DNA of 64,000 nt, from positions 9,736,501 to 9,800,500 of the forward strand of contig OY987244.1 of NCBI GenBank assembly GCA_963920765.1, in the 5' to 3' direction. The notes below the pieces were generated by a model. The model made no database searches, was not told the origin of the DNA, and worked only from the letters and a program-made list of their open reading frames with translations. A program made the translations under genes and the position numbers. The stretch comes from Ulota crispa. Its lineage: Eukaryota; Streptophyta; Bryopsida; Orthotrichales; Orthotrichaceae. This document shows positions 1 through 64,000 of this stretch, in pieces; the first letter of the stretch is position 1, and the number at the start of each line of letters is the position of its first letter.

Positions 1-908
1 TGAATTCAGTAAAACCTAGCTACCTCAAACACTGAAAATAATGAGGTGAAAACGGGTGGCTCTGCCAAATCTCTCAGTAGAAGCATTAGGTTTGCCAATT
101 ATTGAATGAAAGTGCCTAATGATTGCTGATTTTATGGATGAACGTGCACCCGTGTGATGGATTCTATAAATTCTATCTATTTCTTTCTGCATAAACTCTA
201 GGTTGCGTGTCACTTTATAAACGAAAAAGCAAAAAGAAATTCCAATAAGGGATACTTTGGTTAGGGGTGGGTTTTGGACAGGCAGCAAGTGGTACCCCAC
301 CAGCCCACCCAATTGTAGACTGTAGAGGTAGTGAAGCCAAATAACAGCAAAGGTACCCTCATTAGTTTTGGGGAATCCCAAGCAAAAACCCCACTCATTC
401 ATGAAGGACATGAGTTTTGTACCAACAGAAATTAACGTCGTCACTCCATGCCAGCTCTAGTACCGAGGAGGAGCCTTGACTTTGGTTGGAATCCCCGGAT
501 GCATTACCAGCAAAAGCAGTACTAGAAATAAGTTAAATCATTCACAATAATGTATTTGTGAGGGTCAAGGGTTGACCTCCCTTACCCAGGCTTCGCATAC
601 TGCACATACGTGTTTTGGGACCAGGGTGGAAAAGCTCATTTTTCTTTTGGTAATTCATGGTAAAAGTTCTAATCCACATAACATTCAGTAGCCTGAAGAG
701 AGGTGGCCTTTCCCCTCTCTTCAGGTATCATCCACGAACTTCATCCTAACACAAATATTTAAAAAATAGTTTTATTTATTTATTTATTTTTATATAATAC
801 TTTTTCTGACATGGCTGGCCCTCACATTGACGTATGTGCATTAAACTGAGTCTCTCTTTCATAAACTCTTTGACAAATTCAGCCAAATGTCCCCATAGCT
901 AAAGATGG
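1..908. other. gene-free spacer at window start
   Basis: No recognisable gene. A 139-codon open frame runs on the minus strand (25-444); its product has two hydrophobic stretches but matches no family I know, and it begins at a GTG. A perfect 12-bp stem (CCTGAAGAGAGG, 692-703, pairing with 713-724 across a 9-base loop) is the only clear structure. Confidence 0.5.
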
Positions 909-975
909 GTGTGGAATATTCCACACTATTTCATTTGGTGGATGAAATGGTGTGAAATATTCCACACCATTTCAT
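905..975. repeat. palindrome of palindromes
   Basis: GTGTGGAATATTCCACAC at 909-926 is a perfect 18-bp palindrome. A near copy lies at 949-968 (GGTGTGAAATATTCCACACC). The two are joined by ATTTCAT...ATGAAAT, so the whole ~60 bp also folds as one hairpin with arms of about 27 bp. Such DNA could form a cruciform; no flanking duplication marks it as a transposon. Confidence 0.7.
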
Positions 976-1678
976 ATGGAGGGAGGGCAACACTTGAAAG
1001 TGCTATTGAATGTTATGCAATGTTGGGGAAATTTTTGGACTTCACCAGTTAAAATCCAGCATTTTTTGTATTCAATTGTTTCTTTGTGGAACTATGCCAA
1101 ATATTATTTTGAGTTTACATTGTAATATAATATACTTAGATTTTTTAGTAAAATTGGACCAATTTTTTGAAGATATTTTTAAAATGCAACCAGTTGTTTT
1201 TTCAATTCCACCAGCAAACTTTGAACTAGCCACCAGTTTTTCCTGCACATTGTCCTAATCTGCCCCTATTTTGTAGTCAGTTATTGTTCTTTCCTCCTGT
1301 GGCTCAAATCACTAGACTAAACCCGGCTTTTTAGTCAATACATGAATTCAGTCGCCTACTGGTAAGTTTTCAAACTCCTACATTTTCTCCATAAGTGAAA
1401 AAGGTGAGCTTTTTGCCTCACGAATAGGTATGCTTAGTATACCAAGCCCTGCTTACAGATCCAAGAAATAATAGAAAGTTAGCCAAATGAAGTGTCAAAA
1501 AAACTGGTTGAAATTCGAAATAGCTTGAGAAAGATATGTTATATTTTTGGGAAGTTTCTAAGTATAATACATGTATATCGGCAATATCCGATGCATGCAC
1601 CAATAAACCAATTGAAAATGGGAAATGTAAGAAATTTTACAAAAGAATCTCAACATTTTCCTTGATAATTTCTTGCTA

Positions 1679-1894
1679 AGGTAGGAGTACCCAATATCAA
1701 CAATGTATCTAATGACGTCCCTATTTACATTAAGTGGTAATTCTAAAACTTAAATCTAGGTACATTAGAGATTTATTGTCGTTGACCAAAATAATAAGCT
1801 ATGTATGATTTATCTAAATCTAAGTTTTAGAATTACCACTTGATGTAAGTAGAGATGCCACTAGATACAAAGTTGGTATTGGGTGCTCTTACCT
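1679..1894. mobile_element. TA-flanked MITE, family with AGGTAGGAGYACCCA ends (copy 1)
   Basis: This 216-bp element is nearly all inverted repeat: about 80-bp arms at ~84% identity by eye (left from 1679, right ending at 1894) around a ~55-bp loop. The ends read AGGTAGGAGTACCCAATA and, on the other strand, AGGTAAGAGCACCCAATA. Dinucleotide TA flanks both sides (1677-1678, 1895-1896), as expected for Tc1/mariner-type insertion. Two longer relatives with the same ends lie at 3307-3678 and 20548-20860. It has no coding capacity and abuts the next element directly. Confidence 0.8.
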
Positions 1895-1896
1895 TA

Positions 1897-2209
1897 GGGC
1901 ATCTCCACTGGTGACACCAACATGCTCAAAGTGGATGAAAAGTGTTGTGGCCACTCTCCAAACCCCCTCAAGACACTTGGTCCTAATGTGTTTAGCAAGG
2001 GCCCTTCAAACCACTGTTCATCATTATTGAGCTTAAGTTTAGTGAACTTTATCCTCTATTTTCCTTGGTAAGTGGTCAGCTGCTTATTTATGGAGATTGT
2101 TGGAGTGCAAGATCACCTTTTTGAAAAGCATAGATAGAGATCTCGGGACTTGAAGGCTGGCCAAAACAGATGGAAAACTGTCAAAGAGCCCGGACCGGTG
2201 GAGATGCTC
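1897..2209. mobile_element. PIF/Harbinger-like (Tourist) MITE with TTA duplication
   Basis: The terminal inverted repeats are GGGCATCTCCACTGGT (1897-1912) and, on the opposite strand, GAGCATCTCCACCGGT (2194-2209). The trinucleotide TTA lies immediately outside both ends (1894-1896 and 2210-2212), the typical target duplication of PIF/Harbinger elements. The 313-bp interior encodes nothing. The left TTA overlaps the TA bordering the preceding MITE, so the two insertions share a junction. Confidence 0.75.
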
Positions 2210-2212
2210 TTA

Positions 2213-2468
2213 TACTGTCCCAAAAATCCTTGAAAAAATGAGGTGGCAAAGGAATTGGAGCTGGTGGGCGTGCGCTTGTCGCTCATGGAGGGCAGAAGGC
2301 CCGTGTTGGGGGCTAGGGACTGGGAGCGTGCATTATTACGGCATTGCGGCCCCAGAGAGAGATGGTCCTGAGGACAATGATCACCAGCCACTTGCTGCAT
2401 GCCACATGGCGACCCGGCCCCGTCCTGCCCCTTCGTTGAGTTATTATTTACTCTAAGTTGATAATTAA
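2213..2468. other. GC-rich non-coding stretch
   Basis: The ~250 bp between two MITEs is clearly richer in G+C and CpG than its surroundings. Short open frames cover it on both strands, but none resembles a known protein. It could be a remnant of a lost exon or promoter; nothing decides this. Confidence 0.35.
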
Positions 2469-3244
2469 CCCCTGAGCGCACAAGCCGTTTTCACAAAAAT
2501 CAGAGTTTTTGGAGACCGACTACTTTGATGCATTGTATCTCAGTCAATTGGATGATTCACAAAAAGTGACCATTGAAAGTAGTGGAGCACCTATTTAGAA
2601 AATGGTTTGTAAATTTTGGGGACAATTCATCGCGGGAGATGGGAGATTATAACATTTGATCAAACAACATGTGATGACAAAACCTCAAGTTTTGGTAGGT
2701 AGTTGCTATTTGATGATTTTTACAAAATTCTATAAGCCCTGGATTCATCTCAAATTTTGTGAGTAGCAAGGTTAGATGTGAACGCACACACTTGTAAATT
2801 ATTGAAGATTGCACTTCTTTTTATGTCAAGTTTTAGGGCTTCAAATGGCTATTGCACGGAAAACAATGACCAGCAGAGTTGATGACGGTTGCCATAATAA
2901 GGGTCTAGAACATGCTTGAACCCTTGCCGACAACTTCCCAGCTTCTACAAAGCTTACACAAGGAAACTTGCAAGGGATATTGACCAATTGTAGCCTGTAA
3001 AACGTTGCTTGCCAGCATGCCCCGTACGGTGGCACCACTCCCCATATGATGTTTTCACCCAATCAAATCTTTTGTAGCACTTGTACAACATTTGGCTTTC
3101 CTTGCCATTACTCCATTGGCATGGACAACTTGAATGCCTTCATAATTGTAGTGTAAAGTAAGACCAAAAAGTTAGATCTAGTCCCTCAAAACAAGGATTG
3201 AAAATACTAAGAGGCAATGTATGGGGCACTAGGGCGCTCAAGGG
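2469..3244. mobile_element. TTAA-flanked piggyBac-like non-autonomous element (copy 1)
   Basis: TTAA (2465-2468) is followed by CCCCTGAGCGCACAAG. The far end, read on the other strand, is CCCTTGAGCGCCCTAG, followed outward by TTAA (3245-3248). A TTAA target with C-rich ends beginning CCC is the signature of the piggyBac superfamily. The 776-bp interior has no transposase. Similar TTAA-CCC(C)T ends recur at 9195-10091, 20368-20450, 21130-22021 and 39750-39979. Confidence 0.6.
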
Positions 3245-3306
3245 TTAAGTTATCTCCCTTCGCACTGAGTTTTGACTTGCGCATGTTCCCCACTAAGCTT
3301 ATCTTA

Positions 3307-3678
3307 AGGTGGGCACACCCATAAGTGTGGAAATAAGGGTTTTGGAGTAGGTAAAATAATTTACTAACTTTGAAAAAACACTGTAAGTTAGGAAATGGAA
3401 ACCAAAAATATTGGCATTAATTTCAAGGTTCCAATTGCAAGCATTTGTTCACAAAGATTTTTCAAAGTCCAAAATCATTTAAATTGTAAGAACCATGTGT
3501 AAGGATGCTAAAAACAAGGCTTGTTGGTTCTTAAATAGTGAGATGGGTACTCAAAATTGTCATGGAGTCACCCACAATCATCACTTTGTCACCCAAAACT
3601 ATCACTTCAGTACCCATAACCACCTTGACTTTGTTAATGATGCCCATGGAGACGTTACGCCCATGGGTGCGGCTACCT
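3307..3678. mobile_element. TA-flanked MITE, AGGTAGGAGYACCCA family (copy 2)
   Basis: The left end is AGGTGGGCACACCCATAAG and the right end, inverted, is AGGTAGCCGCACCCATGGG. TA lies outside both (3305-3306, 3679-3680). At 372 bp it is longer than copy 1 and only its ends are clearly inverted repeats. A short run of ATCACTT/CACCCAC-like motifs (3560-3620) gives an open frame of no recognisable meaning. Confidence 0.65.
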
Positions 3679-3680
3679 TA

Positions 3681-6316
3681 AGCTAGTTGAACTTAGAACC
3701 AATCAAAAACCCTTCTGCTCCAAGCCTCCATCGCTCAACAACAAGTCAGACGGATTAGAAGTTTAGAACATCCACCCACCATTTTGGTAGGGTCACCCGG
3801 CATTGCCCTATTTGGTACGGGCTAGGCTTAGTTTCCACACTAAATATAGCGTTTAGGTTGCCCCAAAATAATTTTTAGACATTTTACACTATATAAGTAT
3901 TTATTGCTGTTACATTGAGTAATTATCTGTATTAAATTTTTTTTTTAAGTCTTGGTAACAACAATGATGCTGCAAAGCAACAAATTAGCTACTTTCATGT
4001 CATAAACCATGTGAAATCTTAGAATTTTAGAGAGTTACATATGCTTTCAAGTAACCAAATGATAAGTCATGAGGTAACTTTCCAAGATGAGGCAACCTAA
4101 TTATCAAGGCAACCATTAGCAATATTTTGAGCCCTCCAGAAGGCCCCTAACTCCACTTGAGAGATGTGCATATAGTGAAAAAAGTTGCCATTTCTGACTA
4201 TCAGAATCTGCCATTTTTGACCTTTGCAATGTGTTATATGATATGCCACGGCGGTTTTAGTATTGTTATTATTATTATTATTTTTTTACTATTTTGTTCA
4301 CCTCCGTTATGTAGCGCAGCACAGTTTTCTAGGGGCCATTTGGAGGGTTCAGAATTTTGCTAATGCTACATGCAATATTCAATGTAGGGGACTTTAGAAA
4401 GTAGGGCAAGAAAGCAAGTAGAGGCCTATAAGTACAATTATGCTCTTGTCTTTGCTCACTAAATGGCAAGCTTCAAGGCAATGGCATGATTAGGGTACCC
4501 AACAACATCCGGAATGCCCAAAAAAACCAAACACCACCTGAAACCCTCATTTTGAACACTTTTTGCAATACATAATATTAATTATTAACATTTTAGCAAT
4601 TTTGACTTCACATGCACCTAGAAATTAGTAAGTGTGCGTATTTTTGACACTTGAAAGGTAAAATTGTAGTTCCTTTATGTTTTATATTGAGCGTGGAGAA
4701 ATTCACTCTAAATTAAAAATTTTAAATATTCAATAACCATTAATTTTAGTATTTTATGAAACAATATACTTGAAATATATGGACCATCCATGTTTGTACA
4801 ACTATAATCTTATTTTCCCAAGTCCTATTAAACAAACTTGTAGTTTGGATGAGTCCTTTACTTTGTTTTGTTGAAATGAGATAGTTCCGGAATTTCTCAC
4901 AAAAGCACTCATCTGGACATGATAACATTCCTTATTTTTAAAAATATTTATATTTTCTACTAATATACAAGTATAATAAGTATGTTATTCTCAAAATATT
5001 AACATCAAAGCACTATCATTAGGACTTAATAAATAGGAGAAGTATTGCAGATAAGGCAGTATAGTAAGGACAAAATTGCCAAATTGCAAATAAACAATCC
5101 TTCTAGCCTTTAGGATACCTTGATTGTGCCATTGCCCTTCAAAGGAATGAATAATACTTAAAAGAACATGAATATAAACTAAAAGCACATGATAGCTTGA
5201 GAGCCCACCACCTAAATGATCTTACATGATTATTCCTATTTTTTTGAGAGTTTTGTGGAACCTATCCATTGAGGGATGAAATTTAGAAAATGCCAATATT
5301 AGGAAGTAGCAAAGTGCAATGCATGACGTGTTTTCCCAAGCTTTTGGGAAAAATAATGACGTGCATGTGAATACCACTTTAAAATTCATATGGTCATAAA
5401 AAGGTGTTAAGATGTTCAATTGTGCATTGCAAATGGTCCTTCATCACCCAACTCACCTTTCATACTTTTAAGAACTTCTTGTAACGACTCAAGAGTGTGA
5501 CTTTGAATGTGTGGAAATGTTGTCTCCTCTCCCCACATTTGACAATGTACTTCATTTTTTCCATGACTTTGAAAGCAACTGAGGTTTTTTTGGTTTGTCA
5601 AAAACTCACATTGAAGATGCATGGTTGTTACTGTGGACAAGATATGGTTACTGGACAACATAGCGTAACACAAGAAACAAACAACATGGATAGATGTGTC
5701 CATCTTCTTGAGTTTTTTGGGTCTTTTTAAGAATTTTGACTTAGAAAAAGAAAAATCAAATTATCATTTTTCACTTTTAGTATTTGATATGGCTTTAAAT
5801 CCACATTTCAACTTTATGTTAGCAACAATGAGTGTCACCAGCATGTACAAAGTATATTTTTGTGTCATTTTTACCAATTTTAAAATCAACTCATACATTG
5901 CACGGACCATGAGTCCATTGCATGGTCTACTTTAACGTCTTTCTATTTTGACCTAGAATCCTAGATTGAGCATTATTGAACAAGATCCAAGTAGTATCCC
6001 ACCGTTCAAATTGTATCCTAAGATTGAACAAGATCCAACAGTCAAGATTGTGTCTGCTAACGTTGGTGAAAGAAGAGCCAAGTTATATAAAAAAAGAGCA
6101 ATCCTCTCTGCTCCGCTCTTGTGGCTAGAGTGCTAGCTGGACATGTTATTTCTTGTAACAGGCTAATGTACTTTCACATTGCCTACCTTGGCCTGTGAAT
6201 TTTAACATGAATATTGAGAAACACACCGTCAAGAACCTTAATTAAATTGTGCAGTAAAGAAGTAGAATGAAAAACTCGGGGAAAAACTTTATCAGTTTGA
6301 GGTGCGCCAAAGGCCA
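3681..6316. other. AT-rich gene-free spacer
   Basis: No exon, RNA gene or clear mobile element was recognised in this 2.6 kb. It has a short ATT microsatellite near 4265-4285 and scattered open frames of up to ~95 codons on both strands, with no protein-like pattern. Confidence 0.5.
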
Positions 6317-6568
6317 TATTTGTTCATTTGGAAACTATGTTCAAGTTTGGGACTTCTGAAGGTTTAAGATGGTCACCTTAAACTCAGTTTTAGGTTTAAG
6401 CAACATTTTTTTGATACACATGTCCTCATCTAGGAAGAGGAATTTGCAAGGGAAAAAATCTTAATGACTTATATTGAATCTGATACCTTCTAATCTGATT
6501 TAAGGTAACTTTTTGGGTTTACGGTGAAGTTCAATTTGAGAACCGCATTTTCCCAATTTAACGAATAT
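6317..6568. mobile_element. MITE family F (TATTYGTT ends), copy F1
   Basis: The left end is ATATTTGTTCATTTGG and the right end CCAATTTAACGAATAT, i.e. inverted repeats. The interior shares a diagnostic block with copies at 7557-7786 and 56865-57118: ACACATG-CCTCA, GAGGAATTTGCAAG, AAAATCTTAATG, then AATCTGATACC and GATTTAAGG. The ~250-bp length is nearly constant among copies. It is non-coding. The target duplication is not clear for this copy. Confidence 0.7.
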
Positions 6569-7138
6569 CGACTTGCCAAAACTAACAACAAATTCGACGA
6601 CTTTGTATAAAAGTCACTCCGAACAAAAATGTTGTGAGCAATTAAGCGTCCTTCGTTAATGTCCCAAAGCCTGGTCAGGGAAATCAATGCCGATGGACGT
6701 CAAGCATGCATCGATGAGGACCTTGTCAAAGCAACATCACGTGAAACAGTACCAACCACTCCAACTGCAGGAACGGACTACCGCAATGCAAAGTGCCAAA
6801 GGAATCATGTGCAAGAGGCGAGGTTCTTTTAACCTAATCGATACATATATATATATATCTTGCGATTGCGAAGCTAGCACTGTACGTGTCGTCACAGTCA
6901 GTACCAGAACAACGCATTGTGGGCTTCATCAAAAGAGACACACATCAATGGCAGCAAGTCCTTGGCTAACTGCATGCAAATGCGTGCACGACAACTGATC
7001 CGCTCTCAGCCTCTCACAGCCACATTCTCAAGCCTTTCCATTGATAGTAACGTCAACACCGTAACAGTTATGGTTGGCTCATTTCAGACTGCCGAACTCT
7101 TTGGACGGGCAAGAGGGCGGGCGGACAAATCAATCTAT
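6569..7138. other. GC-richer spacer, no gene recognised
   Basis: About 6690-7130 is richer in G+C than its surroundings and carries a CACGTG hexamer (6738-6743), but its overlapping open frames (for example 6687-6998 and 6917-7396) do not resemble known proteins and read into flanking MITE sequence. It may be a remnant promoter or exon. Confidence 0.35.
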
Positions 7139-7239
7139 AACACCATATTCATTAAATTGGGAAAAGTTGATTCCGAAGTTGTACCCGTCACCTTAAATCC
7201 AAAATGTTACAAAATTTTCTTATTAATGAATATGGTGTT
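7139..7239. mobile_element. short inverted-repeat element related to family F
   Basis: AACACCATATTCATTAA at the left faces its inverted copy ending GAATATGGTGTT at 7239. CTAT lies directly outside both ends (7135-7138, 7240-7243), a possible 4-bp target duplication. At only 101 bp it cannot encode anything. The ATTCATTAAATTGGGAAAA beside the left end matches the ends of family F. Confidence 0.55.
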
Positions 7240-7418
7240 CTATGCCCTGGAGACAGTCTTTGAGGCGTTACAGTTGACTACTTTTATTGTGTGGTGGGTT
7301 GAAATGGGGCAAGAGCTCTACTTACTAGCACCATCTTCAAGTAATTGGGACAATATCCAAATTTTGACACTCATGGTAATCAAAGCCATTAAGTAGTCAA
7401 GTTGAATGTATGCAACGC

Positions 7419-7905
7419 CATATTGAGAAAAAGGATAAATTTTAGGACTTTTGAATTTTGCATTTTTGAAAATATCTTGGTGATTTAGAGTGAATTTTAG
7501 GATGGTTCCTTCAAAATCTTAGATCAATTCAAATCTTAGATCAATGATATAAATACCATATTCGTTGAATTGGGAAAAACACTACATTTTGGGACTTTTG
7601 AAAGTTTTAGGTGGCCACCTAAAACTAAGCTTGCAATGTTGTTTTTGGTACACATGCCCTCACCAAAGAGGAGGAATTTGCAAGAGAAAAAAATCTTAAT
7701 GGTTCAAACTAAATCTGATACCATCAAATTTGGTTTAAGGTGGAATACAAAATGATACCTCTGTTTTTCCCAATTTACCAAATATGATGTTTATAGGTTC
7801 TTGAAAGAATTATCATAAAATTCACTCACAATCGCCAAAATACCCACAAAAATGCAAAATTCAAAAGGCCCAAAATCTATCATTTTGCCCAATTTAACAA
7901 ATATA
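7419..7905. mobile_element. family G inverted-repeat element, split by a nested family-F insertion
   Basis: The outer arms are 7419-7556 and 7787-7905. In opposite orientation both carry GGACTTTTGAATTTTGCAT or GGCCTTTTGAATTTTGCAT and a GAGTGAATTTTAKGAT block, so the element was one inverted-repeat MITE before copy F2 (7557-7786) landed in its middle. A free-standing relative lies at 45190-45430. Confidence 0.6.
7557..7786. mobile_element. MITE family F, copy F2 (nested)
   Basis: The ends CATATTCGTTGAATTGGG and CCCAATTTACCAAATATG are inverted. The interior has the family block (CACATGCCCTCACC, GAGGAATTTGCAAGAG, AAATCTTAATGG, AATCTGATACC, GGTTTAAGG) in the same order as F1. It sits inside the family-G element, so it is the younger of the two. 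Confidence 0.7.
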
Positions 7906-8196
7906 GGGGCATTGCCTACTAAATGAATGCATGTCGAATTGTTAATTTCATGTGGTAGTCAAATGCGAATTTTGAAGAATAATAAAACTGTGAAAAAGTA
8001 AACCACGATAATTATTAATCAACTTCAATCTACGTTGGTAGCACACATTGATTTCTTGATTTTTGAGAATTGAAGTTTTCCCAATTTATTGAATGTGGTG
8101 AGTATGACAAACCTTGAATAATAATAAGAATTGAGGCTTTGACGACTGAAATCAATGAGATTGTGATCAGATTTATTAGAAATGGCGTGATTCCGA

Positions 8197-8526
8197 GTGC
8201 CAGAATTGTGTCACACTAGGGTTCAGAGCTCTGAAAACCCTGTTTGGCATCTATCTGATGACAAGTGGCTGGAAAAAACATTGACCCGCTCTCAGAAAAG
8301 TGTCAGGTTGGTACATGTTGGTGGAACCACTTGCAGGCAGGCTTTTGAGAAAGGAATTCCACGCAGGCAAAGGGGACCCAGTTACACTGAGATCGTATTG
8401 CCAACTTTGTTGAAATGGCTGTATGCCATCACTTTGCCGCGGTTTCGAACGTGTTGTTTAATTTCAAAATCCAAAATTAAACCTGATCTTGTCCTAGTCT
8501 ATGGACTGAACTTAGACCTTTTATGA
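8197..8526 (+). other. unassigned open reading frame
   Basis: A 110-codon frame, unusually long for this spacer, lies in a GC-richer island (about 8170-8470). The predicted peptide is basic, with motifs such as KWLEKTLTRSQKSVR and FEKGIPRRQRGPSYTE, and resembles no family I recognise. Its first codon may not be the true start, and no splice signals or neighbours support it. It could be a gene relic or chance. Confidence 0.2.
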
Positions 8527-8618
8527 AGATTGTGTCACCACTTTATCCTTAGCCAGTTTAAAGAAATTGACAATATGTTATTGTTTCCAGCTTGCCATTC
8601 AAAAATTGGCGCATTTAG

Positions 8619-8795
8619 CAAACTTTTGTTAATTCCCCTCTGCTGGTTTCCGGAATTTTTCACATTTTTCTTGTGATTTGTTAAACATTTATGTCTATTT
8701 CTTTTATGAATTTTCCCTCAGTCACATTTCCCTGTTAATTTACAGGGAATTTGTAAGCAAATCCCTATAGGGAAATCAAAATGAGTTTGTTGTGA
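8619..8795. repeat. degenerate direct repeat, copy A (partner 10120-10533)
   Basis: GCAAACTTTTGTTAATTCC and, further on, TTTCCCTGTTAATTTACAGG and AAATCCCTATAGGGAAATC recur in the same order about 1.5-1.75 kb downstream (GCAAACTTTTGTGAATTTCC near 10121; TTTCCCTGTACAATACACAG near 10470; AAGTCCCTACAGGGGAATC near 10501). The pair brackets the TTAA-flanked element at 9195-10091. It may be an old duplicated segment or decayed LTRs. Confidence 0.45.
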
Positions 8796-9194
8796 ATTTG
8801 GATTTCATGGGTTCTCAATTAGGCAAGACACTTAGACACGAGCCTGGAGTTGGAGCGGTTTTGAGACACTCATCTCAAATCTCGAATCGGTACCCACAAC
8901 CAACATCATCATTTTAGGGTTCTGAAATTTCAAATTTTCAACTGCACAGCTCAAAAGACTCATTTGAGCATTTCAAAAGCACAAATTATGGCACGTCAAG
9001 TCGTCAACATCACAGGTTGGTATATTGAAGTTCTCCATTCAAGGAATATGAGGTTTCAGCTGGTTTCAGCTGTATTGATAAATGTCCTTTTGGAAAGCTG
9101 ATATTTAAATTGTCAAATCGGCGGAACTTCACGCATTTATTGGCACCTTTTGAGAAATGTCACAATGTTGGCCCTCTGAAAGAAGCCAGGTTAA

Positions 9195-10091
9195 CCCCTA
9201 AATGCCCAAGGCACCAGATTCTGGTGTTCAAAAAATTTCAGCAAACTTCGAAACCCTGTTGAAGTTACAGGTTTTATTGTTTTGAGGTTATTTTTTGTAG
9301 AAAAGCTGCTTGTTGAAGTTAGTTTTGCCATTCAATCTCAGCTTCTTTCATATCTTATTCGATTTATTTTTGGTGGAAGGTTAACTACAAGCATACATTT
9401 TTTGTCATGAATAGTGTTGTGAATAATGTCACAAAGCCTATGAGAAGTTGCCACATTGAAAAGGTGGGCATCAAGTTGAGCAAAAGGTGAAGATGTCCCT
9501 TGGGCACTCCCTTGGGCAATAAGGGCCTTTTTACTGAAATTTTGACATTTAACAAAATCTAAAAGTGCTTTTGGACTAATTTCACTTGGAATTTCTTTGT
9601 TATAGAAATTAGAATCCTTTCACCAATGAATTTTCTTTCATTCGTAATGATTTTTGGTCAATAATTGAAATTGAAAATTTCTTTTTATTAGACAATTGTG
9701 TTTTGACAGTTGCATTGCAGGCTCATTTGTGAAATTGTGGTCATGGATTTGGAAGAGGGGCCATTGGTTTTGAAGTAAAAACAATAAACACTAAAGCATC
9801 CTAAGTGGTTGTCTCCCAATTTTGTATTTAATAATTGCCAATATGCATTAGAAGTTTTGGGCAGCTAACAAAATGCAAAAATTTCTATACTCATCGTCAT
9901 TCAATCACAAATTTCTTAAAATCTGCATGGCCATTTGGGATTCTTTTTGGGAGTGCCATTTAGAAACCTTAGAGTTCAAGATTCAACGGTTACAATTTCT
10001 TTTTGATGTTTAATGATGATCTTATAAGGACAATTCAAAAACTTCAAAACTACCTTTTGAAAACGAGAAAAACACCCTTGGGCATTTAGGG
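9195..10091. mobile_element. TTAA-flanked piggyBac-like non-autonomous element (copy 2)
   Basis: TTAA (9191-9194) precedes CCCCTAAATGCCCAAGG. The far end, inverted, is CCCTAAATGCCCAAGG next to TTAA (10092-10095). The terminal repeat is thus about 16 bp with one C length difference. The 897-bp interior is AT-rich and has no transposase frame. Confidence 0.65.
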
Positions 10092-10119
10092 TTAACAAAA
10101 CTGACTCAGGTTCATCACA

Positions 10120-10533
10120 GCAAACTTTTGTGAATTTCCTTGTCGTGTCAAGAATTCTTCACATTTTCCCTACAAATATTCACAAATTTGTGGTTTTCCT
10201 TACATTCTACTGTTTGTATTGAATAGGGGATTTCAAATATGCTGTTCAGCAGCAATTTTGTCCACGTGAATGAAATTGGTGAATAACTTGACCAACTCAC
10301 TGCGTGAACAAGCCATGATAACCTCTTGAGGTAGTGACAGCATATGCACCAATGAACAAAAATTCATTCACAACCATTTGTTCACTGTTTTTTTTGACAT
10401 ATCTGAACCCCTATTCATTAGTTAAACATTTCCGTGTATTTCTTCTATGATTTTTCCCTCTGTCCCATTTCCCTGTACAATACACAGGGAATTCATATGT
10501 AAGTCCCTACAGGGGAATCGAAAAGAGTGTGCT
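10120..10533. repeat. degenerate direct repeat, copy B
   Basis: Second copy of the segment at 8619-8795, in the same orientation and interrupted by additional sequence. The shared blocks around TTTCCCTGT...ACACAGGGAATT and GTCCCTACAGGGGAATC are themselves short stem-loops. No gene is visible between here and 10.74 kb. Confidence 0.45.
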
Positions 10534-10744
10534 GTGTTACACAAGAGGCGTAATTTGGCACTTCGAGCTGATAAAACAGGAGGATCGACGTTCAGTAGTT
10601 GATCGGAGAAGTTTTTCTGGCCATAGAACCTTCATGGTCACCAATTGATCAAGGGGAAATACTTCATGAACTCCTGCTAAATTTGAAAGACAGCACAAAC
10701 ATGATATTAGATCTCAGACGGATAGGCTGATGATCGGCGTGTAA

Positions 10745-11643
10745 AATCCTTCGATGGGAGCTCAAAACATCAATTGATGGTTGGTGTGGAAATTGATGAG
10801 GCAAGTCTATTAGTGGCGAGAAACGGGCAAATCACAGACGCATCCAACACGCATTGGATGCATGCATGCATGGCGCTTGGACGTGCTAGAGGCGCGACCG
10901 CATGGCCGAATGCTTAACTTCGGTCCACAGCTCGGGGCGTACCTCGGTGATGATGGAGGGCCTCGCGTTTTCTCACGGCCATTGTGCTCTCTCCTCAGGA
11001 AGATTTTCTCGTGGTTTGCGGAAACTGGAAGGATAGATGTAACTATGGGCTACTGGCTGGAAGGTGAAAGAAAAAGCACGTCAGAGATCTCTGCTTAAAA
11101 TCTGCCCGGCATGCCGGACAACATACATCTCCATGCGCCTTCACAAACGTTCTGGCTTAATGTTGTTGAGGTATGAACTGTTACTTTCCTCATACTTAGT
11201 TGTTAAATTGGCGCGGTTCATTGAGCTGGACGATTTAGGCGGGCGTAGGCGTCAGTATCAAGTTTGTTACAAAGAAAATTTTCATGGGGCCAAAAATGTC
11301 ATGGAATTCTGTCAATCTTTTCCTGTTTGTGGTAAAGTAGCTTAGCTTGCAACACATCGCGTTGGGCGTCCGTCGGTCACTTCAAGCTGACTCCATGTTG
11401 GGATGCAATTTATGAACACAGGGGAGGTCATGGCTGGAGGACGTGACGCACAAGACGCCGTGGTTGAAGCATTTCTTCGTGCGGTACTGGTGGCGCGTGC
11501 AGCCCTTCGACTTCGCACGCGCAGATTTGCTGGCGATGGACGTGGACGGACATGTGGTGGCCCGCTACGAGGACGCGCTGGCATGTCAATCGCCATGGGG
11601 GCTATTTTCCATTGTCGTCAATTGTACATCAGCTCATTGACCT
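10745..11643 (+). pseudogene. strictosidine synthase-like (SSL/APMAP-like) pseudogene
   Basis: Pieces of the six-bladed propeller family appear in the family's order but in changing frames: VEIDEAS...ITDAS near 10788-10845, LDVLEARPHGRMLNF near 10876-10920, MEGLAFSHGHCALS near 10954-10995, DFLVVCGNWKDRC near 11002-11040, YWLEGERKSTSEISA then NLPGMPDNIHLHAPSQTFW near 11048-11160, TPWLKHFFVRYWW...MDVDGHVVARYED near 11452-11575, and QLYISSLT near 11620. LPG-PDNI and PHGRLL are family hallmarks. At least four frameshifts and an in-frame TAA where SSLs have Glu before NLPG show it is broken. Between FWLNVVE and GRSWLED lies a plausible GT-AG intron (about 11170-11421), so it decayed as a spliced gene, not as a retrocopy. 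Functional SSL relatives are secreted or ER lactonase/esterase-like propellers; most lack true strictosidine synthase activity. Confidence 0.7.
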
Positions 11644-11649
11644 AAGTTA

Positions 11650-13384
11650 GAACTTCTTAGCTCGCCTTGATTTGGACCGGCGGGAGTGTCCATAGCTGCT
11701 TCAATGTGCGCAACCACCTCTCCACTAAGTCGATTACTACCAACATTGTTGAGTGTCGACTACGTGACTGAAGCATGTATCCTAGACTTCTATCACATAC
11801 TAATAGCTCCTGTGCAATGGATTGTTTTAGAAACTAGACCTGCATTTACAAGCTTGTGGATGACACTAAACAGTTCCAGCAGGCTCTGGTCATGCCGTCT
11901 TTTTCCTTCTGAATTGAAGCTTGGATTTTGAGATCTGTTTTTTACTGCTCGTGGTGTCGTCCTTGGAAATTATAATTGCTGCATGAATGGTGATTGCGTT
12001 TCGGACCTTTGCGAGAGGTACAGTAGGATTCAGCCACACTTGCGTTGCAATGCTGACGCGAAGAAGTGAATTGCTGATTGTCAGCGATCCGCATCTGCAG
12101 TGAGATGCCACTGGCCTCCAACAGTAACAACAAAACCTAATCCATTTTGTAGGCGGAGAACCCTGCAAACGAAGCAGAGAGCACAAATGCCGAAACCTTT
12201 GCCACTTCATTCCATTGGTGAGGGTTGTTGTAGGTCCTTTGCTGGATGGAAACCCTTCGACGTTCATTGACATCCGGCAAGAGCGAAAGACATTTGCAAA
12301 GACTTGAAATGAAGTGGAGGAAAGAATTAGGGTTTGTCAATAATTGAAAAACCAGCCGCATAAGTCTTCAGGTGAGGAGCAATGGCTGACAGCAACTTTA
12401 CGACGTCCGGAGGAAGTGGGCCAAGTGTGAACCTGGTTGATCTCTGGACTTTCGTCCCAATCGATTGAAAGACGTGAAGGTTCACACGATTTCAACTGCC
12501 TTTTGTTATTTGAGATCCCCCAACATGAGAACCAGCTGCTCCAAATTACAGGGTTCCAGAGCGGAGGCACCAATTCAGGTCCGAGGTGTTAGTTGCCTTG
12601 TAGACTCCGCCATTCTCTCAACCGACAAGTGGATTCGATCTGCTGCTGCGCCCTTTCCCATCCTCGTGCGAGGAGACTTTGTTGCCGTTTTTCTCAGTCT
12701 CATTTCACATTTATGAAAACGATGATGATGATGATGCCTTCAATCTGAAAGGCCTTCCCTATTTCCAACATTACCTCCGCTAATCGTAGCTGTCTTCTTG
12801 GACATGGCCAGATTCGTTGATCTTCATTCAGGTCACCAAAGGTTCGATCCTGCCACGGCCACTTTATGATATTTCGTGTACAACTGCTGCTTTGCCGGTC
12901 CCGGATCTTTTCAACATTCAACATGGATTCACTTCTGAGTTGGCCTCATTGGATATCCAGCATTTGGAGCAGAGGAGTCTAAGAATGTGTGTTTGAACCG
13001 CTTTCTGGGCTTTCGAAGCTGCCATGTCCATCAGTCAACTTCTCAGCCTAGACAATCTCTACATGTGAGTGAGTTATGAATGATTGTACTTATGTTTGCT
13101 TCAGTTGATAGAGCAGAAAAAACAGAGTGAAAGTGACAGAATTCGCCAAGCATCTCCTTCAATGCATGTTGATGTTGAACATTTATGCAATGTTTTTTAA
13201 ATGCTTGAGATCGGGATTTAAGTAAGATTCAAGTGTTCCTGGCAATGCTTGCAGGGGCGAAACATGATCTCTATCCTCAAGAGCCGGACCCTCTACACTG
13301 ACCTGCAAGCAGTCAGGTTGTGAAAGAGCAAATTAACAACCCTTGTTGAATCCTATGGGGCTGTAGGAAAGTTGAGCTGGTTCG
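11650..13384. other. intergenic region between SSL pseudogene and nine-exon gene
   Basis: Moderately GC-rich sequence without a recognised exon. It has a short GAT microsatellite (12720-12736). Open frames of up to 127 codons exist on the minus strand near 11890-12273 but are not protein-like. Part of this stretch probably serves as promoter and 5' leader of the gene starting at or before 13385. A possible upstream exon (ggg-cga-aac from 13256, ending before GTCAGG near 13312) is open in phase 0 but unproven. Confidence 0.4.
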
Positions 13385-16300
13385 ATGAAGACCAGAGCAG
13401 CTGAATGCAGCGACATGCGTGGCAAGACACCGAAAAGCATAGGATCGCGGCCGAAGACCTGTCCACGTGGCTGCCCCAAGCAAAGGGTGCTTCACATAAT
13501 TCCGGAGAAGCTTTACAGAGACATCCACGCCGCTCCACCACCAGGGGATTGCCTGGACTATACCAGAAACGAACCCAAGCGAGCCTCGTACCACAAACCA
13601 CGGCCATGTCCGCCCGGCTCCAAACCCATTCATCCAAGGCCGCCTGGTGGAGATCCGGACCTCTGCAACACCGAAACTTTTCTCGACACCTTTGATTGTC
13701 AGGAGCAGCCGGTACGCGCCTTGCTTGGACATTCTGAAGATTTTTTCTAGTTCACTCTCAAAACTTGAATCTCCTGTATGAATGCAGTCTGTATATGTTC
13801 GCTCAAACCGCTGATAGCGCACCTTGCATTGTGTGAATCAGCGGAGGTCCTCGAGCCAGAGAGTGCCCATGTATCACGAGCACAGCTATCAGGATATCTT
13901 CAGGCCCTCCGTACGCCAGGGTAAAATGCCTTGTGACAACTTGGGAGACCTAGCAAACTGTGATCCGAAACCTGAGGTCAGTCGATCGTACTCCAACTCC
14001 ACAACACTTCAATATTCTACAGATTTTTTTCTCCGCAATATGTTGTCATAGTCTACTCAGCTTGCTTTAGAGATTCCAGAGCAACCACTTTGTTGTAAAG
14101 TAAGCAACCAGCTTGAGAGAGATTGTTCAGCATATTACTTGTCATGACGGGCACTGATGACGAGTCTATGCAGTGGAGGAATAGTAAAGCCTACATTCCG
14201 TGCGCTCGTGATTATGGCAAATCATGGCAATGGAGGTCGTGCGTTAGGTATCTTGGCGAAAAGAGCTGCAAGGAGAAAGATTGGAGATCCTCTGTTCACA
14301 GTCATGCTCATCTGGACAGAGGCTTGGAGAAGCCCTACAGAAGTCAAATTTCTACGAAAGGAGGGGCTTACACTGCCGACACCGAAACCACCCAAGGTGC
14401 CTTCCGACCTCACCTCAAATACATTCCCGAGTTTTACCCGAACCGAAGGGACTGGAGGCCTTCACGAACCCACGTTTGCACAAAGAAGTGTTATCACAAC
14501 GCACGCAAGTTTGAGCACATTTACAATCCTGTTCCTGCTTTTGAGACAGAACAAAAGCTGCCACCAGTAAGGAGTTCAGTTCCTTTCTGAAATTTCGTTT
14601 CATTTCGTTTCGTTTCGTTTTCTTTCCTTTCCTGATGCTTGCTCACCTTTCAATATGTTCAATCCTTCCCTTTGATATCTGCCTTCTGACGTGGACTGCT
14701 GCAGAGATGTATGAGGAAAGCAAATCCACTTTTCTTCAAAGAACATCCTATCAGGTCTCAGCTGTACGACGTTCCTGCCCACGATGACCCTCCCGACTTT
14801 ATGCCTCACGCTGATGATGAAGGTAGTGTACATCATATATACTGTACAAGATAGGAAGCTAGAATTCTCGTCTCTCATTTGGCTTTCAGTTTCCTATACC
14901 TGTAGTCATAGGATATACTGTAAGCTTTATGTACAGTAGATTGAAACTCAAAATTCTACAGATGCCGTGCATCTTGTTACAACAACTTCTTGACGCTGGG
15001 TTGTACATCAGGTCAACTCATGCCTCGGAATGGGAAGAAGCCGATTCCATGGACTGCTAGGAGCAATCCCACTTATGATGACGGTAATTATGTTGAAACA
15101 TGCTCTTGGATCTTGTTCATGTTTGCTGTGCAATTTTGAATGATCTATGTGCCCTGACGGTAGAGCATACTCTGTCTAGTTTACTGTTTTTCTCTGTTGT
15201 CTCTCTTGGCTGGCGGTTCTCATTGATATCGTTGTCCTCCAAGGAGAACACATGTCAATTTTGGTAGATTCGTCATTTCTGGGTAATGTGCTCGTGTGAT
15301 TGCAGGCAGAGACAGAACCAGGAGGCGCATTATATCTTCAGGACACATCGATCATCTTGATTCCAGCTGTGTAAGCACTGAATCTCTCAATCGAATCCGA
15401 AACCGAATAGTACATTATTTTGGAATCTGTAGAACAGTGCTATTAACACCTGGGCTACCATAGCAATCATATAGCTGAAATAGAACATGCTCTGACACCA
15501 TTTTTTCCTTTCTGGTTGTCTGAAATCTCAGACAATCAGAGAGGATTACCAAACTTTTGTTTTACAAGAAATATTGCACTGATTTGAATACTGATCGGTG
15601 CAAATCGTGTGCAGCTTTGTGTTTGCATGAAGAAAGACACATACAGGCCAACCATTCGGATAATAGACGGTCCTCAACATCATTCTGGTGAGTAAAATCG
15701 AACCGGATATAGAAATATATTTACTCGTTTCACCTGCTATGGAGGTTGAAGTATCTTTATACTCATACCTTTTTCAACCTATTTCGAAAGCGACCAAAAA
15801 ATACTTTCTAGCACCCTCAGATTCAACCAGGGTCATCGATTTGTTGTCGAATTTTCTGCATTTTTACTAACAACCCACTTTGACACAAACGAAGGAGATT
15901 AACAGTACAGGTGCCCTGGATGTGGACTGATGTCTGAGGCCAGCTCTCAAGTCTGGTTAAAATGATAATCATGGTTCTAATCTACCCATGTGCCTTTTTG
16001 AACAGTTGTACAAAGGAACGTAGTTGCTGGGCCATTGGAACCAGGGAACGAGAAGTTACCTCGTTTCAGGGTGATTGGGCCAAAGCCAATGGGTCCACAA
16101 GGAACTTTCAATGAGCACATCATTGCCGGGCGCTTCCACGGATGCAACACAACGGTTAGCCCATCCTCGCTCTGAGCTTCAGTTTTCGCACTATTAGGGG
16201 ATTTCAGGCTTTCACTTTGTGTATTCATATTTGATATAACCCTCTGATACAAACGCGTATATGGTTTGGCAAAACAAACATATCCAGAGGTGTTGATAAG

Positions 16301-16727
16301 GCCACATAAATTCTCTCTTTTTTCATTCAATTTGATTTTTTATTTTGAAGAAAGAAGCAGGCTGCCTAGGAACAAAAGTCCTTTTGGATGCCATAAATAC
16401 AAAATTTGACATTGACATAAATAGGTTTTCGAGTTTGAGAACGGAGTGTTTCCCACAGTGTTCATAGGTGATACAAGCAGAATTTTCATTTCATATAAAT
16501 GGATTTTGATAAAGGAGCTCTTCACTGTCTGAAATTTTCTGCTGTAGTAATTTCCTATCTGTTTTTTTAGGCACTTCTGTATTAAGAGTGTGATGCTTGC
16601 CACTCTGTAACCAAGCTCGTTTTTTGTGTTTCAGAAGGAGCCGGTGACAGAGCAAAGGGCACAGTACACAACGTGTAAGCCTTGGTTGAGGCAGGAGATT
16701 TACAATGACGTGAATCAGGTGAAGTGA
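13385..16727 (+). CDS. nine-exon gene, 474-aa Cys/Arg/Pro/Tyr-rich protein of unknown function
   Basis: Exons join with matching phases and GT-AG borders: 13385-13711, 13842-13976, 14174-14566, 14705-14822, 15012-15083, 15306-15370, 15615-15687, 16006-16154, 16635-16727 (stop TGA). Together they give 1,425 nt. The unbroken phase chain through eight introns is the main evidence that the gene is real. I do not recognise the family. The product is hydrophilic and extended-looking, with about 20 Cys, many Arg, Pro, His and Tyr, and no membrane segment or known catalytic motif. Typical stretches are HKPRPCPPGSKPIHPRPPGG (exon 1), NPLFFKEHPIRSQLYDVP (exon 4) and FRVIGPKPMGPQGTFNEH (exon 8). Such composition recalls small ciliary microtubule-associated proteins, which plants with swimming sperm keep; this is only inference. 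The start is uncertain because the frame closes at TGA 13373 just upstream, so an earlier exon may exist. The last exon could also splice at 16719 (GTGAAG) instead of ending. Confidence 0.65.
14587..14624. repeat. TTTCG microsatellite in intron 3
   Basis: Repeated TTTCG/TTTCC pentamers just after the exon 3 donor of the nine-exon gene. They form a long pyrimidine tract on the sense strand. Confidence 0.75.
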
Positions 16728-19053
16728 ATCTTACCACAATTATTGTTTAAACAAGATTTACCTATATATTGTCGCGGACAATCCAAAGTTCAGATCTAAA
16801 AACCGTTTTCATGAGGAAAAGATAATTGGAAGTTTTAACCAACCTGTGAGCATTGAAAATTACAAGGGGAGATCTGTGATAAGGTCCAATTTTGGATAAT
16901 TTGGTTCAAAAAATGCACAAGATATTGGAATATCTCTCCATGGCCATGTACAATCCAAATTTGCCTTCACAATCCATGATTAGTTAAACAGTCGTATTGT
17001 ATCCCGTATCCTTTTTATTCTTCTGTAGACAATGCATTTCACTCAACCTCTGTAATTGCACATCCGTTGTACATCCTAAATATACCTCATGCTTGTCGAG
17101 TACAAATCTTAGTAAACAATTTCCACTTCTACATGTCAATTTGCCTAGTGCACTTATTAGTCCATTGTCCCCCTTGACGTACCCCAAGGTAGTGCAATTA
17201 CAGAAGATTGAGTCCATGCATTGACGATGGCATTACACACATTTGAACAATTGGATATACCTTCATGTTTTCCCATCTAGATAAAACTTGGTCTTAGCCC
17301 TGCGCCTACTTATCCTTTTCAAGCAGTATTGTTCATATTAATGTTAATTTCCATGGCAAAACTTAGGTCATAAGTGCAATTATCTCTTGGTTTTAATGGT
17401 AAAACCCCAATTACGAATTGCTAAACAAAGCTAAATTTGGTTGAAGAGTGGGAGGCTTCTTAAGTTGTCAAAATATATAAATCATTAGAATTTGTTAAAA
17501 TATAAAGTATGATTAGCTCAATCTATGCAGAGTGTCATGATTTTATTGATGAGTGTTGGGCTCCCTACTACAAGAAAGTGTTATTTATATTTATATATAT
17601 ATATACATATACATATACTTATACTAATACTAGTGTGTACATATATTTCAATAGTTATGTCCTTTATTAAAGATTTGATGTTCAAAGAGTTGGTACTACA
17701 TAGTTCATGTTTGCCGACTATATACTCCCTCTATCTCCCAAAGTTGGTTGATACACAAATTGTTTTGCAATTAATGTTATTTTTTGAGAAGCAAAATCTT
17801 GCATTGTTTAAGAATACCATATTTGGCAACAAAAGTATGAAAAGGTTTTTTAGTTTATCACTAGATTACTTTTGTCACCAAACAAGATACTTTAAAGCAT
17901 TGTAAATTTGGAGGATTTTGATTCCAAAATATGACATTAATTGAAGAAGATATTGTATTTTGACCAATTCTTGTAAGACAAAGGGGAGCATATTTTTCAT
18001 TAATGTGGTCCCAAAATGTTTCTAGCCATAATTGGATGAAAATGGTTCTAGTAAATCAATCCTCCAAGAATGTTTTATTTAGTGGGATATCATTAAATTT
18101 TTTACTTGTAAAGGTTAAATGGTTGTGAATAGCATTTGGTGTCAAATTTGAGAAACCAAGGGAGAACTCTTTATGTAATCATTTTTAGTGGTAGTGAGTG
18201 AAAGAAGGTTTGGAAGTGAAATGCATGTTGTTTTTAGGAAGTTTAGATAGTGGTTTAATAGAAAATCCATCTAGGTGGTTGGATAGGCAATAGGGTTTAT
18301 ATGTGTGTGAATTCAAGTGCTTAAGATTATAGTTTACAATGTTATAGAAGATGTATCTTATTGAAGATTTTCCATTCCCATTGATGTAAAAATCTTTGAA
18401 TATACTATTTGGGGCTTTCTTATGCAGGCATACAAAGAAAATAGGTGTCATGACTCCATTGTACATCCTGCAATGACAAGGTACCTATATGAAGATAGAG
18501 ATGCTGTTGTGAGTTGATGAAATCTATGTTAAGGTAGAAAATCCCACTGGAAAGTTAGCCAAACAAAATTGCAAAAAAAATAGTTGAAATTGGAATCTAT
18601 TGGATAAAAATTAGCCATACTTTCAAAAGAATCCAATTATAGCATAAATATAGGCAATATTTATTGCTTGCACATGTAAAATTGTAGAAAATGGGAAATG
18701 CCAAATTTTAGCAAGTGAAGCTCAATATCTCAGACTCTACATTCACACGAGAGTTTTGTGACTTATTTTTTGTTTTCTACCAAAATCTTCCAAATTTGCT
18801 ACGCATTGAGGTACAAAACCGGCTATGTTTATTTATGAATGATAAAAGTTAGTGAGTTGTGAGAATTTCTACTTTGAAGTTTCATTACAATTTAGAAGTC
18901 GTCATTGATTTTGTACTTTTTAAACTTGTTGAATCTTGTATATTCTTGGAGGTACACCAAGTATCGTACAAATTCCCCTATGTTTTGTAAATTCTATTTT
19001 GTGTTTTTGGTATATGCCATATGAGTATTGACTTTTTCTTAACACATGTTTAA
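16728..19053. other. AT-rich gene-free spacer
   Basis: Downstream of the nine-exon gene. It contains short TA-rich runs (near 17590-17620) and several open frames shorter than 130 codons with no protein-like pattern. It may carry the 3' UTR of that gene at its start; no convincing polyadenylation signal stands out. Confidence 0.45.
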
Positions 19054-19384
19054 CCCCTAAACAATGAGGCCGACGTTTTCTATCCCCAATTATTAAAAGA
19101 ACAATTTGTAGGACCAAAAAAAAAATTCTCATTTGAATTGTTTTTAGAAGTGATCATACATACATGGTTCATCATGAAAGGTAAAAAATAATCTCATCAA
19201 ATACATTCATATTTTAGGTTATCTAAATTGTGAGAAGATTCACAAACACGGTGTTAGGTCCCATGTTGTCCTTCTTGCAACTTTCATGAGGTCAGCATGC
19301 ACTATTAACTTTTGCAACTTTTAGAAACAATATCAATATGGGTGGATACTTGCCACACCATTATAGAACACTGTAGAGCTATTA

Positions 19385-19952
19385 GTGGGTGTCAAACCTG
19401 GCTATTTCCCACCGGACAAGTTTGGGTGGGTCCACCCCACAACTCAACCACGTTTTGAAGTTATAAGGCATGATAACTTCATCACCCACCTCTAGAGGTG
19501 GTTGAAAACTTAAACTAGTTGTGGCCTCTCTTTATTAAAGTTATCAAGTGATCTTATAGCTCTGTTTTAGAGGGAGATTGACAAATTGTGATACTAAAGA
19601 GGGAGACTGTGATACTAAAAAGGGAGGGTGTGATACTAAAGAGGGAGGGTGTGATATTAAAAAGGTTAGGGTGTGATATTACAAAAGTAATTGAGATTTT
19701 AGTAGTATGATTAGTAATAGCACTAACCTCTTTAATGTCACACCCTCCCTCTTTAGTATCACACATCAATCTTTGTGACATTATCCCATACATAAGTTAT
19801 GAAGACTTATTCAAATTTTTATCAAATAGTTTGTGAAACATTGCAAGGGCCATAACTTTGGAGAATTTAGTTCAGCCACCACCCATAACTTTATTAAAAA
19901 ATGGGGACAAAGTTATCCCGAAACCTTGAAAAATGCCAGGGTTGACACCCAC
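19385..19952. mobile_element. TA-flanked MITE with GTGGGTGTCAAMCCTGGC ends
   Basis: The ends are GTGGGTGTCAAACCTGGC (left) and, inverted, GTGGGTGTCAACCCTGGC (right), with TA just outside both (19383-19384, 19953-19954). At 568 bp it is non-coding. It holds a separate tandem and inverted array in its middle (19565-19770). A lone TTAA-CCCCTAAA end at 19050-19061 lies just to the left. Confidence 0.7.
19565..19770. repeat. tandem array of GAGGGAGGGTGTGATACTAA units with inverted copy
   Basis: About five ~21-bp units of the form GGGAGGGTGTGATAYTAAA run head to tail at 19570-19680. An inverted copy of two units follows at about 19727-19766, so the region can fold into a long hairpin. It lies inside the MITE at 19385-19952 and may be the insertion of a second small element. 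Confidence 0.65.
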
Positions 19953-20367
19953 TATTGTAGAAGGGTAGTCATGTTGACCAACCAAACTTTCAAAGGTTAA
20001 CTATAGATTTCTTGACTCCTAGTACTTTGTTTTAGACAAGAGCTCATGAAACAAATTTTCCCATCTCAAGCACTTTAGCATGGGAATTACTTCCAGTTTT
20101 TCAAGTATTTGCGGAGATGGGGAGTTGGTTCCCACCTTTCAAATAATAAATTTATGCTTGTTGCACATGAGTTAGTAGTAGTACTTGAACTACCATTTCA
20201 TGATGGCGGGCTTTCACGAGGATGGGCTTATGAACTCTAAAAATTTCTTATGCTTGATGGTGCATATTGATCTTATGAATGTGCACATTTAAAAATAGTT
20301 GCAAGGTGGTAAAGTGATATAGATGAAGTTAGTATGCCTCGCCTGTACTTTTCAGGATCTTTCTTAA

Positions 20368-20450
20368 CCCTTAAGCGCTGGGGTCACAGTGCCTACACAG
20401 GCCCCCGTGTATGAGCAGGGACATTTTTCGTCCCTTTGATCTTTTAGGGG
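20368..20450. mobile_element. short TTAA-flanked element (copy 3)
   Basis: TTAA (20364-20367) precedes CCCTTAAGCGCTGGGG. The other side ends CTTTTAGGGG followed by TTAA (20451-20454). At 83 bp it is either a deletion derivative or two unrelated ends. The right end could instead pair with the orphan left end at 19050-19061 (TTAA-CCCCTAAA), giving a ~1.4-kb element that contains the TA-flanked MITE. Confidence 0.4.
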
Positions 20451-20547
20451 TTAATTTTTAGTAGCTTTTCATCCTCTTTTTTCATTATTTTTCCTTTTTC
20501 TCTTCCCTTTTCAAATTTCAAACTTCAAAATCTTGATGAATGAGATA

Positions 20548-20860
20548 AGGTAGGAGCACCCATAAGCGTCAGTTCAAGGGTTTTGAACATGATGAGTATT
20601 AATAAACAGCTAGCAAATTATAGGATCCTACTAGGAACAAAAAATTAATAAGTTTGCACTTTCAAATGTATTAGTTGGGTACTGTGAGAATAAGTTGTGA
20701 ATTTTTAAAGAGCAAACTACCATTGCACCCATAACCAACACTAAGGTTTCAAGTTCACATATTGTACATCCTTGTAATTACATTTATTCATTTTCATAGA
20801 TTTCCAAGGTTTCAAAGGTAATGATTATGGGGACACTAATGCTTATGGGTGTTCCTACCT
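20548..20860. mobile_element. TA-flanked MITE, AGGTAGGAGYACCCA family (copy 3)
   Basis: The ends are AGGTAGGAGCACCCATAAGC and, inverted, AGGTAGGAACACCCATAAGC: 19 of 20 bases identical. TA flanks both (20546-20547, 20861-20862). The 313-bp interior is non-coding and unlike copies 1 and 2, so copies share ends rather than bodies. Confidence 0.8.
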
Positions 20861-21129
20861 TATGTCCAATGCCAATGCTTGACACTTGATGCTTTGTAAA
20901 ACATAAAATTGAATTTCTTGTGTTAGTAAAATACTTTAAATTTTACCTCACGGATAGATACTTCTTGCTTTATAATAAAGATGCATAGATTAGGATTTTA
21001 CAAACTTTTGAACAAAATAAAGGAATTGTTTTATAGCATCTGAAAGGTGCTCTAAACTTAATCCAAATCTCTTAATCAGCTTCAAGACATTTATGACAAT
21101 CTTATACTACAATTTATTTGTTTCCTTAA

Positions 21130-22021
21130 CCCCTAAAGGACCACTTGTCCCTACGATGAAAAAATGGGATTTTGGGCAAGGCCATGCTACTACAATTTAT
21201 GATCAAATTCTACAATTTGCCTCCAAAGGTAGAAGTTTGCAAAAGTTACATGGGAGAACAATTTTTACTAAATTCCAATTTACTATTTAAAAGTTATAAG
21301 GGTAAACATGTGAATTTTAGTTGGAGGGGCAACTTGGGCATGCCATTTTTTATTGACTTCTCCCAAGGGGAACCAAAGAAGGGATGGCCCTTCATTGGAA
21401 TCTATCCAAAGCAATAATGTACTAAATAAATACATTATTGTATTTGTTAAGTACATTAACCTTTGAATTGCAATAACTACTAGAGGTTTGGTTTTTTTTC
21501 TAATTTTCTTTCTTGAGATTGTCAATGAAGCTAAACTCTTCCAATCCGCTGCTTGGATTTTTATTTTCTTTAATATATCTTTAGAAATCTTGGTTGGCAA
21601 AAAACCTCAGTGTAGTGTGAATTTCCAGCACATGTTTGCAATGCACGGCCATGGAGGGTGTGTTCCATGTCTTGGATGATCACAAAAACTTGTAGAGATA
21701 CGCCTAACATGATTTAGAGCATGTTAGACAAATCTCTTCAGCACCTATAGTGCAAAAAGTGTTCACCACATGTGGTCAAAGGCACCTGAAAATTTTGGGC
21801 AGGGATAAAAAAAACTTTATGTACTACCTTCAAATGATCATTTCTCTCAATCCGTACGGTCAAACTTCACAAAATTTTCATGGTATGTTCTTGAATGAGT
21901 CTTCTACAAGATCCTAAGGTTAGATTTGATCTTTTTTGAAAAAGATTGTTTTTGGGATCAAATCAGTAAAAATGACAGTTTTGAGTTTTTTTTGAAGAAA
22001 AAGTGCTTGGTCCTTTAGGGG
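21130..22021. mobile_element. TTAA-flanked piggyBac-like non-autonomous element (copy 4)
   Basis: TTAA (21126-21129) precedes CCCCTAAAGGACCACTTG. The right end, inverted, is CCCCTAAAGGACCAAGCA, a perfect 14-bp terminal repeat. The right flank reads TTCA, one change from TTAA. The 892-bp length is close to copy 2 (897 bp). Open frames inside (21172-21417, 21283-21600 minus) show no transposase motifs. Confidence 0.6.
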
Positions 22022-22025
22022 TTCA

Positions 22026-25017
22026 TGAAATTGCAAAAGACATCTGAAGCTTGTTTCCAAAAAGGAGTTGGCCAATTTTTTTGAACTGTATGATTTCCTA
22101 TGAGTAGGAGTTCAACTTGTTTTCACTTTCACTACCAGTTTTGTTACTTGTTGTCATAGATAAATATTCTTACAAAAACAAAAATGATTAGGACAATGGC
22201 TTTTACGCTTGCAATTTAATTGCATGGTTTGTACTTTATTATAGCCGAAGTGATGATATTGCAATTTAGATGCCGTTTTGGATGTTGCCAATGGATTACC
22301 AATTTTTGTTAAATATTCTGGATGGATTAGTCAATGGTCACACACTAGTTTCAATTTCTTTTTGAAGTCAAACTTAATAACAATTAAATTCAGTTTAAAG
22401 GTTGTCTTTAGAAGAAAATACAAATGTATAGGTAAAATTTAAGTTTTGAAATTGTTGAAGGAGAAAAGGAGTTACCTATATATATATATATATTTTTTAT
22501 TAAAAGTAACAGAGAAACTAAATGATTTCAGTCTTTCATGAAATTTTAAAATGCAGTTCTTGTTAGATTTATTAATGTGAAAAAAGTGAATATCATCATA
22601 ATTACCATACCAGCAATGCATTTTGCACATTTTTTATTTATTTTTAAGAAAGTTACCAAATCCTAAGTAACCATTGGTCGGAGCTTGCATTATTTTTGAG
22701 TGTTGATTGTGACTACATTGTTACTTTGAAAATAGGATATGCTTCTGAATTAGCCTAAAATGACAAAGGGTTTAGGAAATAAATATTTAATTGCATTCTT
22801 AATTTGGAATAAATATTTGTTCAAAAAAACAAATAACATTTTCATACTACACCAAGATCATTGTAACTCATAGGTGAACAATTAGGTTTTCTTTTATTAC
22901 ATGTATTCTATTAAATGTGTAAAAAAGAATTGAACATAGTTTCTTTGGATAAGTGGAATTTCATGATGTTATATAAAATTTTGCACCAATATGTGAACCA
23001 ATTAAATATGTATTTAGCATAGATTGCAAAACATGTTCATAAAACTTTATAATACCAAATTGTAATAAAGATATTTAGCAGTAAAAACTAAATTGTTAGA
23101 TTTGATAGCTACAAACCTTACCTCTATTGCATCCTTCACTTTGACTAACTTCACACCTTCTTACTTTGTCTATTCCACATATATTGAATTAATTAGTAAA
23201 GCAAACAAAGACACAAAGTACTAAAACAACTTAAGACAAAGTTCACGAAGCACAATATTAATTCATTTACTATCAATAAGTGACAAGGCAAATAAAAAAG
23301 TAATAAAATACATGTGAGACATGTCTTTAAAACAATTCTTAGCTGATGGATGCTTTACAATGTTTAATTGGCACCATTTTGGGACCCCTATAGCAATGTT
23401 ATTTTTTTGGGCCTTGTGAGGCTACCTTGTCAGAAATTGGACCAATGCTCTTCTCTCCCTCTTGAAATTCTCCATTCCTAGGAGGGCATGTGGCAAGTGG
23501 TAGGTGAAAAAAAACAATGCCCTATAGGTCCCAATCTTGGCCTCTAATTGATTGCTTATTTAAAAAGTGCTCTAAGGCCTATACACTAGGATCAAAATTT
23601 GGTTGTAAATTTAGAAATGCAATTTGCATTAGCATTACAACCTGGACATGCATGGTTATAAAAATAACTTGTAAGCTAGTACCTACTTTGCTACCAACAA
23701 GCTTGTAAATCACTTTTGATAACACACATAAATGAGGCTTACCAAATTCTAGTCAAAGTCCAATCTTAGACAAAAAGTATTCTATTGTGTAACATTAAGT
23801 TGTTGCAACTTAAAATTAAAGATAAACCCTAAACTCACTCTTGTACAAAAACTCACCTGCAATGGGCAAGAGAGAATAGGAGACAAGATTGTGCTACGCA
23901 CTTGCACACTGTTGTTTCCATTACATTGCATGAAAACATGAGCGTAAAAAGTATAATCCATTAATTTACATTGCAACCTTCACGTTGAAACCTCTAGCAG
24001 GTTTATGTCGAGAAGTAGGCACAAGATTCTTTTGCTGCTCCTACTATTGCTTTTCCCTCTCCTCTTTGTGGTGACTATGCAAGAAATTGCTAAAATCATT
24101 CAAAAGATCCCCACCATGGTTCTCTCTACTTTATTGAACTCTACAAAAGATAAAAAGAAAACTCCTTCCCAGACCTCCTCTTTTTCCAAACAAATATCAA
24201 CAAACAACAATCAAACCAATAAATCTATATCAAATGAAACAAAAAACAAGCAAGTACAACCAAGCCAACACCATAGTCAAGAGAAGGTACAAAAAAGCCT
24301 AAATTCAAATTTGGAAACCTTAATTCTCTATGCTTGGCACAAACTCCTCAAATCCTCCATCTATTGACAAAGGTCACAACGCAAATTAAAGCATACTAAA
24401 ATCCCTTGACAAAAATTGCAACCACAAAACACAAATTTGCAATAGGGATTTTGTTGGACACAAGAGGTGTTGCCGAGGAAAGTGAGAGAGAGAATGTGAA
24501 CAAGGAGAATTGGAAAGAATGAAGCAAAGAATGAAGCAAAAAACAAAACCAAAGGGAGAAAACACGTTTACAAAACAAAAAATGCTAAATGAAAACTTTA
24601 GAAGTACAAGCGCCTATCATGCAAAAAAAACCTAGAAATGCTGGCGATGGCATGCAATGTGTATAGGGTGGAACCAAATAATAAATTTAATAGAAGAGGG
24701 ATTGTAGACCAAATTCTATCTATTGTAAGAATAATTCGAGGTAGTAGTAATAATTTGTTCACAAAAAATTAACAAAGAAAGGTGCAATTGTTCAAATCAA
24801 CAAGATTTGTGTGCCAAACGGTGGCTCTTGTAATTTTGGACATTTATTTTTTAGTTCTTTGTCATTCTAGACACCCTGCTTACTTTGTAGTGTTAATTAT
24901 AATGAAATTCAATTAAAATTCTAAAACAATTAAGTTTGATGAAATTTATTATGTGTAAACCATATGTTTTGTTTATATAAAATAACCTTAAACATAGCTA
25001 TTAAAATATATATTGGA

Positions 25018-25020
<3 letters not shown>
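22026..25020. other. AT-rich gene-free spacer
   Basis: No gene recognised. A 120-codon frame at 24005-24367 begins with a Leu-rich stretch and continues as Lys/Asn/Ser/Gln low-complexity sequence; this looks like chance in pyrimidine- and A-rich DNA. Short TA run at 22475-22493. Confidence 0.5.

Positions 25021-25069
<49 letters not shown>
25021..25069. repeat. (TA)n microsatellite
   Basis: An uninterrupted TA dinucleotide run of about 49 bp. Confidence 0.95.
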
Positions 25070-25072
<3 letters not shown>

Positions 25073-25869
25073 CCCCTTTTTAAGTTCTTTTATGTATATA
25101 CTTCTTCTTTTAATGAACTCGGTCTTTTTTTCTATATCACTTTTACCCACACCCTTTGCTTTCTTACATATATGTTGTTTAGTATTCTCTTGTTTGAGTA
25201 CCTTCTTTAAATGTCTAAATAAAGAAGCTTTCCAAAAAAATCAAACCTAAATGATTATTTTATTTTAAGACTCTAGCTAGAATGGTGCAATAACTGTGAA
25301 GCCTTGTATATTTCACTTACTAGAAAATGTAAAAGTCTCAATATTTATCATCTGGATGTTGAATTCAGAAAATTTGAGTAATCATTTAGACTTAGAGATA
25401 TGGATTTTAAATTAGAACCACATATAGTGACGAACAAAACCGAGTATTCAAATAGGGAACTCAAGTTTAACTAGAGTTATGTGGTACTTGATAACATGAA
25501 TTGTTAAAGTGAATGATAGAAGTGTGAAAACAACTTGTTCCACTCATGTGTGTGAAAAAAAAAAGGTGAAAAAATGTTAAAGTGCTTTAAAACCAAGGGT
25601 TTGAACCACCTAGGGTTTTAGTACGCGGTACTGTTTGAAGCTGTCTGTCGCACTTAAAAAAGAATTTTTGTGAGTGTTTGTGCTTGTTTTGGAGAGGTTG
25701 TTGATGTGTTGTGATTCTACATCTGTGGACTTTGTGAGGATTGTGAGGATTTTCTATTATTTGAGTATGGCTCCCGTAATTGAGATGAAGAGAAATGTTG
25801 CTTTGTCTCAACTTTGGAGCGGTCTGTTGACATGGAAAGTAGCTGTTTCAGTTGGTATGAGTCAATTGT

Positions 25870-28370
25870 GGGTGGCTCAATTGCAAAACATTAGAAGAAA
25901 AATGGGATTTTTCAACTGCGTTTTGCCAACTATAGTATAACTAAGCCGTGAAACAACTGCAAAACAATTGCAAAATCACATAGCAACTCACTAAAGCATC
26001 TCAACAACAAAGGAGGAACACTAACAACAACACAATTATATTGTAGTTGTACACACAACTACAAAAAACATCTAAACAACTGCTGAGGACAAAAAAATTT
26101 ATCATCATCAATTTACAATTTTGCCATGGATGTTATCTATTCATATGGACTCCAGTAACCATTTCAATATCACTGCAGTTGTTTTTGAGTGGTTTAAGCA
26201 AATACTGTACTACTAAAAAACATCTCCATTGCAACTAATGCAGTTGTTCTTACGACTACGTTTTTAATCCACTTCATTAACATTTGAGGCTGCCATTCTT
26301 TTGCTTTGGGCAATTAATTTTGTTCAAAAACTTCTGGTTAGGTTTTAGTGTGAATGCATATTGTAGTTGTTGTTGTATGGCAATTGCAAGCTGGTTGTTT
26401 TTGGGATTAGGTGTTACTACAAATCAACAAAAAAGCAGCTGCACTTGCTACATATTTATTTTTAATTTGTTCTTGAATTTCCATCATTACACACGTTCCT
26501 TGAGATCCCTTGTTGAGCCTTGGGGACTGTCAAGTTTAGAAATTATTTTCAAAGTTCACTGTGTGAATAGGGCCATTTTTTTGTAGTTGAAACGCAATTG
26601 CATTACAGTTGTTTCTGGGTTGGGAATGACTGCTATACAACTATATATCAACTGATAAACAACTCACTCCTTCTTTTCTTTTCACACAATTTGTTTCTTT
26701 AAGAACTAACATATGGTTCCCTTCTTTTATTCTCTCATTTCACTTGATCTGTTGCTACTATCCCTCATAGTCTTGCTATCAACTCATTTAGCTATTGCAG
26801 TTGTATTGTTGTTGAGAAGTAGTTGACTATAGTTAGCCTTGAGTCGTTAGTGGGTTTAATGTTTAGGTTGTTTTATAGTTGCATGCTAGTTACTACTACT
26901 AAATAAACAACTAATTAGCTACTGCGTATCCTTGCAGTTGCATTTTCAATGTATAGTTGTTTTTTTTTAGAATAAAACTACCTGACAATTGCAGTCAATT
27001 TATTTATGACAACAAGTAAGAGTTAAAATATATTTGTGCAATGTGAGTTGATAGTTCAGAGTTCAAAAATTGATTGTGATTTAGGATTTGTCCAAAACAA
27101 AAAAAAATCTTAGAATATTATTCTGCTGCATTGATACATAATGTTCCCAACAGGATCTTGTACAATCTACTTTGACCTCTGTCAATACAACAGGTCTTTG
27201 TAGCAATTCTTCCCAATCATTGTTAGAGGCGTCTCATTCACCTAATCCCCTCCAAACCTTAAATTTGAGTTCTTTACCGTGATCACTCGGTTGCTTCTTC
27301 ACTATTCTCAATAGGCACTTCTTCCTCCCTTTGCACACACAACAAGGTTAGTGGAAGTGTTATGTGTGAAAGAGCAATGCTCTTTTTATTTCTCTAGTCC
27401 ACTGCATTAATGTTGTCTCTTAAGCGTACCCTATGCGCGTTAAGAATGGGCAGCTCATAGACTTTTCTGTTCTACTTTCACATAAAAATGGACCAACAAT
27501 TATTGAATTTGTATTCAATTTAGACTTGGAGTGTTGTCGGCTTTGATCTGTAGAATACAACCGTAGTGTGACTATAAAACAACTCATACATCACTCTAAT
27601 ATTACCTGTCAAATATAACTAATTGCGTAACATTTGACATACAACTACTATACAATTGACAAATATTGGCAATAGTAAAAATGATTGTTATACAACTCAA
27701 GAAGTCAGTTGTTCTTGAACTCTAAATATCTGAGACATCTTATTTGTTTTAATTATTTTTCCCCTACTACTAATTAAAATTGCATACAATATAATTATGA
27801 ATAGGTGTCTCTCTCTTCTATGGTTCCTTCACTATTTGTACTCTTCTTTTGGTGGAATCTGTATGCTCATTCTTGCTTGTGTCAAATGAAGGATCTAGAT
27901 TCAATCTCTACACTTGCAATCAATCTAACAACTGAAAACTACAAGCACAAAAGAGAAGGAGAGAACATACTTACAAATTATTCAAGTATGTAAGACTTGT
28001 TGAGCTTGCTTTTAAATTTGTGCCATTGCAAGTCGTAAGTGGGGAATTGTAACCAATTTTGTTTTTTTTAATGTAGTTCATGTCACAGTCCTCGTTGCCA
28101 TGCACTAACTAAGAAATAAATACTAAAGTGCTAGACGACATCAATTGTATATGAGTCATGCAGTTGTTTTTTATTTTTTTCAATTGTTTTTTAGTGATGT
28201 TTCAGTCATTTTCTGTTGCCACCATGCAACACCTAAGTAATAAATGCTATAGCATTGCTACATAGCTTCAATTGTATCTTAGTGGAGTAGTCATTTTTTA
28301 GTTGTTCTAGAGTGGTTTTTCAGTTGTTTTTTAGTTAGCTTGTAGTTGTATTATATTTGTATTAGTTAAC
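25870..28370. repeat. CAACT/AGTTG motif-rich block, left part
   Basis: The pentamer CAACT and its complement AGTTG, usually within AACTGCAA or GTTGCAGTTG-type contexts, recur far above chance. At 25.9-26.1 and 27.5-27.7 kb both orientations occur. At 28.15-28.36 kb nearly all are AGTTG (GCAGTTGTTTTTTA, TCAGTTGTTTTTTAGTTAG). No gene is visible; open frames in the block are short and unconvincing. The right-hand counterpart lies at 29930-30570, with the 81-bp tandem array between. Confidence 0.6.
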
Positions 28371-28444
28371 GGTCAATCCTTGACTTCTTCAAGGCAGCGT
28401 AGTCCATAACTCATTTTGCACCTGGTCCACAAGAGTTATGGTAT

Positions 28445-29830
28445 TTGGAAATCCTTAGAGAGAGGTTGAATTACATCATTGAGGTTAGGTTGTTTGGTAG
28501 TAAGCTTTGGTGTTCATTTGTGGTGTGTATGAGTGCTTAGAAGGGATTGATTTGCATCATTGAACTTAAGTTACTTGGTATTGAGCTCTGGTTTTAACTT
28601 GTGGTATGTAAGAAGACTTACAGGAGGCTGATTTGCATCAATGAAGTTTAGTTTGTTTAACATTGAGATTTGGTATTGATTTAAGGGTGATTGGAGGAGT
28701 TTAGAAGGGCCAATCTGCTTCATTGAAGGTAAGTTGCTTCCCATTGAGCTTTGATGTTGATATTAGGGTTTTTAGAAGAGTGTAGAAGGGCTGATTTTTA
28801 TAGTACAAGTTAGGTTGTTTTGCATTGAGCTTTGTTGTTGCATTTAGGGTGTTTAGAGGAGTTCCAAAGAGCCAATTTGCTTCATTGAAGGTAAGTTGCT
28901 TGTCATTGAGCTTTGATATTGATATTATGGTGTTTAGAGGTGTTTATAAGGGCTAATTTGCTTCATTGAAGATAAGTTGCTTGCCATTGAGCTTTGATGT
29001 TTATATTAGGGTTTTTAGAAGAGTGTAGAAGGGCTGATTTTTGTAGTACAAGTTAGGTTGTTTTGCATAGAGCTTTGTTGTTGCTTTTAGGATGTTTAGT
29101 GGAGCTCAAAAGAACCAATTTAGCCTCATTGAAGGTAAGTTGCTTGTCATTGAGCTTTGATATTGATATTATGGTGTTTAGAGGTGTTTATAAGGGCTAA
29201 TTTGCTTCATTGAAGATAAGTTGCTTGCCATTGAGCTTTGATGTTGATATTAGGGTTTTTAGAAGAGTGTAGAAGGGCTGATTTTTATAGTACAAGTTAG
29301 GTTGTTTTGCATTGAGCTTTGTTGTTGCATTTAGGGTGTTTAGAGGAGTTCCAAAGAGCCAATTTGCTTCATTGAAGGTAAGTTGCTTGTCATTGAGCTT
29401 TGATATTGATATTATGGTGTTTAGAGGTGTTTATAAGGGCTAATTTGCTTCATTGAAGATAAGTTGCTTGCCATTGAGCTTTGATGTTGATATTAGGGTT
29501 TTTAGAAGAGTGTAGAAGGGCTGATTTTTGTAGTACAAGTTAGGTTGTTTTGCATAGAGCTTTGTTGTTGCTTTTAGGATGTTTAGAGGAGCTCAAAAGA
29601 ACCAATTTAGCCTCATTGAAGGTAAGTTGCTTGCCATTGAGCTTTGATGTTGATGTTATGGTATTTAGAGGTGTTTAATAGGGCCCATTTCTATAGTTGA
29701 AGTTAGGTTGTTTAACATTGAGATTTGGTGTTTGTTTTATGGTGTTTAGAGGAGTTTAGAAGGGCTTATATGTATCATTAAAGTTAGGTTGCTTGTCATT
29801 GATTTTTTATGTTTAGATATGATTTCTATA
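28445..29830. repeat. ~81-bp tandem repeat with 243-bp and 487-bp higher-order periods
   Basis: The monomer consensus carries CATTGAAGRTAAGTTGCTTG, CATTGAGCTTTGATGTTGAT, ATTAGGGTTTTTAGAAGAG and GAAGGGCTGATTT. About 16-17 units run head to tail. In the middle, three monomer types form a ~243-bp trimer (the GGCTAATTTGCTTC unit recurs at 28951, 29194 and 29438). Alternating trimers (TTCCAAAGAGCC versus AGCTCAAAAGAACC) make a ~487-bp hexamer that is present twice and is nearly identical. Edge units are more diverged. Stops occur in all frames, so it is not coding. Confidence 0.85.
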
Positions 29831-29929
29831 GCAGTTTAGAAGGACTAAAGACCAACACTTATTAGAAGGTGAAGCATGCGGAGATTGGCCGCATACTGTG
29901 TATTGCCCTAAACTGCACTTTAATGTAAT

Positions 29930-30580
29930 CATGTTGCAGTAGAGAAGCCCAATGTGCAACTACATTGCAACTGGCCCTTGTATTAGGTATTTTGCTTTAT
30001 TAATGTACAGTTGAATCCCTATTGCATTATACTATTCAATCAATGTACGATTGTTGTATAACTTCTTTGCTAGTACTGTCCAACTAGATTACAACTTTAA
30101 ATCAAGTGCTTTATAATCCAATGATGACTAGAATGAGTCGTATTTATGACTAGCTTGCAACTCTATTGCAACTAGAATACAACTAAGTTACAACAAGAAT
30201 GCAACTAAAATACAACTTTGTCTCTACTAGGTGAGAACTGCAATGCAACTGATAAGTGATAATAGAGTCACTGAAGCCACTGAGATGCAACTGTCTTGCA
30301 ACTGCATAGTTGACAACTTGACATGTAAGTTATGAGGTCAACTTAGTTACAACTAAATTGCAACTATCACTGTCAATCTATTGTACATTGTAATTGTACT
30401 ATAGTACCAAAAAAGAGTGATGAGTCACTTATGTCTTGAACTTGACTATAAATCAATTGTATGACAACTGAAAAATGACTAATGTACAACTGAATTTATA
30501 GGTGAACCATTTTTCTACTAAAATAATATAAGCAACTGCAAAGCAACTACTTTACAACTAAATTGCAACTGCTTTATGAC
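29930..30580. repeat. CAACT motif-rich block, right part
   Basis: I count about 20 CAACT pentamers on the + strand in the 500 bp from 30061 to 30575, where about one would be expected for either strand together. They occur as TTGCAACT, TACAACT and similar, irregularly spaced. The opposite orientation dominates on the other side of the tandem array, giving an overall inverted layout. Confidence 0.7.
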
Positions 30581-31039
30581 TGCAAGGGACACATGTCATT
30601 ATGGATTATCAATTTCACATTTCATGAAATTGCCTAAATATGACCAGAACCTCTAAAATATGACAAGTGGCACCTGGTCATTTGTGTGTCGGATGTGCAT
30701 TAAAGGAGACATTGGGATTAGAGAGAAAGATGTCTTCTAAACAAAGAAGAAAGAAGGGCAGAGAGGGTAGGTTATTATCAAAATTTAGGAGGGGCAATGG
30801 ATGAAAGGTCACAGTTGTTTTTGAGTAGATGGCAAATGTGACAGGTTCACTATCACTAGCATGCAATTGTGGTTGACTGAAATACAACTGCAATCCATCT
30901 AGTTGTACATGAGTAATTTCATGCCATAAACTACTAAAATGCAGTCATTAATTGCAATCATTTTTACCCTCTTTTTTACTAGTGAAAGGAAATTGCTGGA
31001 GAGGTGGAGAAACAAAAAGGAGGGCTTCCAAAGCATCTT

Positions 31040-31869
31040 AATGCAAGAGAGAGGCAACGTTGCGCAACCCTACTCATTGAAGGTTGTCTTGGAACTGCGT
31101 CAAAGACAGCAAAACAATTTTGAAATGAGACAGGTAAATTTGTGTCTAACATTATTGTGAGGCGAGCTTTGAGAGGTGAAGGTTGGCTGCACAAGTGCAA
31201 TAGAAGAAACCCTTTTTGGCACGGAGACATGTTTTGGCACGTTTGAGGTTTGCTCAAAGGTATGCAAACTGGACAATTCATGATTGGAAAGGCATTATCT
31301 TCAATGATGAGACAAAGATAAATAAGTTCAATTCAGATGGTAGGTCCCGGTGTTGGATTAGAGATGGAGAACGTGTTCAACCGCAGCATGTTTGTCAAAC
31401 AGTGAAACACGGTGGCGGGCATGTCATGATATGGGGTTGTATGACAGCATTTGGACCTGGAGCTTGGTATAGGATTGAATGTATTATGGATTAGCATAAG
31501 TACAAATTTATTTTAGAAAACTTTTTGTGGTCTACAATTCGGCATTATAGTATGGATCCAAATAGCTTAGTGTTTCAGCAGGATAATGATCCAAAACACA
31601 CAAACAAGTTGGTGCAAGGGTGGCTTAAATGACAACCATTTGAGCTTCTCCAATGGCCTGCTCAATCTCTAGATTTGAATCCCATAGAGCATTTTTGGGC
31701 TCTTTTGAAACGGCAATTGAATGAGCTTTCTATGCCTCCAAGAGGAATTGAAGAATTGTGGGAGCATGTGTGTACAATTTTCTCAAGTTTTAGTCAGGAG
31801 GATTGCTTGGCATTGTATGAAAGCATGCCGCAAAGAGTTGTTGCTGTATTGGTTGCTAAAGGCTATTAG
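31040..31869 (+). pseudogene. Tc1-type (DD34E) transposase pseudogene
   Basis: The N-terminal part is decayed: GCLGTASKTAKQF near 31080 and RRALRGEGWLHKCNRR near 31160 lie in other frames. From 31216 one frame carries the catalytic domain: RHVLARLRFAQRYANWT, then IIFNDETKIN (first Asp), GGGHVMIWGCM, VFQQDNDPKHTN (second Asp) and SLDLNPIEHFWALLKR (Glu), ending at TAG 31867. Thirty-four positions separate the second Asp and the Glu, which defines the Tc1 DD34E group of the Tc1/mariner (DDE_3) superfamily. In-frame TAG at 31492 and TGA at 31630, plus a frameshift near 31205, make it inactive. No convincing terminal repeats were found. Plant mariner-like elements are normally DD39D, so this type is unusual beside a plant gene. 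Confidence 0.85.
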
Positions 31870-34502
31870 ACGGATTATTGAAGTTCAAGAAGTAAGTTGA
31901 ACAATATTGAGTACTTGTATATAGTTGTAGATTATAGGTTGTAAGAAATTATATAGTTTTTAATTTGATTTATGGTTTTGCATACATGTTCACAACTCTA
32001 TTTGCTTATGAATAAAATTTATAGCTCTAAAAAATGTTATGTAGATTGTTTATTATTGGATTTTGAAGTGCACTTCTTGAAATCAGTACTCAGTTTTGTT
32101 TGTCACTATAGAAGAACAAAATTGACCATTGTCAACATAGAGGGCAAAATTAAGAATTTGAAATTTTCACCGTGGTCCTAGAAAATAGCAAACCTTCTAA
32201 CTCTAGCTGGGAAAGGAGTTGTTTCTCTAGAATTCTCCTATGTAGCCCAAATTATGCAAACTACCTACTAAAAATGTTGTTTTCAAAAACCTCCGTCTCA
32301 AACAACCGGTTCTTGTCCCGTCCTTGTGTAACCCCAGCATGAACAAATGTAGATCATCCAGATCTCCAAGATCCAATACTTTGTTATTTTGGAGGTGCAA
32401 TTGCACAACGCCGTCAAGGCTATTTCAAAGGTGCAGTTGCATGGCAGCGTCGAATTGCTTTGGTGGTGTCCAGTTGCAACTTAGGAGACTAGAAGGAGCC
32501 ATGGTGACTTTTGCCCTGGTGGATCACTTAGCGCATTTTAAAATTGACGTGCAGCATAATATAGCAAGGGTTTTATTCATTTGAGATAAAAATTTATAAC
32601 AAACTTACAAATAAAGAAGAGAACACTCAAAGTTCTAAATCAAATATAAATAATGTAAATACACTACAAATCAAAGGAATTAAGTTTTTTTACAAATAAT
32701 ATAGGAGCACAAGATTTGGAGTTATCATATGCACAAGATTTTATTTAGTATGGGTTTGTACATGCAATCAGGTATTCAAGAGGCCATGTTGTATTGGATA
32801 AAAAGTCAAAGCAAAAGCTCAAGGGGTGCAGTGAGAAGTAGCAATAGAAACTACGTACAAACAAATAATAGGGTGCTTAAAAAACATTTGGGAAAAAAAT
32901 TATAATTTGGTTTTTTATACTATAGGGTACAAAAATATCATGAGATGTCTTCAAACTACTATACAGTATAGAAAAATAGGTCCAGTTAAAAAAAAATTAG
33001 ACCTAGGATACCCCCTTTTTTATTTGTTTTTTTGGCTAAAAGTCGTAAATCCTGCTGCCTTGTAAGTGGCATATTTAGAGCGTTCAATAATTTTATAGAC
33101 TTTACTAATTTCTACAATAAACATTGGATGGCTTTAGGTGGTTGTCATTTAATTTTGGAAATTGGCAATTCCTACTCCGAGCCCTCTGTTTGTTGTTTGT
33201 TGTTCAAGGTTCAAGGTCCAACTTGGGATTTGGGAATTTCTCAATCTATCTTTTCCACTATCTCCATATTTTGGCTGCTATTCAAAAATTATTTTTTACA
33301 TATAATTTGGCATACACTGAAGACATGTACAACACTTTGAAGCAAACATACGTACCGCATGTTTTTGCCAATCAAAGAGTTTGCATAATATATATTATAT
33401 TTGACAATTTCTTGTTGTGCACCACTATTTAGTGAAACATATTATTTTGCATATTGTAAAAACATGTACAGTACATTGAATCAAACAATGTAAGTTAAAG
33501 TAAAGTTAATAATAAAAAATAATCTCTATATCATTCATATTGATCATGTAAAAAGGACCTAAACCTAAAGTTCAATTTATATAGCATTCAATAATATGAT
33601 ACCTTCTTAGTAAATGAGCATCATTGACAATTTTTATGGAAGGTACAATAGTAGTATTGAGTACACTTTTTTGTTAGGGTACAGTTAAAACTTCAATATA
33701 GTCATTAGTAGAGGAAATTTTTTTTGAAAGAAGTTTAATGTCTAAAAAAATTGTAGTAGAATTTTTTGTTTTATCTAATTTACCATATCATTTATTCATA
33801 TCAATTCAAAATTATAAGTAATGCAAGCCCCTTCTTTAATAATGCAAAGCAGAAAATTACATAATGATAGGGTGTTCAAAATATTTAAAAAAAAAATTAA
33901 TACCCCCCTAAAAAATACTTGATGTTTGCACCTATCTCCTTATTATTTTACACATTGACCCCCCCAAGAGCAAAAGTGACTTAAAAAAAACATGAAGTGA
34001 AAAAAACTCAAAATTAAAACCAACCTAAGTGTCATAGCATATATTATAGCAAAAAATAAGGTGTTAAAACCAAATATAAATTTAAGCCTAGCAAAACTGT
34101 TTAACCCAAAAAATGAGGAGTAAAATAAATATCAAAATTTTGTGTAAACAAAGATGCCATAACTAGGGTCCAAAGAAAAAAAATAGGATGTGAAAAAAAT
34201 TTAAAATCTAACACCAATCTAAGCACCAACCAAAATGTCTTAACGGAAAAAAATAGGGTGTAAAAAAATTAGTTTTTTTTCAGTATTAAATTCTAACCAT
34301 CAAATATTCATATGTTTTTTGTACCTCTTACTCAAAACCTTTTATTGTCTAATTGTCTTTGCTTGACAATTTGATTTTTTTCATTATAAAAGACATAACA
34401 CTTCTAGGCCGTATAAATAATTATAGAGTGCCCTAATATACATCAAGTTGTCAAATTGTATAATTGTGGAGGCCTTGTTATTTTTGCATGGGAGGGAAAT
34501 AG
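31870..34502. other. AT-rich gene-free spacer
   Basis: No gene recognised. Around 32385-32485 a GC-richer patch repeats GGTGCAATTGCA / GGTGCAGTTGCA / CCAGTTGCAAC at ~45-bp intervals. From 33.9 to 34.3 kb a loosely repeated A-rich motif (AAAAAATAGGGTGT-like) gives degenerate tandem structure. Confidence 0.45.
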
Positions 34503-35051
34503 CCCTTTAAAAAATACCTCATTGCCATACAGGGGGTACCCAACATACAAAGAGTGATCCACTTGAGGACTTTCGCTAAAACCTTGGCATCTTCCATTGG
34601 AGCGGTTATTGGCGGCGCACTCGTTTTGGCGGCCATCATTGCATGTACTTATTTCTTCCATTGGACCTACGGCCTCCGCTTCAATTGCTACAATCAAGAA
34701 TGGAGGGTGGAAGTAGCACAATGGGGCCAAAGAGTTGTTGTATGGGGCAAAAGAATTAACAAATGGGGCGAGAGAGTTGACGGATGGGGCGCGAGAGTCG
34801 ATGCAATTGATAATTGTTTTGGTGCAAGCGCTGCAACAATAGCAACGGCGCGGCTCCATAGAAGCAATAGTGATTAGAATACTACTTTAACTAGTAATTT
34901 GCTGCAGTCACTTTACTCTAGATTGGATGTCATTGATCTTGTTATTTTGATGATCCAATTAAATGAATTGTTGCTGGAGATTCTTGATGTGAATTCAAAG
35001 TGGCTGACTCCTTTTCTACTTTGGTCCTATTGTGTAAGCTTGGGCGGTTAG
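34503..35051 (+). pseudogene. relic of a membrane protein with WG heptads; function unknown
   Basis: One reading frame stays open from 34503 to 35051 except for a single TAG at 34875. It would encode a hydrophilic start (PFKKYLIAIQGVPNIQRVI), a clear membrane segment (IGAVIGGALVLAAIIACTYF), then four or five seven-residue units of the form VxxWGxR (QWGQR, VWGKR, KWGER, GWGAR) consistent with a coiled or amphipathic helix. After the stop it continues with another amphipathic stretch (LYSRLDVIDLVILMIQLNEL). There is no ATG near the 5' end, so an upstream exon or frameshift is likely. The family is not recognised. The protein-like character on both sides of the stop argues for a once-coding sequence. 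Confidence 0.45.
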
Positions 35052-35111
35052 TCTTGTTTGTCTGCTGTTTAGTTTCAAAATTGGAGTTATAATAGAAAAA
35101 AAACAAGGATA

Positions 35112-36056
35112 AATGACTGCCACAAATTGCCACGACTAGGTTACAATAATTGCCTTACAACTGCACAAACAATTGCACAACAACTACACAACATTTGCAC
35201 TACTACAATCTAGTCATGCAATTGTTGTGCAGGGTAAATGCATGGTTGAGTGCCTCAATTTTGGCAAAACTCCTTGTCATCAAAGTCCCTTGAGTGGATT
35301 TAGGTATTTTGATTCAAGTATTAGCTTGGAATTGCATCAAGTGTCGGGGTAGCTAAGTGGCCTCTTCATGTCTATAATGGACTTATAAACGCAATCAACA
35401 GTCCCATGTTTCCGGATTTTTTCTTTTTGAAATTACACACTATAGGTTGTGTTCTAGGACTTAGATTTATATCAATCAAAGTTATTCAAAAAGTCCTTAT
35501 TGCTAAAAGCAGTCCTAGAACTCTGAAAAATATTCAAATTGAAAAAACAAAATTAGGATAAAAATAAAAGACATAGGAGAAAAGAACTTTGTAAAATCCA
35601 AGGTTAAAAAAGGCATTAAAAAGTCCTTTGCAAACATTCAATACACATCTATACAACAAGATTATAATTTCTTAAAATTTTACCCAAATACCCACTAGCA
35701 TCATAATCCTTTGTATTCTCTTAAGTAACTAAACCATCTTTAAAAAATCTTTGAAAAACTTGTTGATAGCAAAACCGTCACATTCATGTTTTTTCAAAAA
35801 TCCTCCATACCTCCATAAAATGCCAAAAAAGAAACTGAACAACATTATTGTAGTTACAATGAAGTTTAAGTCTTGACAATGGATTTTTTTTTTTGAAAAT
35901 TTCCAATGTACCTTTTAGACATTTGAAAATTGAATGTGTGCAGTATTTTATAGTGTGACATGATTTTGAGCCACTTAACCATGTATTCACCCTAAATTGT
36001 TGTGCAGTTGTAAGGCAATTATTGTGATTTAGTTGTGGCAATTTGTGGTAGTCATT
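35112..36056. mobile_element. TA-flanked inverted-repeat element with ~57-bp ends
   Basis: The left end AATGACTGCCACAAATTGCC and the right end (inverted) AATGACTACCACAAATTGCC begin an inverted repeat of about 57 bp that runs on through AATAATTGCCTTACAACTGC. TA lies outside both ends (35110-35111, 36057-36058). It is interrupted by a second inverted-repeat element (35231-35993). The arms are rich in the TTGCACAAC/CAACT motif seen at 26-30 kb. Confidence 0.65.
35231..35993. mobile_element. nested inverted-repeat element (AGGGTAAATGCATGG ends)
   Basis: AGGGTAAATGCATGGTTGAG (from 35231) faces an inverted AGGGTGAATACATGGTTAAG (ending at 35993); the ends match over ~28 bp. The 10-mer ATTGTTGTGC stands directly left (35221-35230) and again on the right (35996-36005), offset by two bases. 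This could be a target duplication of 9-10 bp, as in Mutator-like elements, or part of the host element. No coding frame inside. Confidence 0.55.
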
Positions 36057-36058
36057 TA

Positions 36059-36937
36059 TGGCATGTGTTTCTTCTAGTGTTATGAGCTTGCAAGATGTGA
36101 AATGATATGTTGCTAGGGAAATTGAACTTGATTTAGGGTTTATTGCTGTTAGGGTGATTCATCGGGACTAGGTACGTGATCTTTGTTGTTGGTGCCCGGT
36201 AGCCTACTTTGCGGTGTCGATAGAACAGCATTTGATTGCTCTCGTGTAGTTGTGATATCACTCTCACAATTTTTGGTGGCTACACTTTTTTAAGAGTTGA
36301 GTGGGGATAATATTCAACAAAGCAGGATTTTATCTATTAAGGTTTTATAATTCCAAGTAGAATGGTCGGTTAATTATCCGGTTGTTCTACATTTGGTACT
36401 TCAAAAGGCTTGTGAATGAGCCGGCCCAATTGAATCTTAACCTAGGTTGAGGTTTTTTGCATTTGGAAAGCACATTACATCACTATGTCTTGGATTGAAT
36501 GAAAATTTAACTCTAATAGAGCAAACACAAAAATTATTTATTTTTAGAACAATATTTGCAAAAAAAATTGTTGTTATAATCATACACAAAAAACATAATA
36601 GTTGATTAAAAAAATCTAGAATACAAAGAAAGTACATGTTAACACAGAAATAACCATATGATGAATCTAAGGTTGTAGTCATCCATATTAACATGTGGTC
36701 AACAATGATAATCTCTTGAGATACAAAATATTGTAAAGAGAAAACTCCCAATGCATTCTGGTCCATCTCTAAAGCCTTCATCCTTTAAGTTTTTTGTAAA
36801 TGCTCAAAGTCCATTGAATACTTCATTTTTACTTTACTAGAAACAAATGCAACAACTTTTTCTAAGACCCTTATAAATATCAAGGTTTTTGTATTTGTAC
36901 CTAAATCACAAAAAAATGTGTATATATATATATATAC
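36059..36937. other. gene-free spacer
   Basis: No gene or clear repeat recognised. A 114-codon minus-strand frame (36437-36781) has no protein-like features beyond hydrophobicity. The segment ends in a short TA microsatellite (36917-36936). Confidence 0.45.
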
Positions 36938-37066
36938 ACTAGTGGACCCATGTACCTACTGTTCTAGAGGAGAGCAGTCACGAAATGAGGTCCTTGCAAA
37001 AAAATTAACATGAAATTTGCCCCACATTCTGTGTCCCCATCTAGTGTCTCCCCATCCTTCCATCTA

Positions 37067-37194
37067 CTAGTAGGAAACTTTGTTAAAGTCAACTTACATT
37101 ACATGATGTTTTTTTGCTTCTAACGCAAATTTTTGCATTAGAAGCAAGAAAACATCATGTATTTTATGTTAACTTCAACAAAGTTTTCTACTAG
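37067..37194. repeat. 63-bp-arm hairpin
   Basis: CTAGTAGGAAACTTTGTTAA...GCTTCTAACGCAAA pairs with GCATTAGAAGCAAG...CAAAGTTTTCTACTAG with about eight mismatches and almost no loop. It may be a MITE inserted in repeat R1. Its transcript could be a small-RNA precursor. Confidence 0.75.
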
Positions 37195-37352
37195 TGATCC
37201 CATGCCTCCATCCCATGTTCCCATCTCATGCCACCATTCCATGTTCCCATTCCATGTTCCCATTCCATGCCCCCATCCTATGTCCCCATCCCATGCCCCT
37301 ATCCCATGTCCCCATCCTCCATCCCGTGTCCTTCCCATTGCATGGCCCCATC
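37195..37352. repeat. CCCATG minisatellite with G-quadruplex potential on the minus strand
   Basis: Units of about 12-15 bp (CCCATTCCATGTT, CCCATCCCATGTC and variants) repeat about eleven times. The minus strand therefore carries runs of three or four G separated by short loops (GGGATGGGGACATGGGATAG). A comparable but shorter run lies in copy R2 near 42355-42445. Confidence 0.8.
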
Positions 37353-37539
37353 CTCATCTTGTTTCTCTCCATTCCACATGACATTTCACAATTACAATGA
37401 CATTTCACAATTTCAAATGACTTTTCACTTTCCAATAAATTTTCACAATTGCAATGTCTTTTCATTCACAATTTCCAATGACCTCTCACCTTTTCATGCC
37501 CTCCCATCTTGTTAAGAGAATCCCATGCACTCTCATCCC

Positions 37540-37604
37540 CATGATTTGGTTACATGATTTGGTTACATGATTTGGTTACATGATTCGGTTACATGATTTG
37601 GTTA
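37540..37604. repeat. 13-bp tandem repeat, five units
   Basis: CATGATTTGGTTA is repeated five times head to tail with one substitution (CATGATTCGGTTA in unit four). Confidence 0.9.
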
Positions 37605-37697
37605 TGGAACTCCTTTCCCTCGACCAATCACAAATTTTTAAATCATACTTTGCTTGCAAGTATCTAACTAATAGAACCAAACTTATTATATAAATTT

Positions 37698-37729
<32 letters not shown>

Positions 37730-38665
37730 GATAGATATATATAGATAGATATAGTCTATCTGTCTATGCGTTTGTTTGATAATTAGTGATTGGCCGAGGG
37801 CCAAGGAACAAAGTGAAAAAGAAGTGAAAGGGGAAGGGAATGGGTTTTAGGTGATAAAGAGACAATTTTTTTTAAACCATTGAATGATATTTTTATTTAA
37901 ATTTATAGTTCAAGTTCAAGAGGGTGGAGAGGGAGATAAAAGGCTAACGTCATTGGCTAATTTTTAAATTGAAATTGAAATTGAAGTTCAAGGGGTTGAA
38001 GTCAAGAAAATTTAAATTTTTTATCAATCCTTTCTATGAATAGCACATAATTTGTTTCTGGTTTTTTTAAATGGGGCTACCCAATGAATTTTCCTTTTCC
38101 TTTTTCCCTCTCTAATGGAATGTATGACACTAACAGAGAAGTATGTCATGAGACATTTCATTTGAACAAAAAAAAAAGGTTTTTCCTAACTAATTTTTAA
38201 ACTAAAAATTCTTTTAGATACTATTCTTGCAATGTCATTTGCAAACAAAAGATTGTAAGTACAAGTGAGTTACTAAAGTTTCAAATTTTATGCGTGTGGA
38301 TGTTTAAAATTTATATTGCAATATAGGTTCTATCTAAGGTGGATAATAAAAAAATTGTATTTTTTGCAAAAAAAAACTACAACTTAAAAAATAAACACAT
38401 GAGAAATTCACATGTATAATATGTAGTAATTTTTAGATTCTAAATAACATAAAAAATGATGATGAAGATGAAGTTGGTAAGATTTAACATTGGAGACATC
38501 AAGTTGGCAAAATGGACAAGTGAAGGATTTGCAATGATGGAGCATGGAAAAATATTATTGAATATGAGTATTCAAAAGAAGAAGCATGGAAGAAAATGAT
38601 TGAATGTGAATATTTAGAAATTTTATATAAATAGATAATATTTGATGAACACTAAAACTTTGATT

Positions 38666-38841
38666 ACACTAGAAGGAACCTATGTTTTTTATAACAAATT
38701 TTTTTGGACATCTACTCATTTTTATGTTACAATTGATGTTAAAACTAACGTCTTGATGTTAGTTTTAATACCAACTGTAACATAAAAACAAGTGGATGTC
38801 CAAAAAAATCCATTACAAAAAACACAAGTTTCTTCTATTGT
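38666..38841. mobile_element. hairpin MITE with ~82-bp arms
   Basis: ACACTAGAAGGAACCTATG and the inverted ACAATAGAAGAAACTTGTG begin arms that match through TTTTTTTGGACATC and GTTAAAACTAAC, leaving a loop of about 8 bases (GTCTTGAT). The element is 176 bp with no coding capacity. TA-like flanks are ambiguous. Confidence 0.7.
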
Positions 38842-39745
38842 TATAAAAACAATACCATAAATCTATAAACTAAAAAATCTCATGTATGGAGCCAAATCGA
38901 CCAATATTTAAAACAAAGAATAAGCATAACCACCCATTATTCATTTAGCTTTGCTAAATATGCAACAAACTTGTATATATAAAATAAGTGGATCCGTGCA
39001 CCTGCTATTTTGGCGAAAGGCAATAAATCTACTTACAATCTAACCACCTTGTAAACTAGATTTTGTCTTTTTCTACAAAACCTAAGAAACACTAGTATAG
39101 GGGTTCTTTAAGGGGAATGGTGGAAATAGTCTATTGTTTTGTGACTAAAGTCACTTTCAAATAGAAATTGGTTTAAAAGGTTTAAATAAAAGGAAAGCAC
39201 TCTTGTTCTGAGGTTAGTTGTAGTGATCACTTGCAATCCATTCCTTATGCATTAGACACAATGAATGAAGTCACAGTCCTGTCTAGTGTTCTAAGAGGAG
39301 GTCAATTAATCTTGGTCAAATAGTCAAGTTGGTCAATTTGACTTTATGCATGCTGTATATAGACCTGATCAAAATGCCAAGATTATATTTGAATTTATAA
39401 TACACATAATTTTGTTATTGCTCTTTTTAAGGTTTTTAGTCAATAAGTCTAGTCACCACTACTTTTTGAAGCTTTTTCTTCTTAATTATTATCAAATGCA
39501 AATGCCTAATGTATCAGTCTTTTAGGGCAATATTTCAATTGGCAATTATTCACAGTTTGCACAATTAAATAATTTATAAGATTTACAAAGTGGTACGGGT
39601 TTCAGGCTTCTAGGTCAATTTTCCACTTATACACATTAACATCTACATGCAATAGTTAGTAAATAATTCCTTTTTGTTTATATTCAAGAATTTTATATTA
39701 AAAATAATGTGTAAAATCAATTAATACTATGAATTTAATCTATAT
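38842..39745. other. gene-free spacer
   Basis: AT-rich sequence with no recognised gene. A fragment resembling the start of repeat family R (GTGGATCCGTGCACCTGCTA) lies near 38988. Confidence 0.45.
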
Positions 39746-39749
39746 TTAA

Positions 39750-39979
39750 CCCTTAAACACCCATAGTAAAGGTATAGTATACATAATGGTATACAATTGT
39801 TATTTATAACCAACAAAAAGTTTTAATTTGGGATCTTGACTAGCTCATTAGAACAACATTGATTTATATTCTAACTTCTTTGTTGATCTCAAATATGATA
39901 AAGGTGTGGATGCACTCCAAATACAAAAAGAATACACCACATTGTACAGGTCGCAAAGGGCTTCCTTGTCTTTTAGGGG
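39750..39979. mobile_element. TTAA-flanked piggyBac-like non-autonomous element (copy 5)
   Basis: TTAA (39746-39749) precedes CCCTTAAACACCCATAG. The right end, inverted, is CCCCTAAAAGACAAGG next to TTAA (39980-39983). At 230 bp only the outer ~8 bp match well, so this copy is weaker than those at 2469 and 9195. Confidence 0.5.
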
Positions 39980-39983
39980 TTAA

Positions 39984-41635
39984 TCCTAAGACAGTGCACT
40001 TTACCCTATAACCACAAGCTGGAATCCCTAATTTGATTCCGAATCCCTAATTTTGAGTCTCTCTTTGAATTCATCTTTCTCTCGTGAGCTTCTGGTTCAG
40101 TAAATTATTCCTCTCATTTTCTCTCTTAGCATTTCTCACTCTTTGGTTTTTCAATCTCAAGTTTTTCAATCTCAAGGATTTCAATCTCTAGTTTTCAATC
40201 TCAAAGATTTCACTCTCTGGTTTTCAATCTCAAGGATTTTCAAAAAGAAGTGAAAGTTTGATGTTGATTGACATCAATCACTCTCAACATCTAACTTACC
40301 TGGTCCAATTTTCACAGGCTGATTTGAAATTTGAATTTTTGACCAAAATACTCAATCAATAGAAGAAAGGTGGTCTAGGGTTTTCAAGACAATCAAGGCC
40401 TTCTAAATTCTTCTTTCTTTTTATACAAATTTTGCTCACAAATGCTCATTGGTTATTGCTGGTTGTTTTATCAGGGAAAGATGTGCTCAATAAATTTTTG
40501 TAGCATTCTTTTTGAAAATATCCGAGTTTCAAATCCTGGTGAAGAATTAGGGCTTGAGGATTGAGATTCTTTTGCATGCACTGAATTTGCACGGTTAGTC
40601 GACTAGTGCGCTTATTGCCAGGTGAAGAATGGAGAGCTTCTACCTTATGGTCAATTTTGACAAACACAATCAGCAAAAATCACCTTCTGCTGCTACTCAT
40701 TTGTCTTTTCAGCAATTTGTTTGTCCATAAATTTGATGCTGGTCCTCCACTTACTAATCCTTCCTCTGCCTCAGTTTGGTAGATAATTAGTAGAAATTTG
40801 CCCCAAATTGTCCACAATGAACACACCCTTTGTAGAATTTGGCATTTGCATACTAGTGCTTCACCTTGCAGATCCTCTCAAATGCAGCAGTCACAATTCT
40901 TCTCACAGCCTCAATCTCTTTCTTTCTCTTCTTTCACAATGTGTTACTTTTTTATTTATTTATTAGAACTATTCTTATTTTTCTTCTTTTCTTTCCACAA
41001 TCCTCTACAAATTCTCATTCCATTCTCAAAATTACAAACTACAACACAACATAAACTTTCACATTCATGCACTAGTCTTGCAAGATTACTCAAAAGTAAA
41101 AACAATGCAAAAAAAACATAACACTATAATAACATTAATAATAAATGGGTCTTATGTGGTTGCCGGTTTTCACAAGTTTTTTTACTTCTATTTATAGTAA
41201 TTACTTTCGAAGGTTGCACCCTTTTCAAAAGGATGTGACCTATCATATACTTTTGTTTTTTGTTTTTTGTTTTTACTTTAAAGCTACGTTTAACCTTTTT
41301 AAAGTATACTAGAGTGCTTTCTTCTTTATTATTCAATTTAAAAACTAAAGTAGTTCCAAAAAGTTATAAAAGGTTAAATTGAGCTTCTACTACATTATCT
41401 AGACTACACACCCCTTATCTTTGTATATACCCCATCCCTGAAGACGGCCACCGCAAAAACGCCATTTAATCTTCTTGAAGCGGTGCTCCTCCTTCTCTCG
41501 CAACCACCCCTATCTTGTGTATCCCCTATACTGTGTGCACCCCATTCCCACGGACATAACCGCCACTTAATCATTTTGGAGCGTGTGAGCTTTGCAACTA
41601 CCCAATTAATAGATTGTGTTCTATTATAGAAATTT
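39984..41635. other. gene-free spacer with pyrimidine minisatellite
   Basis: From about 40145 to 40240 a unit close to TTTTCAATCTCAAGG repeats six times with small changes, within a pyrimidine-rich stretch. Frames at 40446-40676 and 40798-41121 are not protein-like. 41400-41640 has CCCC-rich sequence ending like repeat family R. Confidence 0.5.

Positions 41636-41702
<67 letters not shown>
41636..41702. repeat. (TA)n microsatellite
   Basis: About 67 bp of alternating TA with one CA interruption, at the end-like boundary of a repeat family R fragment. Confidence 0.95.
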
Positions 41703-41705
<3 letters not shown>

Positions 41706-42002
41706 TAAATATTTAAACATACAAAAATATTTTAAAAAAGTTAGAAACATAATTAATTGTATACAAGAAATAAGTAATTTACCATTGTAAATCACCCATA
41801 GTCCATCTCATTCCAAATGCATTAAGATTGAAATTTCTTTCTTTTCCAATCTATTCAAATATTAAGTTTTAATTTCTAAAGAAGAAGCTGCTTTGGTCAT
41901 TATAATTAGCTTTGATTGAGAAAAAATATCATTTTTCAAACTTGCAAGATATGAGTCAGAAAAATCTATTTCTCTTAATATAAAGGGACTTTTTATATTT
42001 TT

Positions 42003-42570
42003 ACTAGTGGGCCCAAATACCCACTGTTTCAACAAAGGGCCATCACAAGAGGAGGTCCTTGCAAAAAAATCAACATGGAATTTGATTTGCATTTTGGTTT
42101 TTGTTTGTAAACTCTCCAAACTTAGCTTAGTCTCCGATTCACATTGAAAAAAAATTCATGGGATAATATAAAATCAATTTGCCTCTTCATCTCCCTTTCC
42201 ACCCCTTTCTTTCTCAATTTCAACTTCAAGTTGGGAAAAAATTTAATAGATTCCACCAAATATGTCATTTCACACCCAACGCCCATGTTCATCACTTTGC
42301 ATGTTCATCACTTTGCCCCTTGGCCCTTAACCAATCACAACTTTTTCATGTGGTCCTATATCCCATCCCATGCCCATGACCCATCCCATTCCATGCTCAT
42401 GAACCATCTCCTCCCATACCCATGGCGCCCCATCCAATGCCGGCTAGTAAAGTAAAAAATTTGGTTACAAAAAATTTGGTTATTAATTAGTTTCTCAATT
42501 GCCTTACATTCTATTATTTTGACACCCAACTACCCAACTAACAAAACTAAGCCTATTATAGAAATAAGAT
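42003..42570. repeat. dispersed repeat family R, copy R2
   Basis: It begins ACTAGTGGGCCCAAATACCC and follows the same order of blocks as R1: GAGGTCCTTGCAAAAAAATC, then CATGTTCATCACTTTGC repeated twice, CCAATCACAACTTTTTC, a short CCCATCCCATGCCC minisatellite, and GCCTATTATAGAAAT at the end. No coding sequence. Confidence 0.6.
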
Positions 42571-45189
42571 AAGTAGAAGTTTGTCTATCTAACTCAACAT
42601 TTGTGGATTTAAAATCTTCTTTTCATAATTTATGTGTAAATAAACTTATGGTCACATTGAAATACCCAAAATCCTCTTCACCTCCACTATTGATTTTTTC
42701 CTTAACTTTTCCATGCATTTAATATATTTTGATAATGTTCTAGCTTTATACTCTATTTCTACATTATATTCTTGGCAAAAAAAAATCCTCCACTCAATAG
42801 ACCAATACAAAATTTACACAATATAAAAAGGAGATTAGTAGTGGTTTAATTACTAATGTGAGAACTAGATGAAAAATGGTTTTTTAAACTTTTGAAGTTT
42901 GTAGGGATAGGTTTATTGCAATAAGAACAATAATTTAAACACTTTTTATCAATTCCACTTGATCTCATCAAATTATCAATGGAAATATTTTCAAAAAATA
43001 TATCATTATTATTTATTAGGATTAAACATTTTTTTTGAGATTCACTCTTGTAGATTGACAATTAATACTAAAAAGTTAAAATTAAAAACTTGGTGTACTA
43101 TTCCTAGTTTTGGGCACTTAAGAGGTCAAATGGGAGGTTAAGATGACCTAGTTAGGCTAAGGAGATAGGTATAGAGCCCAAGTAAGTAAAAAGGTAAGTG
43201 ACATTTTGAAAAGCCTAATAGGGAGATTGATACGGTTGGTGGCCATAGCTATTAAAGAGAGGAAGAGCCAAGTTATTTGGCACCCATAGCCTAATGAGCG
43301 TGAGAGTCCCAGTCAAAAGGCTATGTATGTTTCCTCATTTTTTGTTTGTCATGAACTTGTTATAGAGAAATATAAGAATTGTTACCCTAATTGGATTGTT
43401 TTGAGTATGTGTGTGGTGTCTAGTTGAATATGTGTGTGGTCCAATTTGGTTTGAGTTGAAGTAAGAATTGCTTATGCAAAAAATAGTGTCTGGTTCCATT
43501 TGAGAGCCTTAATCAAATCTATTGTTTTGGCTTACAAGGAAAGAATCACTATTTGGAGTTTAAGTTGAGAAGCTATGAATTTATGATTGAGTGGAGTGTG
43601 TATTCTACTTGGATGATGTGAGTATTCAATGGTATGCACATGTGTATGAAATTTGCAATTTGGATCTTTGTATGATTGCAAGTTGATATGTCCAACCAGC
43701 CTTGTCTTTGATTTAAATTGTATGCATGTATGATGTTTTTCAACTGGTTTGAGAGTACCAATTCGGAGTTTAAAAACCAAGTGTTACCTATCTGGTCCAA
43801 CTTAGTAATTCAGGTTTTGTTGTAGTTGAATTTGGAAGCCAATTTGAGAATGTTTGAGTACTTAAAGCCTAGTTGGTGAATTTGACCTGAGTATCCCGAG
43901 AGAATAAAAAGAGTATGAGATCGAGAGTGATGTGAGCCAAATTGGTTGGTGAGAATATTGAGGGAATTTTAGCATTGAAGAGTTATTGCTAGAGAGACTG
44001 TGAGGTAAATATTTCCAAGTAGGAGCAAAAGAAAGGAGTTGCCAGAAAGCCGACTTGGTGTGTTTGCTATAAATTGGAACACAAAAGAAGAAAGAAAGAA
44101 TTGGAGCTAAGATAAAGAGTTGGAGAATAAAGAAGGAAAAGCTCAAAGACAAAGATAAAGATAAAACCTAGATTTGAGAATTTCTTTACTTTTGGGCTAT
44201 TAAGAGTGAGGAATAAGCATTAGCAATTAGCATTACCAAATAGCCATGATCCAATTAGATTGGGAAACTTATTCCTTGAATTATTTTACAAGTAGGATTA
44301 ATTACCACACCTATTAAATTATCTCCTTGATAAAACTCAACATTGTGGTTAGGATTGTCTAAACTAGAATATCCAAATTTATTACTACAACTTCCATATT
44401 TTGATTTCTTCTCCATCCTACTATAAGACAAAGACAAAAATAACGTATATTAGAGCACATGCTAACATTAATAAAATAAAATACAAATCTATCCAAACAT
44501 AATACAAGCATATGAAAAACAAGAATCCAAGATCAAAATGTAGGATGGACATAGAGATACTAGACCAATGTATGCAATACACACAATCTTCCCTCTACTA
44601 TTCAATGCTTTTTACCTTTAGGAAAAAATTAATAATTAGTAGAGAAGCATTATTTTTTGAAATATTATAACTACATAATTGATACTAGTAAAATTTCAAT
44701 GTAAAAAATCGAGGAACACTTCTTAATCAAAACAATGTTCTTAGTCTTTGGTTTGCTTGTGTGAAGATTTACAATGTTGGATATTTGCTTTTTCACGTCA
44801 AAAATAGGTGAATGGTTTTTGAACATCAATGTATTATAATCTACAATGTATAAGAGGTAGGAATTTAGATCAACTTAATTTTTTGAATAATAACATATTT
44901 TATACAATCTAACCCTCAACATAAGAAATAAAAAATAAATTTGAATCATAATTTTTTTTGTAGTTTATTGTTAACTTATATGAAGACTTACGATATAAGA
45001 AATCTCTCTTTCCCTTCAACAGTAGAAGAATAGTTTTTGATATTTAATGTATTATAATTTACAATAATCTAAGTAGTATAAATTTGGTTCTATTTAAATT
45101 TTGAATAATGATATAGTTTACATAAATGAAGCCAACGGATTTTTAAAATAAAAAAAGTAGGGACTTCTTTTTAAACAAAACTATTGACG
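42571..45189. other. gene-free spacer
   Basis: AT-rich; no exon, RNA gene or well-bounded transposon recognised. Open frames on both strands are short (under 105 codons) and not protein-like. Confidence 0.5.
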
Positions 45190-45430
45190 CATTATTCATT
45201 ATTGGAAAAAAACACTGTTCATTTTGGAAATAAGTTACTAAATTTTGCATTTGCAAGAATATTATGGTGGTTTGAAGTAAGTTTTTTTTTTTAATTCATG
45301 TAATGCATGTTATATTGATGTAAGGTCTTGAAGAAGTCATCATAATATTCACTCTAAATCATTTAAAAATTCTTAAAAATGTAAAATTCAAAAGTCTCAA
45401 TATTTAAGTTTTTTCCCCATTTAATGAATA
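45190..45430. mobile_element. family G inverted-repeat element
   Basis: TATTCATTATTGGAAAAAAA at the left faces the inverted TATTCATTAAATGGGGAAAA at the right. The inner sequence GACTTTTGAATTTTACATTT and GATTTAGAGTGAATATTATG (minus strand) matches the split element at 7419-7905. Flanks are ACGCAT and ACGTAT, a possible imperfect target duplication. Confidence 0.55.
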
Positions 45431-45477
45431 ACGTATATTTTAGCTTTTACTAGTGTAAGCTTATAATGATTTATATT

Positions 45478-45880
45478 GGGAATTGATATATGCACACTGA
45501 GGATTGATATTTGCACATCTAGGGTAAATTTTAGATTTCTACCATCATAAATCTGAATTTGAAAATTTTGAATTTAGATTTGGACTAAGAGACCATGATT
45601 TAGTCTTGAACCAGAAAAAAAGTTGCAATTCAACAACACCCAATGAAAAAGCTTATCATTTTTTACAAACAAAAGTAAAAGTAACACTTTCCCCCTAGCT
45701 AAAACTTTTTCATTGGGTGTTGTTGAATTGCAACTTTTTTTATGGTTCTAGACTAAATCATGGTCTTTGAGTCTAAATCTAAATTCAAAATTCTCAAATT
45801 CAGCTTGGTGATGGTAGAAATCTAAAATTTACCCTGGGGTGTGCAAATATCAACCTCCTGGTGTGCATATATCAAGTCCC
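45478..45880. mobile_element. hAT-like MITE, complete, 8-bp target duplication
   Basis: The 403-bp element is almost entirely inverted repeat (arms of roughly 175-185 bp around a ~40-bp centre). The ends are GGGAATTGATATATGCACAC and, inverted, GGGACTTGATATATGCACAC. The octamer TTTATATT stands directly outside both ends (45470-45477, 45881-45888). Eight-bp duplications are typical of hAT elements. The arms remain near-identical in long stretches (GTTGCAATTCAACAACACCC and its complement), suggesting a fairly recent insertion. Confidence 0.85.
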
Positions 45881-46405
45881 TTTATATTATATTACAAATT
45901 ATAATAATTAAAGTAGTAAAGAAGAGTTTCTTGTGAATTTTAAAAAACAAGATATATTAAATGAATGAACTCTCATCCAATTTTTATGAAACCCATTTTT
46001 CATAAACTATACTTATAAGCTTTTGTTTACTTGCACACCATTAGAAGAAAAACTCGTCCTAAACAACTTGCTCACAACAATTATAGGTATCCTAATTGTG
46101 AGCTCGTGCAATTTGTTAAAAAGTTGCAAGCTAATGCAAGCAACTTGGCGTTGTCCTGATGGACTTCCCTCCATCATGTAAATACTTGTTATTTCTTTAT
46201 ATTTGTGTTGATTTCAATAAATCAACAGTTGAGGCAAAAGGGGTGGTCGTGGTGAGGACCACGGTTTGGTGACAACGCAGCGGCCATAGATTCCAATGCG
46301 CTGCGCCGTCTTGTCACATGCACAGCTCAGGGGGGTAGGTAGCGGGTTGGCTGGGCCAATTTCCTGCCTCACTAGCTGCCAAGCCGTGAGCCGCCATCAC
46401 CGCTC

Positions 46406-46490
46406 GACGAGTTCGATGGGATTCGAACCCGGACCGGCGGGCGGCCAGAGACGACCGCTTTTCCAGCCAACCAAGTCCACGACTTGGCAA
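46406..46490 (-). other. tRNA-like segment inside the LTR
   Basis: On the minus strand a perfect Pol III B-box (GGTTCGAATCC, 46419-46429) follows a stem-loop GCGGT...GCCGC and a D-arm-like GACTTGGTTGGCTGGAAAAGC. The acceptor and T stems do not close, so this is not a functional tRNA gene. It looks like a captured tRNA or tRNA-derived SINE fragment. An identical copy sits in the 3' LTR (54817-54901). Confidence 0.55.
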
Positions 46491-46834
46491 CTGAAGACAA
46501 GCGTTTGACGCTATTATATGCTCGCAAGAGCACGTGGCCATTTTACGATGGTGTTTATTTTGTAATTTAATCATTTTCATATGTTTATCTAGAGATTTTG
46601 GAAGGCTCATATATTTTGCCTTTGTTTGAATAAAAATACTAAGGATTTAGAAGTCAATGGGAAAGGTGTGAAAGGAAAAGGGTTTTGGCATCTATGGTGG
46701 GGTTAGGATAAGGAGGAGCATGGGCTGATGTGCCCCACCTCCCTACCTTAGATAGGGTCGAAATTGTGGAGGAAAGATCCCTTAGTTGTTGGAAGTTAGT
46801 GTATGAGTGTTGGTGGGAAGAAAGGGAAAAATCC

Positions 46835-47720
46835 CGAAACTTTGAGAGGAGATTTTTTTCTGTGTATACATGATTTTGAATTGAAATTTGAGGAGGTTGT
46901 TCCTTGTGTGATTACCTTTCCAAAATGAGTTTGCAAGTTTGATTTGGAGTTGTGATGCAAAAGTTATGAGTGTTTGAATTTTGGAGTCAAAAAGCCAAAC
47001 TATGAAGAAAGGCTGAGACTTCGACAAGCCATAACTTATGATCTGTATATCATTTTGCAACAAGATTTGGAGAGAGTGTTTATCTTGTTATTGGCTTTCT
47101 AGAAAGTCTTTAAACTTGAAGTTTGAAGCTTGGACGAGAAAGTTATGGAAGTGTGAAGGTTTGGAGGTGGCTGCCCTTTTGTTAGGAGAAAGCCGAGATT
47201 TTGAAGAGCTACAACTTTTGGACAGTATGAGATTTTCTTCTCAAAATTTTAGGAGTGATAGTTTGTTGTCATAGCTTTTCAAATTGTCTTTAATCATTTC
47301 ATTTGGAGTTTTATTGAAGAAGTTATAGTGGGTAGAAGTTGCGGGTTTGGGTGCTCTCTAAAAAATTGAGACCCACACTTTGATTGACTAGAGCTTTCGG
47401 ACAAAGTTTTGTTTTGAAGTGCAAATTTTATGGATTGAAGCCAGTGATATCATCTTTCTAAATTGATATCACGTTTCTATGGGTGATGTATAGAACAAAA
47501 GTTATAGAGGTTTTTAGAGGCAGTGTTTAGTTTGTAAAGAGGAAGAAGAGCCTCTACTTTGAACTTGCATAACTTTTGGACAGTATCTTAGATTGAGTTG
47601 AAATTTAGAGGGATGTTAGAAGGTTAGGAGAGCTTTTCAAATTGCTATTACACTTAGCATTTGAATCTTTGAGCCATCTGTGGCATTAGATAGAAGGTTG
47701 CTGCCTTTTCTAGGACTTGT
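46835..47720. repeat. ~180-bp degenerate tandem repeats within the LTR
   Basis: A theme of AACTTTTGGACAGTAT, a T-rich stretch, AGCTTTTCAAATTG and AGAAGTTATRG recurs every ~180 bp (AACTT-like anchors at 47033, 47213, 47393 and 47571, plus a less clear earlier unit). The units are much diverged from each other but identical between the two LTRs. Confidence 0.6.
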
Positions 47721-47754
47721 TATTTGTGATTTTCCCCATTGTTTTTATTAAAAC

Positions 47755-47810
47755 ATGAAGACTTGAAGACTTGAAGACATGAAGATTTGAAGATCTGAAG
47801 ATATGAAGAT
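47755..47810. repeat. 8-bp tandem repeat (NTGAAGAY x7) in the LTR
   Basis: ATGAAGAC, TTGAAGAC, TTGAAGAC, ATGAAGAT, TTGAAGAT, CTGAAGAT and ATGAAGAT follow without gaps. The same run is at 56166-56221 in the 3' LTR. A purine-rich, enhancer-like array is possible. Confidence 0.9.
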
Positions 47811-48311
47811 TTCAAGAGGAATGTTTTGGGTTTATTTTTTATGTATGTGTGGGATGTGGCTTTGTTATTCCTAGCCGGTTTTGGAGGCTCGTTTGTCAAT
47901 TCATTTCCATTCTGTTTTGTAAACCTTGTTGCGGGCAGTTTGGGTTAAACCAAACTTAACCCCATTTATTGTCGTGGTGACGAAGTGGGATTGATCACCC
48001 ACATGGTCGAGACTTGCTCTGTTCTCACGATCTGGAGTTTTGGCCAGCAGATCGTGAATTTGATTTTAGGATCCCGTCATACGGACGGCAGCTCGTGTCT
48101 GCTGTCCCGATCTACCCGTCCCGTATCCAGTGGGCTCTTATCCCTACCTTGACCCTTATACCCTTAGAGCCAGCCACAGGATAGGCCAACGGAAGACTGA
48201 AGACTAAAGATTTGAAGAGAAGATCAAGATTGACAACGTTTTCAGTCGGCAACGCACGATCGCAGCAAGACACCCTGCGTGTTCCCAAGGCGCGCTCCTC
48301 TCAACCCGACA

Positions 48312-48331
48312 TTTGGTGCTTCCACTGAGAG
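48312..48331 (+). promoter_or_regulatory. primer-binding site position
   Basis: The sequence immediately after the 5' LTR (TTTGGTGCTTCCACTGAGAG) contains TGG followed by a tRNA-complement-like stretch, as expected for minus-strand priming. It does not match the common initiator-Met site (TGGTATCAGAGC). The primer tRNA was not identified. Confidence 0.6.
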
Positions 48332-48361
48332 AGCTTTGGGGCGATTATTGCGTTTGTTGAT

Positions 48362-50950
48362 ATGGGAGACAGTAACGAGGCTTTCGGCGCCAATACCGGT
48401 GGTGCCAGTGGAGCTGATTTGCCTCGAGAGGTTCCAAGCGCCACTACCAGAGGTGTTGGTGGACCTCAGATGCCAATGGAGGATCTCCTAGGAGCATTGG
48501 CCATATTCATGGAGCAACATCGAGCCAACCAGGGTGATCAAGTAGCCACCGAGGCATTGAAAGCTGTTGTTGTGAAGACTGGTAGATTTGACGGCAAGAA
48601 CATAACGAAGTTTTTGCGAGCCTATGTTTGCGAGATGGAGGTGCATCAAGTTGATGAAAATCGAATGATGGCTACCTTCGACATGGCAGTTGTGCCTGAC
48701 ATTCGTGACCGTGTGCGAGAGATCCGCGAAGGAGTTCACACTTGGATTGCCTTTGCTGAGCGTCTACGTGACGAGTACTTTGACGAGGACACGGAAAGGA
48801 TGACCAGAAGATCTTTTCTAGAATGGGTGGAGCAGCGGCCAGGAGACAACATGGGTGCTCATGAGCTGCTGAAGGCCTTTGAGAAGAAGTTTTCTCAGTT
48901 ACCCATGATTGAGAGACGCCTCCTCAACACCAGGAAGGCAGAGCTTTTCCTTCAAGCAGCTGATGCTGCATTGGAGGATAGACTTCTTCTACTTCTTGGA
49001 GATCGTACCACAGAAGGTGGTTTTACCACCGATTGGAGAAGGGTGGAAGAGACCGTGACCTTGTTGGCCAAACAACAACGTGTGAGGTCAAGAGGATTTG
49101 GAGCAGGAGTAGACACTAATCCAATTTTAGTTCCAAAAAGTCCCAAAGTATCTTTTGCACCATCATCATCAACAACTCCAGGGTCTATCTTGAAGACCAC
49201 CAAAACCAACGAAGGTAATGCTCTTGAAGAACTCATCAAGAGTTTTAAAGAGCTGAAGGTGGAGTTTATTGAGTTGAGGAAGTCTCAGGCATCAGGCTCT
49301 TCTTCATCGTCGCAGCCATCTGATGGAGGGAGGACACTCCCTTGGAGATGTATATGGTGTGACAAGAGCGAACAAGATGGCAAGCATCGCCTTCGAGACT
49401 GTACAGAGTGCGACGAGGCCTTGAAAGATGGCATCGTTGAATTTATTGACGGCAAGCTTCATGATTCATCCACAAAGACACCATTGAAGACCAACTTTGG
49501 CAGAGGAGGGATGAAGAAACTTATGGAGGGAAAGATGGGACGATCTAGTTCCATACATGTACGTGAAGCTGATTCATACCACATTGAAGTGGAGCAGCAC
49601 TCAATTGGAGCTTCACCCACTCAGAGAGCCACACTAATGAAACGAGGAGCTCAAGCCATCAGAAATGTAACTGGATGGGAAGACCCGGTTGATGCAAGCA
49701 GCATCAAAGCATTTTTGGAGAGAGATCAAGCCAATGTTGATCACTATGAGGCTTCAGTTGAAGAGAAGCGTGGGAGAGTTGAAGCCGAAGATGGTGAAGA
49801 GCCTTCATCAAAGAAGAGGGCTCAAGCGCAGAAAGATTCTGCAAATGAGTCGAGGCGCAGAGTACAAACGCGCTCGAAGACACAAAGTCCAAGCTTTGTG
49901 CACCCTGAGGATGATTTGCTTCCTGATAGAGACTGGGGGCAGTCTAGCGGCAGCGGAAGAGGCCATGAGAAAGAAGACTCTAGCAAGCCAAAGGGGAAGA
50001 GCCCTGCTTATAAGCTCCAGTCCGACATTGAGACCTCCATTGATATGAAGGGAATATTGGAAGAGAGGATCTTGGATGCCAAGATCGAGTTCACATTGAG
50101 GGAAGCACTTGGCATAGCCAAGAAAGACTTCCATGAGCTGATCATCGACATCATCAAGCGAAAGAGACAGATGACAGCAGAGACTGTAATGGTGAGTGCT
50201 TTGGACACTCACATGACCATCGATGAAGAGATTGAGATTGGCGAAGTTTTTGCCATGATGGGAGACCATGAGGCTCACTGCAGTGAAATTACACTCACGG
50301 AGATAACAAGAAAAGAGCCAGAGAGGGTGCAGCGCTCAAATGGAAAGGCTAATGAGGCAAAAGTTCAGACAATTGATGATGAAGTATCAAAAGTTGAAGC
50401 TAAGATTTTTGAGTTCAGTTGTGATCATTCTACTGATAGACCTCATGATGTCGAGACTGAGTTTCAGCAACCGTATTGGGCTAGAGCCACCACTGAAACA
50501 AGAGTGAAGCTTGGTGGAATGGATGAATCTGTTTTGGCCCTTGTAGATCATGGTTCAGAGATCAACATCATATCTCGCAAGACCTATGAGAAGGGCAAAT
50601 GGCCAATTGACACAGAACATGGCTGGGTGATGAGAGCAGCTAACAATGGGCGCAGTTCATTGTATGGAGCTTGCCCTTCAGTGCCAGCAAAGATTGGAGA
50701 TGTGGAGGTTGAGCAGAATTTCTTTGTTCAAAATACTGGGGCATATCCAGTGCTTCTGGGCCAACCTTTCATCACTGCTTCACGCATGGAAACCAAAGTG
50801 TTGGATGATGGATCTCACTATGCTCGAATTCGAAGTATAGATGGGAAGAAGTCAGTGCAGTTCTTAACTGTGAGAGCTGACAATGAGAGGCATCGAATGC
50901 AACTCAGAGAAGTATCTTTGCCGACTTCTCTGAACTTTCCGGATTTCTAG
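48362..50950 (+). CDS. retrotransposon gag-protease polyprotein, 862 aa
   Basis: Structural polyprotein plus protease of the Ty3/gypsy element. The N-terminal ~300 residues are helical, charged capsid-like sequence. A modified zinc knuckle (CIWC...H...C, spacing C-X2-C-X8-H-X4-C instead of X4) lies at about 330-347. A long acidic/basic low-complexity linker follows (about 480-560). Near residue 729 the aspartic protease motif reads LVDHGSEINII, then LLGQPFI. The usual active-site triplet is DSG or DTG, so the His is notable. The frame ends with TAG at 50948, and the pol frame is open from 50887 in the -1 register, so frameshifting or re-initiation is needed to make pol. Start at ATG 48362, 50 bp after the LTR. 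Confidence 0.9.
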   Translation: MGDSNEAFGANTGGASGADLPREVPSATTRGVGGPQMPMEDLLGALAIFMEQHRANQGDQVATEALKAVVVKTGRFDGKNITKFLRAYVCEMEVHQVDENRMMATFDMAVVPDIRDRVREIREGVHTWIAFAERLRDEYFDEDTERMTRRSFLEWVEQRPGDNMGAHELLKAFEKKFSQLPMIERRLLNTRKAELFLQAADAALEDRLLLLLGDRTTEGGFTTDWRRVEETVTLLAKQQRVRSRGFGAGVDTNPILVPKSPKVSFAPSSSTTPGSILKTTKTNEGNALEELIKSFKELKVEFIELRKSQASGSSSSSQPSDGGRTLPWRCIWCDKSEQDGKHRLRDCTECDEALKDGIVEFIDGKLHDSSTKTPLKTNFGRGGMKKLMEGKMGRSSSIHVREADSYHIEVEQHSIGASPTQRATLMKRGAQAIRNVTGWEDPVDASSIKAFLERDQANVDHYEASVEEKRGRVEAEDGEEPSSKKRAQAQKDSANESRRRVQTRSKTQSPSFVHPEDDLLPDRDWGQSSGSGRGHEKEDSSKPKGKSPAYKLQSDIETSIDMKGILEERILDAKIEFTLREALGIAKKDFHELIIDIIKRKRQMTAETVMVSALDTHMTIDEEIEIGEVFAMMGDHEAHCSEITLTEITRKEPERVQRSNGKANEAKVQTIDDEVSKVEAKIFEFSCDHSTDRPHDVETEFQQPYWARATTETRVKLGGMDESVLALVDHGSEINIISRKTYEKGKWPIDTEHGWVMRAANNGRSSLYGACPSVPAKIGDVEVEQNFFVQNTGAYPVLLGQPFITASRMETKVLDDGSHYARIRSIDGKKSVQFLTVRADNERHRMQLREVSLPTSLNFPDF

Positions 50951-50964
50951 AGGGCACACGTGGG

Positions 50965-53900
50965 ATGTGGGGATCCACGGGTGCCAAGGATATCAATACT
51001 AGAGAATTCCCCAATATACATACTGCTATCAAGTGTGGATTTTTGAGCGTGACAAAGTGTGGATTTGCGAGTTTCATGGATGCCAAAGATTTGGACCATG
51101 TACATAGAAGATTTATCAAAAAGAAGGAGAAAAACCTAAAAAAAATGAAGGTTCTTGAAGAAGATGAGAGCATTACTGGTGTGTATGAAGAAAGTGGCAT
51201 GCCAGATGATATCTTGCATACTCTGCAAGATTTGAAGACAAATGAGGATGCAGAGCCGACTACTCATTGTCTTATTGATGTCCATACAGCTGCAATGCAT
51301 CATGAGATTTACACAGCAATGGCAAAGCTGTGTTCTTCTAATATCGATGAATATAGACCTGAAGCTGCAGTACATACCAAGTACAAGACTGTGAACAAGA
51401 AGGTGAAGCCAGTGGCTACTCAGCTACCATTTGACACTGATGATCACATCAAACAAGCTGAAAAAGAGCCAAGTTTGAGAGAGTCAAGGAGAATTGGACA
51501 CAAATTCACCGAAGAGACTCTAGCTAACCTCAAGATTGGAGGAGATGGTTTCCTGACTAAGCCAGAGAAAAAGAAATTTCAAGACATGCTTTTGATGCAT
51601 GGAAAGGCTTTTGCTTCTTCTTCAGATGAGATTGGGTGTGTGCAGCCAAGTGTTGTAGCACCAATGGTCATATTCACAGTACCACATATACCATGGGATT
51701 TGAAGCCTATTCCAGTGCCTAGAGCTCTACTGCCAAAATTAGTGGAGTTGCTCAAAGAAAAGACGCGCATGGGCATACTAGAGCCTTCAATGGCTCCATA
51801 TTCAAACCGTTGGTTTACTGTGCCAAAGAAGTCAGGAGCATTGAGGTTCATCCAAGATATGCAGCCTGCAAACAAAGTTACAATCAGAAACAAAGGATCA
51901 GGCCCTGTTGTTGACGAAGTGGCGGAGGCATTTGCTGGACATGCAATCTATTCCATTGGAGATCTATACTCTGGTTATGATCAATTCCAACTTGCTGCTC
52001 AAAGCAGGGATTTGACGACCATGAAGACTCCTCTTGGATTGGTGCGTATGTGCACATTGCCTCAAGGCGCTACTAATTCAGTGGCACATATGCAAAGCGC
52101 TATGAATCAAATTCTAAGAGACTTTGTGCCAGAGAAAACCATACCTTTTGTGGATGATATCCCAATAAAAGGATGCGAGGAAAATCAAAGAGACTTGACA
52201 GTTCAGAGTGATGGTTGCCGAGCCTTTGTAAGCAACCATATCCATGACGTGGCTCAAATCTTGGGCAGACTTGAGGAGGTGAATTTGACTCTATCCATTG
52301 ATAAGTCAAAGTTTGGGGTGAATGAAATTCTGGTGGTTGGGCACTTATGTGGCTCTTATGGAAGAAAACCTAATCCTGAAAAGATTGATGCTATTGGAAG
52401 AATGAAAGCCTGTAGCAATATCACCGAAGTAAGGAGGTTTCTTGGAGCTTGTGTCTTCTACCACATATGGATTCCCCATTTTGCTCATATATCAGAGCCT
52501 CTCTACAAATTATTGCGTAAGAGGACCAAATTCATTTGGGAAAATGAGCAAAACTTGGCTATGGAAGAGTTGAAGAGGATTTTGGAGTCGCCACTAGTTC
52601 TCAAGCAAGTGAACTATGATTGCAAGAGGCCGGTGATCGTGACTGTTGACACAAGTCCAATTGCCATAGGTTGGGCTATTGGACAAGATGATGAGGAAGG
52701 CAAAAGATTTGCTATTCGATTTGGAGCAAGGATTTTGACAGAGCGTCAGAGAGCATATCCACAAGTGAAAAGAGAACTATGGGGTGCTCTTACAGCTCTG
52801 AAGGCGGACAGAAATTACCTTATTGGAGCAGAGGTGGTACTGGAGACTGATTGCTTACCTTTGCTGGGGATGATAGCAAATTGTTCTTCACCAGACATTG
52901 CAATGCTTCGATGGATCGCCTACATCAAATCCATGAATCCGGTTCTAGTACACATTGAAGGCAAAAAGAATTCTATTGCCGATATGTTGTCTAGAGCAAG
53001 GTATTCTAATGAAGATGAGATGATGGGCCACGAAGATGTCGAAGATTTATTGCATGGAGGCTATGTGGTGACGATAGATGCTGAGAGCTCATCGATCGAT
53101 ACTTTGCCATTCAAAGCTGAGCTTTATGAAGAAAAATTGAGAGACATTGGGCTATATTTAAGCACAATGAAGCTGCAAGAAGGATGGACAGACAAAACAT
53201 TCAAAGACATCAGGCATCAATCCTATAGATATCTTTTGAGAGAAGGATTTCTATGGAAGAGGGCAAAAAGAGCTGATGAAGTACCATTGAGAGTGGTGGG
53301 GGACTCTAAGACCAAAGCTGAAGTTCTCAAGGAGTTCCATGATACTCTTTGGGCAGGTCACAGAGGTATATGGGCCACTTATACAAAAATCAAGGAGAGG
53401 TACTGGTGGAAAGGACTTTACAAAGACGTTGAAGAGTTTGTAGTTTCTTGTGTGGTATGCCAATTGCAATCCAAGGTGCGCCACAGAGATGAATTACATC
53501 CTACTTACCCTCTAGCGATCCATTTTCAGTGGATGATAGATTTGGTAGCCATGCCAAATGCTATGTGGGGAATGAAGTACCTTGTTTTGGCACGAGAGGA
53601 GCTCTCAAACTTCGTTGAGGGCAGAGCCTTGAGGACTAAGGCTACCGAAAATATATGCCGATTTATACTCGAAGACATCTTCAGTCGTTATGGCAGCATT
53701 GGCCGAATGAGAGCTGACAGAGGAGAACTAAATGCCACTGAGGCCAAAGAGTTCTTCAAACGTTATGGTGTGCAGTTGAAGCTGACGACAGCTTACAACC
53801 CTGAGGCTAATGGCAAAATTGAGAGAGGGCATCCTCCGATCATTCATGCTTTGGTTAAAGCTTGTAAAGGCAAACCAAATATGTGGCCAAAGCTATTACC

Positions 53901-54552
53901 ATTTGCTTTGTGGGCCGACAGAACTACGCACAGTACAGTTACTGGTTACATGCCTGTCGAACTTGTGTATGGGCAGAAACCTATTATGCCGGCGGAAGAG
54001 GATATTCCCACATGGGTGTTTCTTTCATGGGAGGACGGTATAAGCAGAGAAAGATTGTTGGAACTTCGGATTCAGCAGCTTGGAAGGTTGTCAAGTGACT
54101 TTGATATCGCATTGGAGAAGATGAAGACAGCGAGGCTCAGCAATAAAGAGCGATTTGACAAAACACACAGATTAAGAACCAAGCAGATCAGAGAGGGTGA
54201 TTGGGTCCTTGTATTTGACAGTACATTGGAGCATCAGCATAGTACAGTGCGCAAATTTGCTAAGAGATGGTTTGGACCCTATATTGTGATGAAAGTGCAC
54301 ACCAACGGCACTTATTCACTTAGGGAATTGGATGGGACTTCTCTGCGCGTGCCTGTTGCTGGTAAACGAATCAAAGCTTTTCGAAGGAGTGGAAAATTTC
54401 ATCATGAAGACCTTGAGGAGATTTTTAACCCTCAAGAGATGGAAAGCCACGAAAGAGCTGAAGATAAAGATGAAGATTCAGAAGATGCAGAAGACAACCA
54501 AGATATTCATGACGAGCAAACTTGGCACATACCGGAGGATGTGCAGGTTTAG
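50965..54552 (+). CDS. retrotransposon pol polyprotein (RT-RNase H-integrase), 1195 aa
   Basis: The first ATG of the frame is at 50965, but the frame is already open at 50887, overlapping gag. Reverse transcriptase spans about 260-460: MGILEPS, DLYSGYDQF, LPQGATNS and the catalytic FVDD at 395-398 (YVDD in most relatives). RNase H begins at TVDTSP (Asp562) and includes RELWGAL and LETDCLPLL. The integrase zinc finger is His792, His799, Cys829, Cys832. The catalytic triad is Asp859, Asp918 and Glu953, with the standard D-x34-E spacing. The GPY/F module (RWFGPYIV) is near 1100, followed by an acidic tail with no chromodomain. The order RT-RNH-IN defines Ty3/gypsy. No stop or frameshift is present. 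Confidence 0.95.
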   Translation: MWGSTGAKDINTREFPNIHTAIKCGFLSVTKCGFASFMDAKDLDHVHRRFIKKKEKNLKKMKVLEEDESITGVYEESGMPDDILHTLQDLKTNEDAEPTTHCLIDVHTAAMHHEIYTAMAKLCSSNIDEYRPEAAVHTKYKTVNKKVKPVATQLPFDTDDHIKQAEKEPSLRESRRIGHKFTEETLANLKIGGDGFLTKPEKKKFQDMLLMHGKAFASSSDEIGCVQPSVVAPMVIFTVPHIPWDLKPIPVPRALLPKLVELLKEKTRMGILEPSMAPYSNRWFTVPKKSGALRFIQDMQPANKVTIRNKGSGPVVDEVAEAFAGHAIYSIGDLYSGYDQFQLAAQSRDLTTMKTPLGLVRMCTLPQGATNSVAHMQSAMNQILRDFVPEKTIPFVDDIPIKGCEENQRDLTVQSDGCRAFVSNHIHDVAQILGRLEEVNLTLSIDKSKFGVNEILVVGHLCGSYGRKPNPEKIDAIGRMKACSNITEVRRFLGACVFYHIWIPHFAHISEPLYKLLRKRTKFIWENEQNLAMEELKRILESPLVLKQVNYDCKRPVIVTVDTSPIAIGWAIGQDDEEGKRFAIRFGARILTERQRAYPQVKRELWGALTALKADRNYLIGAEVVLETDCLPLLGMIANCSSPDIAMLRWIAYIKSMNPVLVHIEGKKNSIADMLSRARYSNEDEMMGHEDVEDLLHGGYVVTIDAESSSIDTLPFKAELYEEKLRDIGLYLSTMKLQEGWTDKTFKDIRHQSYRYLLREGFLWKRAKRADEVPLRVVGDSKTKAEVLKEFHDTLWAGHRGIWATYTKIKERYWWKGLYKDVEEFVVSCVVCQLQSKVRHRDELHPTYPLAIHFQWMIDLVAMPNAMWGMKYLVLAREELSNFVEGRALRTKATENICRFILEDIFSRYGSIGRMRADRGELNATEAKEFFKRYGVQLKLTTAYNPEANGKIERGHPPIIHALVKACKGKPNMWPKLLPFALWADRTTHSTVTGYMPVELVYGQKPIMPAEEDIPTWVFLSWEDGISRERLLELRIQQLGRLSSDFDIALEKMKTARLSNKERFDKTHRLRTKQIREGDWVLVFDSTLEHQHSTVRKFAKRWFGPYIVMKVHTNGTYSLRELDGTSLRVPVAGKRIKAFRRSGKFHHEDLEEIFNPQEMESHERAEDKDEDSEDAEDNQDIHDEQTWHIPEDVQV

Positions 54553-54562
54553 AGAGGGTGCA
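54551..54562 (+). promoter_or_regulatory. polypurine tract
   Basis: AGAGAGGGTGCA stands directly before the 3' LTR, the expected position of the plus-strand primer. It overlaps the last base pairs of the pol frame's stop codon region. Confidence 0.6.
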
Positions 54563-56722
54563 TGTCCTGATGGACTTCCCTCCATCATGTAAATACTTGT
54601 TATTTCTTTATATTTGTGTTGATTTCAATAAATCAACAGTTGAGGCAAAAGGGGTGGTCGTGGTGAGGACCACGGTTTGGTGACAACGCAGCGGCCATAG
54701 ATTCCAATGCGCTGCGCCGTCTTGTCACATGCACAGCTCAGGGGGGTAGGTAGCGGGTTGGCTGGGCCAATTTCCTGCCTCACTAGCTGCCAAGCCGTGA
54801 GCCGCCATCACCGCTCGACGAGTTCGATGGGATTCGAACCCGGACCGGCGGGCGGCCAGAGACGACCGCTTTTCCAGCCAACCAAGTCCACGACTTGGCA
54901 ACTGAAGACAAGCGTTTGACGCTATTATATGCTCGCAAGAGCACGTGGCCATTTTACGATGGTGTTTATTTTGTAATTTAATCATTTTCATATGTTTATC
55001 TAGAGATTTTGGAAGGCTCATATATTTTGCCTTTGTTTGAATAAAAATACTAAGGATTTAGAAGTCAATGGGAAAGGTGTGAAAGGAAAAGGGTTTTGGC
55101 ATCTATGGTGGGGTTAGGATAAGGAGGAGCATGGGCTGATGTGCCCCACCTCCCTACCTTAGATAGGGTCGAAATTGTGGAGGAAAGATCCCTTAGTTGT
55201 TGGAAGTTAGTGTATGAGTGTTGGTGGGAAGAAAGGGAAAAATCCCGAAACTTTGAGAGGAGATTTTTTTCTGTGTATACATGATTTTGAATTGAAATTT
55301 GAGGAGGTTGTTCCTTGTGTGATTACCTTTCCAAAATGAGTTTGCAAGTTTGATTTGGAGTTGTGATGCAAAAGTTATGAGTGTTTGAATTTTGGAGTCA
55401 AAAAGCCAAACTATGAAGAAAGGCTGAGACTTCGACAAGCCATAACTTATGATCTGTATATCATTTTGCAACAAGATTTGGAGAGAGTGTTTATCTTGTT
55501 ATTGGCTTTCTAGAAAGTCTTTAAACTTGAAGTTTGAAGCTTGGACGAGAAAGTTATGGAAGTGTGAAGGTTTGGAGGTGGCTGCCCTTTTGTTAGGAGA
55601 AAGCCGAGATTTTGAAGAGCTACAACTTTTGGACAGTATGAGATTTTCTTCTCAAAATTTTAGGAGTGATAGTTTGTTGTCATAGCTTTTCAAATTGTCT
55701 TTAATCATTTCATTTGGAGTTTTATTGAAGAAGTTATAGTGGGTAGAAGTTGCGGGTTTGGGTGCTCTCTAAAAAATTGAGACCCACACTTTGATTGACT
55801 AGAGCTTTCGGACAAAGTTTTGTTTTGAAGTGCAAATTTTATGGATTGAAGCCAGTGATATCATCTTTCTAAATTGATATCACGTTTCTATGGGTGATGT
55901 ATAGAACAAAAGTTATAGAGGTTTTTAGAGGCAGTGTTTAGTTTGTAAAGAGGAAGAAGAGCCTCTACTTTGAACTTGCATAACTTTTGGACAGTATCTT
56001 AGATTGAGTTGAAATTTAGAGGGATGTTAGAAGGTTAGGAGAGCTTTTCAAATTGCTATTACACTTAGCATTTGAATCTTTGAGCCATCTGTGGCATTAG
56101 ATAGAAGGTTGCTGCCTTTTCTAGGACTTGTTATTTGTGATTTTCCCCATTGTTTTTATTAAAACATGAAGACTTGAAGACTTGAAGACATGAAGATTTG
56201 AAGATCTGAAGATATGAAGATTTCAAGAGGAATGTTTTGGGTTTATTTTTTATGTATGTGTGGGATGTGGCTTTGTTATTCCTAGCCGGTTTTGGAGGCT
56301 CGTTTGTCAATTCATTTCCATTCTGTTTTGTAAACCTTGTTGCGGGCAGTTTGGGTTAAACCAAACTTAACCCCATTTATTGTCGTGGTGACGAAGTGGG
56401 ATTGATCACCCACATGGTCGAGACTTGCTCTGTTCTCACGATCTGGAGTTTTGGCCAGCAGATCGTGAATTTGATTTTAGGATCCCGTCATACGGACGGC
56501 AGCTCGTGTCTGCTGTCCCGATCTACCCGTCCCGTATCCAGTGGGCTCTTATCCCTACCTTGACCCTTATACCCTTAGAGCCAGCCACAGGATAGGCCAA
56601 CGGAAGACTGAAGACTAAAGATTTGAAGAGAAGATCAAGATTGACAACGTTTTCAGTCGGCAACGCACGATCGCAGCAAGACACCCTGCGTGTTCCCAAG
56701 GCGCGCTCCTCTCAACCCGACA
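54563..56722 (+). repeat. 3' LTR
   Basis: 2,160 bp, the same length as the 5' LTR, with every compared stretch identical (B-box segment, 8-bp repeats, 180-bp units). It ends CCCGACA at 56722, followed by the target duplication GCGT. Confidence 0.95.
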
Positions 56723-56864
56723 GCGTTCAAGCAGACATCAATGAAAGTCCTAAGGCACTGAAAAACAAGCAAATTTGTTGACTAAGAAGGTCATTTTAAC
56801 ATGGCCTTCTCCTTGTTATGCACTGTTGTGTGGTTGTGCTTGAGCCCTAAAAGTACCTTAAACG

Positions 56865-57118
56865 TTATATTTGTTAATTTGGGCTACTAGAATGTCCCAC
56901 TTTGTATGTCACCTTAAACCCAAAAATTTACCTTAAACCAGATTCAAAGGTATCAGATTCAATCTGAGCCACTGAGATTTTTTCCCTTACAAATTCCTCC
57001 TCTCAAGTGAGGACACGTGTACATAAAAAATGCTAAGCTCGGTTTTAGGTGAGCACCTAAAACTTTCACCTCAAAATTTGAAAGTCCCAAAATATACCAC
57101 CCCAATTTAACAAATATG
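56865..57118. mobile_element. MITE family F, copy F3 (inverted orientation)
   Basis: TTATATTTGTTAATTTGGG and CCCCAATTTAACAAATATG are its ends. ACG stands directly outside both (56862-56864, 57119-57121), a possible 3-bp duplication. The interior holds, on the minus strand, the family block GAGGAATTTGTAAGGG, AAATCTCAGTGG, AATCTGATACC and GGTTTAAGG. Confidence 0.7.
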
Positions 57119-57559
57119 ACGTCCTCATTCTTCCACACAATTGACCATCACCAACAAAAATGAAGTTACAATCTCATTCCTTGCCTTAGATTGACAATGC
57201 TCTAAACACCCGGTGACAAATCCAGGGATGTGATCAATTTCAACCTAAAAAAGCATTTCACCACTAAGTAGTGAATATAATACATTTAAGGCTTGTTCTC
57301 ATTTGTTGTTGAAGTTGTTCACACTAGCCTTCTTGACCCTGTGTGGATGCATTGATGGGAGGTTTGAAATGCCAATGCTATCTAAAAGAGGTTGGTAACT
57401 TCCAATAAATCCGCCTAGAAACACCAATGTTGCAAAAAAATTGATCACCTAAAGAGGAAGATTTGAAAATCTTTTGGCAGTTTGGGTGCAATGTTTCATA
57501 CTCCTTGCTTGGAGGATCCACTAGCAAAGAACGGTGTGAGAATTGGAAAACCTTCTTTT

Positions 57560-57885
57560 CTTGTGTCCACTCCTAATTCCAAAGAGGGTTGTAGGTGATT
57601 GCGGCTGCTTTACACAAGGTGTTCACAACAAGAATGCAACACAAAATAGACATCATCTAACCAATATTAGGTGAAAGCTCCACCGCTCACACAATCAATA
57701 GGCTCTTGTTCAAACAACAACTCCTAAACCTTTTGCTCTTGCTTCCAAAGGGAGTTGCAGGTGATTGTGGCTGCATTGCACAAGGTCCTTCATAGTAAGA
57801 ATGCAATATAAAGCACAAATAAACTAACCACAATTAGATGAAAACTTCATTGCAAACTCTGCTAGTGTGACTACCCACTAATCAT
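57560..57885. repeat. 165-bp segment duplicated in tandem
   Basis: CCAAAGAGGGTTGTAGGTGA (57579) through AGGTGAAAGCTCC is followed 165 bp later by CCAAAGGGAGTTGCAGGTGA (57744) through AGATGAAAACTTC, about 80% alike by eye. No coding meaning was found. Confidence 0.65.
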
Positions 57886-57935
57886 TGGTTTTATCTGCCT
57901 CGCTAGCGCATCCCTAGAACTTTGTTTTACATTAG

Positions 57936-58360
57936 GGGTAGTCACAGCACTTTGGAGAATGAAAAGAGAATGGAGATTGAGAATCGGCTAAATGAAAGTA
58001 GGAGCCAATAAGAGCTTGTTCTTCTTGAAGATGTTATGACACCCCATTTATGTGTGATGATGAATTGAGAGTGGAGAATGGAGAATGATTTACTTTGAGA
58101 AAGGCTGCATGGTTAGCGATTGAAGGAGCAGAAGGAGCTATGGTGAAAAGCAATTCATGAGTGGGAAAAACAAGCAAACCATGGTAAGAAGTTCACATGC
58201 TAATTCATTCTCCACTCCATTCTTCACCTCTAGAGGAGAAGAATGAGGTTGTGCAAAGTTTCACGCGTGAAGCAGAACTCAAGCTCCAACACCCACCAAC
58301 AACAAGACACGTCTGCATTCTCATTCTCCACTTTTGGAGATGAAAGTGCCATGACTACCC
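57936..58360. mobile_element. candidate inverted-repeat element (GGGTAGTCAYRGCACTTT ends)
   Basis: GGGTAGTCACAGCACTTTGG at the left faces the inverted GGGTAGTCATGGCACTTTCA at the right. The inner sequence on both sides carries GGAGAATGARAA motifs. Flanking TTA/TTG is not a clear duplication. The ~425-bp interior is non-coding. Confidence 0.5.
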
Positions 58361-58593
58361 TTGATTAAGTCTAAATGTATAGTACTTACCCAAAACCACT
58401 AACCCCACCATACACCCCGTAAACTACTGCAGAGATGTTTTGCCTTCAAATGCGGGGTGGATTTTGCTCCAAAACTGGTTGTTTTGCGGGGAAAATTGTG
58501 TAACCGTGAATAACAAATTTTTCATCGTGGATTACGCATTCATCATTCAAAAATTCATACATTCATCCAAACATCTGTGCCATGGTTTACATT

Positions 58594-58704
58594 GGGCAAT
58601 GCCCCTCGTCGTCGGGATCGCAAAAATAAAAGGCCTCCTCGTCAGGCTCCGCCCTCCTTGTCGACTTTTTATTTTTGCAGTCCCCTCGTCCTTGAGCATT
58701 GCCC
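58594..58704. repeat. hairpin element upstream of CK2 alpha
   Basis: GGGCAATGCCCCTCGTC...GCAAAAATAAAAGGC pairs with ACTTTTTATTTTTGC...GAGCATTGCCC, giving arms of about 50 bp. It lies ~800 bp upstream of the CK2 alpha start codon and may be a MITE in the distal promoter. Confidence 0.6.
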
Positions 58705-59393
58705 TATGCATTACCCCTTTAAATATGTTACACGCTTTTCCCTCCTAGCCCGGTGTTCTGTAAACAATGACAGCTCTTATGAATTTACAGGTTGTTTCAC
58801 AAAGCCAGGTGAAGACATCTCTTTAGAATTCTTGTTTTATTTGAGTTTTATGATTAGAACGGGTCCCCAGCTTGGCCAGCAGGACGAGAGAACACCTATG
58901 CCAACTAAGGGAGAAAGGGGCGACATCCATCCAACTATCATCCATATGTGAGAGAGCGACGGACGGAGCACTTCACGAAATCATTCATCCAGAATTTCCA
59001 GAAACCCTAGAATAGGGAAACCTCTTTCTTCCCCCGCTCGCGCTCCACTGCGGTGCCCCTCGCTCCTCGCCCGGAGTCAGTCTTTTCCGTTGTAATCTCG
59101 TCGTCTTCCTTCGGCCGGATTCACGGCCTCGCTTTGCCATCGCTGGTTGTCACAATCCTCCGCTCCGTCCTCCTCTGACCTAACTTAGGGGCGCACTTGT
59201 TGCGGTCGTGGAGTCGGTACGTTGCGAGGGCGCTTTGTCATTGCTTTGAGCTTCTTATTCCCTTTCAAGTGGTGGCGCACTTGTTGGTGCAGGCAGTGAT
59301 CCCTTGTGCAGAGATTCTCCAACCCCCCTAGGGCCCTACCTATTCGTCAATCTGGCGCAGAAGATCGGAAAATCGGTTCGACGGCCAGGTGTT
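58705..59393 (+). promoter_or_regulatory. CK2 alpha promoter and 5' leader
   Basis: Base composition rises to GC-rich from about 59025. A telo-box (AAACCCTA, 59002-59009), common in promoters of plant housekeeping and translation genes, lies about 385 bp before the start codon. A possible 5' UTR intron runs from GTACGTTG (59217) to TGCAG (59292). The reading frame upstream of the start codon is open for ~30 codons but has no ATG, so ATG 59394 is the likely start. Confidence 0.5.
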
Positions 59394-62929
<3,536 letters not shown>

Positions 62930-64000
62930 TATGAATTGATACACCCCCAAGTACGTAGTTTTCTTTCCGGCTCCCACGTGTTATGTAAGTGCAGATTTAT
63001 TTTTGCAAACACAAACTTGTCTCAAAAGAGGCAGATTCTCACGATTACGTTAAGAATCAGCAAGTGCCCATAGTCTGTCATTGGTGATTTTGAAGCCTTC
63101 TGGGTTTCGAGACAACTTGCAAGGATGCTCTTCTTTTGGAATTTTAGCAAGAATCAAGCATTGATTGCTTCTTACAGGCTAGTCAATGTTTATTTCGAGT
63201 GTTGAATTGATAACATCCTCTTTGGTGTTGTGTTGCAGATGGGCTTTCTTGTGATTACGTCTTATTATGCTATGAGGTTGTTGTTAGTCTGTGGGAAGAC
63301 TAATTATATATTAGACCACTCGTTGTGATTAGAACTTTAGTGAATAGGTACGTTTTGTTTCTACATTCATCAGGGTTGGATTTATGCTCGGGGAGCTCAA
63401 GCAGCCAGGTCCTTGGTTACCTTGTCTGATATGCGTAGAATTCATGTGACATTTTGAAGCAATCTGTTGCTCCGGACAGTTGAAATTTGGAAAGGCGCAA
63501 TTGTCGTAATGCAGAGATTAGTACCTCTCTTTTCAGATTCCAAAATTTTTAAGGTCATGTAATGAACGAGTCTGTCATATTTCCACTTCCCGTTGTCTCT
63601 ACATTTCCAATGGCTGCTTGGGGGAGAAAAGTGTAGGTTTGAATCAAGACATCGAACGTAAACGTACATGCGTGAGATATCATTTGGCTGCATATCAGGT
63701 ATACTGCTGCAGTGAGCCATGGTAATTGCGAAAGATCCACTACTTTTGACTCTCCATGGTTGATATAGCTTTGAAGCGAATTTTTGCGCTGCTCAAGTAG
63801 GGTCATGTATTATTCTGACAAACCGATCTCTTTAACCGGCGACACTCTTACCCGATAGAATTGTGTATTGAATGTGTTGTTGATCAACCAGATATGAGTA
63901 TCTTACATGAATGGTCTTCGCTTCTAGGTACCGACCTGCCATATTTGGCCATTATCTGAGTCACATATTACTAGGTCAAAAGGTACAAAATAAATTTCCA
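62930..64000 (+). other. CK2 alpha 3' UTR and downstream sequence
   Basis: The 3' UTR begins after TGA 62929. A donor-like GTACGTAG (62951) and an acceptor-like GTTGCAG (63233-63239) suggest an intron in it. The polyadenylation site is not clear: the only exact AATAAA noticed (63989) is over 1 kb from the stop codon. No further gene recognised. Confidence 0.5.

Follow-up and report, generated by a model that had tools for sequence, protein, structure and literature searches.

At five places in the 64,000-nucleotide stretch of DNA analysed here (C3:9736501-9800500, the window), inverted ends that start with CCC stand beside the tetranucleotide TTAA, a combination characteristic of piggyBac elements. 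The piggyBac transposon is a widely used tool for seamless excision in animal genetics, and the elements have been described chiefly from animals and fungi. Our analysis of the window and of the genome around it (274,817,297 bases in 157 contigs) suggests that the five units, E1 to E5, belong to the piggyBac superfamily and are non-autonomous (MITE) insertions in the genome of a land plant, a reading to which we give a probability of about 94%. The superfamily is already known and its label is already used in plants; the surprise lies in the scale and in the linked evidence.

The identity of the host was examined through two genes. LEAFY (PF17538) is represented in the genome by two exon matches (best E value 8.4e-51) and by none in 14 control genomes; this gene is not known outside streptophytes. 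A casein kinase 2 alpha gene with several exons lies on the + strand of the window at about 60250-62500. Its matches to 13 CK2-alpha chains score 495-514 bits and those to the 47 other sequences shown (of 87 matched) 434-444 bits; we take the two groups to be plant and mainly human proteins, respectively. Because LEAFY is present and the CK2-alpha matches fall into this pattern, the host is a land plant or a close relative. The window also contains a tandem array at 28454-29848, with an 81-bp unit organized in 243-bp higher-order repeats, and an LTR retrotransposon at 46152-56722. The frames of the latter encode reverse transcriptase, RNase H and integrase domains together with a DUF4100 match, and its two 2160-bp long repeats are identical, so it is a recent insertion.

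The five pairs of ends were read directly and lie where the preliminary description of this DNA had placed them (Table 1). All ten ends start with CCC, followed by C or T, in line with the CCC/CCCTT or CC[C/T]T ends that, together with TTAA, are given as piggyBac hallmarks in the available portions of two papers (PMC10813416, PMC2872659). TTAA stands on both sides of four of the five elements as claimed, the exception being E4. Three of the elements, as had also been proposed, have longer terminal repeats; their measured range is 11-17 bp, close to the 13-16 bp first given. The repeat of E1 is 11 bp long with one mismatch, and that of E4 is 14 bp and perfect. The agreement between the two ends is limited to 7 bp with one mismatch in E3 and to 8 bp with one mismatch in E5.

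Table 1. Elements and ends in the window, and transposase elements elsewhere in the genome. Lengths of E1-E5 include the flanking quartets unless stated otherwise.
Feature	Position	Strand	Length	Ends and flanks
E1 (MITE)	2465-3248		784 bp including both TTAAs	CCCCTGAGCGC / CCCTTGAGCGC
E2 (MITE)	9191-10095		905 bp; 897 bp without TTAAs	CCCCTAAATGCCCAAGG left, CCC-TAAATGCCCAAGG right, the right end with one C fewer; TTAA on both sides
E3 (MITE)	20364-20454		91 bp	asymmetric, CCCTTAAGCGC / CCCCTAAAAGATC; TTAA on both sides
E4 (MITE)	21126-22025		900 bp; 892 bp without flanking quartets	CCCCTAAAGGACCA; TTAA at left, TTCA at right
E5 (MITE)	39746-39983		238 bp	CCCTTAAA / CCCCTAAA; TTAA on both sides
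Orphan end	19050-19069	+		TTAACCCCTAAACAATGAGG; without convincing partner
C3 transposase element	contig C3		5,027 bp	TTAA-CCCCTCATCGCCAA / TTAA-CCCTTCATTGCCAA around PF13843 match
C2 transposase element	contig C2		5,102 bp	CCCTTGACCGCCCA / CCCTTCACCGCCTA around PF13843 match
C8 transposase element	contig C8		5,586 bp, from coordinates; about 0.7 kb between L080 and L005 unread	CCCTTTAGGGACC / CCCTTTAATGACC around PF13843 match

Nine sites of the motif TTAACCCYTRA were counted in the window, whereas 60 order-3 Markov simulations gave 0.1 on average and never more than 1. This motif was picked after the data had been seen, and the genome-wide tests described below therefore weigh more. The shorter TTAACCC has 17 sites in the window, of which nine are ends of E1-E5, one is the orphan end and seven lie elsewhere (four of them within the two LTR copies). 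The best pairing of the orphan end is with position 20454, which is part of E3; this pairing was rejected, because the stretch 20364-20454 recurs in many copies as a unit of its own.

E1-E5 show the features of MITEs: they are short, multicopy and non-coding, with shared ends, the coding scan of E5 covering two frames. Over 2401-10202 and 19000-22102, a six-frame search found no Pfam match above the cut-off, a single DUF5478 match staying below threshold (E value 0.037); nor was any found in the two of six frames scanned in the E5 region (39700-40051). The preliminary description regarded them as one family, a view that we reject. In pairwise alignments in both orientations, judged against 40 random pieces of the window, only a 19-bp end common to E3 and E5 exceeded background. 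Since the interiors are otherwise unrelated, E1-E5 are several MITE families. The near-equal sizes of E4 and E2 (892 and 897 bp), which had been noted correctly, do not indicate kinship; the two have no common interior and the likeness is thus a coincidence.

All five elements are repeated across the genome. For each, 40 candidates were scored from a larger first-look set (2186 for E2, 1995 for E4, 2111 for E1, 3035 for E5 and 96 for E3), so the copy counts, which include the query, are lower bounds. E1 has at least 40 matches with 90-100% identity, 34 of 40 spanning positions 1-784 from TTAA to TTAA. E2 has at least 41, of which 36 of 41 span the full 1-905, and E3 at least 40, of which 33 of 40 span the full 1-91; at least 40 were found genome-wide for E4. 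Of at least 43 E5 matches, 40 extend to the right end (236-238), whereas only seven extend to the left end and 36 fall short of it, indicating that the left part of the window copy is atypical of its family. The listed copies of E1, E2 and E4, the queries aside, are mostly full-length at 86-92% identity, with one partial copy at 74%. Among 30 copies each, the mean pairwise divergence is 9.3% for E2 and 11.8% for E4, and the median distance from the majority sequence is 5.7% and 6.8%, respectively; the samples are the best-scoring copies for the window elements and not random ones. Divergence of several per cent among the sampled copies means that the main bursts are not very recent.

Tabulation of the flanks ties the ends to TTAA. 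In 30 fetched copies of E2, TTAA borders 27 of 30 left edges and 26 of the 28 right edges that were assessable (53/58 in total); in 30 copies of E4 it borders 22 of 24 left and 25 of 28 right assessable edges (47/52). Non-TTAA quartets thus occur at 10 of 110 assessable edges, with 10 further edges not assessable, and two of these ten misses belong to the window's own copies, namely the right end of E2, which is shifted by its missing C, and the right end of E4. For E3, TTAA is present on both sides of the window copy and of two others fetched (L075-L077). Beyond the TTAA, left flanks are unrelated among copies, averaging 27% identity across 37 bases for E2 and likewise for E4. Three E5 copies (L072-L074) have common flanks and therefore represent one insertion that was copied along with its surroundings. 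The large inverted repeat at 45521-45835 in the window (134-nt arms, 93% complementary, 47 nt apart) resembles the flank of one fetched locus, L031, and L031 itself has matches at several further loci.

The same linkage holds for the ends without reference to full copies. Exact copies of the 17-base E2 end number 2,520 in the genome, and 2,118 of them stand directly after TTAA (as an exact 21-mer); the reversed control gave 0 in both cases. A more permissive form of the end, CCCYTNANNGMCC, was designed to take in several families and has 33,240 sites, of which 27,103 directly follow TTAA; the reversed pattern has 619 and 7. The combined pattern TTAACCCYTNANNGMCC is thus found 27,103 times in the 275-Mb genome, about once per 10 kb, against 7 for its reverse. 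Neighbouring pairs no more than 2.5 kb apart among the first 100 E2 ends listed are convergent in 18 cases, divergent in one and in the same direction in two. The spans of the 18 convergent pairs cluster at 637-664 bp (13 pairs) and 898-938 bp (4 pairs), with one at 1844 bp, and E2 therefore seems to exist in two main sizes.

TTAA is palindromic, so a single copy cannot separate a target duplication from a part of the element's end, and only empty sites decide. The flanks of 60 copies were joined around one TTAA and compared with the available sequence for paralogues. The junction was spanned by 42 paralogue alignments from 11 of the 60 copies. Empty TTAA sites, which the preliminary description had recommended seeking, were found for 6 of these 11 testable copies (L010, L013, L029, L034, L042 and L067), with a single TTAA in the paralogue in 9 of 42 alignments. 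Five of the nine have no gap within 10 bases of the junction; they come from three copies, one of E2 (L034, three alignments) and two of E4 (L042 and L067). The clearest case is L034 against L035, which agree at 84% over 777 columns with one TTAA, and L010 and L014 also show a single TTAA at this junction at 74-75%. In the other 33 spanning alignments the paralogue has a different quartet at the junction, which in most cases departs from TTAA by one or two bases (TTGA, TCAA, TAGA). Diverged repeats should show such departures, but these alignments are not themselves support and were not counted. Several copies directly adjoin another element. At L045 and L047, E4 stands next to an E1-type end with one TTAA in common. 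Similarity to window E1 extends up to the common TTAA in the flanks of L047 and L068, as does similarity to window E5 in that of L054. The elements thus insert at each other's TTAA. Together, the linkage of TTAA to the ends, the flank tally and the empty sites show, at the level of sequence, that TTAA is a target site duplicated on insertion.

Transposase sequences are present elsewhere in the genome. The piggyBac transposase domain (PF13843) has at least 120 matches genome-wide, with a best E value of 1.3e-73, in a search that scored 116 of 528 candidates; no match was found in the 14 control genomes. The matches listed are spread over contigs C1-C11. In agreement with the preliminary description, no transposase was found in the window: the 120 matches listed all lie outside it. 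For the domain at one locus, L001, with stops written as X, comparison with solved structures gave E values of 5.4e-27 against the piggyBac transposase 6x67 and 8.8e-24 against piggyBat 9c0f. Counted along the alignment rows for L001 only, an aspartate faces each of D268, D346 and D447 of 6x67, which we take to be the catalytic aspartates. Stop codons are present in 110 of the 120 rows listed, including the three resolved elements below, with introns not excluded, so no working transposase copy is established.

Nine transposase loci were inspected for ends. Three were resolved into elements of 5.0-5.6 kb in which the piggyBac domain lies inside CCC-type ends (Table 1). L002 has one end only, CCCCTAAGCACCC, a search of L078, L082 and L002 having failed to reveal the left one; L003, L004, L007 and L008 have no TTAACCC end within 1.5 kb on each side of the domain, and L071 has none. 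Ends were thus read at four of the 120 places. Just outside a transposase element, in the joined sequence of L070 and L006, lies a TTAA-bounded unit of 913 bp (317-1229 in L070) with ends CCCTTTAGAGACCAC / CCCTTTAAAGACCAC. It is probably a further MITE family, its ends resembling those of the C8 element. L071 differs in another respect. Its positions 2328-3755 (G000:C4:3591727-3593154) hold an open, stop-to-stop piggyBac-like frame of 476 amino acids with a PDB match at 4.1e-20, and no TTAA-CCC ends were found in the 5.3 kb read. The position of the third catalytic aspartate reads N by eye (GGVNVGDQ), beyond the end of the printed alignment. L071 is a candidate for a transposase gene adopted by the host.

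The ends of E1-E5 were compared over 14 bases with those of the four sampled transposase elements. The best match is 12/14, for the right end of E1 against the left end of the C2 element and for the left end of E5 against L002; it is 11/14 for E2 and E4, 10/14 for the right end of E3 and 9/14 for its left end. The longer transposase-bearing elements anticipated earlier thus do exist, three having the same kind of ends and the piggyBac domain, but none of the four places whose ends were read, out of 120, has the exact ends of E1-E5 (best 9-12 of 14). Judged by sequence, the ends of E1-E5 look like the piggyBac ends of this genome without an exact partner. This lack of identity would fit a different explanation, in which E1-E5 are piggyBac-like MITEs moved by another TTAA-cutting transposase and the PF13843 genes serve their own families only. 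However, the ends were read at only four of the 120 matches listed, spread over C1-C11, and the ends of one sampled element differ from those of another (7 to 11 of 14 bases alike) no less than they differ from the ends of E1-E5 (7 to 12 of 14). We consider such a separate transposase very unlikely.

Besides piggyBac, the well-known superfamily that duplicates TTAA targets is Kolobok, but an origin from Kolobok-type elements is less probable still. They would account for the same duplication and are reported in chlorophytes and red algae (PMC9587614, in the part available), but the accessible text of PMC9587614 and PMC6004289 gives Kolobok termini as 5'-RR and the ends of Kolobok MITEs as AGGRR. 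All ten ends of E1-E5 begin with CCC, on which ground Kolobok was rejected, and the piggyBac domain is found in all three larger elements read to both ends. An autonomous partner from another superfamily, named beforehand together with non-TTAA flanks as evidence against piggyBac, was therefore not what these three elements revealed. The ends might also be no transposons at all, only chance or telomere-like motifs (CCCTAAA) beside TTAA, given that CCCTAAA is present in some ends and TTAA is common (376 in the window). That idea is refuted by the reversed-pattern control, and mostly full-length copies of E1, E2 and E4 in unrelated left flanks (the latter in E2 and E4) also speak against it; its probability is negligible. 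The piggyBac reading put forward in the preliminary description, in contrast, is supported by the TTAA flanks, the empty sites and the PF13843 domain inside CCC-ended elements.

In the piggyBac mechanism that we propose, a DDD transposase of piggyBac type, made elsewhere in the genome, would bind the CCCYT... ends and excise the element at TTAA. The excised element would then enter another TTAA, which would stand on both sides of it. E1-E5 were presumably moved in trans by the transposases found here or by related ones, as suggested by the common kinds of ends in the same genome. By analogy with the studied piggyBac, the chemistry may be of the seamless hairpin type.

The elements resemble the piggyBac superfamily (IFP2, piggyBat; PF13843) in their TTAA duplication and short inverted ends starting with CCC, in a transposase homologous to 6x67 and 9c0f, and in the three aspartates of L001; they differ in their host, a LEAFY-bearing plant. 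The resolved elements are longer than the classical piggyBac of 2472 bp and fall within the 1.23-9.51 kb range of animals given in the portion of PMC10813416 consulted. Coral CMITEs, as presented in the available part of PMC2872659, are likewise small, non-coding and TTAA-flanked, with CCC ends, tandem or nested arrangements and empty alleles. However, their ends are mostly CCCTTT... and not CCCYTRA..., and they are about 100 bp long with a common interior, whereas the elements here measure 91-905 bp and have unrelated interiors.

Plants are not new to the piggyBac label. Within the accessible text of each source, a repeat table for C-fern lists 1,230 PiggyBac copies with 122,417 bases (PMC6890710), a review counts PiggyBac as one of seven angiosperm MITE superfamilies (PMC10004981), another paper places it among plant class II superfamilies (PMC10794571), a survey includes it among the superfamilies found in all its groups (PMC4438587), and one sentence mentions piggyBac isolated from plants (PMC10813416). 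As far as these excerpts go, the earlier plant reports consist of counts or a label only, whereas here flanks, empty sites, transposase and ends are tied together in one genome. Our literature search, which was partial in coverage, found no paper title devoted to native plant piggyBac, and we do not claim absence in print.

A broader picture can be drawn tentatively, and we would give it somewhat less than an even chance. It holds that a land plant has piggyBac as a major native cut-and-paste transposon, with several transposase lineages each having MITE families, at least 27,103 recognisable ends, and at least one transposase gene, L071, perhaps retained by the host once its ends and third catalytic aspartate had been lost.

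A plant genome with piggyBac genes and thousands of ends would provide native plant transposase sequences and a route to asking how piggyBac entered and spread in plants. It also offers a correction for plant repeat annotation, in which TTAA MITEs of this kind may go unclassified. The density of intact ends suggests that these elements have had a real effect on the structure of the genome.
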